A stretch of DNA of 64,000 nt from Vibrio rhizosphaerae. GTDB taxonomy: Bacteria; Pseudomonadota; Gammaproteobacteria; Enterobacterales; Vibrionaceae. This document shows positions 1-64,000 of this stretch, in pieces. Made by a program: the position numbers and the translations under genes. How positions within the stretch are numbered: position 1 is the first letter of the stretch; every line of letters begins with the position of its first letter. The DNA is taken from contig NZ_AP024903.1 of the NCBI RefSeq assembly GCF_024347095.1, forward strand, positions 1,798,001-1,862,000, given 5' to 3'. The notes beneath the pieces are model-generated. The model was not told the origin of the DNA, searched no databases, and was given only the letters and a program-made list of their open reading frames with translations.

Positions 1-823
1 GGTCCAGTTCTGCACGTCTTTGATTGAATTGCTCGATACTGACATCACGCAGCGCTTTGACACCAAACACTTGCGCGGCTGCTTCACACTGCTGACGACG
101 GGTATTGTATTCACTGTCGACTAAGCCGCGTTTTTTATTGGAGTTAATGATCAGTACAGCCACGTTTTCCGGCATCGATACCGCCGTTGTTTCCAGACTC
201 CGACAATCCAGTAGCATGGCGTGGTTTTCACGCCCTTGTGCCGAAATCATTTGATCCATAATGCCGCAGTTACAGCCGACAAATTCGTTCTCCGCCTGCT
301 GACCATTTAATGCAATTTCCGCCTGACTGATATCCAGATTGAAGAGCGCTTTAAAGGTTTGTCCGATCACCACTTCAAGTGCCGCAGACGAGCTTAATCC
401 TGCACCTTGCGGGACATTACCGCTGACGGTGATATCTGCGCCGCCGAGCGGATAACCGCGGGCCAGCAGGCACTTCACCACGCCCCGAATGTAGTTCGCC
501 CACATTTTGTCTGGCTGGAAAGTAATGGCCTGACGGATATCGAACTCGTCGACGGCGTTGCCATAATCCACAGAAACGACACGCACCAGATTGTCATGGC
601 GCTTCGCGGCAGCGACCACCGTTTGATAGTTAATCGCACAGGGCAATACGAAGCCATCATTGTAGTCAGTGTGTTCTCCAATCAGGTTCACCCGCCCGGG
701 GGCTTGAATGATATGGCTGGGCGCATAGCCCAACACCTGTTCAAAGCTCTGTTTTACAAAGCTCTGTTTTACAAGACCCTGTTTTACAAGGCCCTGATTC
801 ACATTGTGGATACAATCAGACAT
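1..823 (-). CDS. galK: Galactokinase, C-terminus cut by window edge
   Basis: GalK phosphorylates galactose to galactose-1-phosphate with ATP in the cytoplasm, the entry step of the Leloir pathway. About 274 residues are visible. The GHMP-kinase sugar-binding signature [16 protein letters not shown] lies near residue 45, and the ATP-loop [13 protein letters not shown] follows near residue 140. The start is the ATG at 823, preceded by an AGAG-type ribosome site. galT ends 109 bases upstream, so this is the third gene of a galE-galT-galK series. Odd feature: residues about 9-27 are an insertion made of LVKQG/SFVKQ-type five-residue repeats, encoded by four tandem 15-base units at 741-800. From memory, other GalK proteins go almost directly from the start to the [18 protein letters not shown] segment. 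The identification is secure; the repeat is probably tolerated at the flexible N-terminus. Confidence 0.96.
741..800. repeat. Four 15-bp tandem units inside galK
   Basis: Units start at 741, 756, 771 and 786, each close to ACAAAGCTCTGTTTT. They are in frame (15 bases, five codons), so copy-number change would lengthen or shorten GalK without a frameshift. The two left units match best and the right ones have drifted. Confidence 0.85.
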
Positions 824-932
824 AGAAACACTCTCTTAAACATGAAAATGGGGATCGGGATAACACATTGCCACTTGCCTGTGAGTCGTCAGTTGCATTA
901 TCCCGTGACCGGGATTCACCGAATTTGCCGGG

Positions 933-1997
933 TTACTGTGCTTTATAATGCACATCGCTCAGCTCACGCAGACGCTGCGCGGCTTGTTCTGCGGTGAGAT
1001 CGCGTTGCGCCTCAGCTAACATTTCATAGCCCACCATGAACTTTCGGACCGTGGCACTGCGGAGCAGCGGCGGATAGAACACCGCGTGTAATTGCCAGTG
1101 TTCGATGCTCTCCCCTTCCGCATCCGCGTCGGTAAAGAATGGCGCATAGTGCCAGCCCATGCTGTACGGGAAAGAACATTGGAACAGGTTGTCGTATCGA
1201 CTGGTCAGTTTTTTGATTGCTACGGCGAGATCATCCCGCTGCGCTTCACTCAGTTCACTCATACGGCGAATATGTGTTTTAGGCAGCAGCATGGTTTCAA
1301 ATGGCCATGCGGCCCAATAAGGCACCAGCGCGATCCAGTGCTCAGTTTCAACCACCATCCGCGAGCCATCTTTAAGCTCAGCTTGCACATAGTCCACCAA
1401 CAAGTGACGGCCATACGCTTGGTAATAGGCTCTTTGATAATGATCTTTACGCGCGATCTCGTTCGGTAAGAAGCTATTCGCCCAAATCTGGCCGTGCGGA
1501 TGCGGCTGTGAGCACCCCATCGTTTCACCTTTGTTCTCAAATACTTGTACCCAGAGGTAGTCTTTACCGAGAGCTTCAATCTGATCATTCCAGGTATCAA
1601 TCACATGACGGATTTGACCCACCGTCAGCTCCGGCAAGGTTTTGCTGTGATCCGGAGAAAAGCAGATCACGCGGCTCAAACCGCGAACCCCTTGGGTTTG
1701 AAACAACGGATGGTCGGATACCGGCGCATCGGGTGAATCAACCATCAGCGCGGCAAAATCATTATCGAACACATACGTGCCCTGATAGTCCGGATTGACA
1801 TCGCCAGAAACGCGTTTGTTTGTCGGGCAGAGAAAACAGGTCTCATCGTAGCCGGGTAACGCATCAAGTGCGGGTTGCTCATCCGCGCCACACCAAGGCC
1901 GTTTGGCACGATGAGGGGAAACTAAAATCCATTGACCCGTCAGTGGGTTGTAACGACGATGTGGGTGATCCACCGGGTTAAATTCAATGTTCGGCAT
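933..1997 (-). CDS. galT: Galactose-1-phosphate uridylyltransferase
   Basis: GalT exchanges UMP between UDP-glucose and galactose-1-phosphate, giving UDP-galactose and glucose-1-phosphate. The 354-residue length is normal for the bacterial enzyme. The HPHGQIWA motif near residues 166-173 contains the nucleophilic histidine (His168 of H-P-H), and the CFLC pair at about 54-57 is in the position of the zinc ligands. The gene starts 9 bases after the galE stop (2007) and is followed by galK, so it should be co-transcribed with both. Start ATG 1997 gives the usual N-terminus ([19 protein letters not shown]). Confidence 0.97.
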
Positions 1998-2006
1998 CTT
2001 ACTTAC

Positions 2007-3062
2007 TCAACGGTTAAATTTTTCTTGTGGTATTTCCCCGTCCAATTGGCGGGCATAACCTTGTGGATGATTGCGTTGCCAGTGCCAAGTATCGGCTGTC
2101 ATCTCTTCAATGGTGCGTGTGGCTTTCCAGCCCAGATCACGTTCGGCTTTAGCTGTGCTTGCCCAGCATTCGGCGATATCACCCGGACGACGCGGACACA
2201 GCTCATAAAGTATCGGATGACCGCAGGCTTTGCCGAAGGCTTCGACCATTTCAAGCACACTCGAGCCTTTGCCTGTTCCGAGGTTATAAATGTGTAGCCC
2301 TGACTTTTCACCCACAGCTTTGAGCGCGGCGATATGGCCGTCGGCTAAATCCATGACGTGAATATAGTCGCGCACACCGGTGCCGTCCGGGGTTGGGTAA
2401 TCGTGACCGAATACCGACAGTTTCTCCCGGCGGCCGATTGCGACCTGAGCAATAAACGGCATCAGATTATTGGGGATCCCTTGCGGATCTTCTCCCATCG
2501 TGCCGGACGGATGTGCCCCGACCGGATTAAAGTAACGCAGCAAAGTGATACTCCAATCCCCTTCGGCGGCAAATAAGTCGCTCAGACATTGCTCCACGAT
2601 GTATTTACTGCGCCCGTAAGGGTTGGTGGTGGCACCGGTTGGTGATTCTTCGGTGATCGGCACCCTGTCAGGATCGCCGTATACGGTTGCCGAAGAACTA
2701 AATACCAGACTTTTCACCCCCGCTTTCCGCATACAACGCGCCAGTACCAAAGTGCCGGTGACGTTGTTGTCATAGTATTCCAAGGGCTTTGCAACGGACT
2801 CACCGACCGCCTTAAGACCGGCAAAGTGAATGACAGCCTGAATCGCGTGGTTGGCGAAAACCGAATCTAAAAAGGCTTCATCACGAATATCCCCCTGATA
2901 AAACAGAGGCTGTTTCCCGGTGAGTGCTGCAATGCGGCTTAATACTGCGATATTGGCGTTACACAAATTATCGATAATGATGGGGGTCATCCCCGCTTCA
3001 ATCAGTCGGACGCAGGTGTGACTGCCGATGTATCCCATCCCGCCTGTAACCAAAACCTTCAT
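2007..3062 (-). CDS. galE: UDP-glucose 4-epimerase
   Basis: GalE interconverts UDP-galactose and UDP-glucose using bound NAD+. It is an extended SDR of 351 residues. The Rossmann motif GGMGYIG (residues 7-13) is intact, as are SSSATVYG with the catalytic serine region and YGRSK, which holds the catalytic Tyr and Lys near residue 150. It heads the galETK group. A ribosome-binding sequence (AAGGAG) sits just before the ATG at 3062. The chemoreceptor gene ends only 57 bases upstream on the same strand, so galETK may be read through from the galactan genes or have its own promoter in that short gap. Confidence 0.97.
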   Translation of the reverse strand: MKVLVTGGMGYIGSHTCVRLIEAGMTPIIIDNLCNANIAVLSRIAALTGKQPLFYQGDIRDEAFLDSVFANHAIQAVIHFAGLKAVGESVAKPLEYYDNNVTGTLVLARCMRKAGVKSLVFSSSATVYGDPDRVPITEESPTGATTNPYGRSKYIVEQCLSDLFAAEGDWSITLLRYFNPVGAHPSGTMGEDPQGIPNNLMPFIAQVAIGRREKLSVFGHDYPTPDGTGVRDYIHVMDLADGHIAALKAVGEKSGLHIYNLGTGKGSSVLEMVEAFGKACGHPILYELCPRRPGDIAECWASTAKAERDLGWKATRTIEEMTADTWHWQRNHPQGYARQLDGEIPQEKFNR

Positions 3063-3119
3063 AGTTGATTCTCCTTGCCTTATTTCAGACCATTGCTATT
3101 TGAGACCATTGCTGCATCG

Positions 3120-4853
3120 TTAAACTTTGAAAATTGCCACGTCTTTCGTTAATGCTGAGGAAACCCGGCGAATATCCCCCTGAACACTGGCAATCTCATT
3201 TGCACTCCGGGTAATGTCTTCACTCAAAGCATCAGAGTGCTCGATCTCTGAGTTCAGCGTCTCCATCATGGCGCACTGGCTATCTGACGCCTTCGATATA
3301 CATGAATTAATGGTATTGATTTCATCAACTGCTTTCTCAACCAACTGAATTTGTTCAATCACTTCTAATGTACTGTTGCGGCTTAACTCGCTGCTCTTCT
3401 GAACCTGAGACATTTGTCCGGTAATTTGATCTGATGAGTTGGAAAACTGAATAAGAAACTGATCAATTTCAATCGTGCTGCTGCGGGTTTTCGACGCCAG
3501 TGCCCGAACTTCTTCAGCAACCACAGCAAACCCTTTTCCGGATTCACCGGCTCGTGCGGCCTCAATCGAAGCATTTAACGCGAGTAGATCCGTTTGATCG
3601 GCTATTTTCTGAATGGAACTCAGAATGGAACTGATTCCCTGCGAGACCGTTTCCATCACATCAATTGATGAAGATATTTTTTGGGTGTTCTCATCTAAGG
3701 CGATGACCATATTCTCAGCCACAACGCCTTTATCTGCGGCATGACTGACCTGATGGCTGACTTGTTCAGCGAGTGCCATTGCCTGACGGGTTTGTTGCTG
3801 TATATCCAGTGATGACTGTCGAATATCACTGATAGCTTGCGACAAGTTTTCACTTTGCTTGTTATAACTCGCGACCGAGGCAATATTTCGTCCGACCTGC
3901 ACATCAAGCGCGGCTCTGGCTTCATTCAACGCCTGATTTGACCCTGAGATGTTTTTAAATAGAGCCTGTAAATTATCGATAAAACAATTGACAGAATTCG
4001 AGATATCACCAATTTCATCTTGACGGTTCAGATTAATTCTTTGGGTCAGGTCTGCATCACTGCCAGACAGGTTTTCCACTAATTTCTTTAATTTTGATAA
4101 CGGGTTTAACTGAACATTAAGAATAATCAGACTTATCGCCAGCATCATAAATGCACACAGTGACAGATACTTCGTAATATCCTGATTGATCTTATCGATG
4201 ATTTGATTGACATAGCCATAGTCAATATACGAGCGTAAATACCAATGTGAACCCGCAACGGTAATTGTATCCACTTGGGTGAGTGCTAAGTTTGACTTTC
4301 CGGTTGAATAAATAGAATTCTCCTGTTCATCCAACAACTCAAAATAAACACCGGGCACGCTATACCGTTCAATTAATTCACCAATCAGTCCCAGATTGAT
4401 CGTGAAAAAATCGACGACGCCATTTTTCTTCTTCGAGATGATCACTTTTGCCTGACCACTGTCAGAGAAAACTTGCGTGATTTTAATACCATCGGCGTGG
4501 TCACGAGCCAGATCGATATAGTATTGAGACTGTGCTTTATCCAAACTGCCTTTATCACTCAATGCAGTTTTATTAATCAGCTTAACAACTTGTTCATAGC
4601 CGAGCTTTTGCTTCGTATCCCGAATACCAATGATTCCGAAATCAAGGCTTTCAATCACCGATATTTCCCGTTCGATCGACTGCCTGATTTCGCTGCTAAT
4701 CAAACTGACATTACTCACCATACGACTGTCGTAACTTTGATTAATATAGTCACCAATCACAGATTTAACGCTAAAATAAGCCGTGATGATGGTCATCATT
4801 AATGACACCCCAAATAAGGTAATGATCTTATTTTTTAACGACAGAGATTTCAT
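3120..4853 (-). CDS. Methyl-accepting chemotaxis protein
   Basis: Inner-membrane chemoreceptor of 577 residues. Transmembrane helix 1 is at about 9-31. A periplasmic sensing domain of roughly 190 residues follows, then helix 2 near 228-250 ([18 protein letters not shown]). After it come a HAMP segment and the cytoplasmic signalling coiled coil. The hairpin tip is recognisable near residues 420-450 ([20 protein letters not shown], then [13 protein letters not shown]). No C-terminal NWETF-like CheR-docking peptide is visible. Its place between the porin and galE, on the same strand as the galactan genes, suggests it senses galactan oligomers or galactose; that ligand is inferred from context only. 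Confidence 0.93.
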
Positions 4854-5011
4854 AGGTCAGTCCAAATCAAAATGCTGAAAAAGTGCAATACAGACATATT
4901 CGCCATCCCTTCCGGCTGAATATAAATTGCCTCAAAAACCAATAAAAATTTTTCGATGTATCGGCCAGTGTGGCACCACACTGGCCTAACCGTCGGATTA
5001 ACCCACGCTCA

Positions 5012-6274
5012 TTACCACCAAGCTTCGATTTGCACACCGTAGTTAAACGTGTTGTTGCGCTTGTTGTTGTCAAATGAATGACCTTCATTGTCTTTCAGGT
5101 AAGTCACGAAGAAGCGGATTTCCGGACGAGCGAAGAAAGATTCACCGGCAGAAATTGCATGAGCAAGAGTGAATTTTGTGCCGCTAAACTGATCTTCACT
5201 GCCGGAGTCTTTGGTTTTGTCTTGGTCAAAATAGCCGACCTCTAACATGGTTTTGTTGTACGGCGACCAGATATAAGTCGGACGGGCAACAAATGAGACC
5301 ATGGTTTCCTTATCCAGCCCGTCGCCATGATCTTTGGCATTGCCGTAAGTGAAAACATGATTGATCACGACGTTGTCGCTTAAGTTCAAATCACCGGTAC
5401 TGATCAAACGGAAACCTTTGGCATGACTAACATCACCACTCCAGATGTCATACCATCCCCCGCCTTGCGAGATCGCATTTTGTGCCAGCCCTTTGTCCAT
5501 GTATTGAAGGACAAATTTGTTATAACCCAATGAAAATTTCTGGCTCAGCTCTGCAGTTAACATCAAACCGTTATCGAAATTTTTAGCCAAATCTTCTTGT
5601 TTATCGGTTGGATTAACGATTGCATAATCGACACCGAACTCCGTCCACGCGCCTTCCCACGGGCTGAATCCCGCATAACGTAAGTCTAAGAAATATGTAT
5701 TGAGATCACCGTGGCTGGTTTTCTTACCGCTTCCGTCCCACGTCGCTAATTCGTTGTCGGCCCGGATCACTGCCGCTGACATGGCACCGGTATTGAACTT
5801 GATGTTTTCGATCCCTGCGCCGTAACCGGATACATTCCAGTATTTGGTATCGATAATATGAATATCATGGCGCTGATAAAAACGTTTACCGGCCCAGATC
5901 ACCGCATCCGGCAGAGACGGAATATAGCCCTTCGCCTGAATATTTAACTGTTTAATCCCAAAGTTGGCGCTGTCATCTTTACTATTTTCAGATTCAAGAT
6001 TCCCGTTGGATGACATTTCAATCATGCTTTGAAAATACATCGAACGGCCGTCGGCATTAAATAATTCCTGACCTAAACCAATTTCGGAATATGTATCAAA
6101 TTCATTGCCCAGACGACCTAATTTAGTTTTATTAAATTCATCCCCGCCTTTGGTGCCGCCCCCGTCGGAACTGGCGCCTAAGCCAGCCCGGACATAACCA
6201 TTGAAATCGACCGCAAAAGCTTGAGTGGCAGATAAAGCGCCTAAAATTGCGACTGTCAATATTGTTTTTTTCAT
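5012..6274 (-). CDS. LamB/maltoporin-type outer-membrane porin for galactan oligosaccharides
   Basis: 420 residues with a clear signal peptide (MKKTILTVAILGALSATQAFA, cut about residue 21). The mature N-terminus VDFNGYVRAG resembles maltoporins, and the C-terminal end NYGVQIEAWW matches the LamB beta-signal ending in aromatic residues. It should form an 18-strand trimeric channel. The same role is played by GanL in the Dickeya galactan cluster, which is the best functional analogue. It lies downstream of the GH42 gene after a 165-base gap containing a strong hairpin (6396-6417), which may set its mRNA level separately. Substrate specificity is inferred from neighbours. Confidence 0.9.
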   Translation of the reverse strand: MKKTILTVAILGALSATQAFAVDFNGYVRAGLGASSDGGGTKGGDEFNKTKLGRLGNEFDTYSEIGLGQELFNADGRSMYFQSMIEMSSNGNLESENSKDDSANFGIKQLNIQAKGYIPSLPDAVIWAGKRFYQRHDIHIIDTKYWNVSGYGAGIENIKFNTGAMSAAVIRADNELATWDGSGKKTSHGDLNTYFLDLRYAGFSPWEGAWTEFGVDYAIVNPTDKQEDLAKNFDNGLMLTAELSQKFSLGYNKFVLQYMDKGLAQNAISQGGGWYDIWSGDVSHAKGFRLISTGDLNLSDNVVINHVFTYGNAKDHGDGLDKETMVSFVARPTYIWSPYNKTMLEVGYFDQDKTKDSGSEDQFSGTKFTLAHAISAGESFFARPEIRFFVTYLKDNEGHSFDNNKRNNTFNYGVQIEAWW

Positions 6275-6354
6275 CTTTATTTCCTTTTGTATTATTGTGC
6301 GTTATTGGCTGGGTCAATATCGCCGTGACATAAATTCAGGCAATAGTGACCCGT

Positions 6355-6417
6355 GAGATGAATGTCATCTCATTTTTTTAATTTCATCATTCATCGCCGC
6401 CTAAATAATTAGGCGGC
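6355..6417 (-). promoter_or_regulatory. Two intergenic hairpins between GH42 and porin genes
   Basis: GCCGCCTAA at 6396-6404 pairs perfectly with TTAGGCGGC at 6409-6417 around a 4-base loop. A second stem, GAGATGA/TCATCTC, lies at 6355-6371. Neither has a U-tract in the minus direction, so these look like mRNA-stabilising or processing hairpins inside an operon rather than full terminators. The second is followed by seven Ts on the plus strand. Confidence 0.5.
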
Positions 6418-6439
6418 AGGATTATGGATATCGGTTTCG

Positions 6440-8506
6440 TTATTTTTGACTGCTGATGACAATCACCTGATAAGGTTGAATCATCATATTCTCCTCAACG
6501 GCATCGCCTGTATTTTCATTGACCCATGTGCCGGGCGGAACGGTTACATCTCGCGGCTCATTCATAAAGTTCATAATAAATAAGTAGCGAGACTGTTGAT
6601 CTTCACGGGTGGTCACGGACACGCCATCAGGTACATGCGCCATCGGTTTATGAAGGCCGTGCAAATCCGCCAGCGCGGAATAAAATAACGTATTGAATTC
6701 AGTCCCGGTGCGGGCTGCAATGTAGTAAGCACACCCCTGACCGAGATGGTTCTTGGTGATGACCGGACACCCGTCAAAGAGGTCTTCGCGGTAATAAGCC
6801 AGTGCCTGAGCCGTCTCTAAATGAATATGTTCCATTAAGTGTTTGGCTTTAAATTCACCACCGAAGCCAAGACCGGCATTCGTATCCACGTCAAACCGTA
6901 CCCGCTCATGGTCATAGAGTGAGTCAATCTCTTCTGCCCAAATCCCCAAAGTACGGCGTAACGGGCTGCCTTCCCCACCGGGAAAACCACCTAAGAAGCA
7001 CAGGTCATTGTGATCAACAATGCCACTCCAATACGTTGCGACCAGCGTCCCGCCCTGCGCAACAAACGCTTCCAGACGCTCTGCGACATTCGGTTTCAAC
7101 AGGTACAGCATCGGCGCAACAATGACTTTGTAAGGTGTAAAATCACAAAGCTGCTCGATAATGTCGCAGCTAATCCCTTGCTGCCAGAAGCCACGGTAGT
7201 GATCACATACGGTTTGCTCATAATGCATGCCCTCGTTGCGAGGCCCGGACGCATCATCGATAGCCCACCGGTTTTCCCAGTCAAAAATAATCGCGACTTC
7301 AGCTGGCGTCCCCGAGCCTGCCACAGCATTGATCTGTTGCAGATACTCGCCGACGGCGGTCACTTCCCGGCCGGTACGGGTATTGGCATGACCGACATGA
7401 TCGATGACGGCACCATGAAATTTCTCGACCGATCCGCGGCTTTTACGCCACTGGAAATATTGGACAGAATCCGAGCCATGAGCCACCGCCTGTAAAGAAG
7501 AAAGCAGATGCACACCGTCTTTTTTCAGCTTGGTGATCGGCTGCCAGTTGGTCTGGCTCGGAGTTGATTCCATCAGTAAAAACGGCTGGTTTTTCAGCGT
7601 GCGCATCAAATCATGATACATGCCGGTATAACAGGCGAGCGCCACTTCATCACTGTCCCGATGCCACAGCGGATAACTGTCCCAAGACACCACATCAATG
7701 GATTTTGCCAGTTCCCAATAGTTGTAGTCGTAGAAATACTCCATCAGGTTTGCCGTAGTCGGCAGATCAGGATTGATCGATTTTAACGGAGCAATCTCAT
7801 GCGCACAGAAGTTGGCGGCCCGATCGGTACAGAAACGTTTCCAATCCAGCTTCAGCGCGTGAATTGAGTTCTCCCCGATCGGCGATGGTGACTCAATTTG
7901 TTCCCAGCGAGTATAGGTGTGACTCCAGAAGGTACTCCACCACAGCTGATTGAGCCGCTCCAGAGAACCATATTTATTTTTCAGCCATTCCCGAAACTCA
8001 GCCTGACAATAGTGACAGTGACAATCCCCCCCATATTCATTGGAAACGTGCCAGCCGATCACCGCCGGGTGTTGGCTGTAACGCTCTGCCAGTTTGGTGT
8101 TGATGATGGTCACCTTCTCCCGATAGTTCGGGGAGCTGTAACAATGATTATGTCGTTCGCCATGCAATTGTCTGACCCGGGCACTGTTGACTCGCAGCAC
8201 ATCCGGGTATCGCTCAGACAACCACGCCGGGCGAGCGCCGCTCGGGGTTGCCAGAAAGACCGAGATCCCATGATTTGCCAAGTTATCCAGCACCTTGTCC
8301 AGCCATTCAAACTGAAACTCACCTTCCACCGGTTCAAGGGTAGACCAGCTGAATATCCCGACAGACATCACGTTGCATCGAGTCTGCTTCATCAGTTCAA
8401 TATCTTTGGCAAGAATATCCGGCCGATCTAACCATTGTTCAGGGTTGTAATCTGCGCCGTGAAGTAAGCCTTTTATCTTGGGAATAATCTGTTTTTTATA
8501 ATTCAT
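6440..8506 (-). CDS. GH42 beta-galactosidase
   Basis: Cytoplasmic beta-galactosidase (no signal peptide) that removes galactose from imported beta-1,4-galacto-oligosaccharides. It has 688 residues, normal for GH42. Motifs: GADYNPEQW near 17-25; the acid/base Glu157 in GWHVSNEYGG; then a Cys-rich metal cluster DCHCHYC (161-167) typical of zinc-binding GH42 enzymes; nucleophile Glu313 in LLMESTPSQTNW. The beta-galactosidase trimerisation domain (flavodoxin-like) follows at about 395-600. The start ATG (8506) overlaps the stop of the upstream GH53 gene by one base (TAATG), so translation is probably coupled. Same functional group as Bacillus GanA. Confidence 0.95.
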   Translation of the reverse strand: MNYKKQIIPKIKGLLHGADYNPEQWLDRPDILAKDIELMKQTRCNVMSVGIFSWSTLEPVEGEFQFEWLDKVLDNLANHGISVFLATPSGARPAWLSERYPDVLRVNSARVRQLHGERHNHCYSSPNYREKVTIINTKLAERYSQHPAVIGWHVSNEYGGDCHCHYCQAEFREWLKNKYGSLERLNQLWWSTFWSHTYTRWEQIESPSPIGENSIHALKLDWKRFCTDRAANFCAHEIAPLKSINPDLPTTANLMEYFYDYNYWELAKSIDVVSWDSYPLWHRDSDEVALACYTGMYHDLMRTLKNQPFLLMESTPSQTNWQPITKLKKDGVHLLSSLQAVAHGSDSVQYFQWRKSRGSVEKFHGAVIDHVGHANTRTGREVTAVGEYLQQINAVAGSGTPAEVAIIFDWENRWAIDDASGPRNEGMHYEQTVCDHYRGFWQQGISCDIIEQLCDFTPYKVIVAPMLYLLKPNVAERLEAFVAQGGTLVATYWSGIVDHNDLCFLGGFPGGEGSPLRRTLGIWAEEIDSLYDHERVRFDVDTNAGLGFGGEFKAKHLMEHIHLETAQALAYYREDLFDGCPVITKNHLGQGCAYYIAARTGTEFNTLFYSALADLHGLHKPMAHVPDGVSVTTREDQQSRYLFIMNFMNEPRDVTVPPGTWVNENTGDAVEENMMIQPYQVIVISSQK

Positions 8507-9738
8507 TATTGACCTTTAAATACTTTCAATGACGGTAAGGCATTGCCTTCGAAATCAAACAACGCTTGGTTTTCCCACGAGTTCCCCATGTCCCCTTTAT
8601 CGCCGCTATAGTGCATGCCGGCACGGGTTGACCAAGTCGCCCCCTTCACCGGTAACCATGCCGGCTCCCAGTAATAGAGTCCTAAACCTTGGTGATCAGG
8701 CAGTTCATTCAGCAGAGTCATGATGTCAGTCAGATATTGCGCCTGACCGTTGACTGAAACGCTGTACCCTTCAATCGGGCCCGCCCCGGCATAGCTGTTA
8801 CTGAGTGAATCTCCATTTTTCGTGGTAAACGGAAACGCGGTTTCCACCAAGACGATCGGCTTGTGATAACGACTGATCACATCATTCATATTGGCTTTGA
8901 CTTTGGCGATGGGGCCGTGCCACCACGGGTAGTAAGACATGCCAATCACATCAAAATCGACACCGCGCTTGGTGATTTCATCAAACCACCAGCGGAACAG
9001 GCCGTTATCTCCCGCTTCAGCGAGGTGCAGCATGATTTTGATATCTTGACCACTGTCATTGTCATGCACCGCCTGAATGCCGGATTTTAAGAGGCGTGAC
9101 AGGCGGTCGAATTCTTTGCCATCCTGTCCCCAGCTTTTTCCGTCGGGCCATAGCATCCCGCTGTTTAACTCGTTCCCGATCTGCACCATGTCTGGCACAA
9201 CGCCAGCCGCATGCAGGGTTTTCATCACCGATGCGGTATAGTCGTAGACTTTCTGATTGAGGTTCTCAAATGTCAGTTGCTGCCACGCTTTTGGTTTTTG
9301 TTGCTTCTTCGGATCTGCCCAAAAATCGCTGTAATGGATATCAAGCAGGAATGACATGCCGTTTTGCTGTGCGCGTTGACCAAGTTCAATAGCCCGCGCC
9401 AGAGTATTATTGCCGCCACCAAATACCTCGCCACTGGCGGACATCGGATCGACCCACAAACGGGCACGGATCGAATTCACCCCATTCTCTTTTAATATGT
9501 GGAGCAGATCTTGGGCATGACCATCCTGATAATATTTGCCGCCTAACTGTTCTATTTCCGGCAGCATGGAAATATCCATTCCCCGGATGAAATCGGCTCT
9601 GAGTTGCGGCGAAGGCATCGCCACATCTCCCGCCCCGGTCTGGTTCTCTGCATGACCATGAGCCGATGAATTAACGGATTGACAGCCAGCCAGAGCCACT
9701 GCCGCACTCAGCAGTGCAACTTTAAATTTTCGGTTCAT
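8506..9738 (-). CDS. GH53 arabinogalactan endo-beta-1,4-galactanase, lipoprotein
   Basis: 410 residues. The N-terminus MNRKFKVALLSAAVALAGCQ carries a lipobox (LAGC, Cys19), so the enzyme is predicted to be lipid-anchored, probably in the outer membrane. The GH53 fold is clear: RGMDISMLP near 52-60, LLDIHYSDFWADP near 131-143, acid/base Glu190 in QIGNELNSGMLW, nucleophile Glu299 in PIVLVETAFPF. It cuts internal beta-1,4-galactosyl bonds and likely feeds oligomers to the adjacent porin and ABC importer. It is 14 bases downstream of the second permease gene and overlaps the GH42 start by one base. A second GH53 without lipobox is at 16025. Confidence 0.95.
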   Translation of the reverse strand: MNRKFKVALLSAAVALAGCQSVNSSAHGHAENQTGAGDVAMPSPQLRADFIRGMDISMLPEIEQLGGKYYQDGHAQDLLHILKENGVNSIRARLWVDPMSASGEVFGGGNNTLARAIELGQRAQQNGMSFLLDIHYSDFWADPKKQQKPKAWQQLTFENLNQKVYDYTASVMKTLHAAGVVPDMVQIGNELNSGMLWPDGKSWGQDGKEFDRLSRLLKSGIQAVHDNDSGQDIKIMLHLAEAGDNGLFRWWFDEITKRGVDFDVIGMSYYPWWHGPIAKVKANMNDVISRYHKPIVLVETAFPFTTKNGDSLSNSYAGAGPIEGYSVSVNGQAQYLTDIMTLLNELPDHQGLGLYYWEPAWLPVKGATWSTRAGMHYSGDKGDMGNSWENQALFDFEGNALPSLKVFKGQ

Positions 9739-9752
9739 CTCTTTCTCTCGTA

Positions 9753-10595
9753 TTAGCCTTTGGTACTGCCGGCGGTTAAGCCAGATACAAAGTATTTTTG
9801 TAAGGACAGATAAAGCAGCGCGACCGGGATTGAAATCAGCACCGCACCTGCTGCATAGGTGGTATAACTTGCGCCCATTTTTTCCACGACCAAATTATAT
9901 AAACCAATCGGCAAGGTATAATTTTCAGGCGTTCTTAAAATCGTTGTCGCGAGAATAAAATCGCCCAGTGGCCCGGTGAAAGAAAACAAGGCGACGACGG
10001 CAATAATTGGTTTGGAAATCGGCAATATAATTTCCAGAAAAATACGGATATGACTGGCACCATCCATTTTGGCCGATTCATCCAAATCTTTCGGTATAGC
10101 GTCCAGATAGCCTTTCATTAAATAAGTGTTCATCGGAATCATGCCCCCGACATACACCAGCACCAGTGCCAGGTGGCTGTTAATCAGACCCAGCATCTGT
10201 GCCAGCACAAAGATCGCAATGAGCGCTGAAAATTGCGGGATCATTTGCAACAGCAGGAACAGCATCAGCCCATTTTTTCTGCCCTTAAAACGAAATCGTG
10301 AGAAGGCATATGAGGTACATGACACGCAGATCAACGTCAGTACCATGGTCAGAAAGCTGATTTTCAGGCTATTCCAGAACCAAGTCAGATAGGCGACTTT
10401 GTCATTGGCAAACAAGGTGGCATAGTGACTCCAGGTTGGTTTATCCGGGAAAATCGACTCCCCCATGATACTGTTGCCCGGATAGAACGATGCCCCTACG
10501 GTCCAGACTAATGGGTAAATAATGATCACCGCGACCAACAGGATCAGGCCGTAACTCAAAGTCAGGCGAATGCGATTACTACGTTTAATACTCAT
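9753..10595 (-). CDS. Sugar ABC transporter permease, MalG/GanQ type
   Basis: Inner-membrane permease of 280 residues with about six transmembrane helices. The first is LILLVAVIIIYPLVWTVGASF near 15-35. The cytoplasmic EAA loop is at about 175-195 (DLDESAKMDGASHIRIFLEIILP), which docks the ATPase at 13523. The C-terminus YFVSGLTAGSTKG is typical of MalG relatives. It pairs with the upstream permease (39-base gap). By context it imports galacto-oligosaccharides, as GanQ does in Bacillus. Confidence 0.93.
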   Translation of the reverse strand: MSIKRSNRIRLTLSYGLILLVAVIIIYPLVWTVGASFYPGNSIMGESIFPDKPTWSHYATLFANDKVAYLTWFWNSLKISFLTMVLTLICVSCTSYAFSRFRFKGRKNGLMLFLLLQMIPQFSALIAIFVLAQMLGLINSHLALVLVYVGGMIPMNTYLMKGYLDAIPKDLDESAKMDGASHIRIFLEIILPISKPIIAVVALFSFTGPLGDFILATTILRTPENYTLPIGLYNLVVEKMGASYTTYAAGAVLISIPVALLYLSLQKYFVSGLTAGSTKG

Positions 10596-10634
10596 CGTTT
10601 CATACTCATAGCTTGATACTTATTCATCATCGGG

Positions 10635-11999
10635 TTATCTCGCCTCTTCTTTGAATGACTTGGTCATCCGGAATTGCCAGAGCGCAATGCCCACCACGAA
10701 AATCGACAGTAATAAGGTGATTGCCGAGGCCACGCCGTATTGCGATGAAGACATCGTTAATTTATAAATCCATGACACTAAAATATCGGTTCCGCCAGCG
10801 TTACTGCCAATGACCGCCGGACCACCATTGTTAAACAGATAAATAATATTGAAGTTGTTAAAGTTAAACGTGTATTGGGTGATCAAAATCGGGGCAATGG
10901 AATACAACACCAACGGTAAGGTAATCGTCCTGAGCTGCTGGAATTTACTGGCACCATCCATCGTCGCCGCTTCATACAGATCACTTGGGATCGCCTGTAA
11001 CACCCCGGTCGTCATCGCAAAAACAAACGGGAAACCGAGCCAGGTCTGAATCATAATCAACGCGACCTTGGTCCAGAACGGATCGGTCAGCCAAGCTTTC
11101 GGCTCAATCCCAAAGCTATTAAGAATCACGTTGTTAATCACCCCGAAACTGTCGTTAAACATCCCGGTAAAAATCAGGATGGTGACAAAACCGGGAACCG
11201 CCCAAGGCAGGATAAAGATGGTCCGGATCAGCGGCTTAAATTTGAGGTCTTTCTGATTGACCAGAATCGCCAGCAGCACGCCGACGGTACATTGCAATGT
11301 CGATGCAACAAGCGTCCAGACGACCGTCCACTGCAATACATCGAGAAACGTATTGCGCCACAGGTTAATTTGAAAAATGTTAAAGAAGTTCTTTAGTCCG
11401 ACCCAGTCAACCAGTTTTGCCGGTGGCGAGTTGTATAAGTTGTAGTTGGTAAAGCCAATCGCAAAGCCGAAGATAATCGGAAACACCACCACAAAGACCA
11501 GCAAAATAAATCCCGGGCTGATCATCAGGTAAGGAAAGCCAGCATTGATCACATTGCGGTACTGAACACGTAATGAGTTCAGCGGACGACCTTGATCGGA
11601 CAACTGACCGTTTTTGTACGCGTCATGAATACTCAGTGCATAAACCGCTAAACCGAATCCCACCACAAGCGCAGCAATAATCCCTTTAGCAAGTAAGAAA
11701 ACAGAATTGTCTTCAGGTAGCTTTTCCCCCAGCGTGACCAGCCCCCACAGACCGTGAGAAATAAAATCACGAGTCACCGTATAAAAACTTGTGAGCAAGA
11801 TGAAAAACATCATGCCTTTGACAAACTGTCGGTTATAGAACTGACCAAAGCCGGGAATGAATGCCAGTAAGGCGGCGGTCAACCGGTGGGATCGATAGCG
11901 TCCCTTGTCGTGCTTGAAATGTCCACTCATGTCAGGTATCACTGATAAACTCCGCTTCTGAATACATCTGGGGAAAACAGCTGGGAAAACGTCTGGCAT
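10635..11999 (-). CDS. Sugar ABC transporter permease, MalF/GanP type
   Basis: 454 residues, longer than the partner permease because of extra N-terminal membrane helices (LTAALLAFIPGFGQFYNRQFVKGM, a MalF-like segment, then others to about 130). The transport domain occupies the C-terminal 290 residues. The EAA loop is visible as DLYEAATMDGASKFQQLRTITLP near 343-365. ATG 11999 is used here, but the Met at residue 24 (MSGHFKHDKGRYR, 11930) could be the true start since homology-like sequence begins there. It lies between the binding protein and the second permease in one transcription unit. Confidence 0.9.
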   Translation of the reverse strand: MPDVFPAVFPRCIQKRSLSVIPDMSGHFKHDKGRYRSHRLTAALLAFIPGFGQFYNRQFVKGMMFFILLTSFYTVTRDFISHGLWGLVTLGEKLPEDNSVFLLAKGIIAALVVGFGLAVYALSIHDAYKNGQLSDQGRPLNSLRVQYRNVINAGFPYLMISPGFILLVFVVVFPIIFGFAIGFTNYNLYNSPPAKLVDWVGLKNFFNIFQINLWRNTFLDVLQWTVVWTLVASTLQCTVGVLLAILVNQKDLKFKPLIRTIFILPWAVPGFVTILIFTGMFNDSFGVINNVILNSFGIEPKAWLTDPFWTKVALIMIQTWLGFPFVFAMTTGVLQAIPSDLYEAATMDGASKFQQLRTITLPLVLYSIAPILITQYTFNFNNFNIIYLFNNGGPAVIGSNAGGTDILVSWIYKLTMSSSQYGVASAITLLLSIFVVGIALWQFRMTKSFKEEAR

Positions 12000-12068
12000 C
12001 GACCAGCCCGGGGCAACAACAGAGACACCGGGCCAGCAACAACTTTTGCCAGAACCATCGGCATAAAC

Positions 12069-13304
12069 TTATTGCCCCATCATGGCGTGATTGGCTTCGA
12101 TTTGCATATGAATGCTTTCTACCGCGGCGTCGAGAGCACTTTTCGCATCTTGTTTATCGGTGGCAATCAATTGCAATGCACTGTTCGCCGGGCCCCAGAC
12201 TTCATTCATTTCAGGAATGGAAGGCATCGACGTCGCGTGAAGGGATTGCATCGCAACCGCACTGGCACCCGGATCATTTTTAATCACAGGATCGTTAACC
12301 AGTTTTTTCACCGCCGGGACTTCACCTGTCAGTTCAAAGCGGCGCTTGGCATTCTCGTAATTATTAATGAAGGTAATAAATTCCTGTGCGAGAGGTTTAT
12401 TTTTCGAGAAGGTGGAAATGCTATAACTCTTCACCCCCATAAATGATCCCATCGGTTGACCGGAGGGTAATTTTGGCAGTGGTGCAACACCGTAGTTAAT
12501 GCCCGCTTCTTTATAGGGTTGCAGTGACCAAGGGCCCGTTTCAACAATTGCGGCTTTGCCCGAGGTAAAGAGTGAATCAATCGCATTCAGTCCGTTATTA
12601 CCAATAATGCCGGTGGGAAATAATTTAGACGTATAGAACTTCTGAATATATTTCGCGCCTTCAATCGCTCCCGGAGTGTTCAGTAATATTTGATTGGGGT
12701 TGTAAGCACCGTCGGATTGTTTGCCAAAAACATCGCCGCCCATGCCATTTAAAATGCCATAGGCGTAGTAAAGTTCATCCCACTTAGCCAGCAAGCCATA
12801 TTTATTTTCTGCACGGAACTTCTCCGATAATGCAAATATTTCATCCATCGTTTGAGGCAGCTCAGAAATCAGATCTTTGTTGTAAACCATAAATACGGTT
12901 TCAACAGATTTGGGTAAGCCGTAGAGAACACCTTTGTATGTCAAAGCATCAATCGAAGACTGACTGAATGTGTCGGTCACCGCTTTATCAATCTGAAGTG
13001 GTGCCAGTAAACCTTGGATGACTGCCCCGCCAATCTGATCATGAGGAATCAACACCACATCAGGACCAGTGCCTGCCGGGCCATCCATTCGCAGCGATTC
13101 GATCTGACCACCGTATGGCATTTCCAGCACTTTCACTTTGACATCATGCTGTTTTTCAAATTCGGCAACCGCCTGTTCATTACCAAAAGACTTTTGGATG
13201 TCTTCCCAGACTAATAAGGATTGTTGTGCCAGTACCATTGGCGAACACAATAGAGCTGTCACTGCAAACGCAGCTAATTTTTTACTAAATTTATTATTAT
13301 TCAT
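12069..13304 (-). CDS. Periplasmic sugar-binding protein of galactan ABC system
   Basis: 411 residues, MalE-like family 1 solute-binding protein. The signal peptide ends at about residue 26 (FAVTALLCSPMVLA). Features of the fold are visible: VWEDIQKSFGNEQAVAEFEKQHDVKVKV at the start of the mature protein, AIVETGPWSL in the middle, and the hinge region FMGVKSYSIS. It captures galactan oligomers for the two downstream permeases. It is the first gene of the minus-strand series and faces the ATPase gene across a 218-base divergent control region. Substrate is inferred from the GH53/GH42 neighbours. Confidence 0.93.
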   Translation of the reverse strand: MNNNKFSKKLAAFAVTALLCSPMVLAQQSLLVWEDIQKSFGNEQAVAEFEKQHDVKVKVLEMPYGGQIESLRMDGPAGTGPDVVLIPHDQIGGAVIQGLLAPLQIDKAVTDTFSQSSIDALTYKGVLYGLPKSVETVFMVYNKDLISELPQTMDEIFALSEKFRAENKYGLLAKWDELYYAYGILNGMGGDVFGKQSDGAYNPNQILLNTPGAIEGAKYIQKFYTSKLFPTGIIGNNGLNAIDSLFTSGKAAIVETGPWSLQPYKEAGINYGVAPLPKLPSGQPMGSFMGVKSYSISTFSKNKPLAQEFITFINNYENAKRRFELTGEVPAVKKLVNDPVIKNDPGASAVAMQSLHATSMPSIPEMNEVWGPANSALQLIATDKQDAKSALDAAVESIHMQIEANHAMMGQ

Positions 13305-13522
13305 AAAATTTCACGCCTTTGTTTTTGGTAAAAAATAAAATTTATGGTGCAAATATGCCCCTTTATGTTATTTTTTCCATAGAAGTAATTCTTCAACGTG
13401 ATATAAGTCACTTTAGCAATTGTTTATTGTGATAAAACAAGCAAGTAAAAATAAAATTTACTAAATAAAAGACGAATTAGATCACACACTTTTTATTTAT
13501 TATCATTTATGAGGAACTGAAA
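13305..13522. promoter_or_regulatory. Divergent control region with CRP-like site
   Basis: AT-rich gap between the divergently transcribed binding-protein and ATPase genes. GTGA-N6-TCAC at 13398-13411 (GTGATATAAGTCAC) fits the core of a CRP site, which would give glucose repression. Two similar stretches flank it, GTAAAAAATAAAATTTA at 13327-13343 and GTAAAAATAAAATTTAC at 13445-13461. These are candidate contacts for the LacI-type regulator encoded at 14755. Both assignments are by eye. Confidence 0.5.
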
Positions 13523-14626
13523 ATGTCTTCGATTCAACTATCCAATGTCGTAAAACGTTTTGACGATACCCAAACGATCCACAACGTGAACTTATCAATA
13601 GAAGAAGGAGAATTTGTGGTGTTTGTCGGGCCGTCGGGGTGCGGGAAATCGACACTTTTGCGCATGATTGCCGGTCTGGAAGAGATCAGTGACGGAGCGA
13701 TATCGATAGCAGGCAATGTGGTCAACGACACACCGCCATCAGAACGCGGCGTCGCAATGGTATTCCAGTCTTATGCGCTCTACCCGCATATGACGGTTGC
13801 AGAAAACATGGGGTACTCGTTAAAAGTCAACAAAGTGCCCAAACAAGAGCTGGAGAAGAAAGTCCGTCTGGTCAGTAAAGCCCTGCAATTGGAACAACTG
13901 CTCGATCGCAAACCTGCTCAGCTTTCAGGCGGACAGCGTCAGCGTGTTGCCATCGGCCGGGCAATCGTCAGAGATCCGCAAGTCTTTTTGTTTGATGAGC
14001 CGCTCTCAAATCTTGATGCAGAATTGCGGGTAGATATGCGTCTGCATATTGCCAAATTACACCAAGAGCTTAAATCAACCATGATTTACGTGACCCACGA
14101 TCAAGTCGAAGCCATGACACTGGCAGATAAAATTGTTGTGCTTCGTGACGGTAAAGTTGAGCAAGTCGGTTCTCCGATGGATCTGTACCATCATCCGGTC
14201 AACCGGTTTGTTGCCGGATTTATCGGCTCACCCAAAATGAACTTTCTCCCCTGCACCGTTGAAATGTGGGATGAAACCAGCTTAACCGTCAGTCTGGATG
14301 TCGGCCGTTCAATCACCTTGCCCATCAAAACTGCGCGGCTTGAGGCTGGTCAAAGACTGACCTTAGGAATTCGGCCAGAACACCTCTCGACCACTACGGA
14401 TATCATAACGCTGACATTCCAGTGTGAAGTGATCGAACGACTCGGTGGCATGACCTACATTTTTGGTCAATGTGGTGGCGTGGATGATTTTAAATATCTT
14501 CATCATGGGGATACCCAAATACAGCCGGGTGAATCAGTTTCGTTATTTACATCACCTTCCCATTTACACATTTTTGACCCCGATGGAAATGTTATTCAAT
14601 TTGATTCTGTACAATCAACGCATTAG
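13523..14626 (+). CDS. ABC transporter ATPase, MalK/MsmX type
   Basis: 367 residues; energises the galactan-oligomer importer from the cytoplasmic face. Walker A GPSGCGKST is near 37-45, Q-loop VFQSYALYPHMTV, signature LSGGQRQR, Walker B VFLFDEPLSNLDA, switch His in YVTHDQ. A C-terminal TOBE/regulatory domain follows from about residue 235, as in MalK. The ATG at 13523 follows GAGGAACTGAAA, a good ribosome site. It is transcribed away from its permease partners and lies upstream of the regulator gene. Confidence 0.95.
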   Translation: MSSIQLSNVVKRFDDTQTIHNVNLSIEEGEFVVFVGPSGCGKSTLLRMIAGLEEISDGAISIAGNVVNDTPPSERGVAMVFQSYALYPHMTVAENMGYSLKVNKVPKQELEKKVRLVSKALQLEQLLDRKPAQLSGGQRQRVAIGRAIVRDPQVFLFDEPLSNLDAELRVDMRLHIAKLHQELKSTMIYVTHDQVEAMTLADKIVVLRDGKVEQVGSPMDLYHHPVNRFVAGFIGSPKMNFLPCTVEMWDETSLTVSLDVGRSITLPIKTARLEAGQRLTLGIRPEHLSTTTDIITLTFQCEVIERLGGMTYIFGQCGGVDDFKYLHHGDTQIQPGESVSLFTSPSHLHIFDPDGNVIQFDSVQSTH

Positions 14627-14745
14627 ATTTATTGACGCAAAAGAATGTATTCACAAAAAATGCATTCACGCCAAAGTGCGTTCGGTCTGTACTTTGGCAA
14701 TACATATTTTGGCAACATCGAATGAGTCCGATAAAAATCATATAG

Positions 14746-15762
<1,017 letters not shown>

Positions 15763-15863
15763 ATAACGCAAATAAATACGGGTCGGTTTTTATTTGCAAT
15801 CACACGATGGCGCATCGAATCGGTGCCATTCATTTGGGCAAGGATCTGCCTCACAATGCCCGA

Positions 15864-15875
15864 AGTAAATTTACT
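15864..15875. promoter_or_regulatory. Perfect 12-bp palindrome upstream of second GH53
   Basis: AGTAAATTTACT is self-complementary and lies about 150 bases before the GH53 start. Similar AAATTTA(C) sequence is found in the divergent region at 13335-13343 and 13453-13461. It may be an operator for the nearby LacI-type repressor. The remaining 15763-16024 gap shows no gene. Confidence 0.35.
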
Positions 15876-16024
15876 GTGACAATTCATTGAGAATCACAAC
15901 CCGATAAAATACTTGATTCCGACATCCCGAATCTATTTATTAATCACATCCATTTTAAAATCCGTTGCTATTCTGTTTCTGACGTCATGACGTGACGATA
16001 ACGTGAATCAATAACAACGGTGAA

Positions 16025-17026
16025 ATGATGAATCATACTCTGAAAATACTCGCTATCTTCGGCTCAATCGTCGTATCGGGCTATTCTCACGCGCTGATTA
16101 AAGGCGCGGATATTAGCTGGATTACGCAAATGGAAGACAATGGCTACGAGTTCTACAACGATTGGGGCTATCGGCAAGATGTCCTGTCAATATTGCGCGA
16201 CCATGGCATGAACGCTGTCCGTTTACGGGTGTGGGTCAACCCTCGCGATGGTTATTACAATTCACTGCAAGACGTCATCACCAAAGCCAAATGGGCGAAA
16301 GCCGCCAATATGGATGTGATGATTGATTTCCACTACAGCGATACGTGGGCAGATCCGGGCAATCAATGGAAGCCAGCGGCATGGGCGCAACTCAGTTTTG
16401 ACGATTTAATGGCCCGGGTCTGGTCTTACACCCGTGACTCACTCAATACGCTCAAAGCGGCCGGTATTACCCCCAAGTGGATTCAGGTCGGAAATGAAAC
16501 CAATAACGGTATGTTGTGGAATGACGGCATGGCATCAAGCAACATGCGCAATTATGCATGGTTGTTTAATAGCGGACGCAACGCTGCGAAAGAAGTCTTC
16601 CCGAATGCAAAAGTCATTGTTCACTTAGCGAACTGCCATGACAACGCCAATTTTCGCTGGATCCTGGATGGCTTACAGGCCAATAGTGCGTGGTGGGATG
16701 TGATTGGCGCATCATCTTACCCTAAAAATGCAACGGGCATGAGCTGGCAAGAAGCAAACCGCCGCTGTCTTAATAATCTGAATGATATGGTCAAGCGCTA
16801 CGGGACCGAAGTGATGATCACTGAAATCGGGGTACCTTGGGATGATCCTGAATCAAAAACGATTGTTGCAGACATGATCCACAAAGTCCGGCAAGTCAAT
16901 CAAAACAAAGGAATTGGGATTTTTTACTGGGAGCCACAGGCATATAATTGGCAAGGCTATACCTTGGGCGCATGGAATCCGGACACACGCCGCCCGACTC
17001 AGGCGCTGGATGCTTTTCTCGAATAA
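16025..17026 (+). CDS. GH53 endo-beta-1,4-galactanase, secreted
   Basis: 333 residues with a signal peptide (cut after about residue 23, YSHA|LIKGADISW) and no lipobox, so it is exported as a soluble enzyme. GH53 motifs: KGADISWI (26-33), RLRVWVNP (67-73), MIDFHYSDTWADPG (99-112), acid/base Glu158 in QVGNETNNGMLW, nucleophile Glu267 in MITEIGVPW, and FYWEP near the end. It is clearly different in sequence from the lipoprotein GH53 at 8506. The pair probably splits the work: release of oligomers in the medium and trimming at the cell surface. A hairpin terminator follows at 17048. Confidence 0.95.
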   Translation: MMNHTLKILAIFGSIVVSGYSHALIKGADISWITQMEDNGYEFYNDWGYRQDVLSILRDHGMNAVRLRVWVNPRDGYYNSLQDVITKAKWAKAANMDVMIDFHYSDTWADPGNQWKPAAWAQLSFDDLMARVWSYTRDSLNTLKAAGITPKWIQVGNETNNGMLWNDGMASSNMRNYAWLFNSGRNAAKEVFPNAKVIVHLANCHDNANFRWILDGLQANSAWWDVIGASSYPKNATGMSWQEANRRCLNNLNDMVKRYGTEVMITEIGVPWDDPESKTIVADMIHKVRQVNQNKGIGIFYWEPQAYNWQGYTLGAWNPDTRRPTQALDAFLE

Positions 17027-17047
17027 CTCACACCCAATCACTGCCCT

Positions 17048-17069
17048 CGCCCCTCAATGATGAGGGGCG
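17048..17069. terminator. Bidirectional hairpin between convergent genes
   Basis: CGCCCCTCA (17048-17056) pairs with TGAGGGGCG (17061-17069) around ATGA. It separates the converging GH53 and LacI-regulator genes; the flanking T/A run is weak. Confidence 0.7.
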
Positions 17070-17090
17070 TCTTCAAAAATTCACTATCCG

Positions 17091-18116
17091 TCAAGATGAA
17101 GGCGTTAAACGCACGGATTGACGCCAGATTAAGGGTGCCGTGAACAGCAACTTCTCAGCACTTTGTTCCGCGCCTTCGGTTTTTTCCAACCGGTCGATGA
17201 TGGCATTGGTCATTTCATCTAAAGGTTGGCCGAAGGTGGTCAGTTGATAACTTAACCAACCCGCCTGTTCAATATTATCAAAACCAATCACACAAAGATC
17301 TTCCGGTATATTGAGTTTAAATTCCTGTCGGGCTGCATCCATAAAGCCACATGCAATTAAATCGGTGACACAGAACACACCATCAGGACGCTGGCGCGAA
17401 GGCAGAATTTGTCGCGCGGTTTCAACGCCGGTCTGATAACTTGTCGGCCCGCAGCGGTAGACGGTACATTCGATATTACTCTCATCAGCTGCTGCGAAGA
17501 AAAGTTGTTCTCTTTTCAATAAACTGGGTGACTGGATTGTGGAAGAAATAACGGCAAGCCTTTGGCACCCTGCTTGCTTCAACATGTACAACGCATCATA
17601 CATAGTATTGGCATAATCCAGAGAGATATGATCGGCACCCTCGAATTGTCCTTCACGGTTGACCAGAATGACGTGTTGGCCACTATTCACACAAGTTTCG
17701 ACCAGAGACGCCTGCGGTGTTCCTGATAAGACGATAGTCGCTGAAGCCCGATAATTCAGCGTTTGCCGTAACGCTGCATCGGCATCAGCTTCACCACCTG
17801 AAGTATTAATCACCATCACAGCACGACTTGCTTGCTGCAGTTTTAGGGTTAAGGCATCCAGTAAACGAGCCTGATAAGGCGCATTGAGGTTAGCGCCGAG
17901 CAGACAAACCGGTCGGCTACGTTCATTGGACAGCCCCCGCGCCAGATGATTGACATGATAATTGAGCGTCTTCGCGGCTTCTAACACCTTATGCCGGGTA
18001 TATTCCGATACACTGGCTCCCGGGGTAAAAGTGCGTGAAACCGCTGAGCGTGAAACGCCGGCTAAACGTGCCACTTCTGCTGCACTTGCTACAATTTTTT
18101 GTTTCGAATTACTCAT
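17091..18116 (-). CDS. LacI-family regulator of the phosphate-ester uptake cluster
   Basis: 341 residues from the chosen ATG at 18116. The longer frame to 18167 would overlap the preceding phosphatase gene and adds 17 residues before the usual MSNSKQK start, so the shorter form is preferred. The HTH is SAAEVARLAGVSRSAVSRTFTPG (about 11-33), followed by a type-1 periplasmic-binding-like domain. It is last in the minus-strand order permease, ATPase, binding protein, IMPase-like, phosphatase, regulator, and likely controls that group. Its effector is unknown. Confidence 0.88.
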   Translation of the reverse strand: MSNSKQKIVASAAEVARLAGVSRSAVSRTFTPGASVSEYTRHKVLEAAKTLNYHVNHLARGLSNERSRPVCLLGANLNAPYQARLLDALTLKLQQASRAVMVINTSGGEADADAALRQTLNYRASATIVLSGTPQASLVETCVNSGQHVILVNREGQFEGADHISLDYANTMYDALYMLKQAGCQRLAVISSTIQSPSLLKREQLFFAAADESNIECTVYRCGPTSYQTGVETARQILPSRQRPDGVFCVTDLIACGFMDAARQEFKLNIPEDLCVIGFDNIEQAGWLSYQLTTFGQPLDEMTNAIIDRLEKTEGAEQSAEKLLFTAPLIWRQSVRLTPSS

Positions 18117-18150
18117 AAAATTAATGTTGAATGACTCACAAAGTTGAATG

Positions 18151-18774
18151 CTATCGCGCTTGACCAAAGCCAGCCTGACGTAAAAGATGTTCCATTTTAA
18201 TCACGCGGTGCGCAAGTTCGATGAGCATCGGTTTGGGTGTTTCGAACCATTCATCCGGATGCAATTGACGTTTATCACGAATATGAGCAATCGCTGAGTC
18301 TAATGTCGGGTATTTTTCTGGCCATTCTAAATGGAGAAAAATTGCGACAACGGTGACAGAACGGCTTCGGCCACCACGGCAGTGAACCAGAATATTCCCT
18401 TGTTCTCTCACTTTGTATGATGGTTTTTCCGGTATCCGCTGGCTTAAACACGAACGCATTAAGTGATATCCCGCGAGCAACATGGATTCGGGATTTCCCG
18501 GGCCGTCGATCAAGCCGATTTTATAATACCGAACCGGCCCCCAGCCAAATTGCGACAGGGATTCGGTATGCTGAGGATCAAGCTGTTCCACCCAGTCTAT
18601 ATCCAGATTCACCGCACAATTGAGGACCGTAGTAATGTTATGTTGGCGCAGCAGCTCGATGTCCGCAGCTCCGGTCGAGCCGCCGATATAAATATCGACA
18701 TCCCATACAGGCATATGACGCTCGATCAGACTAATCGGCGGACGAGTATAATGAGGCAGGTTTGTGGTCATCAT
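18151..18774 (-). CDS. Dual-specificity / tyrosine-type phosphatase domain protein
   Basis: 207 residues from ATG 18774; a longer frame to 18864 would overlap the upstream IMPase-like gene by 77 bases, and GGGAAA lies before the two ATGs at 18774/18771. The Cys-based phosphatase loop is visible: VHCRGGRSRS, i.e. C-x5-R with the following serine, near residue 135. The expected upstream aspartate region may be LIDGPGNPES. Cytoplasmic, no membrane segments. The family removes phosphate from protein Tyr/Ser or from phosphoinositides and other small esters. Being between an IMPase-like gene and a LacI regulator, it may act on a small imported phosphate ester; that is inference. Confidence 0.82.
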   Translation of the reverse strand: MMTTNLPHYTRPPISLIERHMPVWDVDIYIGGSTGAADIELLRQHNITTVLNCAVNLDIDWVEQLDPQHTESLSQFGWGPVRYYKIGLIDGPGNPESMLLAGYHLMRSCLSQRIPEKPSYKVREQGNILVHCRGGRSRSVTVVAIFLHLEWPEKYPTLDSAIAHIRDKRQLHPDEWFETPKPMLIELAHRVIKMEHLLRQAGFGQAR

Positions 18775-18787
18775 TGATTTCCCGATT

Positions 18788-19597
18788 TTAATAGCTAACG
18801 AGGGGGTTGAGTTCGATCTGAGTGGCTTCAGATAATGCCGGGGCGATGTAAGGCGTTGCGGCAAGGACAGCCCCTCCGTGAGCGATATCGGCGTGTTTTT
18901 TAGGAAAACAGCAAATCATGCCCCCCGCCTCTTCAACCATCAAGAGCCCGGCAAGGCAATCCCACGCATTCATATGGAGTTCGGCATAACCATCCGTGCG
19001 ACCTTCGGCAACCCAAGCTAAGGCTAATGCACCGGAAGCGCCGCGCCGGATATTAACACCGGACGCCAGCAGCGCAGTATAAACATCCAGATAACGTTGC
19101 TGCGTCACTCGGTTTGACCAGCCCAGCTCAAATGAGGTGGCTTGTAATTCGGATGTTGTTGCCACACGCAGCGGCATACCATTTTTCTCCACATACACAC
19201 CTTTCCGTGCAAGATAAAGCTCATCAGTGGCCGGATTAAATATCCCCCCCAACAAAGTCACGCCATCTTTCACGAATGCGAGTACCACACAAAAGTGCTC
19301 AATACCCCGGGCAAAGTTGGCCGTACCGTCAATCGGATCAATGATCCAAAGCTGGGAATTGTCTGCCTGCCCGCCAATTTCCTCCCCTAAAATACCATCA
19401 TCCGGAAAAGCCGCTTTGAGTTTGTGGCGAATATACTGTTCAACCATCGTATCGGATTCGGTTAAAAAATCCTGAGCACCTTTCAGGGTATATTCCCCCG
19501 GGCGACGAGATTTGAAATGGGCAAGCGCAAGCGCCCCGGCTTGCTGTAATATTTCTTTCAGAGTTGTTTCTCTGGCGTCTAATGCTAATGCGTTCAA
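18788..19597 (-). CDS. Inositol-monophosphatase-family enzyme (SuhB/HisN-like)
   Basis: 269 residues. Mg2+-dependent phosphatase fold: GEEIGG near 75-80 (metal-binding Glu), WIIDPIDGTANF near 89-100 (metal and phosphate ligands), and a C-terminal MNAWDCLAG with the third metal Asp near residue 208. Substrate could be inositol phosphate, a sugar phosphate or histidinol phosphate; sequence alone does not decide. It starts 109 bases after the binding-protein stop and ends 14 bases before the phosphatase start. Co-location with an uptake system suggests removal of phosphate from the imported compound. It is not necessarily the housekeeping suhB. Confidence 0.88.
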   Translation of the reverse strand: MNALALDARETTLKEILQQAGALALAHFKSRRPGEYTLKGAQDFLTESDTMVEQYIRHKLKAAFPDDGILGEEIGGQADNSQLWIIDPIDGTANFARGIEHFCVVLAFVKDGVTLLGGIFNPATDELYLARKGVYVEKNGMPLRVATTSELQATSFELGWSNRVTQQRYLDVYTALLASGVNIRRGASGALALAWVAEGRTDGYAELHMNAWDCLAGLLMVEEAGGMICCFPKKHADIAHGGAVLAATPYIAPALSEATQIELNPLVSY

Positions 19598-19705
19598 AAA
19601 ATTCTGTCCGGTTAAACTGCGCAGGGTTTCTGCGCAGCAAGTGAGTTGGTCGTTCTGTATCCAGGTTCTCTAACTAGGTTCCCTATAAACTAGGGGCAGA
19701 GTCAA

Positions 19706-20815
19706 TTAGCGTTGGTAATTGAGGCTCCACAAGTCCATCCAGTCCTGACGTTTTTGCCAGTCTGAATTTAGGCTCGTCATCTTATACATCATCAGTTGAT
19801 CGCGGTATTGCTGAATACCGGATGCTTCTTCTGCCGGTAAAGCCACTTTCTGGTTCGTAGAGATTTTGCCATCAATACCCTGTAATTTAATGCCTTCAGC
19901 CGTCATCAGATAATGAATAAATAGTTTAGCAGCGTTCGGGCTATTGGTTTTGGTGGTGATCACCCCCGGGGACGGATATAGCACACCGATAAATGGCTTC
20001 ATTCCGGCACAAATGCCCAGTTTCATCCCGTTTTTATTTTCTCGGAATTTAGCGGTACTGATCAGTCCGACAAAGCTGTCTTTGACATCAGGCGCACCGA
20101 TTGCCTGCGCGGCATCGCCGTCGGATTTGGTGAGTAACGGGCCATTCTGGGCCAGACGTTTGACAAATTCGGCCGTGGCAGAGCCTTCCTCCGTTTTGAG
20201 GGGATGACCATAAAGATCCTGATACGCTTTGGCCATTTGATCATCATAGTGGGTCGCCATTTGATTAAAAGTATCGGCATAAAGTGGCTTAATCAGCGGA
20301 TCCTGCATTGCGATTTTATGACGCCATTTCGGTTCAGTCAGTTGCCAGATATTGGTGAGCGGACAAGTTTGGTACTGTGCGGTGTTATAGGCCCAAACAT
20401 TGGATGCAAGCACGACCGTCAATGGATTTTGATAATCGGTAGCGATATCTTGTTTCATATCATCGGGTACCCAGCTGAAAACATAACCTTTATCTAAGAG
20501 CTGAACTTGGGTCGCCGGTGCATCTTCGATGAGTGCAACATCCGCTTTAACATTATTGGCCTGCGCTTCGCGACTGATGATCTCGATAATATTCGGTGCT
20601 TTCGCTTTGATCCCAACCGCCTTAACGCCGTATTTAGCAGTGAAATCTTTTGTTTGCTGAACAATTTTACCGGTCGGAGCATACACCGTAATCGCTTCTT
20701 CTTGTTGCGCAGCAGCAACTAATGCATTCAAATCAAATGATTCATTGGCGTGTGTCGCGAATGATAGCCCTGCAGTCACAATCGACAGCGCAAGCAAGTT
20801 ATATTTCATCTTCAT
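19706..20815 (-). CDS. Periplasmic binding protein, ferric/sugar-phosphate (AfuA-like) ABC family
   Basis: 369 residues from ATG 20815 (AAGGA seven bases upstream); ATG 20809 is also possible, and a longer frame reaches 20842. Signal peptide about 2-24 (ALSIVTAGLSFATHA). The mature start FDLNALVAAAQQEEAITVYAPTG and the APNIIEIISREAQ region belong to the FbpA/AfuA/ThiB-like family of extracellular binding proteins. Members bind Fe3+, thiamine, phosphonates or sugar phosphates. The neighbouring phosphatases favour a phosphorylated organic ligand rather than iron. It follows the ATPase gene on the same strand by 47 bases. Confidence 0.85.
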   Translation of the reverse strand: MKMKYNLLALSIVTAGLSFATHANESFDLNALVAAAQQEEAITVYAPTGKIVQQTKDFTAKYGVKAVGIKAKAPNIIEIISREAQANNVKADVALIEDAPATQVQLLDKGYVFSWVPDDMKQDIATDYQNPLTVVLASNVWAYNTAQYQTCPLTNIWQLTEPKWRHKIAMQDPLIKPLYADTFNQMATHYDDQMAKAYQDLYGHPLKTEEGSATAEFVKRLAQNGPLLTKSDGDAAQAIGAPDVKDSFVGLISTAKFRENKNGMKLGICAGMKPFIGVLYPSPGVITTKTNSPNAAKLFIHYLMTAEGIKLQGIDGKISTNQKVALPAEEASGIQQYRDQLMMYKMTSLNSDWQKRQDWMDLWSLNYQR

Positions 20816-20862
20816 CTCCATTTCCTTCATGGGAATTGTCAATCACTGTGTTTCAGGTTGAG

Positions 20863-22002
20863 TTAAGCTAAATGAGCACAAGCATTTGTCACGTCAGGCC
20901 AGATAGAATTGATGCGAAATGGTAAGAGCTCGACCCGTTCGCCATGCGGTGTAAAAAAGTGCAGAGCTTCATCGGGCAGTTCACAATAGAGCATGTCTCC
21001 GGCTTGATAGGTCGGTCGTAACTGGGTTGAATGAAAGAGTCGGTCTTGCCCGCTCACCAGTTCAATCACCCAACTGCCACCTGTCGGCATGATGGATTCA
21101 ACCACCATTTCAGCACTGTTCATCACTGAACTTTGGTGTAGTACCAACGCTTCGGGACGAATACCACAGTGTGCAACTTTATCGATATCGGGATAACGGC
21201 GGGCAATTTCACGTTTGATATCACTTTTGCTATTGGCGCTATCGGTAAAATCGATCATGTTCAGTTTCGGTGTCCCGATAAATTCAGCAACAAAACGGTT
21301 GGCGGGTGTAGCATAGATATCGTCCGGGGTACCAACCTGCTGGAGTTCTCCGTTACTCATCACGGCAATGGTGGTTGCCAGTGTCATGGCTTCCCATTGA
21401 TCGTGGCTGACAAATACAATCGTTGTGCCGAAGGTTTGATGAATTCGACGGAGTTCCGCACGCATTTCCAGACGCAGTGCCGCATCTAAGTTCGACAATG
21501 GTTCATCCAGCAGAAGTACACTGGGATTCACGACCAGCATGCGGGCCAGCGCGACGCGCTGTTGCTGGCCGCCGGATAGCTGTGCAGGGTAACGCTTGGC
21601 ATAACCGGCAATTCTCAGCTTTTCCATCACATCCTGACAGCGTTGTAATCGTTCATCTTTGGCGATTTTTTGCAGTTTCAGACCGAAGGCGACATTCTCT
21701 TCTACCGTCATATGGGGCCATAAGGCGTAGCTCTGAAAAACTAACCCGATACCGCGTTTTTCCGGTGGAACAAAACAGCCATGTTCGACGGAATCCATCA
21801 GTTGATCATTAATTGAAAGAGAGCCGCCGGTTGTATGCTCTATCCCGGCGATCATCCGTAAGATAGTGGTCTTTCCACAACCAGAAGGACCGAGCAAACA
21901 CATGAATTCACCTTCTTTGACGGTTAAATCCAACCCTTTTACCGCTGCGCTTTTGGCGCCCGGATAAGTTTTCTGTAATTGAGATAAAGTGATGGTTGGC
22001 AT
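20863..22002 (-). CDS. ABC transporter ATPase, AfuC/PotA type
   Basis: 379 residues from ATG 22002, chosen because it gives MPTITLSQLQKTYPG, the normal beginning of the fold. A frame extension to 22083 would overlap the permease gene. Walker A GPSGCGKTT, signature LSGGQQQR, Walker B VLLLDEPLSNLDA and FVSHDQ are intact. A TOBE-like C-terminal domain follows from about 280. The start is one base after the permease stop, so the two are translationally linked. It powers the permease at 22004-23833. Confidence 0.93.
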   Translation of the reverse strand: MPTITLSQLQKTYPGAKSAAVKGLDLTVKEGEFMCLLGPSGCGKTTILRMIAGIEHTTGGSLSINDQLMDSVEHGCFVPPEKRGIGLVFQSYALWPHMTVEENVAFGLKLQKIAKDERLQRCQDVMEKLRIAGYAKRYPAQLSGGQQQRVALARMLVVNPSVLLLDEPLSNLDAALRLEMRAELRRIHQTFGTTIVFVSHDQWEAMTLATTIAVMSNGELQQVGTPDDIYATPANRFVAEFIGTPKLNMIDFTDSANSKSDIKREIARRYPDIDKVAHCGIRPEALVLHQSSVMNSAEMVVESIMPTGGSWVIELVSGQDRLFHSTQLRPTYQAGDMLYCELPDEALHFFTPHGERVELLPFRINSIWPDVTNACAHLA

Positions 22003-22003
22003 A

Positions 22004-23833
22004 TTAACTCTCCAATCCTTGTGCCAGTCCGGTGCCTGAAATACGTTGAATGAGTACCGTGCCTCCCCAGGCAACCAGCGCAATCATCAGTACCACAGCA
22101 TTCGCGGCTTGGTCATAGTTATAGTCAATCAGACGTAGTGAATAGGTTGTTAAGACGTCGGTCGCGGGAATCGCGAGAATAATAAACAGGCTGACCCCTT
22201 TAATTCCGGAAATAAAAGGTAATAAGATTCCCGTGGCCAAAGGTGCAGCCTGAATCGGCACGATAATGCGCATTAGGCGGGTCCACCAGTTGGCCCCCGC
22301 GATTCGGGCGGCTTCTTCGGGCTCTTTACCGAGTTGCGTCATCGCAGCGATGCCGGAACGACTGGCGAATGGCATTTGTTCAGCAATCAGCGCAATAATC
22401 AGTAAAACCGGTAAGCCATAAAGCGCAGGAATGGGCCCGTGTGAAACGGCAAACAGAGAAAGAAACGCAGCAGCAAAGGCAATACCGGGAACTAAGTACG
22501 GCATAAATGTGACTTGTTTGAGAAACTGTCCGACCCAAGGAATCGTACAGCGTATAACCGCATAACCGACCAATAGTCCTAACACACCTGAAATAAGGGA
22601 GGCACTTCCGACGATCATGACGGTATTCCAGACGGCATCCCAGAACTCCCGCGTAAACAGAATGCCACTATGCAGGGCTAAGGTATCGAGGTTTTCACCA
22701 ATCCAATAGTCAAAGGTAAAATTCTCCGGATTAAAGCGCCCCGGCAGAATCATAATCGTAGAAAGGAATAAAGTAATCAGCGGGATTGCAACCCCAATCA
22801 TCACAAACAGGCTTGCCAGTCCGGTTGCCGGTACACGCATAATCCCGAGCCGGTTGGTTCGTTCCATTTGCCCTTTCACACCGACGGTAATAAAGCGGCG
22901 GGCTTCTTTCATCATGCGCATATCAATGATCAGTGTGACGATACCAATCAACATGATTACCAGCGCGACCACAGCAGCTACGCCACTTTGCCGGGAATCT
23001 AAGGCACGATACAGGCTGGTCGACAGCGTATTAAAATTGACAGGCAAACCAAGGATATAAGGAATCGCAAACTCACCAATACAATCGGCGAAAATCAGTA
23101 ATGCCGCAGAAAGCAGAGCCGGACGAATCAAAGGGAGGATAATTTTTAGAGTAATCGTCTTACGTTTAGCCCCCAGAATGCGTGCGCAATCCTCTAATTG
23201 AGAGTCAAAACGGCGCAGTGCATTACCGACAATCAAAATAACCAACGGCACATAGTGAATCACCAGAATCACAACCATCGGGAAAAAGCCATAGGCGATC
23301 CAGTCCGGCATCGTGACACCCATGGCTTCGAGCCATCCGGGCTGACCGCCAATGGTGCGATTTTTGAAAATGGTTGTCCACGCCAAGGCGAAAGTCCATG
23401 AAGGCAACATAAATGGCACAATCAAGGCCGTCGCAAACCATTTCCTGCCGAACATATCGGTACGGTTAACCAACCACGCCAGCGCCACACCCAGTAACAA
23501 AGCGAAAAATACGGTCAGTGCGGCGACACTGAGCGTGTGCTGCAACGGTTGCCACAATAAGAGTTGTGACATCCGAGAAGTCAGTGCCCGACTCAGGTAA
23601 TAACTTGTCGTTGCACCTTCTGTTTGATGGGTACGTATTTCATCCCCGGACTGAACAACGAATGCGTCAGTTGCAATGGACAGCACCGGAGCAACAATTA
23701 AATAAGCGAAAAACATCAATAGCAATAACGCTAACAGGTTCGCCGGCTCTTGCTTAGCAACCGCAAAACGATGTTTTGCTTTGTGTAATGCACTTGTTTG
23801 CATTGGCGCAGAACAAGTTGGTAATCCAGACAC
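22004..23833 (-). CDS. Fused two-domain ABC permease (FbpB/AfuB/ThiP type)
   Basis: 609 residues with about twelve transmembrane helices in two homologous halves, the usual architecture of ferric/sugar-phosphate importers in which one chain supplies both membrane domains. EAA-like loops are visible in the first half (DSQLEDCARILGAKRKTITLKIILP) and second half (EPEEAARIAGANWWTRLMRIIVP). GTG at 23833 is used as start because AAGGAG lies six bases upstream; ATG 23803 would remove ten residues. First gene of the uptake operon. A 28-base inverted repeat lies at 23896-23923 upstream. Confidence 0.92.
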   Translation of the reverse strand: MSGLPTCSAPMQTSALHKAKHRFAVAKQEPANLLALLLLMFFAYLIVAPVLSIATDAFVVQSGDEIRTHQTEGATTSYYLSRALTSRMSQLLLWQPLQHTLSVAALTVFFALLLGVALAWLVNRTDMFGRKWFATALIVPFMLPSWTFALAWTTIFKNRTIGGQPGWLEAMGVTMPDWIAYGFFPMVVILVIHYVPLVILIVGNALRRFDSQLEDCARILGAKRKTITLKIILPLIRPALLSAALLIFADCIGEFAIPYILGLPVNFNTLSTSLYRALDSRQSGVAAVVALVIMLIGIVTLIIDMRMMKEARRFITVGVKGQMERTNRLGIMRVPATGLASLFVMIGVAIPLITLFLSTIMILPGRFNPENFTFDYWIGENLDTLALHSGILFTREFWDAVWNTVMIVGSASLISGVLGLLVGYAVIRCTIPWVGQFLKQVTFMPYLVPGIAFAAAFLSLFAVSHGPIPALYGLPVLLIIALIAEQMPFASRSGIAAMTQLGKEPEEAARIAGANWWTRLMRIIVPIQAAPLATGILLPFISGIKGVSLFIILAIPATDVLTTYSLRLIDYNYDQAANAVVLMIALVAWGGTVLIQRISGTGLAQGLES

Positions 23834-23895
23834 AATGCGCTCCTTCTGAGGTGTTGATGCTGATTACCTTAAAAGAGTCAGATGACAGAAATATG

Positions 23896-23923
23896 AATGC
23901 ATTGCACATACGTGCAATGCATT
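23896..23923. promoter_or_regulatory. Perfect 12+12 inverted repeat before the uptake operon
   Basis: AATGCATTGCAC (23896-23907) and GTGCAATGCATT (23912-23923) are exact complements around ATAC. It is 63 bases upstream of the permease start. Either an operator for the cluster's LacI-type protein or a leader hairpin. The rest of 23924-24121 shows nothing recognisable. Confidence 0.55.
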
Positions 23924-24121
23924 TAAATCAGGAATGAAGCTGCCACAAACCAAGTGACTTGCCGGTCAGATGTTAGCGCGGATTGTGATATCAAAGAGTT
24001 TGTCGGCTTTCTGGAAACTGGAAGTATGTGCATAATGAAGTCGATGCGGCTTCGATGCTTTACAGCATGTGGCGTCTCTCAGATCCAACCTTTGATAAAG
24101 AATTGTTTGAGTAAGCGTGTG

Positions 24122-24736
24122 TTAAGCACGACGTTTAGCGAGGAGTAGGTTCACTTTCCCTTTTGCTGTTTTACCAATGGCTTGCATAAGCTGAAAGCTT
24201 GGCTTGACGATTCCCGATTGCTCTAAGTCCTCTACCATTTGAAGCCAAAGTTTGGCTGTCATCTGTGCATCAGCTAATGCCCGGTGAAATACACCGTCAT
24301 TGTCGATATTTTTGTAGCGAACAAGCGCACCGAGTTTGTGTGACGGTGCATCTTGAATCAGTCGCCTTGCCACCAGTAAAGAGCAGGCAAACTCGCCTGA
24401 ATAACCACGGTTGATTCTCTCAAGCTCTGCGTCTAAAAATCGTTTATCGAACGAAGCGTTGTGAGCAATCAGGTTCTCACCGGTAATGAACTCACTAAAC
24501 GATGCCATCACTTCATCACAGCTTGGTGCTGTACGTAACATGTGATTGGTGATGCCAGTATAGCTTTCAATAAATGAGCTCACCCTGAAGCCCGGATTCA
24601 TCAATTGCTGAAAACTATCGACAACCTCACCATCGACGAGTTTAACCGCACCAATCTCGATTGCGCGGTCACCAAGATGAGGAGAGAGGCCAGTGGTTTC
24701 AAAGTCAAGTACGACCACGGAATTTGCTTGAGGCAT
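24122..24736 (-). CDS. DEDDh 3'-5' exonuclease, DnaQ/PolC-epsilon-like
   Basis: 204 residues, a single exonuclease domain. Exo[22 protein letters not shown] (residues 9-29, Asp and Glu metal ligands), Exo[20 protein letters not shown] near 92-110, and Exo[16 protein letters not shown] near 154-166 with the H-x4-D arrangement of the DEDDh type. No polymerase or other domain is attached, so it is a stand-alone nuclease acting on DNA or RNA 3' ends. Chromosomal gene at the left border of the mosaic region; the start ATG 24736 gives the standard beginning. Confidence 0.92.
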
Positions 24737-24821
24737 GCCGTTTTCCAGCTAAATAATCATGTGCAAGAGTATCATCGAAAGTGGTAGAAAAAGAAAGGCG
24801 ATAGCTGCCGCTGAAATGATG

Positions 24822-24911
24822 CGGCTTCAGCTCAACATCCACTTTGAAGGCCGAATCATCCCATATCTGGATTTATAACAATGACCGTAACACAGAATAA
24901 TGAACAGTCTC
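24822..24911 (+). mobile_element. IS256-family 3'-end remnant
   Basis: Translation of 24824-24877 gives a peptide like LQLNIHFEGRIIPYLDL followed by TAA. This matches the C-terminus of the intact transposase at 28093 (LSQLSIHFEGRLTPYLDL). The following AACACAGAATAATGAACAGT matches that element's 3' inverted end. It is on the opposite strand and differs at many bases, so it is an older relative rather than a recent copy. It marks the left junction of the mosaic. Confidence 0.8.
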
Positions 24912-24945
24912 GATAATCATCGGCTGATTATTTTTAGAACTCACA

Positions 24946-25253
24946 CCCAAAATCTCATACTTTTTTCATACTTTTATTTTCCCAAAAACAGATAACCTAC
25001 CCTCTGCACTGGCAAAATCCGGTGCCGGGCGTAGGAACCCGCATTTCCCCACAAGGCATGATAAATGTCAGTTTATACTGGTATTTTTCTATGTTACGCT
25101 TTAGCTCGCCTAATTATGGTGGGCTGGGCAAGGCAGCTTCGGCTGGCTGCTAACCTTGTGGAGCGGTATTCCTACACCTTGTTCCAGTTCACCACCCGAA
25201 ACGTAGGAATTTCGTGTGGTGTTCATATCTCAACAACCACAAGGAGTTCCACT
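24946..25253 (+). ncRNA. C4-type antisense leader, unit A
   Basis: Structured leader of the 65-aa gene. A constant block, TGCACTGGCAAAATCCGGTG then CCGGGCGTAGGAACCCG (about 25014-25041), is followed by a variable part. Three related elements can be seen: GTAGGAA (25031) with CCACAAGG (25049-25056); the complement CCTTGTGG (25154-25161) with ATTCCTAC (25168-25175); and GTAGGAAT (25203-25210) with CCACAAGG (25237-25244), whose AAGG is the start of the ribosome-binding site. So the middle segment is complementary both to an upstream decoy and to the ribosome site. This is the layout of the C4 antisense RNA of phages P1/P7/P4. The 24946-25010 stretch is conserved between units and should contain the promoter. 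Confidence 0.75.
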
Positions 25254-25451
25254 ATGTACGAAACCATCCCTTACAATCCCGAGTTCGCCCAAAAAGCCCG
25301 CGAATACTTGCGTCAGTTAGAAGAAATATTCGAAGCCGAACAGCGGCACAACAGTCAAGAGCTACGCAACGTACTGCTGTATCTGAATAATCTGATTACC
25401 ACTCATTATGTGCGCTACCATCAAGAGATTGACGGGGAGGATTTGGTGTAG
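25254..25451 (+). CDS. 65-aa protein behind C4-like leader, copy A
   Basis: Small acidic, helical protein (MYETIPYNPEFAQKAREY...) with no signal peptide or membrane segment; I do not recognise the family. AAGGAG lies nine bases before the ATG and is the predicted target of the antisense word. Three nearly identical copies occur (also 36478 and 39491), each with its own leader and the same downstream hairpin. In phage P1 the position is held by icd/ant genes, but this protein does not resemble them by eye. Conservation of the protein while leaders differ argues that it is a real gene. Confidence 0.75.
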   Translation: MYETIPYNPEFAQKAREYLRQLEEIFEAEQRHNSQELRNVLLYLNNLITTHYVRYHQEIDGEDLV

Positions 25452-25472
25452 TTAATGGGTTTATTTGGATTT

Positions 25473-25496
25473 CGAGCCGCGGTTGCGGCTCGTTTT
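25473..25496 (+). terminator. Rho-independent terminator of 65-aa unit A
   Basis: CGAGCCGC (25473-25480) and GCGGCTCG (25485-25492) form a perfect stem with GGTT loop, then TTTT. The same hairpin occurs at 27816, 36697 and 39710. Confidence 0.85.
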
Positions 25497-25510
25497 GAAA
25501 TATAAGATGT

Positions 25511-25645
25511 AACTAGTCGGCTATGTCCCTGACCGGGGTGATACCGCCACCCCGGATATTCATCTCAAGGGGAAGTCGCTACGCGAGGCCGGGCACCGTC
25601 AACATCATTGCGGACTGAATTGTGCTTGTCCCCGATATCAGTTGA
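25511..25645 (+). pseudogene. SymE-like toxin gene remnant A
   Basis: One frame reads GYVPDRGDTATPDIHLKGK then LREAGH, and after a frame change continues TVNIIAD...IVLVPDIS before a stop. This resembles the SymE_toxin domain (DIxLKGxWLxxAGF ... VxVxxGxIVL). It lacks a start, has a stop immediately upstream and carries a frameshift, so it is dead. SymE genes are commonly found close to rhs loci. Confidence 0.6.
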
Positions 25646-25655
25646 TATGAATGAA

Positions 25656-25686
25656 AACAGCCGGGACTACTTTTAGCCCGGCTGTT
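25656..25686. terminator. Bidirectional hairpin between SymE remnant and immunity gene
   Basis: AACAGCCGGG (25656-25665) pairs with CCCGGCTGTT (25677-25686), with T runs on the plus strand and A run on the other side. Near-copies occur at 30301-30327 and 31487-31517, and a decayed one near 36880. Confidence 0.75.
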
Positions 25687-25736
25687 TTTTTGAGGATGGC
25701 TGAATGTCTGAATCAGATTAGCATGTTTATTAATTA

Positions 25737-26108
25737 TTAATATGCTGGTGATAAGCGTTTTCCTACTTTGAAATCATCCAAATCAATTTCAAACTGCCAG
25801 TCTTGAAAATTGTTGACAATAGAATCATAAGATCCAATAACAGATATGTTACTCTTAGCTGCTGGGTTTTCAGATAGGTACTGATAATAAATATCTTCAT
25901 CTGAATTGGCTATTTCCCCTAATATTTCACCTTGAATGGAAAATACTGTAGCTTGAACATTTTCCTTTCCTCCATATTCCATACTGACAATCATATCATA
26001 ATGTGGACTATATGCAGCACAGCCTAAATTTTCATATCTAATATAGAAATATTCACCGTCAATTAACCAACGACTCCAATCAAAATTTTCAGAGTTTTCA
26101 ACAATCAT
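25737..26108 (-). CDS. Putative immunity protein, copy A
   Basis: 123 residues, acidic, no signal peptide; family not recognised. The start ATG overlaps the stop of the upstream rhs toxin fragment by four bases (ATGA), the usual toxin-immunity arrangement. The protein is identical to the one encoded at 31568-31939, which follows an identical toxin end. It should bind and neutralise that toxin domain in the cytoplasm. Still intact although its toxin is on a truncated rhs. Confidence 0.75.
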   Translation of the reverse strand: MIVENSENFDWSRWLIDGEYFYIRYENLGCAAYSPHYDMIVSMEYGGKENVQATVFSIQGEILGEIANSDEDIYYQYLSENPAAKSNISVIGSYDSIVNNFQDWQFEIDLDDFKVGKRLSPAY

Positions 26109-27429
26109 TTTATCTTCACCGTATCCTCTACTCTTAAGTATTTCATTTTTAAGCTGACATCTCTTGGTAACAGAAGTTGGAGTTGACTTCCTCCACCCGG
26201 GATATATCTCTTCTTACCATCTGAAAGAACCTCGACTTGAGGGCCAACAGGACCTTCGAGAACTTCAAAAGGTTTATCAACTTTATATGTAACGACCCGA
26301 TCAACACCTTGAGGTTTCCATGACCGCTTAACTGCAAGTTCATTCCAGACATAATTAGAGTTTGGAATAGTATCTATTGTACCAAAACCTCCAGGACTCG
26401 TTACTGGTTGTATAGGGGCGACAGCCATATTAAATGTTTCCCCTGGTTGAATTGTTCTTTGTGCTGGAGTATATCCATAAGGCCAAGGCGACTCGTTCTG
26501 AATCAAATCCTGATATGCTTTCGACGCTTCAGCCCTAGTTTTAAATTGGCCTGCATGATCTTTCTGAAATTCATTCCATGCGTTATGATAAAGCCCTTTC
26601 GATGTCTTAGCATGCTGAGCTACGCCAAGCTTACAAAGCCCTTGACATGCCTTCATCATCAACCCTAGCGGATCCACCCACCCCGTCGGATTTTTCACAT
26701 ACTGGTAGTTGTTTAAACCACCCGCAAGCCCAATCGGATCGGGGGTGATAAAGCGCCCGGTGCCCGGGCTATAGTAACGATGACGGTTGTAATGTAAACC
26801 CGTTTCTGCATCATAATACTGCCCCTGAAAACGTAGCGGGCTGACGATTTGTGCCTTGCGCTGATAAGCGACATTGCCGTAACTGTGGTAATCCACCGAC
26901 CATGCCACGGCACCGGTAGCATCGGTAATTTCCAGCGGCGTACCAATCTGGTCAAGGTGATAGAAATAAGGTGTGGCGTTGTCTGCTCCTTCACCGGTCA
27001 CCAGTGCCAGCGGTTTAAAGCTGCCGTACTCGTACAGATAGGTCTGGTAGTGGCGCTCACCCGACTCTGCCAGCAGTTTATCTCCCTGCCACAGAAATTC
27101 AGTTTGCCGGGTTTGCCCGGTTTTGTCGGTAACCGCTTTATGAATCCGTCTGCCGAACGCATCATATCGATATTCAGCGCTGCTGCCGTCAGGCTTTTCA
27201 ACTCTGATAAGCCGGTGCTGGCAGTCATATGCATAGGTTGTGACCAGAGACTGCTGGGTGCCCCGCGCTTCCTGTATCAGGTTACCGAACTCATCATACT
27301 GAAAATGACTGGTCAACGCGCCCTGTGTCCGGCGGGTTTCCAGACCGCTCACCTGATATTGGTGTTGCGTCAGGCAATGCCCGTTCAGGCTGACCTGCTG
27401 CAGCCGCCCGTGCTGAAATTGATAATCAA
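26105..27429 (-). pseudogene. Truncated rhs C-terminal cassette A (TNT-like toxin)
   Basis: Only the distal rhs shell remains. Homology to the full rhs stops at 27429, where CRISPR repeats begin; the first Met in frame is at 27352, but the frame is open to the junction. About 94 codons of YD repeats are missing compared with the full gene: HFQYDE joins directly to FGNLIQEARG. After the conserved border DPLGL comes a 184-residue toxin domain. Its end contains KPFEVLEGPVGPQ and PGGGSQLQLLLP, which resembles the C-terminal part of TNT (tuberculosis necrotizing toxin, an NAD+ glycohydrolase; DUF4237). That assignment is tentative. It is probably silent but recombination-competent with the full rhs. 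Confidence 0.75.
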
Positions 27430-27432
27430 GAC

Positions 27433-27522
27433 TGGTTCATCCCCGTGTGTACGGGGAACACGCTGGATTCATTCGAGCGATAGAGATACCAGTCGGTTCA
27501 TCCCCGTGTGTACGGGGAACAC
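27433..27522 (-). CRISPR. Two-repeat, one-spacer type I-E CRISPR
   Basis: Repeats at 27434-27461 and 27494-27522 are identical over 28 bases (GGTTCATCCCCGTGTG... ending GGGGAACAC), with the CCCCGT/ACGGGG stem of type I-E repeats. The 32-base spacer (27462-27493) gives a 61-base period, exactly the I-E value. Read on the minus strand the repeat starts GTGTTCCCCG and ends GGATGAACCG, so the leader lies to the right (27523 onwards). The left end is cut directly by rhs sequence. No cas gene is in the window. Confidence 0.92.
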
Positions 27523-27640
27523 TCCAAATATAGATTATTGATCAATAAAAAGAAATTTCATCATTAACAATCTACCAACATTTTAAAGAACAAAAATCAT
27601 CTTTCCAAAGTGCTGCAACTGAATTGAATTCTATCAATTT
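27523..27640 (-). promoter_or_regulatory. Type I-E CRISPR leader
   Basis: AT-rich. On the minus strand TTGGTAGATTGT (complement of 27567-27578) ends 44 bases before the first repeat. From memory the same motif and spacing occur in the E. coli type I-E leader, where the upstream motif and IHF guide spacer insertion. TTGATCAATAATC nearer the repeat resembles an IHF site. This side would have faced the cas operon. Confidence 0.7.
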
Positions 27641-27642
27641 CA

Positions 27643-27790
27643 GACAATCATCGGCTGATTATTTTTAGAACCCACACCCAAAATCTCATACTTTTTTCAT
27701 ACTTTTATTTTCCCAAAAACAGATAACCTACCCTCTGCACTGGCAAAATCCGGTGCCGGGCGTAGGAACCCGTAACAACTCACAGCATAT
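27643..27790 (+). ncRNA. Truncated C4-like leader, unit B
   Basis: The constant block (TGCACTGGCAAAATCCGGTG, GTAGGAACCCG) and the first decoy word ACTCAC (as in unit C) are present. The sequence then jumps from CATTTGGG straight to the terminator hairpin at 27816. The antisense word and the 65-aa gene are deleted. Non-functional remnant. Confidence 0.7.
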
Positions 27791-27815
27791 GGATTGCCAA
27801 CATCATTTGGGTTTT

Positions 27816-27839
27816 CGAGCCGCGGTTGCGGCTCGTTTT
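27816..27839 (+). terminator. Terminator of deleted unit B
   Basis: Same CGAGCCGC-GGTT-GCGGCTCG hairpin (27816-27835) and TTTT as the intact units. Confidence 0.8.
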
Positions 27840-27855
27840 GGAATATAAGGTGTAA

Positions 27856-27928
27856 CTCGGCTACGTCTCTGACCAAGGCGATACTGCCACCCCGGATATT
27901 CATCTCAAGGGTAAGTGGCTGCGGGAAA
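27856..27928 (+). pseudogene. SymE-like remnant B, cut by IS sequence
   Basis: Matches the PDIHLKGKWLR segment of the other SymE-like remnants, then ends where IS-derived sequence begins at about 27931. Confidence 0.5.
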
Positions 27929-27930
27929 CG

Positions 27931-28059
27931 TGACACAGAATAATGAACAATCTCCCGAGAGCAGCTTCAGTGATTTGCTTAATCAGCGGCGTGAGCAGGC
28001 CATCTTTGCCGTTCAGTCCTTGTCCAGATTGGAGAGCTTTGGCAAAGGCCTGAATATCG
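27931..28059 (-). mobile_element. Outer IS256 copy: inverted end plus transposase 5' fragment
   Basis: 27931-27956 is an IS 3' terminal repeat in reversed orientation. 27955-28059 equals 29174-29279 of the intact element (transposase codons about 8-43). This is the interrupted half of an older copy; its other half, containing the start codon and 5' end, is at 29362-29452 beyond the inserted element. Confidence 0.8.
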
Positions 28060-29361
28060 GAGACTGTTCATTATTCTGTGTCACGCCCATTTTTATAAAT
28101 CCAGGTATGGGGTGAGTCGACCTTCAAAGTGGATACTGAGCTGAGACAGCGTCAGGTTCCAGTTTTGCACCGGATGCGTCCATTTTTCACTGGCTTTCAA
28201 CATACCTGCATACAATAGCTTGAGCAAGCTGGTTTCATTGGCGAAGCCACCTTTGGTCTTGGTCAGCTTGCGGAACTGCCGATGTACCGCCTCAACCGCA
28301 TTGGTGGTGTAAATAGCTCTGCGAACCTGCTCGGGATATTTGAAATATACCGATAGGTTCTCCCATTTATTGCGCCATGACTGAATCACCAACGGATATT
28401 GTTGCCCCCATTTGATTTCCAGCTCATCAAGTTCGTGCTCGGCAGCCTTGAGCGTCGCAGCTTTATAGACGCACTTTAAATCTGCCATAAAAGCTTTCTG
28501 ATTTTTGCTGGCGACATATTTCATCGAGTTGCGGATTTGATGGATAACACAGAGCTGAACTTCGGTTTGCGGATAAATGGTTTCAATCGCTTCTGGGAAT
28601 CCTTTGAGACCATCGACACAGGAAATACAGATATCTTTGACACCGCGATTTTGTAAGTCGGTCAGGACACTGAGCCAGTAATGCGCGCCTTCGGCATCAG
28701 AGAGATAAATGCCCAGCAGCTCTTTTTTTCCTTCGATATTGAGTGCAAGGATGGTGTAAATAGCTTTGGAAACAAAGCGGCCGTTTTCCTTGATTTTGTA
28801 GTGAACGGCATCGAGCCATACGACCGGATAGACGGGGTCTAAATCGCGCTCCTGCCATGCTCTGAGCTCAGGAATAAGACGGTCGGTGATGGCGTTAATC
28901 GTGCCATTGGAAACGCTGATACCATACATATCCAGCAGATATTCGCGGATATGTTGATAGCTGTTGCCAAGGGCAAACAAGGAAAGGACATTGCGTTCCA
29001 TCTCATCGGTCAGCCGGGTCTGGTGCTTCTTGACAGTTTGCGGGTCAAAAGAGCCATTGCGGTCACGGGGAGTTTCGAGTTCAAATTCGCCGGATGAGGT
29101 TTTGATATTTTTCCGGGACTTACCATTTTTTCGATTATCGGGTTCATCAGCAAGGTGCTGGTCAATTTCAGCGCCGAGAGCAGCTTCAGTGATTTGCTTA
29201 ATCAGCGGCGTGAGCAGGCCATCTTTGCCGTTCAGTCCTTGTCCAGATTGGAGAGCTTTGGCAAAGGCCTGAATATCGATTTCGAATTTATCGTCAGACA
29301 TAAAGTGTCATTTCCTTTTTGGTTCAGTTTACAGAAATGACACAGAATTTTGAACACTACC
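28060..29361 (-). mobile_element. Intact IS256-family insertion sequence
   Basis: 1302 bases bounded by inverted ends GAGACTGTTCATTATTCTGT (left) and, on the other strand at the right, GGTAGTGTTCAAAATTCTGT; both continue GTCA. Flanked by an 8-base target duplication GAATATCG at 28052-28059 and 29362-29369. The target lies inside another copy of the same element. Holds one complete transposase gene. Confidence 0.9.
28093..29301 (-). CDS. IS256-family (Mutator-type) transposase
   Basis: 402 residues, full length. The DDE residues are visible: first Asp in VVWLDAVHYKI (about 175), second Asp in CISCVDGLKGFPEAI (about 240), Glu in IYTTNAVEAVHRQFRK (about 345), with the C-H region VQLCVIHQIRNSMKYV typical of the family. 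N-terminal GKDGLLTPLIKQITEAAL matches the family start. No frameshift is seen, so the element may be active. A 35-base 3' tail separates the stop from the IS end. Confidence 0.97.
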   Translation of the reverse strand: MSDDKFEIDIQAFAKALQSGQGLNGKDGLLTPLIKQITEAALGAEIDQHLADEPDNRKNGKSRKNIKTSSGEFELETPRDRNGSFDPQTVKKHQTRLTDEMERNVLSLFALGNSYQHIREYLLDMYGISVSNGTINAITDRLIPELRAWQERDLDPVYPVVWLDAVHYKIKENGRFVSKAIYTILALNIEGKKELLGIYLSDAEGAHYWLSVLTDLQNRGVKDICISCVDGLKGFPEAIETIYPQTEVQLCVIHQIRNSMKYVASKNQKAFMADLKCVYKAATLKAAEHELDELEIKWGQQYPLVIQSWRNKWENLSVYFKYPEQVRRAIYTTNAVEAVHRQFRKLTKTKGGFANETSLLKLLYAGMLKASEKWTHPVQNWNLTLSQLSIHFEGRLTPYLDL

Positions 29362-29452
29362 GAATATCGATTTCGAATTTATCGTCAGACATAAAGTGTC
29401 ATTTCCTTTTTGGTTCAGTTTACAGAAATGACACAGAATTTTGAACACTACC
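29362..29452 (-). mobile_element. 5' end of the interrupted outer IS copy
   Basis: A repeat of 29271-29361 (91-base offset): transposase start codons, upstream region and right inverted end. It continues the fragment at 27955-28059 after removal of the inner element and one GAATATCG. Confidence 0.85.
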
Positions 29453-29575
29453 TCAGCTACAGCTACATCACTCGATCAGAGCGAAGACTACCGTCAACAT
29501 CTGAGGCTGTATTTGTGAATCAGGTAGCGGTCTGTTTCTATTAACTTTCACAGCTCGTTTTAATGAGCATAAAAA

Positions 29576-29917
29576 TCATTCATAGTTACCTTCGGATTCA
29601 TCCAGAATATGAATCAGCTCATCTCTAGATATTCTGTTATCGTCATTAATCTTACCTTCCCAATCTTCTTCTGGGGATATTTCAACGATGTACAACTCTA
29701 CACCAATCGAATCAAAATATTTAAGAATACTACGAATTTTCTTTGCAACTTGAGGGTAATCATTTAAGAACAATTCTGCTGTAAAAAAAACACCTTCATA
29801 ACCATATCCCAATGTCTTTTTAGCTGCGACTAATGACATCCCTAAAGTTTTATGTAGAAATTTCGCAGCATCAATATTATCCAATGGTTGACTAACTGAT
29901 ATAGATATTTTAGACAT
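29576..29917 (-). CDS. Putative immunity protein for GHH-type Rhs toxin
   Basis: 113 residues, acidic, cytoplasmic; family not recognised. ATG 29917 shares one base with the toxin fragment stop (TAATG), so it is coupled to it. Sequence features: N-terminal MSKISISVSQPLDN and a predicted alternating alpha/beta pattern. It has no nearby intact toxin and now stands as an orphan immunity gene that could still protect against sister cells. Confidence 0.65.
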   Translation of the reverse strand: MSKISISVSQPLDNIDAAKFLHKTLGMSLVAAKKTLGYGYEGVFFTAELFLNDYPQVAKKIRSILKYFDSIGVELYIVEISPEEDWEGKINDDNRISRDELIHILDESEGNYE

Positions 29918-30227
29918 TAAAATTCCTCTTTCACATTAACATTCAATGGTTTTCCACTTGTTTCATTTCTAAAGTTTCCACCATGCCAACGATATAAATG
30001 TTCATATCTTGTTGCGGGATACAGATTCACAGGATTATCCGCAAGATGAGGATAAGATAAAGCATTATATCGATGGTGTGCTTCCATTTTCTCACCCTCA
30101 AATTTAGGCCTTTTGCCATTCACTATAGCTTCTGTTTGAGCCTCATCCCAATTTCTGGTTCCCGGTTGACCATTTTTAAGTCTTTTCTTTTCTTCTCGCC
30201 AAAATCTATCAACACCACGATTACGTC
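29917..30227 (-). pseudogene. Orphan Rhs toxin tail, GHH/HNH-nuclease type
   Basis: An open frame without start reads NRGVDRFWREEKKRLKNG..., then MEAHHRYNALSYPHLADNP, YPATRYEHLYRWHGGNF and GKPLN. These are hallmarks of the Tox-GHH/HNH-ENDOVII nuclease tails found in enterobacterial Rhs proteins; here the motif is AHH rather than GHH. The rhs core and the toxin's N-terminal part are missing, and the sequence joins a SymE-like remnant at about 30230. A GTG at 30123 could start a 68-residue product, but that is unlikely to be the original gene. Confidence 0.7.
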
Positions 30228-30237
30228 TGGACGAAGA

Positions 30238-30289
30238 TCATCGTCAATATCACCGCAGACTGTATTGTGCTCGTTCCCGATATCAGTTG
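30238..30289 (+). pseudogene. SymE-like C-terminal remnant
   Basis: Reads IVNITADCIVLVPDIS then stop, matching the end of the SymE-like remnants at 25511 and 36735. Followed by the CAGCCGGG/CCCGGCTG hairpin (30301-30327). Confidence 0.5.
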
Positions 30290-30300
30290 ATGAAAAAAAA

Positions 30301-30327
30301 CAGCCGGGGCTATTTTTAGCCCGGCTG
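30301..30327. terminator. Hairpin between SymE remnant and cassette B
   Basis: CAGCCGGG (30301-30308) pairs with CCCGGCTG (30320-30327), with A-run before and T-rich sequence after. Same element as 25656-25686. Confidence 0.65.
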
Positions 30328-30371
30328 CTGTTTTGAGGATGTGGATTTATTCACTGGGTAGAATGTCCCTG

Positions 30372-30707
30372 TTAATTTACAACTGGGGAGGAAGACGAAT
30401 ATATCTTCCATACATTTTCTTCCGTGGGGAAAAAATATATATTTTCATCCTGTACCTTATATAAGTTAACAACAAAAAAGTCATTAGGACAAAAGGCATT
30501 CATATCAAATCCTTCATTACTTTCGAGAGAAAAACTATCAACTCGATTAAAATATATAGTAGCTTTAGAACCATCCTCTAGTTCCGCTGAAATTTCCAAC
30601 GATCCCTTATTCGCATCATAGAAGACTTTCTCCATTGGCACAAAATCAAAGCACAACTCATCGAATACTATATCTAACTCTTTATCTTTCATAATAATGC
30701 CTTTCAT
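30372..30707 (-). CDS. Putative immunity protein of cassette B
   Basis: 111 residues, acidic, no signal. Its ATG overlaps the toxin stop by four bases. It is not similar by eye to the other immunity candidates here, as expected for a partner of a different toxin. The start could also be the Met at residue 6 (30692). Confidence 0.65.
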   Translation of the reverse strand: MKGIIMKDKELDIVFDELCFDFVPMEKVFYDANKGSLEISAELEDGSKATIYFNRVDSFSLESNEGFDMNAFCPNDFFVVNLYKVQDENIYFFPTEENVWKIYSSSSPVVN

Positions 30708-31452
30708 TTCGCTCCCAAAGTTATATTTTGACCATCTCCAAGCTTTAGTTTTATCGTCACGCCACTCGTTTTAGTCGTCATTTTCCAAGCTTGAGCTTTA
30801 ACTTCATCAGCAGTTGCCCACTCAACAGGTATACTATTCATACCCGATTCCTTAAATGCAGCTAACCGTCTATGATCCAGAGACCAAATATTTCCTTCTG
30901 TATCTTTCCACACTTTAATCGTAGTTAAATTTTCAGCCTTCAGGGCCCCACTCTTCAGAGCTTCAGCATTGCCAAGTACAGTATAATCACCCGTAGTATT
31001 TTTAATACTACTCTGCATATAGCGGATATCTTGCGGATTTAAAGATGAAGGTTTAAGAGGATCATCAACAAAATTCTTATAAGAATTTTTCCCTAATTTT
31101 GCAGTAGCACTCCCCGGACAATCTATCAACTCATTTACCAACCCCAACGGGTCAATCCACCCCGTCGGATTCGGCGCATACTGATAGTTATTCAACCCGC
31201 CCGCTAAACCTATCGGGTCTGCGGTGGTGAAACGTCCAGTCTCCGGGCTATAGTAACGGTGTCGGTTGTAATGTAAACCCGTTTCTGCATCGTAATACTG
31301 GCCCTGAAAACGTAGCGGGCTCTGAATTTCTTCAACCTGCTGAGTCAGTACGCTGCCATAAGCGCGATACTGCACTGCCCACACACTCTGCCCGGCCACA
31401 TCGGTGATTTCTGTTGGTGTGCCGATTTGGTCAAGGTGATAGTAGTACGGTT
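30704..31452 (-). pseudogene. Truncated rhs C-terminal cassette B
   Basis: Rhs core end (YGSVLTQQVEEIQSPLRFQG, then GLHYNRHRYYSPETGRF) ending in DPLGL, followed by a 144-residue toxin domain. The core differs from cassettes A, C, D and the full gene (AVQYRAYGSV instead of SVDYHSYGNV), so it comes from another rhs lineage. The toxin contains IKVWKDTEGNIWSLDHRRLAAF and IPVEWATADEV, a pattern reminiscent of ParB-like nuclease folds; I cannot name it. The first Met in frame is at 31399; homology stops at about 31452 against a SymE-like fragment (GTGCTCATCCCCGATATCAG). Confidence 0.7.
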
Positions 31453-31486
31453 GTGCTCATCCCCGATATCAGTTGATTTGAATGAA

Positions 31487-31517
31487 AACAGCCGGGACTA
31501 TTTTTAGCCCGACTGTT
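31487..31517. terminator. Hairpin between cassettes B and C
   Basis: AACAGCCGGG and CCCGACTGTT with one mismatch, followed by TTTTT. Copy of the 25656 hairpin with the same flanks. Confidence 0.65.
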
Positions 31518-31567
31518 TTTTTGAGGATGGCTGAATGTGTGAATCAGATTAGCATGTTTATTAATTA

Positions 31568-31939
31568 TTAATATGCTGGTGATAAGCGTTTTCCTACTTT
31601 GAAATCATCCAAATCAATTTCAAACTGCCAGTCTTGAAAATTGTTGACAATAGAATCATAAGATCCAATAACAGATATGTTACTCTTAGCTGCTGGGTTT
31701 TCAGATAGGTACTGATAATAAATATCTTCATCTGAATTGGCTATTTCCCCTAATATTTCACCTTGAATGGAAAATACTGTAGCTTGAACATTTTCCTTTC
31801 CTCCATATTCCATACTGACAATCATATCATAATGTGGACTATATGCAGCACAGCCTAGATTTTCATATCTAATATAGAAATATTCACCGTCAATTAACCA
31901 ACGACTCCAATCAAAATTTTCAGAGTTTTCAACAATCAT
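31568..31939 (-). CDS. Putative immunity protein, copy C
   Basis: 123 residues, identical in protein to the 25737 gene; one silent difference was noticed (AAATTT versus AGATTT near 31857). ATGA overlap with the toxin stop. Probably neutralises the TNT-like domain encoded just upstream. Confidence 0.75.
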   Translation of the reverse strand: MIVENSENFDWSRWLIDGEYFYIRYENLGCAAYSPHYDMIVSMEYGGKENVQATVFSIQGEILGEIANSDEDIYYQYLSENPAAKSNISVIGSYDSIVNNFQDWQFEIDLDDFKVGKRLSPAY

Positions 31940-34003
31940 TTTATCTTCACCGTATCCTCTACTCTTAAGTATTTCATTTTTAAGCTGACATCTCTTGGTA
32001 ACAGAAGTTGGAGTTGACTTCCTCCACCCGGGATATATCTCTTCTTACCATCTGAAAGAACCTCGACTTGAGGGCCAACAGGACCTTCGAGAACTTCAAA
32101 AGGTTTATCAACTTTATATGTAACGACCCGATCAACACCTTGAGGTTTCCATGACCGCTTAACTGCAAGTTCATTCCAGACATAATTAGAGTTTGGAATA
32201 GTATCTATTGTACCAAAACCTCCAGGACTCGTTACTGGTTGCATAGGGGCGACAGCCATATTAAATGTTTCCCCTGGTTGAATTGTTCTTTGTGCTGGAG
32301 TATATCCATAAGGCCAAGGCGACTCGTTCTGAATCAAATCCTGATATGCTTTCGACGCTTCAGCCCTAGTTTTAAATTGGCCTGCATGATCTTTCTGAAA
32401 TTCATTCCATGCGTTATGATAAAGCCCTTTCGATGTCTTAGCATGCTGAGCTACGCCAAGCTTACAAAGCCCTTGACATGCCTTCATCATCAACCCCAGC
32501 GGGTCAATCCACCCCGTCGGATTTTTTACATACTGGTAGTTGTTTAAACCACCGGCAAGCCCTATCGGGTCGGGGGTGATAAAGCGTCCGGTGCCCGGGC
32601 TATAGTAACGGTGACGGTTGTAATGTAAACCCGTTTCTGCATCATAATACTGCCCCTGAAAACGCAGCGGACTGACGATTTCTGCCTTGCGCTGATAAGC
32701 CACATTGCCGTAACTGTGGTAATCCACCGACCATGCCACGGCACCGGTGGCATCGGTCATTTCCAGCGGCGTGCCAATCTGGTCAAGGTGATAGAAATAA
32801 GGTGTGGCGTTATCTGCCCCTTCACCGGTCACCAGTGCCAGCGGTTTAAAGCTGCCGTACTCGTACAGATAAGTCTGGTAGTGATGCTCTCCCGACTCTG
32901 CCAGCAGTTTATCTCCCTGCCACAGAAATTCAGTTTGCCGGGTCTGCCCGGTTTTGTCGGTAACCGCTTTATGAATCCGTCTGCCGAACGCATCATATCG
33001 GTATTCAGCACTGCTGCCGTCAGGCTTTTCAACTCTGATAAGCCGGTGCTGACAGTCATATGCATAGGTTGTGACCAGAGACTGCTGGGTGCCCCGCGCT
33101 TCCTGTATCAGGTTACCGAACTCATCATACTGATAATGACAGTCCCCCTGAAACAGCAGTTGGTTGCCGGACACATTGCTCAGCCGGTCTTGTATCAGGT
33201 TACCGGCCGGGTCATGGGCAAAGCTCTCGCTGATATTGCCGCGCACCTGTGTCAGGCGGTCTAACGGGTCGTAGTGATATTGCGTCACCCCGCGCAGGTT
33301 ATCTTCCACCTGCGTCAGGTTACCCGAGCGGTTGTACTGGTAACGGCGGAATAACGTCTGTTGCTGCGCCTGACTCACCCGGTGCTCACTCAACCGGCCC
33401 AGCTCGTCATACTGAAAATGACTGGTCAACGCGCCCTGTGTCCGGCAGGTTTCCAGACCGCTCACCTGATATTGGTGTTGCGTCAGGCAATGCCCGTTCA
33501 GGCTGACCTGCTGCAGCCGCCCGTGCTGAAATTGATAATCAATCTGCTGGCCGTCCGGTAACAGATGGGCGGTTAAGTGACCCATCGCATCATAACGGTA
33601 ACCGGCACTCGCCCAGCCCTGATGCTCAACCGTCAGCCGCCCCATCACGTCATAGGCATACGCCAGCGGCCACTGACCGTCATCCACCCCGGTCAGATTG
33701 CCCGACAAGTCATAGTGATAGCTGATAGTGGATTCATCCGGCAGGGTTTTCTCAATCAATTTGCCCTGCGCGTCATAGGCGTAACGGGTAGTCAGCTCCC
33801 CGCCTTCCCGGCCGATTTCGGTTTTCGCCGTCAGTTGGGTGTGACTGTCATATTCATAGACGAACTGACGCCCGTCAAAAGTCACTTCCCGCTGCACATG
33901 GCCGGTCGGCGTGTAGTCTATCTGGTAGCGCTCACCGCGCTCGTTGATAATGGCGCTGACAAAGTGGAACGGGTTGTCATAACGGTACTGCACCGTACTG
34001 CCG
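31936..34003 (-). pseudogene. Truncated rhs cassette C (TNT-like toxin)
   Basis: About 685 residues in frame from Met at 33993. Homology to the full rhs stops at 34003 inside the codons for PDGSTVQYRYDN, so the N-terminal half, signal/targeting part and most YD repeats are missing. The YD repeats present are complete here, unlike cassette A. The toxin domain matches cassette A except for isolated changes (e.g. MAVAPM versus MAVAPI). The border motif DPLGL is intact. Without vgrG and N-terminus it should not be delivered unless it recombines into the complete rhs at 40352. Confidence 0.8.
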
Positions 34004-34171
34004 GCACAGGCGGTGGGTAGTAGAGACTTAAAGAGGTAGGGTTAGGTAATGGATTGAGTATGAATTGTACCAGTGACACTGGATACGCTATTTGAAAATT
34101 TTTGCTATGCCCGAAATAATTTACATATTGTTAGACCCGTAGAATCTCCAAGAGGAAAATTCTTAACAAAA

Positions 34172-35629
34172 TTATGATTTTTTTTCATTTGAAAGAACAA
34201 TACTTTTATTAAGTTTTGCTATGTTACAAAAATACTCATTAACTACTAGTGGATCGCCTTGAGAATTCTCATTTGCATTTCTAACCATGCACATGGTGCA
34301 AAACTCTTTTTCTCCACATTGTATGCATTTAGGAAAATCTTTTTTTCTCAAACCTCTCAAATATTGTACTTTTTTAGAGTTATACCAAATCTCCTTCAGA
34401 GAGTTTTCTTTTATATTGCCAACAGTATAATCTTGCCAGCCTGCACAAGGATATACACTACCATTTTCTGATATACAGATTGATGAATAACAGATACTAC
34501 AAACGATATCATCTGATGTAATTTCTTTCTTTTCTTCTGCTTTATTTATAATATCTTTCAAATACTCATCATCACAATTAATTCTATTATTAATGATGTT
34601 TTTAATATCATTAACTGATAGACGATTATCCAAATTTTCTGTGTTATGATCATATCTTGCTATTAATGCGTAATCTTCTCCTACGGGAATGTTGTATTCT
34701 TTTGCCCATTCGATAACATCGAGATAACAATTTTTATTTTGCTCCATTATAGGACAACTTATTTGCAGTGGAATATTATTTTCAACTAGCTTTAAAATTG
34801 ATCTTTTTGTTTTTTCAAAACTACCTTTCATTTTTGTTATTTTATCATGAACATCAGGTTTCATTGAATACAATGAAACCTGAACGCCTAATAAACGATT
34901 TTTCTTCATCTCTTCAATATATGTATCATCAAGTAAAGTCAGATTACTGAGTATATTTACTGAAAAATCGTATTCTCTACATTTCTTCAAAAAATCGCAA
35001 AAACATTTATGTAGCAAAGGCTCTCCACCACTTAATGTTAAATGTAACACATTCATATCATAGCATTGATTTAAAATATCATAAAATAAATCAGATTCAA
35101 TATTTTTCATTTTATTATCATGAGGAATATAACAATGCACACATCTCTCGTTACACTTACTCGTAATTTCTATGTGAAGACTTGTAAGTTGAGGTTTATT
35201 TTTAAAGATTTCTTCGAAGAAATCTTGTGTGGATTTGTTAGGGTGAATATTTTCAGGAGAGAAACGTCTCTTACCCCGAAAGTCTTCTGGATGTTCGTAA
35301 GAAAAACCTATATCTTTTTCGTTACATTCTTCTAATGTACTTCCAGATGTAATAAATCCTTCTTTTTCTAACATAGAATAAAATTCAATTGCATCATTTT
35401 TAATATCATCAATGTCTACATCTGGAAATATACTACTTATTCTTCTTGCAAGAACATTTATTTCTTGCGGTTCTTTTTTCAGAATAGAAAAAAATATGGC
35501 ACCACTTTGAGATATTATCTTATCTCCGATATTATTTACTTTTTCATATCCAAAATTTCTATTATCTGTAATATAGCCAAATGTATTATAATTTCTAAAG
35601 AGAACATTTGATTTTTGCTTAAAAAACAT
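34172..35629 (-). CDS. Radical SAM/SPASM peptide maturase with PqqD-like N-terminus
   Basis: 485 residues. Residues 25-95 look like a PqqD-type RiPP recognition element (NNIGDKIISQSGAIFFSILK ... MLEKEGFI). The radical SAM cluster motif is C159-NER-C163-VH-C166, followed by SGGEPLL (200-206). The C-terminal SPASM region has cysteines at about 377, 380, 385, 395, 435, 438, 444, 447 and 468, enough for two auxiliary Fe-S clusters. It should modify the 38-residue peptide encoded 66 bases upstream. AT-rich sequence unlike the rhs flanks implies import as a block. No exporter or protease gene is beside it. Product type (thioether, C-C crosslink or epimer) cannot be told from sequence. Confidence 0.92.
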   Translation of the reverse strand: MFFKQKSNVLFRNYNTFGYITDNRNFGYEKVNNIGDKIISQSGAIFFSILKKEPQEINVLARRISSIFPDVDIDDIKNDAIEFYSMLEKEGFITSGSTLEECNEKDIGFSYEHPEDFRGKRRFSPENIHPNKSTQDFFEEIFKNKPQLTSLHIEITSKCNERCVHCYIPHDNKMKNIESDLFYDILNQCYDMNVLHLTLSGGEPLLHKCFCDFLKKCREYDFSVNILSNLTLLDDTYIEEMKKNRLLGVQVSLYSMKPDVHDKITKMKGSFEKTKRSILKLVENNIPLQISCPIMEQNKNCYLDVIEWAKEYNIPVGEDYALIARYDHNTENLDNRLSVNDIKNIINNRINCDDEYLKDIINKAEEKKEITSDDIVCSICYSSICISENGSVYPCAGWQDYTVGNIKENSLKEIWYNSKKVQYLRGLRKKDFPKCIQCGEKEFCTMCMVRNANENSQGDPLVVNEYFCNIAKLNKSIVLSNEKKS

Positions 35630-35637
35630 AATTATGG

Positions 35638-35690
35638 CCTTATTGAAGAAAGCGACGAATGCGGCTCCACAACATTGTCGCTATTAATGA
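35638..35690 (-). promoter_or_regulatory. Hairpin between precursor and maturase genes
   Basis: On the minus strand AGCGACAATG pairs with CATTCGTCGCT (one bulge) over an 11-base loop, in the 65-base gap after the precursor stop. It may partly stop transcription so that precursor mRNA exceeds enzyme mRNA, as in many RiPP operons. Confidence 0.5.
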
Positions 35691-35694
35691 CACC

Positions 35695-35811
35695 TTAACG
35701 GCCACTTGGTCCAGGTGGGTTACAAGGTCTTCCGCTCGGCTTACTATTAGGACGACATTGAGCCATATGTGTAGTGCTTTGTGCTAAAACTACTGGTTTT
35801 TTGTAAACCAT
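35695..35811 (-). CDS. Candidate RiPP precursor peptide, 38 aa
   Basis: ATG 35811 follows AAAGGAG at a six-base spacing, the best ribosome site in the area. The peptide begins MVYKKPVVLAQSTTHMAQ (likely leader) and ends CRPNSKPSGRP-CNPPGPSGR (likely core), with two cysteines at 19 and 30 and many Pro, Gly, Ser and Arg residues. It lies directly upstream of the radical SAM/SPASM gene on the same strand. Not matched to any RiPP class I know. Cysteines plus a SPASM enzyme suggest thioether (sacti/ranthipeptide-like) or cyclophane chemistry; that is inference. No GG processing site is visible. Confidence 0.8.
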   Translation of the reverse strand: MVYKKPVVLAQSTTHMAQCRPNSKPSGRPCNPPGPSGR

Positions 35812-36150
35812 ATTCCACTCCTTTCTATAAAACCATGATTATAATTGATCATCAAAAAAAGTAGGTCAATCGGTACAAAAGCCATATATGCTACTTTTTG
35901 ATACAACATTGACGTAGAGCAATTTTATTCTATGCATTTATCTTGTTATGCAAAGTTGATAAATTTAGTATTAAGACATTTAAATTGCATTGAATCTAGT
36001 CAATTGATATTCCATTACTGATATGTTTGAGGGGATAAACGAATCTTTTAGGCAGGAGCTCAAAGAAGAACTGAATACTTATCAAATGTGTAGTGATTAG
36101 TGAATCATCATTTGTAACTCACTTCTGTCCAATTTATTGTTAAGCCACCA
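35812..36150. other. AT-rich spacer upstream of RiPP locus
   Basis: No intact gene. On the minus strand TATAAT (35837-35842) with an upstream TTGACC (20-base gap, long for sigma-70) could serve the precursor. A short plus-strand frame at 36023-36100 is listed separately. Confidence 0.4.
36023..36100 (+). pseudogene. Possible N-terminal remnant of AlbA_2-type ATP-binding protein
   Basis: Reads MFEGINESFRQELKEELN then TYQMCSD and stop. From memory INESFRQELKxxLN begins many AlbA_2 (Schlafen-like) DNA-binding proteins; the rest is missing. Short, so only a suggestion. Confidence 0.3.
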
Positions 36151-36159
36151 TTAAATTAC

Positions 36160-36477
36160 CGTGATCGCCCCCTCAAAACCTAATACTTTTTTCATACTCT
36201 TATTTTCCCCAAAACAGATAACCTACCCTCTGCACTGGCAAAATCCGGTGCCGGGCGTAGGAACCCGCAACAACTCACAGCATATGGATTGCCAACATCA
36301 TTTGGGTTTTCTATTATGTACGGCCTCAGCACATCTGAATTATGGTGAGCTGGACAAGGCAGCCTTGGCTGGCCGTATCGTGAGTGCGGTATTCCTACAC
36401 CTTGTTTCAGTTCGCCACTCAGAGCGTAGGAACTTTGTGTGGCGGTATTTCAAAATCACTCACGGAGTCTCTGCACT
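36160..36477 (+). ncRNA. C4-type antisense leader, unit C
   Basis: Same plan as unit A with different words. Constant block at 36229-36267; decoy GTAGGAA (36257) and ACTCAC (36273-36278); antisense CGTGAGTG (36379-36386) and ATTCCTAC (36391-36398); target GTAGGAA (36426-36432) and CACTCACG (36457-36464), adjoining the GGAG ribosome site. The hairpin pair CGCCAC/GTGGCG replaces CACCAC/GTGGTG of unit A, a compensatory change. Confidence 0.75.
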
Positions 36478-36675
36478 ATGTACGAAACCATTCCTTATAA
36501 TCACGAGTTCGCCCAAAAAGCTCGCGAATACTTGCGTCAGTTAGAAGAAATATTCGAAGCCGAACAGCGGCACAACAGTCAAGAACTACGCAACGTACTG
36601 CTGTATCTGAATAATCTGATTACCACTCATTATGTGCGCTACCATCAAGAGATTGACGGGGAGGATTTGGTGTAG
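36478..36675 (+). CDS. 65-aa protein behind C4-like leader, copy C
   Basis: Differs from copy A by one residue seen (Pro9 to His). Ribosome site GGAG lies in the antisense target region, about ten bases from the ATG. Followed by the shared terminator hairpin at 36697. Confidence 0.75.
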   Translation: MYETIPYNHEFAQKAREYLRQLEEIFEAEQRHNSQELRNVLLYLNNLITTHYVRYHQEIDGEDLV

Positions 36676-36696
36676 TTATTTGGTTTATTTGGATTT

Positions 36697-36720
36697 CGAG
36701 CCGCGGTTGCGGCTCGTTTT
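36697..36720 (+). terminator. Terminator of 65-aa unit C
   Basis: CGAGCCGC-GGTT-GCGGCTCG hairpin (36697-36716) then TTTT. Confidence 0.85.
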
Positions 36721-36734
36721 GGAATATAAGGTGT

Positions 36735-36870
36735 AACTCGTCGGCTACGTTCCTGACCGGGGCGATACCGCCACCCCGGATATTCATCTCAAGGGTAAAT
36801 GGCTGCGCGAGGCCGGGCACCGTCAACATCACTGCGGACTGAATTGTGCTTGTCCCCGATATCAGTTGAT
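36735..36870 (+). pseudogene. SymE-like remnant C
   Basis: Best preserved copy: GYVPDRGDTATPDIHLKGKW then LREAGH, followed by a frame shift to NITAD...LVPDIS-like sequence. No start codon. A decayed form of the CAGCCGGG hairpin follows near 36880-36909. Confidence 0.6.
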
Positions 36871-36957
36871 ATGAATGAAAACAACCGGGACTATGTTTAG
36901 CCCGGCTGCTAAGGGAGCTGGATTTGTGGTTCGGGTTAGCGTATCCCTGTTAATTTA

Positions 36958-37152
36958 TTACTCTAATCTAATTTTTTGTAATAAATTTTTAAGATATTCA
37001 TGATCATCTTTTATCTTATTTACTTCATCTTCTGATAACTCTATTTTCTTTTCATAAATTGCAGCACTTGCCCCACAAACTACAAACAAGAAATATGAAT
37101 CCTGCTCATAAACTAGTCTATAATTATAAGGCTCGCTAGATATAACCTTCAT
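36958..37152 (-). CDS. Putative immunity protein of cassette D
   Basis: 64 residues (MKVISSEPYNYRLVYEQDSY...), ending in a charged helix. The ATG overlaps the cassette D toxin stop by four bases. Small for an immunity protein, but position and coupling are right. No family recognised. Confidence 0.6.
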   Translation of the reverse strand: MKVISSEPYNYRLVYEQDSYFLFVVCGASAAIYEKKIELSEDEVNKIKDDHEYLKNLLQKIRLE

Positions 37153-39057
37153 TCAAACTTCCTTTCACTAAATTTTCTTTCTGGAATTCTATCAACAATT
37201 GCTTCTGAACGACCAGTAGGTAACTTACCACCAGGTATCCATTCTGAGTTGGCTCCCATTTCATTTCCACTTGGCATTCGAAGATTCAAAGTAACAGGTT
37301 CTGGAATGTCAATAACCGATATTTTCCGTCCCTGCCAAGAACCTTCAGGTATCCCCATTATTTTTTCTAGCTTAGCGATATCACCACCTGATTCTTTTAT
37401 AACTTCGTTCAACTGTTTAGTCGGCATAACAAACTGGGTATTATCTGGAAAACCTAGTAGCCCTCTTCCATAGCTATCTAATATATCGGTTGGGACAAAA
37501 TAACTAGCTCCATCATTAAATTGGGAAAGATGAGAATCTATATAATCTTTTGATAAATATTTGCTTGGGTCTGGTCTCTCACCATGAGGAATAGAACGAA
37601 TTTCATCTATCTGTCCTTGTGTCAAAGGCACTTTTCCACCCGGACAATCCCCCACACACTGCGTTAACCCCAGCGGATCCACCCATCCCGTCGGGTTTTT
37701 CACATACTGGTAGTTGTTTAAACCACCCGCAAGCCCTATCGGGTCGGGGGTGATAAAGCGTCCGGTGCCCGGGCTATAGTAACGATGACGGTTGTAATGT
37801 AAACCCGTTTCTGCATCATAATACTGCCCCTGAAAACGCAGCGGACTGACGATTTCTGCCTTGCGCTGATAAGCCACATTGCCGTAACTGTGGTAATCCA
37901 CCGACCATGCCACGGCACCGGTGGCATCGGTAATTTCCAGCGGCGTACCAATCTGGTCAAGGTGATAGAAATAAGGTGTGGCGTTGTCTGCCCCTTCACC
38001 GGTCACCAGTGCCAGCGGTTTAAAGCTGCCGTACTCGTACAGATAGGTCTGGTAGTGATGCTCTCCCGACTCTGCCAGCAGTTTATCTCCCTGCCACAAA
38101 AATTCAGTTTGCCGGGTCTGCCCGGTTTTGTCGGTAACCGCTTTATGAATCCGTCTGCCGAACGCGTCATATCGATATTCAGCGCTGCTGCCGTCAGGCT
38201 TTTCAACTTTGATAAGCCGGTGCTGACAGTCATATGCATAGGTTGTGACCAGAGACTGCTGGGTGCCCCGCGCTTCCTGTATCAGGTTACCGAACTCATC
38301 ATACTGATAATGACAGTCCCCCTGAAACAGCAGTTGGTTGCCGGACACATTGCTCAGTCGGTCTTGTATCAGGTTACCGGCCGGGTCATGGGCAAAGCTC
38401 TCGCTGATATTGCCGCGCACCTGTGTCAGGCGGTCTAACGGGTCGTAGTGATATTGCGTCACCCCGCGCAGGTTATCTTCCACCTGCGTCAGGTTACCCG
38501 AGCGGTTGTACTGGTAACGGCGGAATAACGTCTGTTGCTGCGCCTGACTCACCCGGTGCTCACTCAACCGGCCCAGCTCGTCATACTGAAAATGACTGGT
38601 TAACGCGCCCTGTGTCCGGCGGGTTTCCAGACCGCTCACCTGATATTGGTGTTGCGTCAGGCAATGCCCGTTCAGGCTGACCTGCTGCAGCCGCCCGTGC
38701 TGAAACTGATAATCAATCTGCTGGCCGTCCGGTAACAGATGGGCAGTTAAGTGACCCATCGCATCATAACGGTAACCGGCACTTGCCCAGCCCTGATGCT
38801 CAACCGTCAGCCGACCCATCACGTCATAGGCATACGCCAGCGGCCACTGACCGTCATCCACTCCGGTCAGATTGCCCGACAAGTCATAGTGATAGCTGAT
38901 AGTAGATTCATCCGGCAGGGTTTTCTCAATCAATTTGCCCTGCGCGTCATAGGCGTAACGCGTAGTCAGCTCCCCGCCTTCCCGACCGATTTCGGTTTTC
39001 GCCGTCAGTTGGGTGTGACTGTCATACTCATAGACGAACTGACGCCCGTCGAAGGTC
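37149..39057 (-). pseudogene. Truncated rhs cassette D, unidentified toxin
   Basis: About 636 residues of distal rhs shell joined at DPLGL to a 171-residue toxin domain. Homology to the full gene ends at 39057, in the codons for VTFDGRQF; from 39058 the sequence is the CRISPR-leader copy. The toxin includes SYFVPTDILDSYGRG, QFVMPTKQLNEVI, GSWQGRKISVIDIPEP and RMPSGNEMGANSEWIPGG. I do not recognise it; conserved Gly/Asn-rich PSGNEMGAN suggests an active-site loop. The translation start shown in frame (39059 TTG) is an accident of the junction. Confidence 0.75.
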
Positions 39058-39150
39058 AAATTTCATCATTAACAATCTACCAACATTTTAAAGAACAAAA
39101 ATCATCTTTCCAAAGTGCTGCAACTGGATCAAATTTTATCAATTTCAGAC
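39058..39150 (-). promoter_or_regulatory. Orphan second copy of the CRISPR leader
   Basis: 39058-39150 matches 27553-27650 almost base for base, including the complement of TTGGTAGATTGT at 39072-39083. The repeat-proximal 30 bases and all repeats are missing; rhs sequence abuts instead. Confidence 0.75.
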
Positions 39151-39159
39151 AATCATCGG

Positions 39160-39490
39160 CTGATTATTTTTAGGACCCACACCCAAAATCTCATACTTTT
39201 TTCATACTTTTATTTTCCCAAAAACAGATAACCTACGCCCTGCACTGGCAAAATCCGGTGCCGGGCGTAGGAACCCGCTCACAAGACTCCAAGTATTATA
39301 GGTTGCTAACTTTACGTTGGTTTTTTACTATATGCGGCCTCAGCACATCTGAATTATGGTGAGCTGGGCAAGGCAGCCTTGGCTGACCGTGTCTTGGAGA
39401 GCGGTATTCCTACACCTTGTTCCAGTTCACCACCCGAGTGTAGGAACTCTTGTGGTGAGTTTATTTTCATCATTCTCCAAGGAATTAACT
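39160..39490 (+). ncRNA. C4-type antisense leader, unit D
   Basis: Decoy GTAGGAA (39267-39273) and CTCCAAG (39287-39293); antisense CTTGGAGA (39393-39400) and ATTCCTAC (39406-39413); target GTAGGAA (39440-39446) and TCTCCAAG (39474-39481), overlapping the AAGGA ribosome site nine bases before the ATG. Same design as A and C with a third private word. Confidence 0.75.
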
Positions 39491-39688
39491 ATGTACGAAA
39501 CCATCCCTTATAATCCCGAGTTCGCCCAAAAAGCCCGTGAATATTTGCGTCAGTTAGAAGAAATATTCGAAGCCGAACAGCGGCACAACAGTCAAGAGCT
39601 ACGCAACGTACTGCTGTATCTGAATAATCTGATTACCACTCATTATGTGCGCTACTATCAAGAGATTGACGGGGAGAATTTGGTGTAA
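39491..39688 (+). CDS. 65-aa protein behind C4-like leader, copy D
   Basis: Same protein as copies A and C except near the end (RYYQEIDGENLV instead of RYHQEIDGEDLV). Hairpin terminator follows at 39710. Confidence 0.75.
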   Translation: MYETIPYNPEFAQKAREYLRQLEEIFEAEQRHNSQELRNVLLYLNNLITTHYVRYYQEIDGENLV

Positions 39689-39709
39689 TTAATGGGTCTA
39701 TTTGGATTT

Positions 39710-39733
39710 CGAGCCGCGGTTGCGGCTCGTTTT
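39710..39733 (+). terminator. Terminator of 65-aa unit D
   Basis: CGAGCCGC-GGTT-GCGGCTCG hairpin (39710-39729) and TTTT. Confidence 0.85.
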
Positions 39734-39744
39734 GGAATATAAGG

Positions 39745-39890
39745 TGTAACTCGTCTACGTCTCTGACCAAGGCGATACTGCTACCCCGGATATTCATCTC
39801 AAGGGTAAATGGCTGCGGAAGCCGAGATGGAGATCAATCACCATCAACATCACTGGGGAAGCATTGTGCTTACCACCAACATCGGTTGAG
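39745..39890 (+). pseudogene. SymE-like remnant D
   Basis: Reads VYVSDQGDTATPDIHLKGKW then LRK with a frame change; a following frame gives GSIVLTTNIG and stop. More diverged than copies A and C at the 3' end. A GAGCCG/CGGCTC hairpin lies at 39927-39944 between it and the next gene. Confidence 0.5.
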
Positions 39891-39982
39891 TGAACCACCA
39901 AATTCTTAGGCCGACTGTTGCTTTGTGAGCCGCGCTCACGGCTCATCTTGAACTATAACATAGCTAAAACAGAGCCTAATAA

Positions 39983-40348
39983 CTACCAAAGATCTATTCT
40001 GGCACACTCAAAATCTATGATATCACCATCATTAACACCTGCAGGAATTATACTATCTAATTCAATAACAAACTTTCCCACAGAAACCAATGAGCTACTA
40101 ACATTTTTAACAATAGCTGTGCATTTATGAGGAAATCTCTCACTATCTATCTGCTTCAATAAGCAGTTTTCACTATAAGAAAGCATAATATTTTTTGTCA
40201 TAAATGAGTGAAGAGCAGTACTGATAGACATACCCACGTCATAATTACATGGCTGGCAAAATGCCATACACTTATATTCGCCGTCTGTCAAAAATACTTC
40301 AGCTTCTTGAGCAATTTCAGATATCCAATTAATTTTTTCTATTTTCAT
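39983..40348 (-). CDS. Immunity protein of the full-length Rhs
   Basis: 121 residues (MKIEKINWISEIAQEAEVFL...), cytoplasmic; family not recognised. It starts three bases after the rhs stop and is the last gene of the vgrG-adaptor-rhs series, so it should neutralise the toxin tail of the 40352 gene. Contains five cysteines (CMAFCQPC cluster, C142-type spread), which may be incidental. Confidence 0.75.
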   Translation of the reverse strand: MKIEKINWISEIAQEAEVFLTDGEYKCMAFCQPCNYDVGMSISTALHSFMTKNIMLSYSENCLLKQIDSERFPHKCTAIVKNVSSSLVSVGKFVIELDSIIPAGVNDGDIIDFECARIDLW

Positions 40349-40351
40349 AAC

Positions 40352-43300
40352 CTATTCATCTGCATAGCGATAAGGAGCTTTCCAACCTAGCTCTGGTCTG
40401 CTTCCAACTAAATCCGTTAATTCAGTTTTAGGCTTAGCTGACCATCCTAAGCTAGGTGCTTTCTGCTCAAAAAAGGAAACGGGTTTAAGGTGCATTGTTG
40501 TAATCTCACCTGTAGCTCTGTCTAATCCCACAAATAATCCCTTAGCCCCACCTTGTCCTCCAGGAATAGAAACATAACCATTCATTTCAGGGACAAACTG
40601 GCCATTTTGAATTACAGAGTTTGCATCACTAACATATTGTTCTAAAGAGTAAGAAGGCTCTCCTAATGTTGTGGCGATTTCTTTCCCATGCTTTTCATAA
40701 TGAATTAAATCTTCCCCATCCTTAAATTTTCGAGGGGCATAAGAAACACCAGGCCCACAACATGGCTTTTGGCTTAACCCCAGCGGGTCAATCCATCCCG
40801 TCGGATTTTTTACATACTGGTAGTTGTTTAAACCACCTGCAAGCCCTATCGGGTCGGGGGTAATAAAGCGTCCGGTGCTCGGGCTATAGTAACGGTGACG
40901 GTTGTAATGTAAACCCGTTTCTGCATCATAATACTGCCCCTGAAAACGCAGCGGGCTGACGATTTCTGCCTTGCGCTGATAAGCCACATTGCCGTAACTG
41001 TGGTAATCCACCGACCAGGTAACACGGCCTTCTGCATCGGTAATTTCCAGTGGTGTGCCAATCTGGTCAAGGTGATAGAAATAAGGTGTGGCGTTGTCTG
41101 CCCCTTCACCGGTCACCAGTGCCAGCGGTTTAAAGCTGCCGTACTCGTACAGATAAGTCTGGTAGTGATGCTCTCCCGACTCTGCCAGCAGTTTATCTCC
41201 CTGCCACAGAAATTCAGTTTGCCGGGTCTGCCCGGTTTTGTCGGTAACCGCTTTATGAATCCGTCTGCCGAACGCGTCATATCGATATTCAGCGCTGCTG
41301 CCGTCAGGCTTTTCAACTTTGATAAGCCGGTGCTGACAGTCATATGCATAGGTTGTGACCAGAGACTGCTGGGTGCCCCGCGCTTCCTGTATCAGGTTAC
41401 CGAACTCATCATACTGATAATGACAGTCCCCCTGAAACAGCAGTTGGTTGCCGGACACATTGCTCAGTCGGTCTTGTATCAGGTTACCGGCCGGGTCATG
41501 AGCAAAGCTCTCGCTGATATTGCCGCGCACCTGTGTCAGGCGGTCTAACGGGTCGTAGTGATATTGCGTCACCCCGCGCAGGTTATCTTCCACCTGCGTC
41601 AGGTTACCCGAGCGGTTGTACTGGTAACGGCGGAATAACGTCTGTTGCTGCGCCTGACTCACCCGGTGCTCACTCAACCGGCCCAGCTCGTCATACTGAA
41701 AATGACTGGTTAACGCGCCCTGTGTCCGGCGGGTTTCCAGACCGCTCACCTGATATTGGTGTTGCGTCAGGCAATGCCCGTTCAGGCTGACCTGCTGCAA
41801 CCGCCCGTGCTGAAATTGATAATCAATCTGCTGACCGTCCGGTAACAGATGGGCGGTTAAGTGGCCCATCGCATCATAACGGTAACCGGCACTCGCCCAG
41901 CCCTGATGCTCAACCGTCAGCCGACCCATCACGTCATAGGCATACGCCAGCGGCCACTGACCGTCATCCACCCCGGTCAGATTGCCCGACAAGTCATAGT
42001 GATAGCTGATAGTGGATTCATCCGGCAGGGTTTTCTCAATCAATTTGCCCTGCGCATCATAGGCATAACGGGTGGTCAGCTCCCCGCCTTCCCGGCCGAT
42101 TTCGGTTTTCGCCGTCAGTTGGGTGTGACTGTCATATTCATAGACGAACTGACGCCCGTCAAAAGTCACTTCCCGCTGCACATGGCCGGTCGGCGTATAG
42201 TCTATCTGGTAGCGCTCACCGCGCTCGTTGATAATGGCGCTGACAAAGTGGAACGGGTTGTCATAACGGTACTGCACCGTACTGCCGTCCGGGTTGGTTT
42301 TCTGCGTCACCAGATGCAGCGGGAATTCATAGTCATAGGTGGTGACCCGCCCCTGCTCATCGGTGAATCGGGTCACCTTGTTGTAAGCGTTGTATTCATA
42401 GCACCGGGTCTGTCCGCCGGGCAACACCTGTTTGGTCAGACGCCCGCTGCGGTCATAAGCAAGCTCCGTCACCCCCTGACTGTCATGGCGCAGCCGCAGC
42501 CGCCCCAAAATATCGTAGCGATAACGAATCACCTCCCCTTGTGGTGTGGTCTCATCGACCAGATAACCATTGCGGTTCCATGTCAGCTGGTGCAGGCCGC
42601 CATCCGGGTAGATGATGCGCTCAATCAGGCCGTGGTCATTGTAGTCATATCGGGTGGTGTGACCGAGCGGGTCGGTCTGCTCGATAATATGTCCCCACGC
42701 ATCATGACGGTAACGCCAGATGGCCTTGTCCTGCTGCACCTGACTCAGCAGGCCGTTTTTATAGCTGAAATGGGTGGTTAAACCATTGGGCGCGATTTTT
42801 GCGACCAGCTCACCGGCATCGTTATACACCGATTCGGTGACATTGCCGAGCGCATCGGTCTCCTGAATCAGCCGCCCTTTGTCATCGTAGGCCTTGAGGT
42901 ATTCACCGCCACTGCCGTCAACTTCTTTAATCAGCCGGGCATTGCCGTCATGCTGGTACACCTGCTGTGAGCCGTCACTGTTGGTCAGCGTCACCGTGCC
43001 GGCATCTTCATCCCATTCATAGCGGGTATCCACCTGCGTCAGGTTACTGAACTGACGGGTCGCCCGGGCCTGCTTTCCTTCGCCCTGCCATTCCCAGCGG
43101 AATATCGCCCCGCCGGCCAGCTCGCGCGACTGAATCACATGCTGCGCATCGTAGGTGTAGCGCTCCGTCTCACCACTGGCATTGGTGGCCGTGATAAGCT
43201 GCGACTGCGCGTTATAGCCATAACTGACCTGCGTCTGGACAAACTGCCATTCATCCTGCTCGGCCAGATAGGCATACAAATCCACCCGGGCAATCAGGTC

Positions 43301-45046
43301 ATGCTCGTAAACCAGCTCAAATCTGAGATTGGTCTCGGTTGAAATCCGCACCGGACGGTGCTGACGGTCATAACTGAGACTCAGTGTATGGTCATATGGG
43401 TCTTTTATCGAGGTCAGCCTGCCACTGTCACCGCGCATCTGAAAGGTATAAAACCGCTCACCACTGGCAATGATGATGTGTTGCTTATCCCGGCCTAAAA
43501 AGGCGGCGGCTCCGGCCATGCGGTTGGTAATCGCCGGCAGTTGTGCTGTCGGTTTGGGGAAGCGGGTCAGTTTGCCTTCGCCGTCACGCCAGACCACCGT
43601 ATCACCGTCCACCGTCAGCTGGTGTGACAATGAATGCGACCAGCCATAACCGAGCCCGACATTGGTTTCCACCGCCCCGGTCCGGTACAATCGTTGCCAC
43701 TCAAACGGCAACAGCCCAATCAGGTGGCCGTCCGTCAGTGACAGCAGCTCTTCACCGGTTGCCATCGATATCGGGTCTTTGTCGCACACCGTGGCTTCAC
43801 TGTCTTGTGTCGAGCGCCCTGATTCATTCGTCGCTGCACGGCTGTCATCCGGCAGTGTATCGCGTTCATGATGCAAGGTGGTAGTACGACGATTATCGGC
43901 CACAAATTCAAGTCGGCCATTACGGTAAACGCCCTGCCCGCCTTTGTTGATGGCCAGACGTTTGAAGGTATCGCTGGCCTTGTTAATCAAGTTTTTAGCA
44001 AAGGTGAAAATCTCTTTGACAACTTCTACCAGCGAATTAATCGCTTCAAAAATCTGTTTGCCAGCTGTTTTCATCGACCGCAGCACAGCATAGGCCATGC
44101 CGGTTGCCGGGGTGGCAATAAAAGAGATAATCAACCCACCGAGCAGCCCCAGTAACACATCCACAATCACCTGACCGCTACAATTGGCGAGCTTATTCAG
44201 TATCGTGGTCATCGGTACCATCGAGATATAAGTCATGATGCCACGCACAAACAGATACATCGCGGCTTCATCCGAGGCGAACAGCAAGGCCTTTTCCATC
44301 ATCCCCGGCGCACTGCTGGCAGTCTCTTTTATCGTATTGATAATATCAGCGACGCCTTCACCCAAATCTTTCAGTGTTTTGACCGGGTCTTTGAGCATCT
44401 CATAAAGCTCTTCAATGCCGCTCCAGAGCGCTTTCAAACCACTCCAGATCCCATCCGCAAAATTCGAAATCACGGTCAAGACTGACTGCGCGGCCGAGCT
44501 GTTAAAATAACTGTCCCACTGCGGCTGATACCCTTGCCATTTTTGATTCAGCCAACCCGACAAATCACTGCTCAACGTATCATAATGGGAAAACAGCGAG
44601 TCCATCTCTGCCGGTGTCGGCTTATGGTCGATAAAGACCTCGTAATATTTGCCCGGTGTCAGACCGGTGACAGTGGCTTTACCCTGCTCATCAAGCATCA
44701 CTTCCCGCGTATCGCTGCCGTCTTCTGCTTTGACAATCGCCTGAATATTCCCGAGCGGCACATGATAAATCGACTGGAACACACTTTCGATTTCCAGCTT
44801 GCCACTGAGCGGACATTGCACGGTGGTTTTGTAATTATCATCATCTTTACCGACCGTGGTACTCTCGCCACTGACTTTGAGCTGTTTATCCATCGCAAAA
44901 AGAGCAGGGCGATCCATCGCTGCTGTGGCTTTATCTGCGAGTTCGAAATACCACTTCTTAGTCATTTGCCGATATTCGGTCAGCAAATCAGGAAAGCTGT
45001 TCAACTGCTGATTGATATAATGATAAAATGCCTGTTGTTCACTCAT
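40352..45046 (-). CDS. rhs: Full-length Rhs polymorphic toxin, type VI effector
   Basis: 1564 residues. N-terminal 1-380: cargo/targeting region with two hydrophobic stretches (about 255-285 and 290-330) typical of effectors needing a DUF4123 adaptor; no PAAR domain seen. From about 425 (DPISMATGEELLS) comes the DUF6531/RHS shell with many YD repeats (YDxxGRL). The core ends RFQGQYYDAETGLHYNRHRYYSP ... GLAGGLNNYQYV ... PTGWIDPLGL, the self-cleavage border. The 140-residue tail contains IHYEKHGKEIA, SYSLEQYVSDANSVI and GGQGGAKGLFVGLDRATGEITTMH. This could be a BECR-type RNase fold (His, then late Thr/His), a guess only. ATGA overlap with the adaptor gene upstream. Confidence 0.93.
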   Translation of the reverse strand: MSEQQAFYHYINQQLNSFPDLLTEYRQMTKKWYFELADKATAAMDRPALFAMDKQLKVSGESTTVGKDDDNYKTTVQCPLSGKLEIESVFQSIYHVPLGNIQAIVKAEDGSDTREVMLDEQGKATVTGLTPGKYYEVFIDHKPTPAEMDSLFSHYDTLSSDLSGWLNQKWQGYQPQWDSYFNSSAAQSVLTVISNFADGIWSGLKALWSGIEELYEMLKDPVKTLKDLGEGVADIINTIKETASSAPGMMEKALLFASDEAAMYLFVRGIMTYISMVPMTTILNKLANCSGQVIVDVLLGLLGGLIISFIATPATGMAYAVLRSMKTAGKQIFEAINSLVEVVKEIFTFAKNLINKASDTFKRLAINKGGQGVYRNGRLEFVADNRRTTTLHHERDTLPDDSRAATNESGRSTQDSEATVCDKDPISMATGEELLSLTDGHLIGLLPFEWQRLYRTGAVETNVGLGYGWSHSLSHQLTVDGDTVVWRDGEGKLTRFPKPTAQLPAITNRMAGAAAFLGRDKQHIIIASGERFYTFQMRGDSGRLTSIKDPYDHTLSLSYDRQHRPVRISTETNLRFELVYEHDLIARVDLYAYLAEQDEWQFVQTQVSYGYNAQSQLITATNASGETERYTYDAQHVIQSRELAGGAIFRWEWQGEGKQARATRQFSNLTQVDTRYEWDEDAGTVTLTNSDGSQQVYQHDGNARLIKEVDGSGGEYLKAYDDKGRLIQETDALGNVTESVYNDAGELVAKIAPNGLTTHFSYKNGLLSQVQQDKAIWRYRHDAWGHIIEQTDPLGHTTRYDYNDHGLIERIIYPDGGLHQLTWNRNGYLVDETTPQGEVIRYRYDILGRLRLRHDSQGVTELAYDRSGRLTKQVLPGGQTRCYEYNAYNKVTRFTDEQGRVTTYDYEFPLHLVTQKTNPDGSTVQYRYDNPFHFVSAIINERGERYQIDYTPTGHVQREVTFDGRQFVYEYDSHTQLTAKTEIGREGGELTTRYAYDAQGKLIEKTLPDESTISYHYDLSGNLTGVDDGQWPLAYAYDVMGRLTVEHQGWASAGYRYDAMGHLTAHLLPDGQQIDYQFQHGRLQQVSLNGHCLTQHQYQVSGLETRRTQGALTSHFQYDELGRLSEHRVSQAQQQTLFRRYQYNRSGNLTQVEDNLRGVTQYHYDPLDRLTQVRGNISESFAHDPAGNLIQDRLSNVSGNQLLFQGDCHYQYDEFGNLIQEARGTQQSLVTTYAYDCQHRLIKVEKPDGSSAEYRYDAFGRRIHKAVTDKTGQTRQTEFLWQGDKLLAESGEHHYQTYLYEYGSFKPLALVTGEGADNATPYFYHLDQIGTPLEITDAEGRVTWSVDYHSYGNVAYQRKAEIVSPLRFQGQYYDAETGLHYNRHRYYSPSTGRFITPDPIGLAGGLNNYQYVKNPTGWIDPLGLSQKPCCGPGVSYAPRKFKDGEDLIHYEKHGKEIATTLGEPSYSLEQYVSDANSVIQNGQFVPEMNGYVSIPGGQGGAKGLFVGLDRATGEITTMHLKPVSFFEQKAPSLGWSAKPKTELTDLVGSRPELGWKAPYRYADE

Positions 45047-45795
45047 GAGAGCATCCCTAACCGTTGTTGTTCTTGTTCTATCAATTGAATGAAAGCCGCG
45101 AGATAACCGTCTTGCTCTCCCTGATAACGCGCGACAAAACGCTCGGTTTTCTGACGTAAAACCGGCTCAGGATAGGCGTCATACCAAGCCTGCTGATACT
45201 CACTTAATCCCTGAAGGAGATTATTGACCAATACACCCGGGTCTTCGCTCAACCCTGCCAGCACCGCCTCGGGCACTTGCCACCACGGGAAAGGCCGCTC
45301 CTGAAAATCGGCTGGCGCAGTGGGGGCCGGGTTTTCTACCCGGGTCAGTGTTTGCTGAGCCGATAAGCGCAGCCAGCATTGGGTCGGCCCCATCAGAGCG
45401 ATGCGCTGCTCGTCATCGCACAGTGTCGCCACATCCAGCCCGAAACGCGGGTCGTAGAAGCGGAAAAACACATGCTCGCCGGATGGCAGCCACACATGGG
45501 TCAGGCTGCGAAAATGCGCCTGAACGGTGGCAAAATCGGCATGACTGCCGACCAGGATACCCCAGTCCTCGCATGACGCCTGTTCAATCCAGTCAAGAAA
45601 CGGGTGCTCAGGGGTAATCTGCGCGAGATTCGGCATCACTTCGCGCCATTCGGCATACGGCGTGCTCAGCCAGATGCCCTGCGCATCACTGCCGCCATTG
45701 AGGTAAAACCAGCGCTGCGGCTGGCCGTCACTGGTTTCATTGAGAATGACGTACCAGTTTAAATCCGGGGTCAGTTGCTGGTTTAAATCGCACAT
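45043..45795 (-). CDS. DUF4123 type VI effector adaptor (Tec/Tap-1-like)
   Basis: 250 residues. The DUF4123 pattern is visible: WYVILNETSDG, WLSTPYAEWREVMPNLAQI, WGILVGSHADFATVQAHFRSL and VFFRFYDPRFG (about 136-146), which is the family's most conserved stretch. These chaperones bind the Rhs N-terminus and load it on the VgrG tip. It overlaps vgrG by 13 bases and rhs by four, showing tight translational coupling. Cytoplasmic; not itself secreted. Confidence 0.92.
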   Translation of the reverse strand: MCDLNQQLTPDLNWYVILNETSDGQPQRWFYLNGGSDAQGIWLSTPYAEWREVMPNLAQITPEHPFLDWIEQASCEDWGILVGSHADFATVQAHFRSLTHVWLPSGEHVFFRFYDPRFGLDVATLCDDEQRIALMGPTQCWLRLSAQQTLTRVENPAPTAPADFQERPFPWWQVPEAVLAGLSEDPGVLVNNLLQGLSEYQQAWYDAYPEPVLRQKTERFVARYQGEQDGYLAAFIQLIEQEQQRLGMLS

Positions 45796-47840
45796 GCGCC
45801 ATCCTTACATTTTTCACACTCTTCACAGAACGGTGCCGCAGCTTTCATCGTGGCAATCTGCGCCGGAGTCAGGATAGGCGCCGGGTTATCCGGCTTGGTG
45901 GTGATTTCATCGGGTAATTGCGCGGCTTGCCCGCCATATGCCACCGCACTGCCGGCACTGCCGCCGGCGTTGAGGTTAATCGCCGGGCCGGAGAGGTTGA
46001 CACTGCCGCTGTCGATGCTAATAAAACTACCCCCGGCGGATAAGGTTAAACCGGAGCCCGCCTCGGCGACGATTTTGGCCCCGCTTTTCAGAGTAATGGC
46101 ACTGCCGGTCTCGACCGCCGTCAGGCTGCCGATTTGCTGCGCCAGCGAGCCGCCGATATCGTGGGTCTGGTCTTGGGTGATTTTCAGGCGCTGCTCACCA
46201 TCAATGGTGAGATGGTCATTCATCTTGATGTGTTCATAACGGTCGTTTTCCACCGTGAAATGGCTGTCGTGACGAATCAGCGTGGTGGCATCGTTTTCAA
46301 TCAGCGCTTCGGTGTCTTTCTGGGCATGAATATAGACTTTTTCACGGTCGGACTGGTCTTCAAAACTCAGCTCGTTAAAGCCTTCGCCCTGATGGGTTTC
46401 AGTGCGCAGCACGGTTTTGCTTTTGTGCTCGGGCAACGGGTAAGGCGGCACCTGAGTGGCATTGTAAGCCCGCCCGGTCACCAGAGGCTGGTCCGGGTCA
46501 CCGTCGAGGAAATCCACAATCACTTCGTGGCCGATGCGCGGCACGGCAACCATGCCGTACTGACTGCCCGCCCACTGTTGTGACACCCGCACCCAGCATG
46601 AGCTCAGCTCATCGCCGTTGCTTTCGCGGTCCCACGGAAAATGCAGTTTCACCCGGCCATGCTCGTCACAGTAAATTTCTTCACCGGCCGGGCCGACCAC
46701 GGTCGCCACCATCGGGCCGTCCACCCGGGGTTTATTCTCTACCGGTGACAGCCACAAACTCTCACCGGGAATGGCGGTAAACTGGTTGGCATAGGTGGTG
46801 GCGCCGCTGCCGCCGGACTCTTCCAGTGCCTGCGGCTGACTGCCCTGATGGGCAATTTGTACCACCAGCCAGCTCTGATTCATCGCCGCATCAAGGTGCT
46901 CGCTGAGTTCAAACCGTACTCCGGCCTGAAGCATCGCCTGATTACTTTGACCGCGGGCGGTATGCGCCTCACGCCGCAGCGCATCAAGGCGGATTTGGCT
47001 GAATGCTTTGCCGGTCGCGTCATCTTTATAGCGCCCGGGCGCATCGAAGTGCTCGTACGTGGTGAGCTGGTAATCGAGATTGCTGCCTTCAACGCTCTGT
47101 TTAAAACTGTAGGTCGGCTTTTTAAAACTGTAGTCCTGCAACCACACCGCGCTGACCTCTGACTGCTTGCGCGCCGTCATTGCAGAAACATACGGCGTCT
47201 CAGAGACGCCGCCGGACAGCACGTTATACGGCACCGTCCCGCCGAGGCGGGTAAAGCCTTCCGAATTATCGGTCACCACCAGCGTATGTTTGTCGGAGTC
47301 ATGGGTGAAGGTGTACATCAGCCCTTCTTCAGCCGCCAGACGGTGGAAGAAATCTAAATCGGTTTCGCGGTATTGCACGCAGAATTCACGCGGCTGACTT
47401 TCCCGTTTGGTGGAAAAGGCATAATCGGTGATGTTCATTTCCTGTAGCAGAACGGAGAGGATTTGCGGCACGCTTTTTTGCTGGAAAATACGGCTGTTGT
47501 GGCGCAGCGAGAGCCGCTCAAGCGACGGCACCAGCGTCAGAGAATAAAAGGTGTGATGGTGGCCGGTATCGCCGCGGCTGAAATTACGGATGATGCCGTG
47601 CACCTTTTGCACCACTTGACCGTTACGCAGCACTTCGAGCAGCGCCGTGGTATCGACCATTTGCTCAAAAGTTAAGTCACTGTTGCGACTGGCGAGTTCA
47701 ATCTGATAACGATAGCCGTAAACCGGATGCCCGCCGGCGTCCACCGATGCTGAAACGGATTCAAATCCCTGATAGTCACGCACCACCAATGACGTATCAT
47801 TGACCCCATTGATCGTGAGCCTGAAACCTAACGTTGCCAT
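45783..47840 (-). CDS. vgrG: VgrG spike protein of type VI secretion
   Basis: 685 residues. N-terminal gp27-like part (MATLGFRLTINGVNDTSLVV...), then the gp5-like OB fold with DEHGRVKLHFPWDRE and the beta-helix spike with repeats of SAITLKSGAKI/AEAGSGLTLSAGG, near 560-630. The C-terminal extension ends CEECEKCKDGACAI, a Cys-rich tail that may bind metal or dock the adaptor/effector. No enzymatic tail. First gene of the effector operon; no hcp or structural T6SS genes are in the window, so this is an auxiliary cluster. Confidence 0.95.
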   Translation of the reverse strand: MATLGFRLTINGVNDTSLVVRDYQGFESVSASVDAGGHPVYGYRYQIELASRNSDLTFEQMVDTTALLEVLRNGQVVQKVHGIIRNFSRGDTGHHHTFYSLTLVPSLERLSLRHNSRIFQQKSVPQILSVLLQEMNITDYAFSTKRESQPREFCVQYRETDLDFFHRLAAEEGLMYTFTHDSDKHTLVVTDNSEGFTRLGGTVPYNVLSGGVSETPYVSAMTARKQSEVSAVWLQDYSFKKPTYSFKQSVEGSNLDYQLTTYEHFDAPGRYKDDATGKAFSQIRLDALRREAHTARGQSNQAMLQAGVRFELSEHLDAAMNQSWLVVQIAHQGSQPQALEESGGSGATTYANQFTAIPGESLWLSPVENKPRVDGPMVATVVGPAGEEIYCDEHGRVKLHFPWDRESNGDELSSCWVRVSQQWAGSQYGMVAVPRIGHEVIVDFLDGDPDQPLVTGRAYNATQVPPYPLPEHKSKTVLRTETHQGEGFNELSFEDQSDREKVYIHAQKDTEALIENDATTLIRHDSHFTVENDRYEHIKMNDHLTIDGEQRLKITQDQTHDIGGSLAQQIGSLTAVETGSAITLKSGAKIVAEAGSGLTLSAGGSFISIDSGSVNLSGPAINLNAGGSAGSAVAYGGQAAQLPDEITTKPDNPAPILTPAQIATMKAAAPFCEECEKCKDGACAI

Positions 47841-48439
47841 GCAGAAACCTTTGATGTTTTATTTGTAATCACACTGATTAAAATGAATTGCGTACTATCG
47901 TATTGAAACAAACTGAATATGATGAGTATATTTTTAGCACCGATAGTAATTTTTGAAGCAAGATCTCAATGTAAACCATATTGTTACATCACATTCAGTT
48001 CACATATTCCATCTCATCGTTACGATCAAAGCATATCTTTGATGGAAGGCAGTTGCCTTGTCAGACTAACAACCATTCCCACAAAAAGAAAACGTTCCCA
48101 ATATTAACAATGACTACATATCAACCAATTCATCCAATGAACTGACTAAAATCTCGATAAATCATGAGTAAAATCGATCAACTTTATAGATAACCCCTCA
48201 AAATTACTAACGACAAAGTCAATAGTATGAAGCAAGTCAAAATTACCGACACTTAAATAGGGAACGATACCAAAAAGTGATCCAACCGAATTTTTCATTC
48301 AAACAGTCAATGTAATCTCTAGATTCATCACCAAGATGAAACAAAATATTCAATCAATGATTGGATCCCCCAGCAAAGAATAAGTGTGGCTAAACCACTC
48401 ATGGGGATGAAAAATTTGAACTTTTTACGGAGTATAACG
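47841..48439. other. Intergenic region with divergent promoters
   Basis: About 600 AT-rich bases between vgrG and the porin. I see no convincing gene, CRISPR or strong hairpin. It must hold the vgrG and porin promoters; a small RNA cannot be excluded. Confidence 0.5.
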
Positions 48440-49429
48440 ATGAAAACAAGTGGTATTTTGAAACTATCAGCTGTTGCCCTATTCACTTCTGCAGCCCTCA
48501 ATGTTTATGCAGGAACCAGCGTGACGAATGAAATGGGAACCTTTGCGATCCACGGTGATGTCGAGTTTAATAATGACTATCGTAACCAAGAGACAACGGG
48601 GCCCGACACAACCACTTATGATCAAAATGGCCGCCTTTTGATTGGTGTTTCCGGTACGCGGGATGTGGGCAGTAATGGCTATATCAATGCAAATGCGGAA
48701 ACCTTACTGCATTTGGATGGCGATATTACTGCCGATGATGCCTGGATTGCCATTGGTGAGAAAGCCGATTGGGAAATTAAAATGGGCCGTTTTGAAGCAT
48801 ATGACTTATTCCCGGCGGGTCAGGATACGTTTGTGAATTACGCGCAAGATGTCTATATGACTAAGTATGCCCGGGGACGCAGTGATAACGGCCAGATTAA
48901 TCTTTCCAAAACGACTGAACGTGTCTACTTCGAACTTAGCACCAACTTTATGGCCAATGATGACACCAATAAAAACGCAAGAAATAATGCCGTATTTCTT
49001 CGCCCGGTCGTCGCGGCCGCACTGACTGACTCACTCAAATTAGCCGTCGGTGCAGAAGTGAATGTAACGGCTGATGCCGAAGATGCAGCCAACGATTTTT
49101 CCGGTTATGGTGCAACCCTGAATTATACAACGGGCGATTTCAATATGAACGTGAGCTATGCGACTCGTGACTTTGATGACACCACCAACCAAGAAGATAC
49201 CACTTACGGTGTGAACGCTCAGTATCAGAATTTCTTTATTGCTTATGTCTATGGCGAAACCGATACGGGAAAAACTTCGAAAAGCACCACGGTCTATTCC
49301 TCGTATAAGTTCGCCAATATTATGGATGTGGAAGACCTCGCGCTGTACGCTGGCGGCTATTATTCGGACGTAAAAGACTCAGACAAAACCGATAGTGGTT
49401 TACGTCTGCGAGTCAAATATCTCTTCTAA
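48440..49429 (+). CDS. Outer-membrane porin-like beta-barrel protein
   Basis: 329 residues from ATG 48440, which follows ACGGAGTATAACG and begins a good signal peptide (MKTSGILKLSAVALFTSAALNVYA). A longer frame to 48386 would put the signal peptide inside. The mature start TSVTNEMGTFAIHGDVEFNN, alternating strands and the last residues LRLRVKYLF (C-terminal Phe) are typical of Gram-negative porins. No selectivity can be read. A tandem repeat and a terminator hairpin follow. Confidence 0.88.
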   Translation: MKTSGILKLSAVALFTSAALNVYAGTSVTNEMGTFAIHGDVEFNNDYRNQETTGPDTTTYDQNGRLLIGVSGTRDVGSNGYINANAETLLHLDGDITADDAWIAIGEKADWEIKMGRFEAYDLFPAGQDTFVNYAQDVYMTKYARGRSDNGQINLSKTTERVYFELSTNFMANDDTNKNARNNAVFLRPVVAAALTDSLKLAVGAEVNVTADAEDAANDFSGYGATLNYTTGDFNMNVSYATRDFDDTTNQEDTTYGVNAQYQNFFIAYVYGETDTGKTSKSTTVYSSYKFANIMDVEDLALYAGGYYSDVKDSDKTDSGLRLRVKYLF

Positions 49430-49451
49430 CTAGCTATCTGTCTAAATAGCG

Positions 49452-49502
49452 ATTTGTTGTCTAAATAAATTTGTTGTCTAAATAAATTTGTTGTCTAAAT
49501 AA
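49452..49502. repeat. Three 17-bp tandem repeats after the porin
   Basis: ATTTGTTGTCTAAATAA at 49452, 49469 and 49486, with a partial unit before. Flanked by TAGCTATC sequences at about 49431 and 49504. Noncoding. Confidence 0.85.
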
Positions 49503-49539
49503 ATAGCTATCGGTTCTAAATTAATACAACACTGCCTGT

Positions 49540-49597
49540 CCGCCCTACCTCTGTGGTCACCGATTCGGTTCGGTCACAGAGATAAGGCGGATTTTCT
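49540..49597 (+). terminator. Terminator of the porin gene
   Basis: CCGCC (49540-49544) ... GGCGG (49586-49590) enclose CTCTGTG/CACAGAG, giving an interrupted long stem, followed by ATTTTCTATT. Confidence 0.7.
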
Positions 49598-49610
49598 ATT
49601 GGGCGAAGAT

Positions 49611-50258
49611 TCAGTTGATCAACGGTATGATTTCTTCCAATGAATGAAAGCATTGATCGGCGAGTGTAAAACGAGGGTCCGGATGGTGCTCGTTCACCAC
49701 AAATGTGGTCATCGAAGCGGCTTTAGCGGCGATCATCCCGGTGACACTGTCTTCAATGACCAAACACTGCTGAGGCGCAACGTCGAGTTTATGGGCTGCA
49801 CTTAAATAAACTGCAGGATGCGGTTTGCCATATGCTTCATGATCGGCACTACAGATTTGACTGAAATAATCTTTGATTTCCAGACGCTCAAGCACGGCCT
49901 GAATAATTTCCGGCCCCGATGATGTAGCCAGTCCGATACGATACCCGGCCTGTTGTAATGTCGATAACAGTTGATGAACACCGGGCATTGCACGGCCATG
50001 CTCTCTGACCTGCACAATCAGCTTTTGTATGATTTCCTGTGCTAAAATCGCAGGGTCTACCTCTAACTGACAGCGCTGGCACCAAATGGCAGCGATGGTA
50101 TCCAAACGTTTTCCCATGGTGTACTGAATACATTCCTCGACCGTAATCTCAGCACCATATGTCGCCAGCGTTTCAATCTGCGCCTGCCGCCAAAAGGGTT
50201 CTGAGTCAATTAATACCCCATCCATATCAAAAATAACTGCGTTATATGGCAATGCCAT
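49611..50258 (-). CDS. HAD-family sugar-phosphate phosphatase (YniC/2-deoxyglucose-6-P type)
   Basis: 215 residues from ATG 50258, preceded by GAGGAG; the frame to 50324 is longer but adds an unlikely serine/asparagine-rich start. HAD motif I FDMDGVLIDSEPFW, with Asp nucleophile and acid/base, is at residues 10-23. Motif II is LATSSGPE, Lys in YGKPHPAVYL, motif III VIEDSVTGMIAA. Cap-1 domain present. Hydrolyses hexose-type phosphates in the cytoplasm; E. coli YniC acts on 2-deoxyglucose-6-phosphate and similar esters. Single gene. Confidence 0.9.
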   Translation of the reverse strand: MALPYNAVIFDMDGVLIDSEPFWRQAQIETLATYGAEITVEECIQYTMGKRLDTIAAIWCQRCQLEVDPAILAQEIIQKLIVQVREHGRAMPGVHQLLSTLQQAGYRIGLATSSGPEIIQAVLERLEIKDYFSQICSADHEAYGKPHPAVYLSAAHKLDVAPQQCLVIEDSVTGMIAAKAASMTTFVVNEHHPDPRFTLADQCFHSLEEIIPLIN

Positions 50259-50316
50259 CTGCTCTCTCTCCTCTATTTGTCGGGATTTCAAATTGTCGGA
50301 ATTTGAAATAGAAAAA

Positions 50317-50333
50317 GCCAGCAAAATGCTGGC
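50317..50333 (-). terminator. Terminator of the small outer-membrane protein gene
   Basis: GCCAGCA (50317-50323) pairs with TGCTGGC (50327-50333); on the minus strand it is followed by TTTTTC. Confidence 0.85.
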
Positions 50334-50363
50334 TTAACTTGATCAATCAAGAATGGGGAAAAC

Positions 50364-50846
50364 TTAAAGAAAATGGAATGTTGCATTCAGATTGAAAGTT
50401 TTCATGTCATCATCACCCATGACATAAGTCTGATAGCTTGCACCAAAGGAAACCGGCCCCATCAGGAAATATTCCGCACCGACACCGTACATGATGTCAA
50501 CACCATCATCCACTTTGGCACCATTGACTTTTTCATCCCAGAAATGCAAGCCACCTTTGGCATAAATATGCAGCGGACCAAAATCAATGCTGGGCTTCAG
50601 AGCGAGATAAGCAGATGTCGCCTTGGTTTTATTGGCCGGGGAAACATCAATTTCTTCAAATTTGGTAAACCCACCTTCCACACCAATCAATGGCAGGATC
50701 CCAGTCCCGAGGTGAATATTGTAGGCGGTTCCATGTTCACCTTTAAAGTCAGATTGTCCAACGGAAGCACCGCCATAAATCCATGAATCTGCAAAAGCAG
50801 ACGTTGATGCACCCAACAGTGCCAATCCAATTAATGTTTTTTTCAT
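50364..50846 (-). CDS. Small outer-membrane beta-barrel protein
   Basis: 160 residues with signal peptide (MKKTLIGLALLGASTSAFA, cut about 19). The mature part alternates Gly/aromatic strands (WIYGGASVGQSDF, AYNIHLGTGILPLIGVEGG, LHIYAKGGLHFW, YGVGAEYFLMGPVSFGASY) and ends NATFHFL. It fits an eight-strand OmpA/OmpX-like barrel without a periplasmic domain. Role unknown; relatives act in surface adaptation or adhesion. Own terminator downstream. Confidence 0.85.
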   Translation of the reverse strand: MKKTLIGLALLGASTSAFADSWIYGGASVGQSDFKGEHGTAYNIHLGTGILPLIGVEGGFTKFEEIDVSPANKTKATSAYLALKPSIDFGPLHIYAKGGLHFWDEKVNGAKVDDGVDIMYGVGAEYFLMGPVSFGASYQTYVMGDDDMKTFNLNATFHFL

Positions 50847-51005
50847 GATGAACCTTCTCTACTGTTTTTCATCGGTGACCATACAATCAAATATAATCAA
50901 TACCATCAGTGATCATGACTCAAGCGGTATAAAATTGCCGATGCTCGTCAAAAAATCAACAGGATTTTCTATAATAGTTTGTCATATGCAAAAATCGAAC
51001 CTGAA

Positions 51006-54000
51006 TTAACACTCACTGATTGCATTGATGATTCGCTTATCAGATACCGGGTAAGGCGTACCAAGTTGTTGCGCAAAGAAGCTCACCCTTAACTCTTCAA
51101 TCATCCACCGGATAGCCTTAACCGACTCAGGAATCGGCGCACCTTTCGGAATTTTGTTGAGTAACTCCCGGTAATCTTGTGTCACCGATTCGATTTTCAG
51201 CATATGCAGGCGATCTTTGTTCGGATCAATGGGTAGTTTTTCCAATCTGCGCTCGATAGCCTTCATATACCTTAGGATATCCGGTAGCTTTTTCCAACCA
51301 CACTCCGTGGCAAAGCCTTTGAAGATCAAGCCCTCAATCTGTGCTTTGATATCAGAAAGTGCAAACGCCATCGTAAAATCAACTTTTCCTTTCAGCTTTT
51401 TGTTGATTTGGTACGCTGTGGTCAAAATTTCTTCCACTTGCTTGGCAATATCAACCACCGTATCGCCCAACTCAGCACGCACATACTCTTTCAACGCTTC
51501 AAACGACTCAGCCTGCCAGACCAATCCGCCCTGCTCATCAATCAGTTTGTCGATGCCACAGGCAATACAATCATCAATCAAATCCAATACTTTGCCGTAT
51601 GGGTTGAAATAGAGCCCGAGTTTGGATTTATTCGGTAGATTGGTATGCAGATATTTCACGGGTGACGGCACATTAAGCAAAATTAAGCGTCGCTCTCCGG
51701 CGCGCATTGCGCGTTGCTGCTCCTGCTCAGTCTCAAAGAGCTGAATCGCGACACTGTCTTTTTCATCAACCAGAGCCGGATAGGCGCGCACCTCAAAGCC
51801 ACCTTTTTTCTGCTGATAAACCTGAGGTAACTCCCCAAAACTCCAGGTATGCAGACCTTGCTGTTCGATATCATCATCAGCCACCTGCGAGAGGGTTTCT
51901 TTCACTTTGTCTTTCAGGCTCTCTTTAAGCGCAAATAAATCTTTGTTTTCTCGTAATTTTCGATGCCGATGGTCAACCGCTCGGAATGTGATTCGCAGGT
52001 GATCCGGGATCTGGTCAACCTGCCAGTCTTCCCGCAGAATCGTCACACCGCTCATTCGCTTCAGCTCTTTTTCCAATGCGTCCAATAATGGTAGTTCCAT
52101 CGGTGTTGTCCGGGCTAAAAAAGCATCCGCATAGTTCGGTGCCGGGACAAAATTCTTGCGCAATGTTTTCGGCAACGATTTGATCAAATTAACCACTAAC
52201 TCGTGCCGTAGCCCCGGAATTTGCCAGTCAAAATCCACTGGCTCAATCTGGTTCAAGACCGGCAGTGGAATATGAACCGTGACACCGTCACTATCATCAC
52301 CGGGTTCGAACTGGTAACTGAGCTTGAGTTTTATACCATTCTGATGCCAGAAATTCGGGTAGTCGAGCTCAGTCACATGGCTGGCATCGCCTTTGAATAA
52401 CATCTCTTTTTCAAAATGGAGCAACTCGGGATTCTCCCGGCTGGCCTTTTTCCACCACGTATCGAAATGGCGGCCGGAAACCACCTCGGTGCCGACGCGC
52501 TGATCATAAAACTGAAACAAGGACTCATCATCGATCAGAATATCCCGGCGTCTCGATTTATGCTCCAGCTCTTCAACTTCTTGTAACAGCTTGCGGTTTT
52601 GCTTGAAGAACGCGTGTTTGGTTTCCCACTCTCCTTCAACCAAAGCGCTGCGAATAAAGATTTCCCGGCTCAGAGTCGCATCAATCGTTCCATAGTTCAC
52701 CAGCCGTTTGGCAACAATCGGTACACCAAACAAGGTGACTTTTTCATAAGCCATCACCGCCGCACGTTTTTTCGACCAGTGCGGCTCACTGTAGCTGCGT
52801 TTGATCAAGTGTTGTGCCAGCGGTTCAATCCATTCCGGCTGAATTTTTGCGACCACTCTGGCCCAGAGTTTTGAGGTTTCCACCAGCTCGGCTGACATCA
52901 CCCATTTCGGTTGCTTCTTAAATAAACCGGAAGCCGGGAAAATATGAAACCGCGCATTTCTCGCACCGTGGTACTCTTTCTCTTCCTGATCTTTGATCCC
53001 GATATGAGACAATAATCCCGCTAAAATCGAGGTATGTACCCCCTGATAACTGCCGGGCTCGTCATTCAGCTTCAGCCCCAGATCATGCATACTCTGATGC
53101 AACTGGAAGTAGACATCCTGCCATTCGCGAATACGCAGATAGTTCAGATAATCACTCTTACACTGGCGTCGGAACTGGTTTCCGGTCAGCGCTTTCTGCT
53201 GTTGCTTGATGTAATCCCATAAATTCACAAAGGTCAGGAAATCAGAATCTTCATGGTAAAAACGGCGATGTTTATCATCGGCAGACTGCTGTTTGTCTGC
53301 CGGGCGCTCGCGGGGATCCTGAATTGACAAGGCTGAGGCAATAATCATCACCTCTTTGAGACAGCCCCACTGCGGTGCTTCGAGCACCATACGGGCCAAA
53401 CGTGGATCAATCGGCAGACGCGAGAGTTTTTGCCCAATGGCGGTCAGGCGCTTTTTGCGTTCCTGAGACTGGGCCTGAATCGCGCCTAACTCTTCAAGAA
53501 GACGGACACCATCTTGAATATTGCGTTTATCCGGGGCTTCAACAAAAGGAAATGCTTCAATGTCACCAAGCCCTAAGGCGGTCATCTGCAAAATGACCGA
53601 TGCCAGATTGGTTCTGAGGATTTCCGGGTCGGTAAATTCCGGACGCGACTGAAAATCGTCTTCGGCATAAAGGCGGATACAGATCCCGGCTTCAACCCGG
53701 CCGCAACGTCCTTTCCGCTGGTTGGCGCTGGCCTGAGAAATGGGTTCGATCGGTAACCGCTGGACTTTAGTGCGGTAACTATAACGACTGATCCGGGCGG
53801 TTCCCGGGTCAATCACGTATTTGATGCCCGGAACGGTTAAAGAAGTTTCAGCGACGTTGGTCGCCAAGACAATCCGGCGGCCACTATGGGGCTGAAAAAT
53901 CCGATTCTGCTCACCGGCGGAAAGACGCGCATACAACGGCACAATTTCGGTATGTTTCAGATTGCGCTTACTCAAAGCATCTGCCGTATCTCTGATCTCG

Positions 54001-55013
54001 CGCTCGCCGTTCATAAAGATCAGAATATCCCCCGGCCCCTCATCACTGAGTTCATCGACCGCTTCAAAAATCCCTTCAAGCTGATCACGATCACTGTCAT
54101 CTTCTCCGGCTAAGGGGCGATAACGGGTATCGACCGGATAGGTCCGGCCGGAAACTTCAATAATCGGCGCACCGTCAAAATGCTGAGAGAAACGCTCAGG
54201 ATCGATCGTTGCGGAGGTGATAATCACTTTCAGGTCAGGGCGCTTTGGCAACAACTGCTTTAGATAACCGAGAATGAAATCGATGTTCAGACTACGCTCG
54301 TGGGCTTCATCAATGATAATCGTGTCATACTGATTGAGGAATCGATCATGCTGAATTTCCGCCAGCAGTATCCCGTCAGTCATCAGTTTAATCTGTGTCT
54401 GATCGGAGATTTGATCATTAAACCGCACTTTATAGCCGACAAAATCTCCCAGTGAGGTTTGGGTCTCCTCAGCAATTCGGGTCGCAACCGAACGAGCGGC
54501 CAAGCGACGCGGCTGCGTATGACCAATGACCCCGTAAGTACCACGCCCCAGTTCTGCACAGATTTTCGGCAACTGGGTGGTTTTTCCTGAACCGGTTTCC
54601 CCCGCGACAATCACGACCTGATGGTTTTCAATCGCTTGTGCAATATCATCTCGTTTCTGGCTGACAGGCAGAATTTCCGGGTAATCTAACACCGCGGTGG
54701 TTTGTTTACGCAGCTCGGCAGCCATCATCGATTTGGCAATATCCTGCGCAATTTCATCAAAAACAGCCTGTTTGGCGTTGGAATTCTTGATATTACGGGC
54801 GCCCTGAATCCGTTTGTTCAGGCGGAAGCGATCTTTCAGCATGCATTCGTTCAATGCATGACGCAGTGTTTCCGGGGTATTAGGCTGTGCCTGAGGCGGT
54901 TGGGTATGTGGCTGTGACGAGGTCAAAGCGAATCCTACTGTATACTTGATTAAAACTGGCCGGATTGTATCACTGTCAGGCCATGACACCAAAAACTCCT
55001 TGATTTTCATCAC
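51006..55013 (-). CDS. hrpA: ATP-dependent RNA helicase HrpA
   Basis: Up to 1335 residues. DEAH-box helicase: Walker A GETGSGKTTQLPKI near 134-147, IIIDEAHERSLN near 235, SATIDPERF, and the ratchet/OB region, then the long HrpA-specific C-terminal half with DUF3418. In E. coli HrpA rescues stalled or collided ribosomes. The first 30 residues (MMKIKEFLVSWPDSD...) do not look like HrpA; family similarity begins at TLRHALNECMLKDRFRLNKRI. Possible real starts are GTG 54989 behind AAGGAG, or TTG 54926 (before TSSQPHTQ). The coordinate given is the longest frame. Confidence 0.95.
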   Translation of the reverse strand: MMKIKEFLVSWPDSDTIRPVLIKYTVGFALTSSQPHTQPPQAQPNTPETLRHALNECMLKDRFRLNKRIQGARNIKNSNAKQAVFDEIAQDIAKSMMAAELRKQTTAVLDYPEILPVSQKRDDIAQAIENHQVVIVAGETGSGKTTQLPKICAELGRGTYGVIGHTQPRRLAARSVATRIAEETQTSLGDFVGYKVRFNDQISDQTQIKLMTDGILLAEIQHDRFLNQYDTIIIDEAHERSLNIDFILGYLKQLLPKRPDLKVIITSATIDPERFSQHFDGAPIIEVSGRTYPVDTRYRPLAGEDDSDRDQLEGIFEAVDELSDEGPGDILIFMNGEREIRDTADALSKRNLKHTEIVPLYARLSAGEQNRIFQPHSGRRIVLATNVAETSLTVPGIKYVIDPGTARISRYSYRTKVQRLPIEPISQASANQRKGRCGRVEAGICIRLYAEDDFQSRPEFTDPEILRTNLASVILQMTALGLGDIEAFPFVEAPDKRNIQDGVRLLEELGAIQAQSQERKKRLTAIGQKLSRLPIDPRLARMVLEAPQWGCLKEVMIIASALSIQDPRERPADKQQSADDKHRRFYHEDSDFLTFVNLWDYIKQQQKALTGNQFRRQCKSDYLNYLRIREWQDVYFQLHQSMHDLGLKLNDEPGSYQGVHTSILAGLLSHIGIKDQEEKEYHGARNARFHIFPASGLFKKQPKWVMSAELVETSKLWARVVAKIQPEWIEPLAQHLIKRSYSEPHWSKKRAAVMAYEKVTLFGVPIVAKRLVNYGTIDATLSREIFIRSALVEGEWETKHAFFKQNRKLLQEVEELEHKSRRRDILIDDESLFQFYDQRVGTEVVSGRHFDTWWKKASRENPELLHFEKEMLFKGDASHVTELDYPNFWHQNGIKLKLSYQFEPGDDSDGVTVHIPLPVLNQIEPVDFDWQIPGLRHELVVNLIKSLPKTLRKNFVPAPNYADAFLARTTPMELPLLDALEKELKRMSGVTILREDWQVDQIPDHLRITFRAVDHRHRKLRENKDLFALKESLKDKVKETLSQVADDDIEQQGLHTWSFGELPQVYQQKKGGFEVRAYPALVDEKDSVAIQLFETEQEQQRAMRAGERRLILLNVPSPVKYLHTNLPNKSKLGLYFNPYGKVLDLIDDCIACGIDKLIDEQGGLVWQAESFEALKEYVRAELGDTVVDIAKQVEEILTTAYQINKKLKGKVDFTMAFALSDIKAQIEGLIFKGFATECGWKKLPDILRYMKAIERRLEKLPIDPNKDRLHMLKIESVTQDYRELLNKIPKGAPIPESVKAIRWMIEELRVSFFAQQLGTPYPVSDKRIINAISEC

Positions 55014-55081
55014 CCGTCTGACCAGACAGTTCTCAATCCAATCTGATGCAGGCTTACCATTTTTGATGTATATTTCGTTTG

Positions 55082-55492
55082 ATGTCAGACATGCAGGATG
55101 AGACCTTAGATAACGTGAAAGCTTCTGAATTCATTCATATACTTAATGCCCTGCCCAATGATCCGGAAATCGTGACCGGAGAAACGTGGCTACCGGAGCG
55201 TTTATTACAGGTCTCCTATCTCGACGATTTGTTATTTTGTCAGTTTGATAATGCCCCGGAAGAGATTGAGGGTGAAGAAGAAGGCAGAGGATTCGTCGAC
55301 CATGAACTGACACTGCTAAAAAGTCATATCATGCAGATCTTTCTCGAAAAAGCCCCGCTGGAACATAAGCGAGATGCCATTCTGGCTCTGATTCTTTATG
55401 CCCACGAGCACTCTTCATCCGATGTTGTCGAGATGCTTGAACAGCTCAGTCTGCAAGAAAGTCGTTTACAGGAAAGCGATCAAGACATTTAA
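55082..55492 (+). CDS. Conserved acidic protein of unknown function
   Basis: 136 residues, very acidic (EEIEGEEEGRG near 62-72), mostly helical, no membrane or signal segment. ATG 55082 is chosen; a TTG directly before it (55079) also lies in frame. Divergent from hrpA, with only 68 bases between. I do not recognise a named family; codon use matches neighbours so it is a resident gene. Confidence 0.75.
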   Translation: MSDMQDETLDNVKASEFIHILNALPNDPEIVTGETWLPERLLQVSYLDDLLFCQFDNAPEEIEGEEEGRGFVDHELTLLKSHIMQIFLEKAPLEHKRDAILALILYAHEHSSSDVVEMLEQLSLQESRLQESDQDI

Positions 55493-55515
55493 TCCCCTGT
55501 CAGCGGCATGTGGGG

Positions 55516-56577
55516 CTAGCGCTCCAGTTGCCCTGTTTCAATCAACTGAGCAAAGAAATCATTCATCGTCACCGACAGCGGCCGGTATTTAAGCCCTAGT
55601 TCGCCAATACTTTTGGTATTGTTGCCTTTCCAGGTGTACCCCACATTCTGTGCAATCGTTTTTCGGGTCATTGCCGGGTTGAGCATCGGCCCCACGAGCC
55701 AGACCAGAAACTTCGGCAGCACCCGTTTCGGCAAGGGATAATGCTTGCCATACTTGGGCTGGAGTTGTCGGGCCATTTCAAGGAAAGTCGTATTGTAACC
55801 GGAGATAATATACCGACCTTGCGCATGGGCGGTATAGGCGGCAGAGAGGTGCGCTTCAGCGACATCCCGGACATCCACCACACCTATCCCCCAGTCCGGC
55901 ACACCGGCTTTCATGGTGCCATCCCCCATCTGACGAATGATATGAAAACTTTCAGAGGTCATATGAGGATTAATCGAAGGTCCCATGACTAAAGAAGGAT
56001 TAATGACAACCAACGTCCATTGCTTTTGATTCTGCGCGATACACCATGCTTCTTTTTCAGCTTCGGTTTTGGAATAAGAATATGGATTATGATTCAGAGA
56101 GCTGGAACGGTTCCAGACTTCTTCTGTCACCACACCATGCTCTAAATCAGACAAATCGGCGTTGTCGCCATAAATGGCGGCACAACTGCTGGTCAGCACA
56201 ACCCGTTGCACCGAAGGGGTTAACGTCGCTTGCGTCAAAACATTTCGTGTCCCCTGAACGGCAGGCGCAATCAGTTCATTTTGCGGATCATCGACCAACA
56301 GTCGAAATGGTGACGCGGTATGAAAAACCACCCGACAGTCTTGCATGGCCTCGGCGTAAGAGCCGTCATCGAGTAAATCAGCCTGAAAATAGCGAATGGT
56401 GCCCGGCGCAGTCCGGGCAATCCGATTGAGATGTTTGAGTTTGTCCTGATCCTGCACATTCCGAACCGTCGCGTGTACTGTCACGCCGGATTCAAGTAAG
56501 CGTTTAATCAGCCATCCCGCCACATATCCTGTGGCGCCGGTTACCAATACCGGTGATTTTCGGTCAATGCGATACAT
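55516..56577 (-). CDS. NAD(P)-dependent extended SDR (dihydroflavonol-reductase-like)
   Basis: 353 residues. Rossmann motif VTGATGYVAGWL (residues 13-24), SSCAAIYG near 128 and YSYSKTEAEKEAW with the catalytic Tyr/Lys near 165-170 (YxxxK). The pattern TVRNVQDQDKLKHL after the second strand fits NADP-dependent DFR/cinnamoyl-CoA-reductase-like enzymes that reduce aldehydes or ketones. Substrate unknown. Its start lies three bases after the TetR gene stop, so the pair forms an operon probably repressed by that TetR protein. Confidence 0.87.
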   Translation of the reverse strand: MYRIDRKSPVLVTGATGYVAGWLIKRLLESGVTVHATVRNVQDQDKLKHLNRIARTAPGTIRYFQADLLDDGSYAEAMQDCRVVFHTASPFRLLVDDPQNELIAPAVQGTRNVLTQATLTPSVQRVVLTSSCAAIYGDNADLSDLEHGVVTEEVWNRSSSLNHNPYSYSKTEAEKEAWCIAQNQKQWTLVVINPSLVMGPSINPHMTSESFHIIRQMGDGTMKAGVPDWGIGVVDVRDVAEAHLSAAYTAHAQGRYIISGYNTTFLEMARQLQPKYGKHYPLPKRVLPKFLVWLVGPMLNPAMTRKTIAQNVGYTWKGNNTKSIGELGLKYRPLSVTMNDFFAQLIETGQLER

Positions 56578-56580
56578 GAT

Positions 56581-57171
56581 TTAATTGATCTCATCTACAC
56601 TGGATAAAGACGTTGCAATTCCGCGCCAATACACACGAAATGCCTCCCGAAATATCATTTCCATCTCATGCCGTGAATATTGCTTGCGATTGGTATAAAC
56701 CACGAGCGAATGCAGATAACTTTGTGCATTGATACATAGCAATTCAGGCGGCAACGGATGCAGGATGCCGTTCTCCTGAGCATCACTCAGTTTTTCGATC
56801 ATCGGCTCCCATAGCTCTTCTGCATATTGACGTGCGGTTTCACCTAATAGTTGAGAAGAATTCAACACATCCAAAGCCCGATATTCTGTCAAATGGTCAT
56901 AGGACCAATTGGCAAAAGTCAGCCATTGGGTAAAACAGACATCGCGGACTGAAGCAGAGAAATCGACATGGCTCAAGATCACATCTGCCATATTGCGTTT
57001 AATGAAGAGATAAACATCATCAATCAGCATTTGCTTGGTTTCAAAATGATTAAACAGCGTGCCATTGGAAACACCGGCTTCTTTGGCGATGGCCGCCGTT
57101 GAGACCCCGACGCCCTCTTGCGCAAACAAACGAATCGCAGCTTCAATAAGCTGAAGTTTCTTGGTGTTCAT
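56581..57171 (-). CDS. TetR-family repressor
   Basis: 196 residues from ATG 57171; a TTG start at 57180 would add three residues. HTH near 22-45 (VSTAAIAKEAGVSNGTLFNHF). The ligand domain is unrelated to named regulators. It heads a two-gene operon with the SDR gene. A perfect 24-base palindrome lies 14 bases upstream of its start and almost certainly is its operator, giving autoregulation. Confidence 0.9.
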   Translation of the reverse strand: MNTKKLQLIEAAIRLFAQEGVGVSTAAIAKEAGVSNGTLFNHFETKQMLIDDVYLFIKRNMADVILSHVDFSASVRDVCFTQWLTFANWSYDHLTEYRALDVLNSSQLLGETARQYAEELWEPMIEKLSDAQENGILHPLPPELLCINAQSYLHSLVVYTNRKQYSRHEMEMIFREAFRVYWRGIATSLSSVDEIN

Positions 57172-57184
57172 CAAAAACAATATC

Positions 57185-57208
57185 TTTAGAGTGACTAGTC
57201 ACTCTAAA
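57185..57208. promoter_or_regulatory. TetR operator, perfect 24-bp palindrome
   Basis: Half-site TTTAGAGTGACT followed by its exact complement AGTCACTCTAAA. Located between the TetR start codon and its likely promoter. Confidence 0.85.
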
Positions 57209-57594
57209 TTAATCCAAGATCACGGTCTTCGTCAACTGATATATGATTGAGAATTATTCCCATTTAGGTACCACCCTAGACTTCCCGTTGTCATCCTCGA
57301 TACAGTAAACCAGCTACCGATGTCGGAAACGCTGAAAATGAACCGGATCGCCCGCCGGTGGTCAAAATAAAAAAAGAGGCTTCAATGTACCTTGTTAACC
57401 GTGACGTACCTTGTCAACCGTGACCAACCGACCGGATGATATTGCGTCAGATGACATGATTTAGGATGACATTGCTGACCTTGCCCAAATCCACTTGGCT
57501 ATAAAACAATCAATATCGACGGGATCACATTTATTTTCGCATGATCCTATGATATTTCTTACGGCTGATAATCAAGCGCTTCTGTGAGGAAAAT
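57209..57594. other. Intergenic region, no gene seen
   Basis: Contains an imperfect 19-base direct duplication (GTACCTTGTTAACCGTGAC / GTACCTTGTCAACCGTGAC, about 57388-57425). It holds the promoter of the TerB-like gene (GAGGAAAAT before the ATG at 57595) and probably part of the TetR promoter. Confidence 0.5.
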
Positions 57595-58044
57595 ATGTTT
57601 AATACCATTACATCGCTTTTTAAAGAACTCCTTGAAGGTCAGGATCTCGGTCATCATGAAGACAGTCCGCAACTGGCTATTGCTTGCCTGCTGACGGAAG
57701 TATCCGGTGCTGATCACGATATCTCTCAGCCAGAAAAAGATGCGCAAACTCAGCTGCTGATCAAACTGTGTCAGTTAACTCAACCTGAAGCTGACAATCT
57801 GTTAAAGCAGGCAGCACAACAAGTCAAAGAATCGGCTTCCCTCTATGATTTTACATCTCAACTGAGAACGTTATCGCAGGAAAGACGTTTTGAACTGATT
57901 CACGCGATGTGGGAAGTTGCCAATGCCGATAACTATATCGATCCGTTTGAAGATGCAGTGATTCGTAAAACCGCAGAACTGCTATATGTCGATCACAGTG
58001 AATTCATCCGGGCAAAATTAAGTGTCACCGAGCATAAATCTTAG
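57595..58044 (+). CDS. TerB-like (tellurite-resistance-type) helical protein
   Basis: 149 residues, all-helical. The TerB-domain pattern of acidic metal-ligand positions is visible twice: LTEVSGADHDISQPEKD (34-50) and WEVANADNYIDPFEDAVI (101-118), as in E. coli DjlA and YebE-like proteins. Cytoplasmic single gene. Function unknown; TerB domains bind divalent ions and membrane-linked partners. GAGGA ribosome site before ATG 57595. Confidence 0.85.
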   Translation: MFNTITSLFKELLEGQDLGHHEDSPQLAIACLLTEVSGADHDISQPEKDAQTQLLIKLCQLTQPEADNLLKQAAQQVKESASLYDFTSQLRTLSQERRFELIHAMWEVANADNYIDPFEDAVIRKTAELLYVDHSEFIRAKLSVTEHKS

Positions 58045-58338
58045 CGTGTCATACCTTGGCGCGTTATCGCCCGTGATTGATGGCCACATTCTTATCACGA
58101 TCAATGCCATCCACCGATATTTATCAACGGACAGAAGTCGGACAACCGAAGCGACTTCTTCTGTTCAATTTCTACACGTCCGTTATAATGTGTCCCCTTT
58201 GATCACTGGATGACAATACGGTGGATTTTCCGCTCATTCAGAATCCATAGAAAGCCACGATTTGAACCGTGATTGGTCACATCGCAGTGTGACAGCGATG
58301 ACCATCGATAACAGACGATTAGGTAGCAAAATAAAGCA
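58045..58338. other. Intergenic region before rimO
   Basis: No gene. A GTCACA/TGTGAC hairpin-capable sequence lies at 58276-58293. No poly-T; may be leader structure or chance. Confidence 0.4.
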
Positions 58339-59748
58339 ATGACAGTCAATACTTATACGCCAAATCAAACCACGACTCTGGATACAGCGCAGAAGACGCT
58401 GACGCAGCAAGAAACCATGAATCAATCGGTGTCAGGCAACAAAATCGGATTTGTCTCTCTCGGATGCCCGAAGAATCTGGTTGATTCCGAGCGCATTCTG
58501 ACCCAGTTACGCACCGAAGGATATGACATTGTCGGCCAGTATCAGAATGCGGATCTTGTCATCGTCAATACCTGTGGTTTTATTGACAGTGCTGTTCAGG
58601 AATCACTGGATGCGATTGGTGAAGCGCTCAATGAAAATGGCAAAGTCATCGTGACCGGATGTCTCGGCGCCCGGGAAGATGAAATCCGGGAAGTGCACCC
58701 GAATGTGTTAGGGATTACCGGCCCGCACGCTTACGAAAATGTACTCGAACATGTGCATCAGTTTGTGCCTCGCCCAACCCACAACCCCTATATCAGTCTG
58801 GTACCGGATCACGGCGTCAAACTCACACCGAAACACTACGCTTATCTGAAAATCTCAGAAGGCTGCAACCATCGCTGTACGTTCTGTATTATCCCTTCCA
58901 TGCGCGGTCAGTTAGTCAGCCGCCCGGTCGGTGAAATCATGGGTGAAGCGGAACGGCTGAAAAACGCTGGCGTGAAAGAGTTACTGGTGATCAGTCAGGA
59001 TACCAGTGCCTATGGTGTCGATACCAAACACAGTCTGGGGTTCTCAAACGGGACGCCGGTGAAACAAAATATCAAAGCGCTGAGTGAACAACTGAGTCAA
59101 TTAGGCATTTGGGTCAGACTGCATTATGTCTATCCTTATCCGCATGTGGATGACATCATTCCATTGATGGCAGCAGGAAAAATTCTGCCCTACCTCGACA
59201 TTCCGTTCCAACATGCCAGCCCGCGTGTTCTGAAAATGATGAAACGTCCCGGTCAGGCCGAACGTACGCTGGAACGGATTCATAAGTGGCGTGAAATCTG
59301 TCCGCAGCTGGTGATTCGTTCCACCTTTATCGTCGGCTTCCCCGGAGAAACAGAAGAAGATTTCCAAATCTTATTGGATTGGCTGCAAGCGGCACAACTT
59401 GATCGCGTCGGCTGTTTTAAATATTCACCGGTTGAAGGTGCAACCGCTAATGAGCTGGCTGAGCAGGTGCCAGAATCCGTCAAACAAGACCGCTATGAGC
59501 GCTTTATGGCATTACAACAAGCTATCAGTACCGCCAAGCTACAAGAGCGTATCGGTCATCAGATGCAAGTACTGATTGACGAAGTCGATCAGGAAGGTGC
59601 GATTGGCCGTACTTATGCTGATGCCCCGGAAATCGATGGTGTGGTTTATCTCAACGGTGAAACCCGAGTCAAGCCGGGAGATTTGGTCACGGTCACGATT
59701 GAACATGCTGACGAATATGATCTGTGGGGCAGTCTGCTCGCTGAATAA
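58339..59748 (+). CDS. rimO: Ribosomal protein S12 methylthiotransferase RimO
   Basis: 469 residues. Radical SAM methylthiotransferase that modifies Asp88 of S12. Three parts: UPF0004 N-domain with cysteines in [19 protein letters not shown] and TGCLGARE; radical SAM motif [16 protein letters not shown] (CxxxCxxC, about 175-190); C-terminal TRAM domain ([16 protein letters not shown]). The first 33 residues ([21 protein letters not shown]...) are an extension also found, from memory, in Vibrio RimO; ATG 58417 would remove 26 of them. Transcribed alone; terminator downstream at 59871. Confidence 0.97.
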
Positions 59749-59870
59749 ACTGAATCAGCGACAACCCCTAAGCGCCGGGAGGCTGAGAACGTCGTCAGAT
59801 TTTTCTCAGCCTTGAGGGCGGTTCCCCCTCGATAGCGTAATCGTTTTACTCAAGAATGATTCTTTTTACA

Positions 59871-59903
59871 AAAGCAGCAACAGGCGCTATGCTGCTTTTT
59901 CTT
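59871..59903 (+). terminator. Terminator after rimO
   Basis: AAAGCAGCA (59871-59879) pairs with TGCTGCTTT (59890-59898), followed by TTCTTTTTTT. Confidence 0.85.
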
Positions 59904-59938
59904 TTTTTCTTTTCCTTATAAAAGAAGGATTCCTGAAG

Positions 59939-60823
59939 ATGTGGATTCTTGTGACCCTCTTTGCGGCAACTTGCCAATCTCTCCGAACCGCTTATCAAAA
60001 AACGCTCTCTCAAGAGCAAGGATTTTTACACGCAACGATGGCCCGCTCGTTATATGGCTTACCGCTCGTGAGTGTCTATCTATTCATTTGCTGGCATGTT
60101 ATCGGTGCCGTCACATGGCCTTCTCTCGGGCTGTTTCTGGGCTATGCATCGGTCTGTGCGATTGCGCAAATCCTCGCGACTTATCTGATGCTCCGGGTGT
60201 TTCAGTCCGGCAGTTTTGCTTTGGGAACTCTGCTGGCGAAAACCGAAGCGGTTCTGGCAGCGCTGATCGGGATCCCGCTACTGCATAATTCATTGAATTT
60301 CACCGCGTGGAGCGGGATTGCACTCGGGGTGATCGGCACGTTAGTGATGAGTGTACGACTGAGCAATTTACGACATATGCACAAAGATATATCACTGCTT
60401 GCCGGATTGGGCAGCGGCTTGTGTTTTGCCGTCACATCGGTGACAGCGTCACTGGCAAGCCATTCACTGCAAGGCTCGATTATTACCAGTGCAGGCGTGA
60501 CTATCTGGTATGTGCTCGCCTTACAATCCGTGCTTCTGTGTAGCCTGCAAATTTATCGCAGCCGTGATTGCTTCGCGCCAGTAAAGCGCTCTTTCCGGCT
60601 CAGCACTAAAGTCGGGATTCTCAGCTCACTGGGATCGATTGGTTGGTTTACCGGATTTGCCCTGATCAATCCGGCACTGGTCAAAACGCTGGGACAAATC
60701 GAAATTCTCGGGACGCTATATTTTTCCAAACGGCGTTTTAATGAACAGATGACATTGCAACAATGGATCGGTGGCAGCATGATCGTCGGCAGTGTGATTC
60801 TGGTTGCCGTCGCGACCCTGTGA
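59939..60823 (+). CDS. EamA/DMT-superfamily membrane transporter
   Basis: 294 residues with about ten hydrophobic helices in two halves, as in EamA transporters (first half start MWILVTLFAATCQSLRTAYQ; FALGTLLAKTEAVLAALIG; second half ending GGSMIVGSVILVAVATL). Substrate unknown; relatives move small metabolites out of the cell. Ribosome site AAGAAGGA before ATG 59939. Converges with the exonuclease gene five bases beyond its stop. Confidence 0.85.
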   Translation: MWILVTLFAATCQSLRTAYQKTLSQEQGFLHATMARSLYGLPLVSVYLFICWHVIGAVTWPSLGLFLGYASVCAIAQILATYLMLRVFQSGSFALGTLLAKTEAVLAALIGIPLLHNSLNFTAWSGIALGVIGTLVMSVRLSNLRHMHKDISLLAGLGSGLCFAVTSVTASLASHSLQGSIITSAGVTIWYVLALQSVLLCSLQIYRSRDCFAPVKRSFRLSTKVGILSSLGSIGWFTGFALINPALVKTLGQIEILGTLYFSKRRFNEQMTLQQWIGGSMIVGSVILVAVATL

Positions 60824-60828
60824 GAAAC

Positions 60829-61359
60829 CTATAACATGGTCAATGCCAGTTTCGCGAGATTATAGGCGTCAACATAACCGGAATGCTGGCGTCCTTCCCA
60901 TGCGATTCCTGCCGCTTCTTGAGCCGTCCGGTGTCCGATGCGACGTTCTTTCATTCGATGCTGAATCCGATACAAGGTTGCCAGATTAATAAACTCATGA
61001 ATCGGTGACGCAATCCCTTTTTGTTCACACTCTTGCCGTAAGATCAGATCATCTCTGCCCCACGCCAGATAAACTTTATTGGTTGAGCCAAAGTTTTTGA
61101 TCATCGATTGAATCACGTCTGCCAGTGGCCGCCCCTGTTTTTCTAGTTTGCGCGGCGTGATACCGGTCAATTCGGCACAAAACAGCGACACTTCATCCTG
61201 TTCCGGCTGAACATAATACTGGGCTCTTTTGACGATTTTTCCCTGATCCAGTGCGATTTCTGCCAAACCGATTTCAATAATTTCTCCGGTTGTCCCGACC
61301 CCGTTTTCATGCCAGCAGCACATTTCCAGATCGAAACAGACCACACGATTGCAGTTCAT
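60829..61359 (-). CDS. DEDDh 3'-5' exonuclease (KapD/ERI-1-like)
   Basis: 176 residues, single domain. ExoI VCFDLEMCCWHENG...GEIIEIG (7-31), ExoII YLAWGRDDLILRQECEQ near 97-113, ExoIII HSGYVDAYNLAKL near 159-171 with H-x4-D. The wording FDLEMCCW resembles the ERI-1/KapD exonucleases that act on RNA 3' ends. Distinct from the exonuclease at 24122. Resident gene, convergent with the transporter. Confidence 0.88.
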   Translation of the reverse strand: MNCNRVVCFDLEMCCWHENGVGTTGEIIEIGLAEIALDQGKIVKRAQYYVQPEQDEVSLFCAELTGITPRKLEKQGRPLADVIQSMIKNFGSTNKVYLAWGRDDLILRQECEQKGIASPIHEFINLATLYRIQHRMKERRIGHRTAQEAAGIAWEGRQHSGYVDAYNLAKLALTML

Positions 61360-61568
61360 AACCTATCTATCCCGTCTTTCGCTCAAACCGGTGATCATAA
61401 TCGAATCATCACAAAAAGCGAATCCCGGATACACCCCCGAGAACAGGATGCACAAATATTCAGCGAACAAGCGTCTGATGGCTGTAAATCCAATGCCTGA
61501 TACATGGACTTATGGCCTTTTGTGTTAATATTTGCGCCATTATTTTTTAATGTAGCAGAGAATTGCAT

Positions 61569-62189
61569 ATGACCTTCGATCTAAACACCATGCCGACCAG
61601 TTTCGACATGCTTCATGCCATTCTGGCCCTGTGTGCCATCATTCTATTGATTGTCGTGATCAGCCGCCGGGCAACCGTGGTTGAGAAAATTGTTGAGAAG
61701 CCAGTCGAAAAAATCGTTGAAAAACCGGTTGAAAAGATTGTCGAGGTGGAAAAAGTCGTTGAAGTAGAAAAAGTTGTCGAGAAAGTTGTCGAATCTAAAC
61801 TGGCCACCGCATCAACCGACGCTGCATTACAACTCCTTGCCCTGTTGCAGAAAGAAGCCCGCCTGATCGATTTTCTCAATGAAGAGATTATCCATTACTC
61901 TGATGAAGAGGTCGGTGCGGCAGCTCGGGTGATCCATAGCGGTGGAAAAAAAGTGCTGGATGACTATTTGCATCTGCAACCGATTCGCGATGAAGCAGAA
62001 GAAACCCGGATCACCGTTGCAGCCGATTTTAATCCGCAGGCCATTCGACTGACAGGCCATGTCACCGGTCAAGCCCCTTATCAGGGACTGCTGGTGCACA
62101 AAGGCTGGCAGGTCACAGCAATCAACCTTCCTCAAATCGCGCCGGACTATGATGTCTCGATTGTCGCGCCGGCAGAGGTAGAGCTGTAA
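61569..62189 (+). CDS. DUF2760 membrane protein with VEK-repeat stalk
   Basis: 206 residues from ATG 61569 (TTG 61563 is in frame but lacks a better ribosome site). One transmembrane helix near 16-34 (LHAILALCAIILLIVVISR), then a charged stalk of VEKIVEKPVEK-type repeats (about 38-75). The C-terminal soluble domain (LLQKEARLIDFLNEEI..., ending VSIVAPAEVEL) belongs to DUF2760. Stop and next start overlap as TAATG, tying it to the Hsp70-like protein. Probably anchors that chaperone at the membrane; function unknown. Confidence 0.88.
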   Translation: MTFDLNTMPTSFDMLHAILALCAIILLIVVISRRATVVEKIVEKPVEKIVEKPVEKIVEVEKVVEVEKVVEKVVESKLATASTDAALQLLALLQKEARLIDFLNEEIIHYSDEEVGAAARVIHSGGKKVLDDYLHLQPIRDEAEETRITVAADFNPQAIRLTGHVTGQAPYQGLLVHKGWQVTAINLPQIAPDYDVSIVAPAEVEL

Positions 62190-64000
62190 TGGAACAACAT
62201 GCGCGTTACTGTGTCGGCATCGATCTCGGCACCACTCACAGCGTGCTGTCTTATGTGGATATGCATGCAGAAACCCCACAAGTGACAGTATTGTCGATCC
62301 CGCAAATGACCGCGCCGGGCACGGTTGAATCCCTGCCTCAGTTAGGCTCATTTGTTTATCAGCCCCATGAGCATGAAATGTCTTCCAGCGCCCGGATTCT
62401 TCCCTGGAGTGATGAACCTCAGGCGCTGGTTGGTGCAATCGCCCGCAATTTGGGCAGTAAAACCCCGATTCGCCTCATCGCCAGTGCCAAATCCTGGCTC
62501 TGTCATGGCGGCATCAATCGCCGTGATGCATTTCTGCCGGCTGGCAGCCCGGATGATGTTAGTAAACTGTCGCCGCTACAGGCCAGCGAATTGTATCTCG
62601 AGCACTTACAAAACGCTTGGAACCACCAGTTCCCAGAATTCCCCTTAGCGGAGCAGGATGTCACGATTACCATTCCGGCGTCATTTGATCCCGCCGCCCG
62701 TGATTTGACCGCAGAAGCCGCCAAAAACGTCGGTCTGAGCCGCCGGACACTGCTCGAAGAACCGCAGGCCGCACTCTACAACTGGATTGATGCCAATGGT
62801 GAAGCATGGCGTGACCGCGTCACAGTCGGTGATGTGGTGCTGGTGGTCGATATCGGGGGTGGCACAACCGACCTGTCGCTGGTCGAAGTCAAAGAAAATG
62901 ACGGTCAGTTAGTTTTAGAGCGAGTTGCCGTTGGTGAGCATATTCTGCTGGGCGGTGACAATATGGATCTCGCCCTGGCTTATCGTTTGAAAATGAAGCT
63001 GGCACAAAATGGTCAAACGCTGCAAGCATGGCAAATTCAGGCAATGACGCACGCTTGCCGCGATGCCAAAGAAGCCTTGCTTCATGATACCGACCTCGCC
63101 GCGGTGCCGATTATTGTACCGAGCCGCAGCTCAAAACTGTTTGGTGCAACATTAAAAACCGAACTCACCCAGCAAGAAGTCCGCCAGACGCTGGTTGATG
63201 GCTTCTTCCCTCAAGTCGGTATCGATGAATTGCCTCAGCAACGCGCCCGTGGCGCTCTGACCCAAATGGGACTGCCCTATGCACAAGATGCCGGCATTAC
63301 CCGCCACATTGCCGCATTTTTAACCAAACAAGCGGGAGGCACTACCGATGCCGATCCGATGATGGCATTTGGCACAATTCCCGGAATGGATCCCCCCGAA
63401 ACACCGGCGTTTATCCAACCCAGTGCAATTTTACTTAATGGCGGAGTGCTCAAATCAACACTACTTGCAGAGCGATTACTGGCAACCATCAACCGCTGGC
63501 TGACCGATGCCGGCGCTGAATCCGCCCGCACCCTGACCGGGATTAATCTTGATCTGGCGGTGTCTCAGGGCGCTGCATATTACGGTGCCGTCCGTCAGGG
63601 CAGCGGCGTCAAAATTCGCGGTGGATTAGCCAGTGCTTATTATGTCGGGATTGAAAGTGCCATGCCCGCGATTCCGGGGATGGCTCCCCCGCTGGAAGCG
63701 ATGTGTGTTGCTCCCTTCGGTATGGAAGAAGGCGCGAGTGTTGCCATCAGTCAGCGTGAATTTGGCTTGGTGATCGGTCAGCCGGTCAACTTCCAGTTCT
63801 TCGGTTCTACCGTGCGACGTGAAGACGCCGCAGGGACACATCTCGAGACTTGGTCTGCGGATGAATTACAGGAACTCCCTGAAATTCAGGTGACTTTACC
63901 GGTCACCGAAGGCCGCCAAAACGGTCAGATTGTGCCCGTAACCCTTGCCGCCCGGGTAACCGAAGTGGGCACCCTGTATCTGGAAGCGATTGCCACGGAT
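62189..64000 (+). CDS. Hsp70-family (DnaK-like) protein, cut by window edge
   Basis: 604 residues visible, no stop in the window. ATPase domain signatures: GIDLGTTHSVLSY (9-21), VVDIGGGTTDLSLVEV near 226-241, and ILLNGGVLKS (adenosine loop) near 414. Insertions between subdomains and lack of a canonical peptide-binding domain by the window end mark it as a divergent Hsp70, of the type that occurs beside DUF2760. Translation is coupled with the upstream gene by TAATG. It may fold or remodel a membrane-associated client; client unknown. Confidence 0.93.
   Translation, partial: MEQHARYCVGIDLGTTHSVLSYVDMHAETPQVTVLSIPQMTAPGTVESLPQLGSFVYQPHEHEMSSSARILPWSDEPQALVGAIARNLGSKTPIRLIASAKSWLCHGGINRRDAFLPAGSPDDVSKLSPLQASELYLEHLQNAWNHQFPEFPLAEQDVTITIPASFDPAARDLTAEAAKNVGLSRRTLLEEPQAALYNWIDANGEAWRDRVTVGDVVLVVDIGGGTTDLSLVEVKENDGQLVLERVAVGEHILLGGDNMDLALAYRLKMKLAQNGQTLQAWQIQAMTHACRDAKEALLHDTDLAAVPIIVPSRSSKLFGATLKTELTQQEVRQTLVDGFFPQVGIDELPQQRARGALTQMGLPYAQDAGITRHIAAFLTKQAGGTTDADPMMAFGTIPGMDPPETPAFIQPSAILLNGGVLKSTLLAERLLATINRWLTDAGAESARTLTGINLDLAVSQGAAYYGAVRQGSGVKIRGGLASAYYVGIESAMPAIPGMAPPLEAMCVAPFGMEEGASVAISQREFGLVIGQPVNFQFFGSTVRREDAAGTHLETWSADELQELPEIQVTLPVTEGRQNGQIVPVTLAARVTEVGTLYLEAIATD

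Follow-up and report, generated by a model that had tools for sequence, protein, structure and literature searches.

C4-type antisense cassettes with mutually distinct pairing words beside weapon and defence genes in Vibrio chromosomes

Three units (A, C and D) of the window, by which we mean the whole stretch of 64,000 nucleotides of Vibrio rhizosphaerae DNA that was analysed, are, judged from their sequence, a C4 system: this identification follows from their Rfam scores, from the pairing of their words, from the uniqueness of these words, and from a layout like that of phage P1. We consider it probable that these are self-contained cassettes, in each of which the unit's own C4 silences the small gene linked to it. 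The C4 system itself is known; what is new is its form, a set of C4 cassettes that are numerous, chromosomal, often monocistronic, distinct from one another and without integrase linkage. Familiar from phage immunity, C4 appears here as a family of chromosomal genes in which many different RNA codes run in parallel. We have adopted the P1 naming, in which the private word at the ribosome binding site (RBS) is 'b' and the pairing that involves GTAGGAA is 'a'. The features are the following.

25006-25087, + strand: unit A leader, isrK-type (Rfam isrK 51.2 bits, over the cut-off; words read back), with a1 GTAGGAA (25031-25037) and b1 CCACAAGG (25049-25056)
25112-25199, + strand: unit A C4 antisense RNA (RF01695, 54.4 bits; predicted fold -38.8 kcal/mol, z -3.0), with b' loop CCTTGTGG (25154-25161) and a' strand ATTCCTAC (25168-25175)
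25203-25244, + strand: unit A targets, a2 GTAGGAAT (25203-25210), anti-P1 strand GTGGTG (25216-25221) and b2 CCACAAGG (25237-25244), which overlaps the Shine-Dalgarno
25254-25451, + strand: unit A small ORF, 65 aa
25473-25496, + strand: unit A intrinsic terminator (terminator call and read-back)
27668-27839, + strand: remnant B, a leader fused to a terminator, without C4 or ORF (repeat family D9), with a1 (27762-27768), ACTCAC, the b word of unit C (27778-27783), and terminator (27816-27839)
36232-36312, + strand: unit C leader (isrK model E 2.7e-8, under the cut-off), with a1 (36257-36263) and b1 ACTCAC (36273-36278)
36338-36422, + strand: unit C C4 RNA (RF01695, 45.3 bits; fold computed), with b' CGTGAGTG (36379-36386) and a' (36391-36398)
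36426-36464, + strand: unit C targets, a2 (36426-36432), anti-P1 GTGGCG (36439-36444) and b2 CACTCACG (36457-36464)
36478-36675, + strand: unit C small ORF, 65 aa
36697-36720, + strand: unit C intrinsic terminator (terminator call and read-back)
39242-39326, + strand: unit D leader (isrK model E 8.1e-9, under the cut-off), with a1 (39267-39273) and b1 CTCCAAG (39287-39293)
39352-39437, + strand: unit D C4 RNA (RF01695, 50.2 bits; fold computed), with b' CTTGGAGA (39393-39400) and a' (39406-39413)
39438-39481, + strand: unit D targets, a2 GTGTAGGAA (39438-39446), anti-P1 GTGGTGA (39452-39458) and b2 TCTCCAAG (39474-39481)
39491-39688, + strand: unit D small ORF, 65 aa
39710-39733, + strand: unit D intrinsic terminator (terminator call and read-back)

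The word triplets reported for units A, C and D in the first-pass annotation were all recovered at their exact coordinates on read-back, and each private word does occur three times per unit, although the upstream copy in unit C is of 6 nt only. A second pairing, of GTAGGAA with ATTCCTAC, is present in all three units; it had been described as constant, which is true of A, C and D, but over all 13 units of the host genome constancy stops at the level of subgroups, and 7 different a words occur. Likewise, A, C and D lie between rhs cassettes as proposed, but the units are not confined there, the 13 being spread over both contigs. Remnant B is a fourth leader of the window that was absent from the earlier list: the isrK model matches it at 27737-27816 (E 1.8e-7, under the cut-off), and it differs from unit C by 1 mismatch over 57 nt, starting at 27760. 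A SymE-like remnant (36734-36817) lies downstream of the unit C terminator.

A search of the leaders with the Rfam C4 model, suggested as a check, placed 3/3 window units above the gathering score. The V. rhizosphaerae genome contains 13 matches, all over the Rfam cut-off, and in every case an ORF of 55-65 aa, from a single family, follows 51-57 nt downstream of the C4; five Vibrio genomes carry 13 to 23 C4 paralogs each. The RNAalifold consensus of 30 C4s, that of P1 among them, is a three-helix fold in which a hairpin loop carries b' and a' is left unpaired; compensatory changes are found in 18 of 26 pairs, and the GGTG start is kept in 30/30. The resemblance to phage C4 logic claimed earlier extends to the P1 record (AF234172), where the order a1-b1-C4-a2-b2-ORF is the same.

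Covariation of the words over units of many genomes, also predicted at the outset, is borne out by a set of 104 units read from nine Vibrio genomes, of which 95 were scorable (4 were left out because the finder called no ORF, and 5 because the start lay beyond the usual distance). The b word at the RBS forms at least 7 consecutive pairs with the unit's own C4 loop in 67/95 units, versus 1.7% of 1370 foreign C4/RBS pairs, and the upstream b copy does so in 61/95 units, versus 2.6% of 1370 foreign pairs. With a threshold of at least 6 pairs at the RBS the count rises to 77/95, and in 66 of these 77 units an SD-like 4-mer is overlapped. Among the units of the V. rhizosphaerae genome, the private-word duplexes have mean energies of -13.9 (own) versus -6.7 kcal/mol (foreign), a result reached in 0/10000 permutations. 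The covarying hairpin, CACCAC/GTGGTG in A and D and CGCCAC/GTGGCG in C, reads as quoted, and a hairpin of this type has at least 6 pairs in 76/95 units; its covariation is real but small, because the gap between own and foreign pairings is slight (-11.79 versus -11.18 kcal/mol) yet reached in 0/2000 permutations, and the hairpin is mostly constant.

The word pair is unique within its genome for 91/92 units (seven genomes), and in the same set the own target is best or tied by summed duplex energy for 86/92 units, the other 6 binding another unit's target more strongly. Both words are common to units L008 and L009, and 4 within-genome pairs from four related genomes share both words with at most 1 mismatch per word. 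The upstream b copies of G084 pair weakly (own -7.9 versus foreign -7.0; 283/10000 permutations; own best in 3/22). Because the b words, and partly the a words, differ between paralogs, the C4 of each unit is predicted from pairing to target mainly its own mRNA. In one subfamily of 21 units, the b word is shared in 1/47 within-genome pairs versus 16/163 between-genome pairs, and the C4 frame tracks the b word (96% versus 81%), unlike the coding sequence (88% versus 88%, leaving out L134, which has masked bases in its coding sequence).

The orthogonal specificity suggested earlier therefore stands as predicted pairing, but evolved avoidance of cross-talk is not supported: units with different words cross-pair at -12.74 within and -12.87 between genomes (380/2000 label permutations). 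The RBS word is shared by 7 within-genome pairs versus a mean of 15.4 under permuted genome labels (5/2000 permutations reach 7); this deficit does not amount to avoidance, since orthology alone accounts for it. Vibrio C4 sets are in any case a natural test bed for insulation between antisense pairs.

We envisage the cassette as a leader with decoy targets a1/b1, a C4 of ~85 nt, a gene of 55-65 aa and, usually, a terminator. Upon transcription the C4 RNA would be cut out (to ~77 nt), presumably by RNase P at the GG as in P1; once freed, it would form a three-way junction whose hairpin loop exposes b' and whose centre exposes a', and would base-pair with its own mRNA at a2 and b2, masking the Shine-Dalgarno, so that the small protein would stay off until C4 is lost or titrated. 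A sigma-70 scan upstream of unit A gave 1 site versus 0.9 expected, a chance level, and no convincing promoter.

Weapon and anti-phage genes are frequent neighbours of the C4 cassettes. VgrG/RHS genes occur within 10 kb of 28/64 units in four genomes (2.66 expected; 0/5000 shifts), and other units lie next to CBASS, Gabija, AbiE, Juk, restriction or CRISPR genes. In the same four genomes an integrase lies within 10 kb of 2/64 units versus 2.38 expected, so that no integrase linkage of the prophage or satellite kind is seen. An origin from P1/P4-like phages or satellites, as decayed immunity regions whose residual job, if any, would be superinfection immunity against phages of the same words, would agree with the known place of C4 in phage immunity regions, with the KilA-N/Rha/antirepressor-looking ORFs that by eye follow some C4s in G054 and G103, and with the phage-looking ORFs (by eye) that unit L001 adjoins. 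We regard this origin as unlikely, given the lack of integrase enrichment and the recurrence of identical words in other species; the small ORF is moreover, by sequence comparison, under strong protein-level constraint (pN/pS 0.125 in the subfamily of unit A), no relative of the 65-aa protein was confirmed in an IMG/VR scan, and phage records gave a single weak match (40% identical, Streptomyces phage, E 7e-3).

CBASS, AbiE, Juk and GajA lie downstream of their units and in the unit's orientation, as would suit an attenuator of the neighbouring defence operon, in which the small ORF is shut off by C4 and the genes behind it fall silent through polarity; leader-ORF control of this kind is found at icd/ant1 in P1 and orf45/anrP in Gifsy-1 (PMC4825925, in part). 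We regard this reading as improbable. A terminator is called 3' of the ORF in 63/95 units (versus 53/475 control windows; 32/95 units have none called), including L004 and L134, where it precedes CBASS and AbiE respectively; convergent cas genes accompany L007 and L120, and divergent ones L011; units A, C and D converge with Rhs genes; at L204 the type II restriction pair is split over both strands; and L110, at the Juk locus, lacks a small ORF where one is usually found. Neutral hitchhiking of leader fragments, duplicated by rhs/T6SS recombination and with drifting words, might be read from the three units and one remnant between rhs cassettes, and from the flanks of same-word units, which are mostly non-homologous between species. 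With three sites that co-vary, words unchanged in other species and a constrained ORF, it was already disfavoured and has very little probability.

In type I toxin-antitoxin systems a small protein is silenced by a dedicated antisense RNA, and orthogonal paralogs exist. The Vibrio cassettes likewise combine a small protein with a dedicated antisense RNA (silencing being predicted), but their C4 precedes the gene on one and the same transcript and is not encoded on the opposite strand. The most likely role, which we offer tentatively, is that of RNA-antitoxin-like addiction or abortive-infection modules in weapon/defence islands; orthogonal words would permit many paralogs to coexist, with no single C4 silencing all of them. 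It is conceivable, though rather doubtful, that the C4-small-ORF cassettes form a class of RNA-controlled conflict modules (abortive-infection or addiction devices) not described before, which marks Vibrio weapon/defence islands. Large mutually orthogonal sets would then persist because every cassette carries a private antisense code, and leader-only remnants, B among them, would be natural sponges for a sibling C4. Because of their linkage to T6SS/anti-phage islands, the small proteins are candidates for new conflict genes, and C4 might serve as a marker for locating such islands.

These results can be compared with known C4 systems. P1 and P7 C4s (RF01695, AF234172) share with the Vibrio units the order of elements, the fold, the loops and the RBS site; their loops differ from each other, and P1/P7 heteroimmunity has been described (PMC5320573, PMC12197685, both in part). 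Unlike P1/P7, the Vibrio units are chromosomal, often monocistronic, present in many paralogs and endowed with word pairs unique within the genome, and, in contrast to immI (c4-icd-ant), no ant gene lies behind the host-genome small ORFs. The Group 1 C4-like sRNAs of Acinetobacter baumannii, as described in part of PMC5320573, also occur in many copies per genome, with one variable loop, and are cut from longer transcripts. The variable loop is named a' there, whereas in Vibrio the most variable loop is the one for the RBS word (b in the P1 record); and each Vibrio copy has a linked ORF with matching words, whereas that part of the paper leaves the sRNA targets open, so that a linked small ORF is a suggested place to seek them. 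In Gifsy-1 IsrK-orf45-anrP (RF01394), whose isrK model matches the unit A leader, the leader RNA pairs with sequence ahead of or inside the next ORF (PMC4825925, in part), much like the predicted pairing at the following ORF in Vibrio; the phrase 'C4 RNA' is absent from the main text of that paper, and the ~80-nt orf45' species may be a putative C4. The name of the c4-a1b1 motif (a table row of PMC2864571) points to an upstream target region, as in the Vibrio leaders. Among the papers listed in literature searches, none specifically connected C4 to Vibrio, to T6SS or to defence islands, and a 2025 paper on Hfq in A. baumannii (PMC12802169) has none of six terms looked for in its main text.

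The small protein itself has no match over the cut-off in Pfam and none in PADLOC; among 12 members scanned against NCBIfam the best was E 0.12, for one member, with no Icd-type match; PHROG gave just two weak matches (E 0.1 and 0.14), and the family profile found no match among PDB sequences. Identity with Icd was rejected, as 13/13 host units carry another small ORF family and the P1 ORF is dissimilar by eye. Fold searches with the predicted helical-hairpin model returned no match at E <=0.001, in the viral library as well. The top PDB match was the Tse2-Tsi2 complex (E 2.1); Tsi2 is named in 3/36 rows, and 3 further rows are PA2703, which we take to be Tsi2, so that the resemblance of the modelled protein to Tsi2 may serve as a lead only.

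The first-pass annotation had proposed that three leaders of the window (units A, C and D) are C4-like, each with private pairing words. The Rfam C4 model matches above its gathering score in all three, and the pairing words were all read back at their places; the cassettes belong to the C4 RNA family. The features, with a fourth leader that is a remnant (B), are:

25006-25087, isrK family, leader of unit A (Rfam, 51.2 bits)
25112-25199, C4 antisense RNA of unit A (Rfam, 54.4 bits, above gathering score)
27668-27839, remnant B, a leader joined directly to a terminator, without C4 and without ORF
36338-36422, C4 antisense RNA of unit C (Rfam, 45.3 bits, above gathering score)
39352-39437, C4 antisense RNA of unit D (Rfam, 50.2 bits, above gathering score)

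In A, C and D the leader carries a1 (GTAGGAA) and then the private b1; the C4 RNA follows, with b' before a', and after it come a2, an anti-P1 strand, b2 over the Shine-Dalgarno sequence, the 65-aa ORF and a terminator. The c4-type logic of P1 invoked by the annotation is borne out by the P1 record, which annotates the identical order a1, b1, c4, a2, b2, icd; thus, P1 nomenclature makes b the private word at the RBS and a the shared one. RNAalifold with 30 C4s, that of P1 included, recovered the C4 fold, 18 of 26 pairs showing compensatory changes, with b' in the loop of a hairpin and a' at the junction; A, C and D folded singly take the consensus shape (z = −3.0 to −3.9). A tandem ATACTT-TTTTY/N-ATACT box, possibly an operator, lies at 24957-24972 and at equivalent positions, 151-167 nt 5' of the C4; it was seen in every scanned unit of the MYETIPY and MFETIHY subfamilies except one (L138), and by eye appears inverted ahead of some units of the LTARGYL subfamily.

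The 4.56-Mb host genome, in two contigs, contains 13 C4 matches, all over the cut-off and all followed, 51-57 nt 3' of the C4, by an ATG ORF of 55-65 aa belonging to a single family. Matches at E 0.001 occur in 35 of 148 sampled Vibrio genomes (over the cut-off in 34), for a total of 143 matches: 23, 21, 16, 14 and 13 copies in five genomes, and at most 7 in the remaining C4-bearing ones. Of 369 genomes sampled across the class, 24 have C4 at E 1e-6, and further expansions reach 10, 6 and 6 copies; in one of these, five a words occur among the five ORF-bearing units examined, with one b word common to four. A 1.5-Mb genome has four C4 units in series (L184), three with one b word but different a words.

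Word pairing was scored in 95 units from eight genomes; these derive from 104 units of nine genomes (13 from the host and 91 of the 130 non-host matches), from which nine were left out (four without an ORF by the finder, five with a start outside 38-62 nt). At least 7 consecutive Watson-Crick pairs join the loop of the C4 to its own RBS word in 67/95 units and to its own upstream word in 61/95, versus 1.7% and 2.6%, respectively, of 1370 foreign pairs (same genome, other words). In genomes with four or more units, the own target was best or tied by summed a + b duplex energy for 86 of 92 units from seven genomes (host 13/13, V. gazogenes 14/14, V. spartinae 18/18, Vibrio sp. MEBiC08052 14/16, and genomes G084 18/22, G037 5/5, G103 4/4); for the upstream copy in G084, own pairing is hardly above foreign (283/10000 permutations). 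The word pair is unique within its genome in 91 of the 92. Two of the 13 host units, L008 and L009, have both words identical, and with one mismatch allowed per word both are common to four within-genome pairs of the four related genomes. The suggestion that the units avoid cross-talk is not supported beyond the distinctness of the words, as different-word units pair no less within than between genomes.

The evolution of the words was analyzed in 21 units of the MYETIPY subfamily from four genomes, leaving out L134 for masked bases in its coding sequence, and counting a b word as common when at least 90% identical. It is common to 1 of 47 within-genome pairs versus 16 of 163 between-genome pairs. 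Outside the word, identity of the C4 frame is 96% among the 16 same-word pairs and 81% among the others, while coding identity is 92% within genomes and 88% between genomes, word common or not (89%, 83% and 86% in place of 92%, 88% and 88% with L134 kept in): the leader tracks the word across species, the coding sequence tracks the genome. Flank homology of same-word pairs (local score ≥60) is found upstream in 1/20 and downstream in 5/20; since the flanks are mostly not homologous, the unit behaves like a cassette.

Pooled over MYETIPY, pN/pS is 0.125; two subfamilies of greater divergence give 0.64 and 0.52. In an alignment of 12 members of the host's ORF family, the invariant residues include L41 and LNNLIT 44-49. 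This protein constraint weakens the view that the units are dead phage immunity, as does the want of an integrase link (2 of 64 units within 10 kb of an integrase versus 2.38 expected in the four related genomes, not an enrichment). A profile search returned 56 relatives, all those with a listed organism being from Vibrio, including V. gazogenes, V. spartinae and V. mangrovi. The AlphaFold2 model is a predicted two-helix hairpin (pLDDT 82.5, 54 aligned sequences), for which a fold search gave no significant match; of 36 sub-threshold PDB rows, 3 name Tsi2, a T6SS immunity protein, and 3 more PA2703, presumably also Tsi2.

VgrG or RHS genes lie within 10 kb of 28 of 64 units in the four related genomes (2.66 expected, 0/5000 circular shifts). 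In the host genome, a CBASS operon (cyclase, E1-E2-JAB, 2TM effector) is next to L004, and a cas operon that includes Cas3f and Cas8f lies between L011 and L007. In the other three related genomes we surveyed 20 loci, from 23 units more than 20 kb from VgrG/RHS, with at most 7 nearby ORFs each: 138 unit-side ORFs matched 110 PADLOC families (E ≤ 1e-15) versus 7 for 133 control ORFs, counts that contain redundant families, the controls being 20 regions at arbitrary, author-chosen positions in these three genomes only. The control matches were to mad3 (three ORFs, the same number as beside units), RtcR-type, ZorB and BrxL models, and we take them for housekeeping relatives. Single scans gave recognisable systems at 5 of the 20 loci (Juk, a type II restriction pair, GajA of Gabija, type I-E cas, AbiE). 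Two further genomes, a more distant Vibrio with 18 loci and another with 2, contributed 129 ORFs that matched 78 families, and systems were again counted at 5 of these 20 loci (GajA+GajB, PDC-S49, type IV restriction, AbiLi and, more weakly at E 1.8e-29, a PD-T4-4-like ATPase). The ORFs put through single scans in the two sets of loci, 40 in all, were chosen by eye. Overall, 10/40 loci versus 0/20 controls have a recognisable system (one-sided Fisher p = 0.011, the loci being partly non-independent through shared ancestry).

By eye, cargo beside like-word units appears swapped. Units with b word TTTCTTGTGAG and different a words adjoin CBASS in the host and AbiE in MEBiC08052 (L017, L212), amid the same LysR-/ApbE-looking neighbours; for L011 and L120, which agree in both words, the cas genes are of type I-F in one species and of type I-E in the other. 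The alternative that C4 attenuates the adjoining defence genes is weakened by their mixed orientations and by the terminators after the ORF: within 110 nt of the stop, 63/95 units have a terminator-like hairpin with a T run, versus 53/475 control windows, which points to cassettes that are often monocistronic.

The sequences show that the units have the C4 fold, RBS targets cognate to each C4 and codes that differ from unit to unit, that the protein is under constraint and that there is a link to islands; we read the unit as an RNA-antitoxin-like cassette. By analogy with P1, RNase P would release the C4 RNA, which would block translation of the small ORF. P1 and P7 are the known C4 case, with two specificities; C4 sRNAs in many copies with a variable loop are reported from A. 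baumannii, their targets being left open (PMC5320573). Searches of the open-access literature turned up neither large orthogonal C4 sets with linked cognate ORFs nor a C4 link to defence islands.

From 27760 on, the leader of remnant B matches that of unit C over 57 nt with 1 mismatch, and its predicted fold consists of hairpins plus the terminator. Its predicted duplex with the C4 of C (−27.1 versus −29.7 kcal/mol for C's own leader) is close to cognate, while with the C4s of A and D it is 7 and 12 kcal/mol weaker than their own leaders; if transcribed, B would be an IsrK-like decoy for C. SymE-toxin-like remnants (PF08845), both with a stop codon inside the match, follow unit C (36734-36817, over the cut-off) and remnant B (27853-27927, under it). 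At 27434-27522, in an rhs fragment beside B, there are two copies of the repeat GGTTCATCCCCGTGTGTACGGGGAACAC, which we take to be of type I-E CRISPR appearance, and one spacer-like stretch. A 91-nt stretch is perfectly duplicated in tandem at 29271-29452, at the 5' end of an ORF that by eye resembles a transposase. Between rhs cassettes, a radical SAM/SPASM gene (Pfam; 34172-35629, minus strand) and, just upstream, a 38-codon ORF (~35695-35811, minus strand) with a Pro/Gly/Ser-rich end by eye look like a peptide-modifying pair. Finally, in two Vibrio genomes C4 units have a 612-aa gene as neighbour, the two copies looking related by eye (L208:3870-5705, L254:3883-5718); it has no PADLOC match and is a candidate defence gene.
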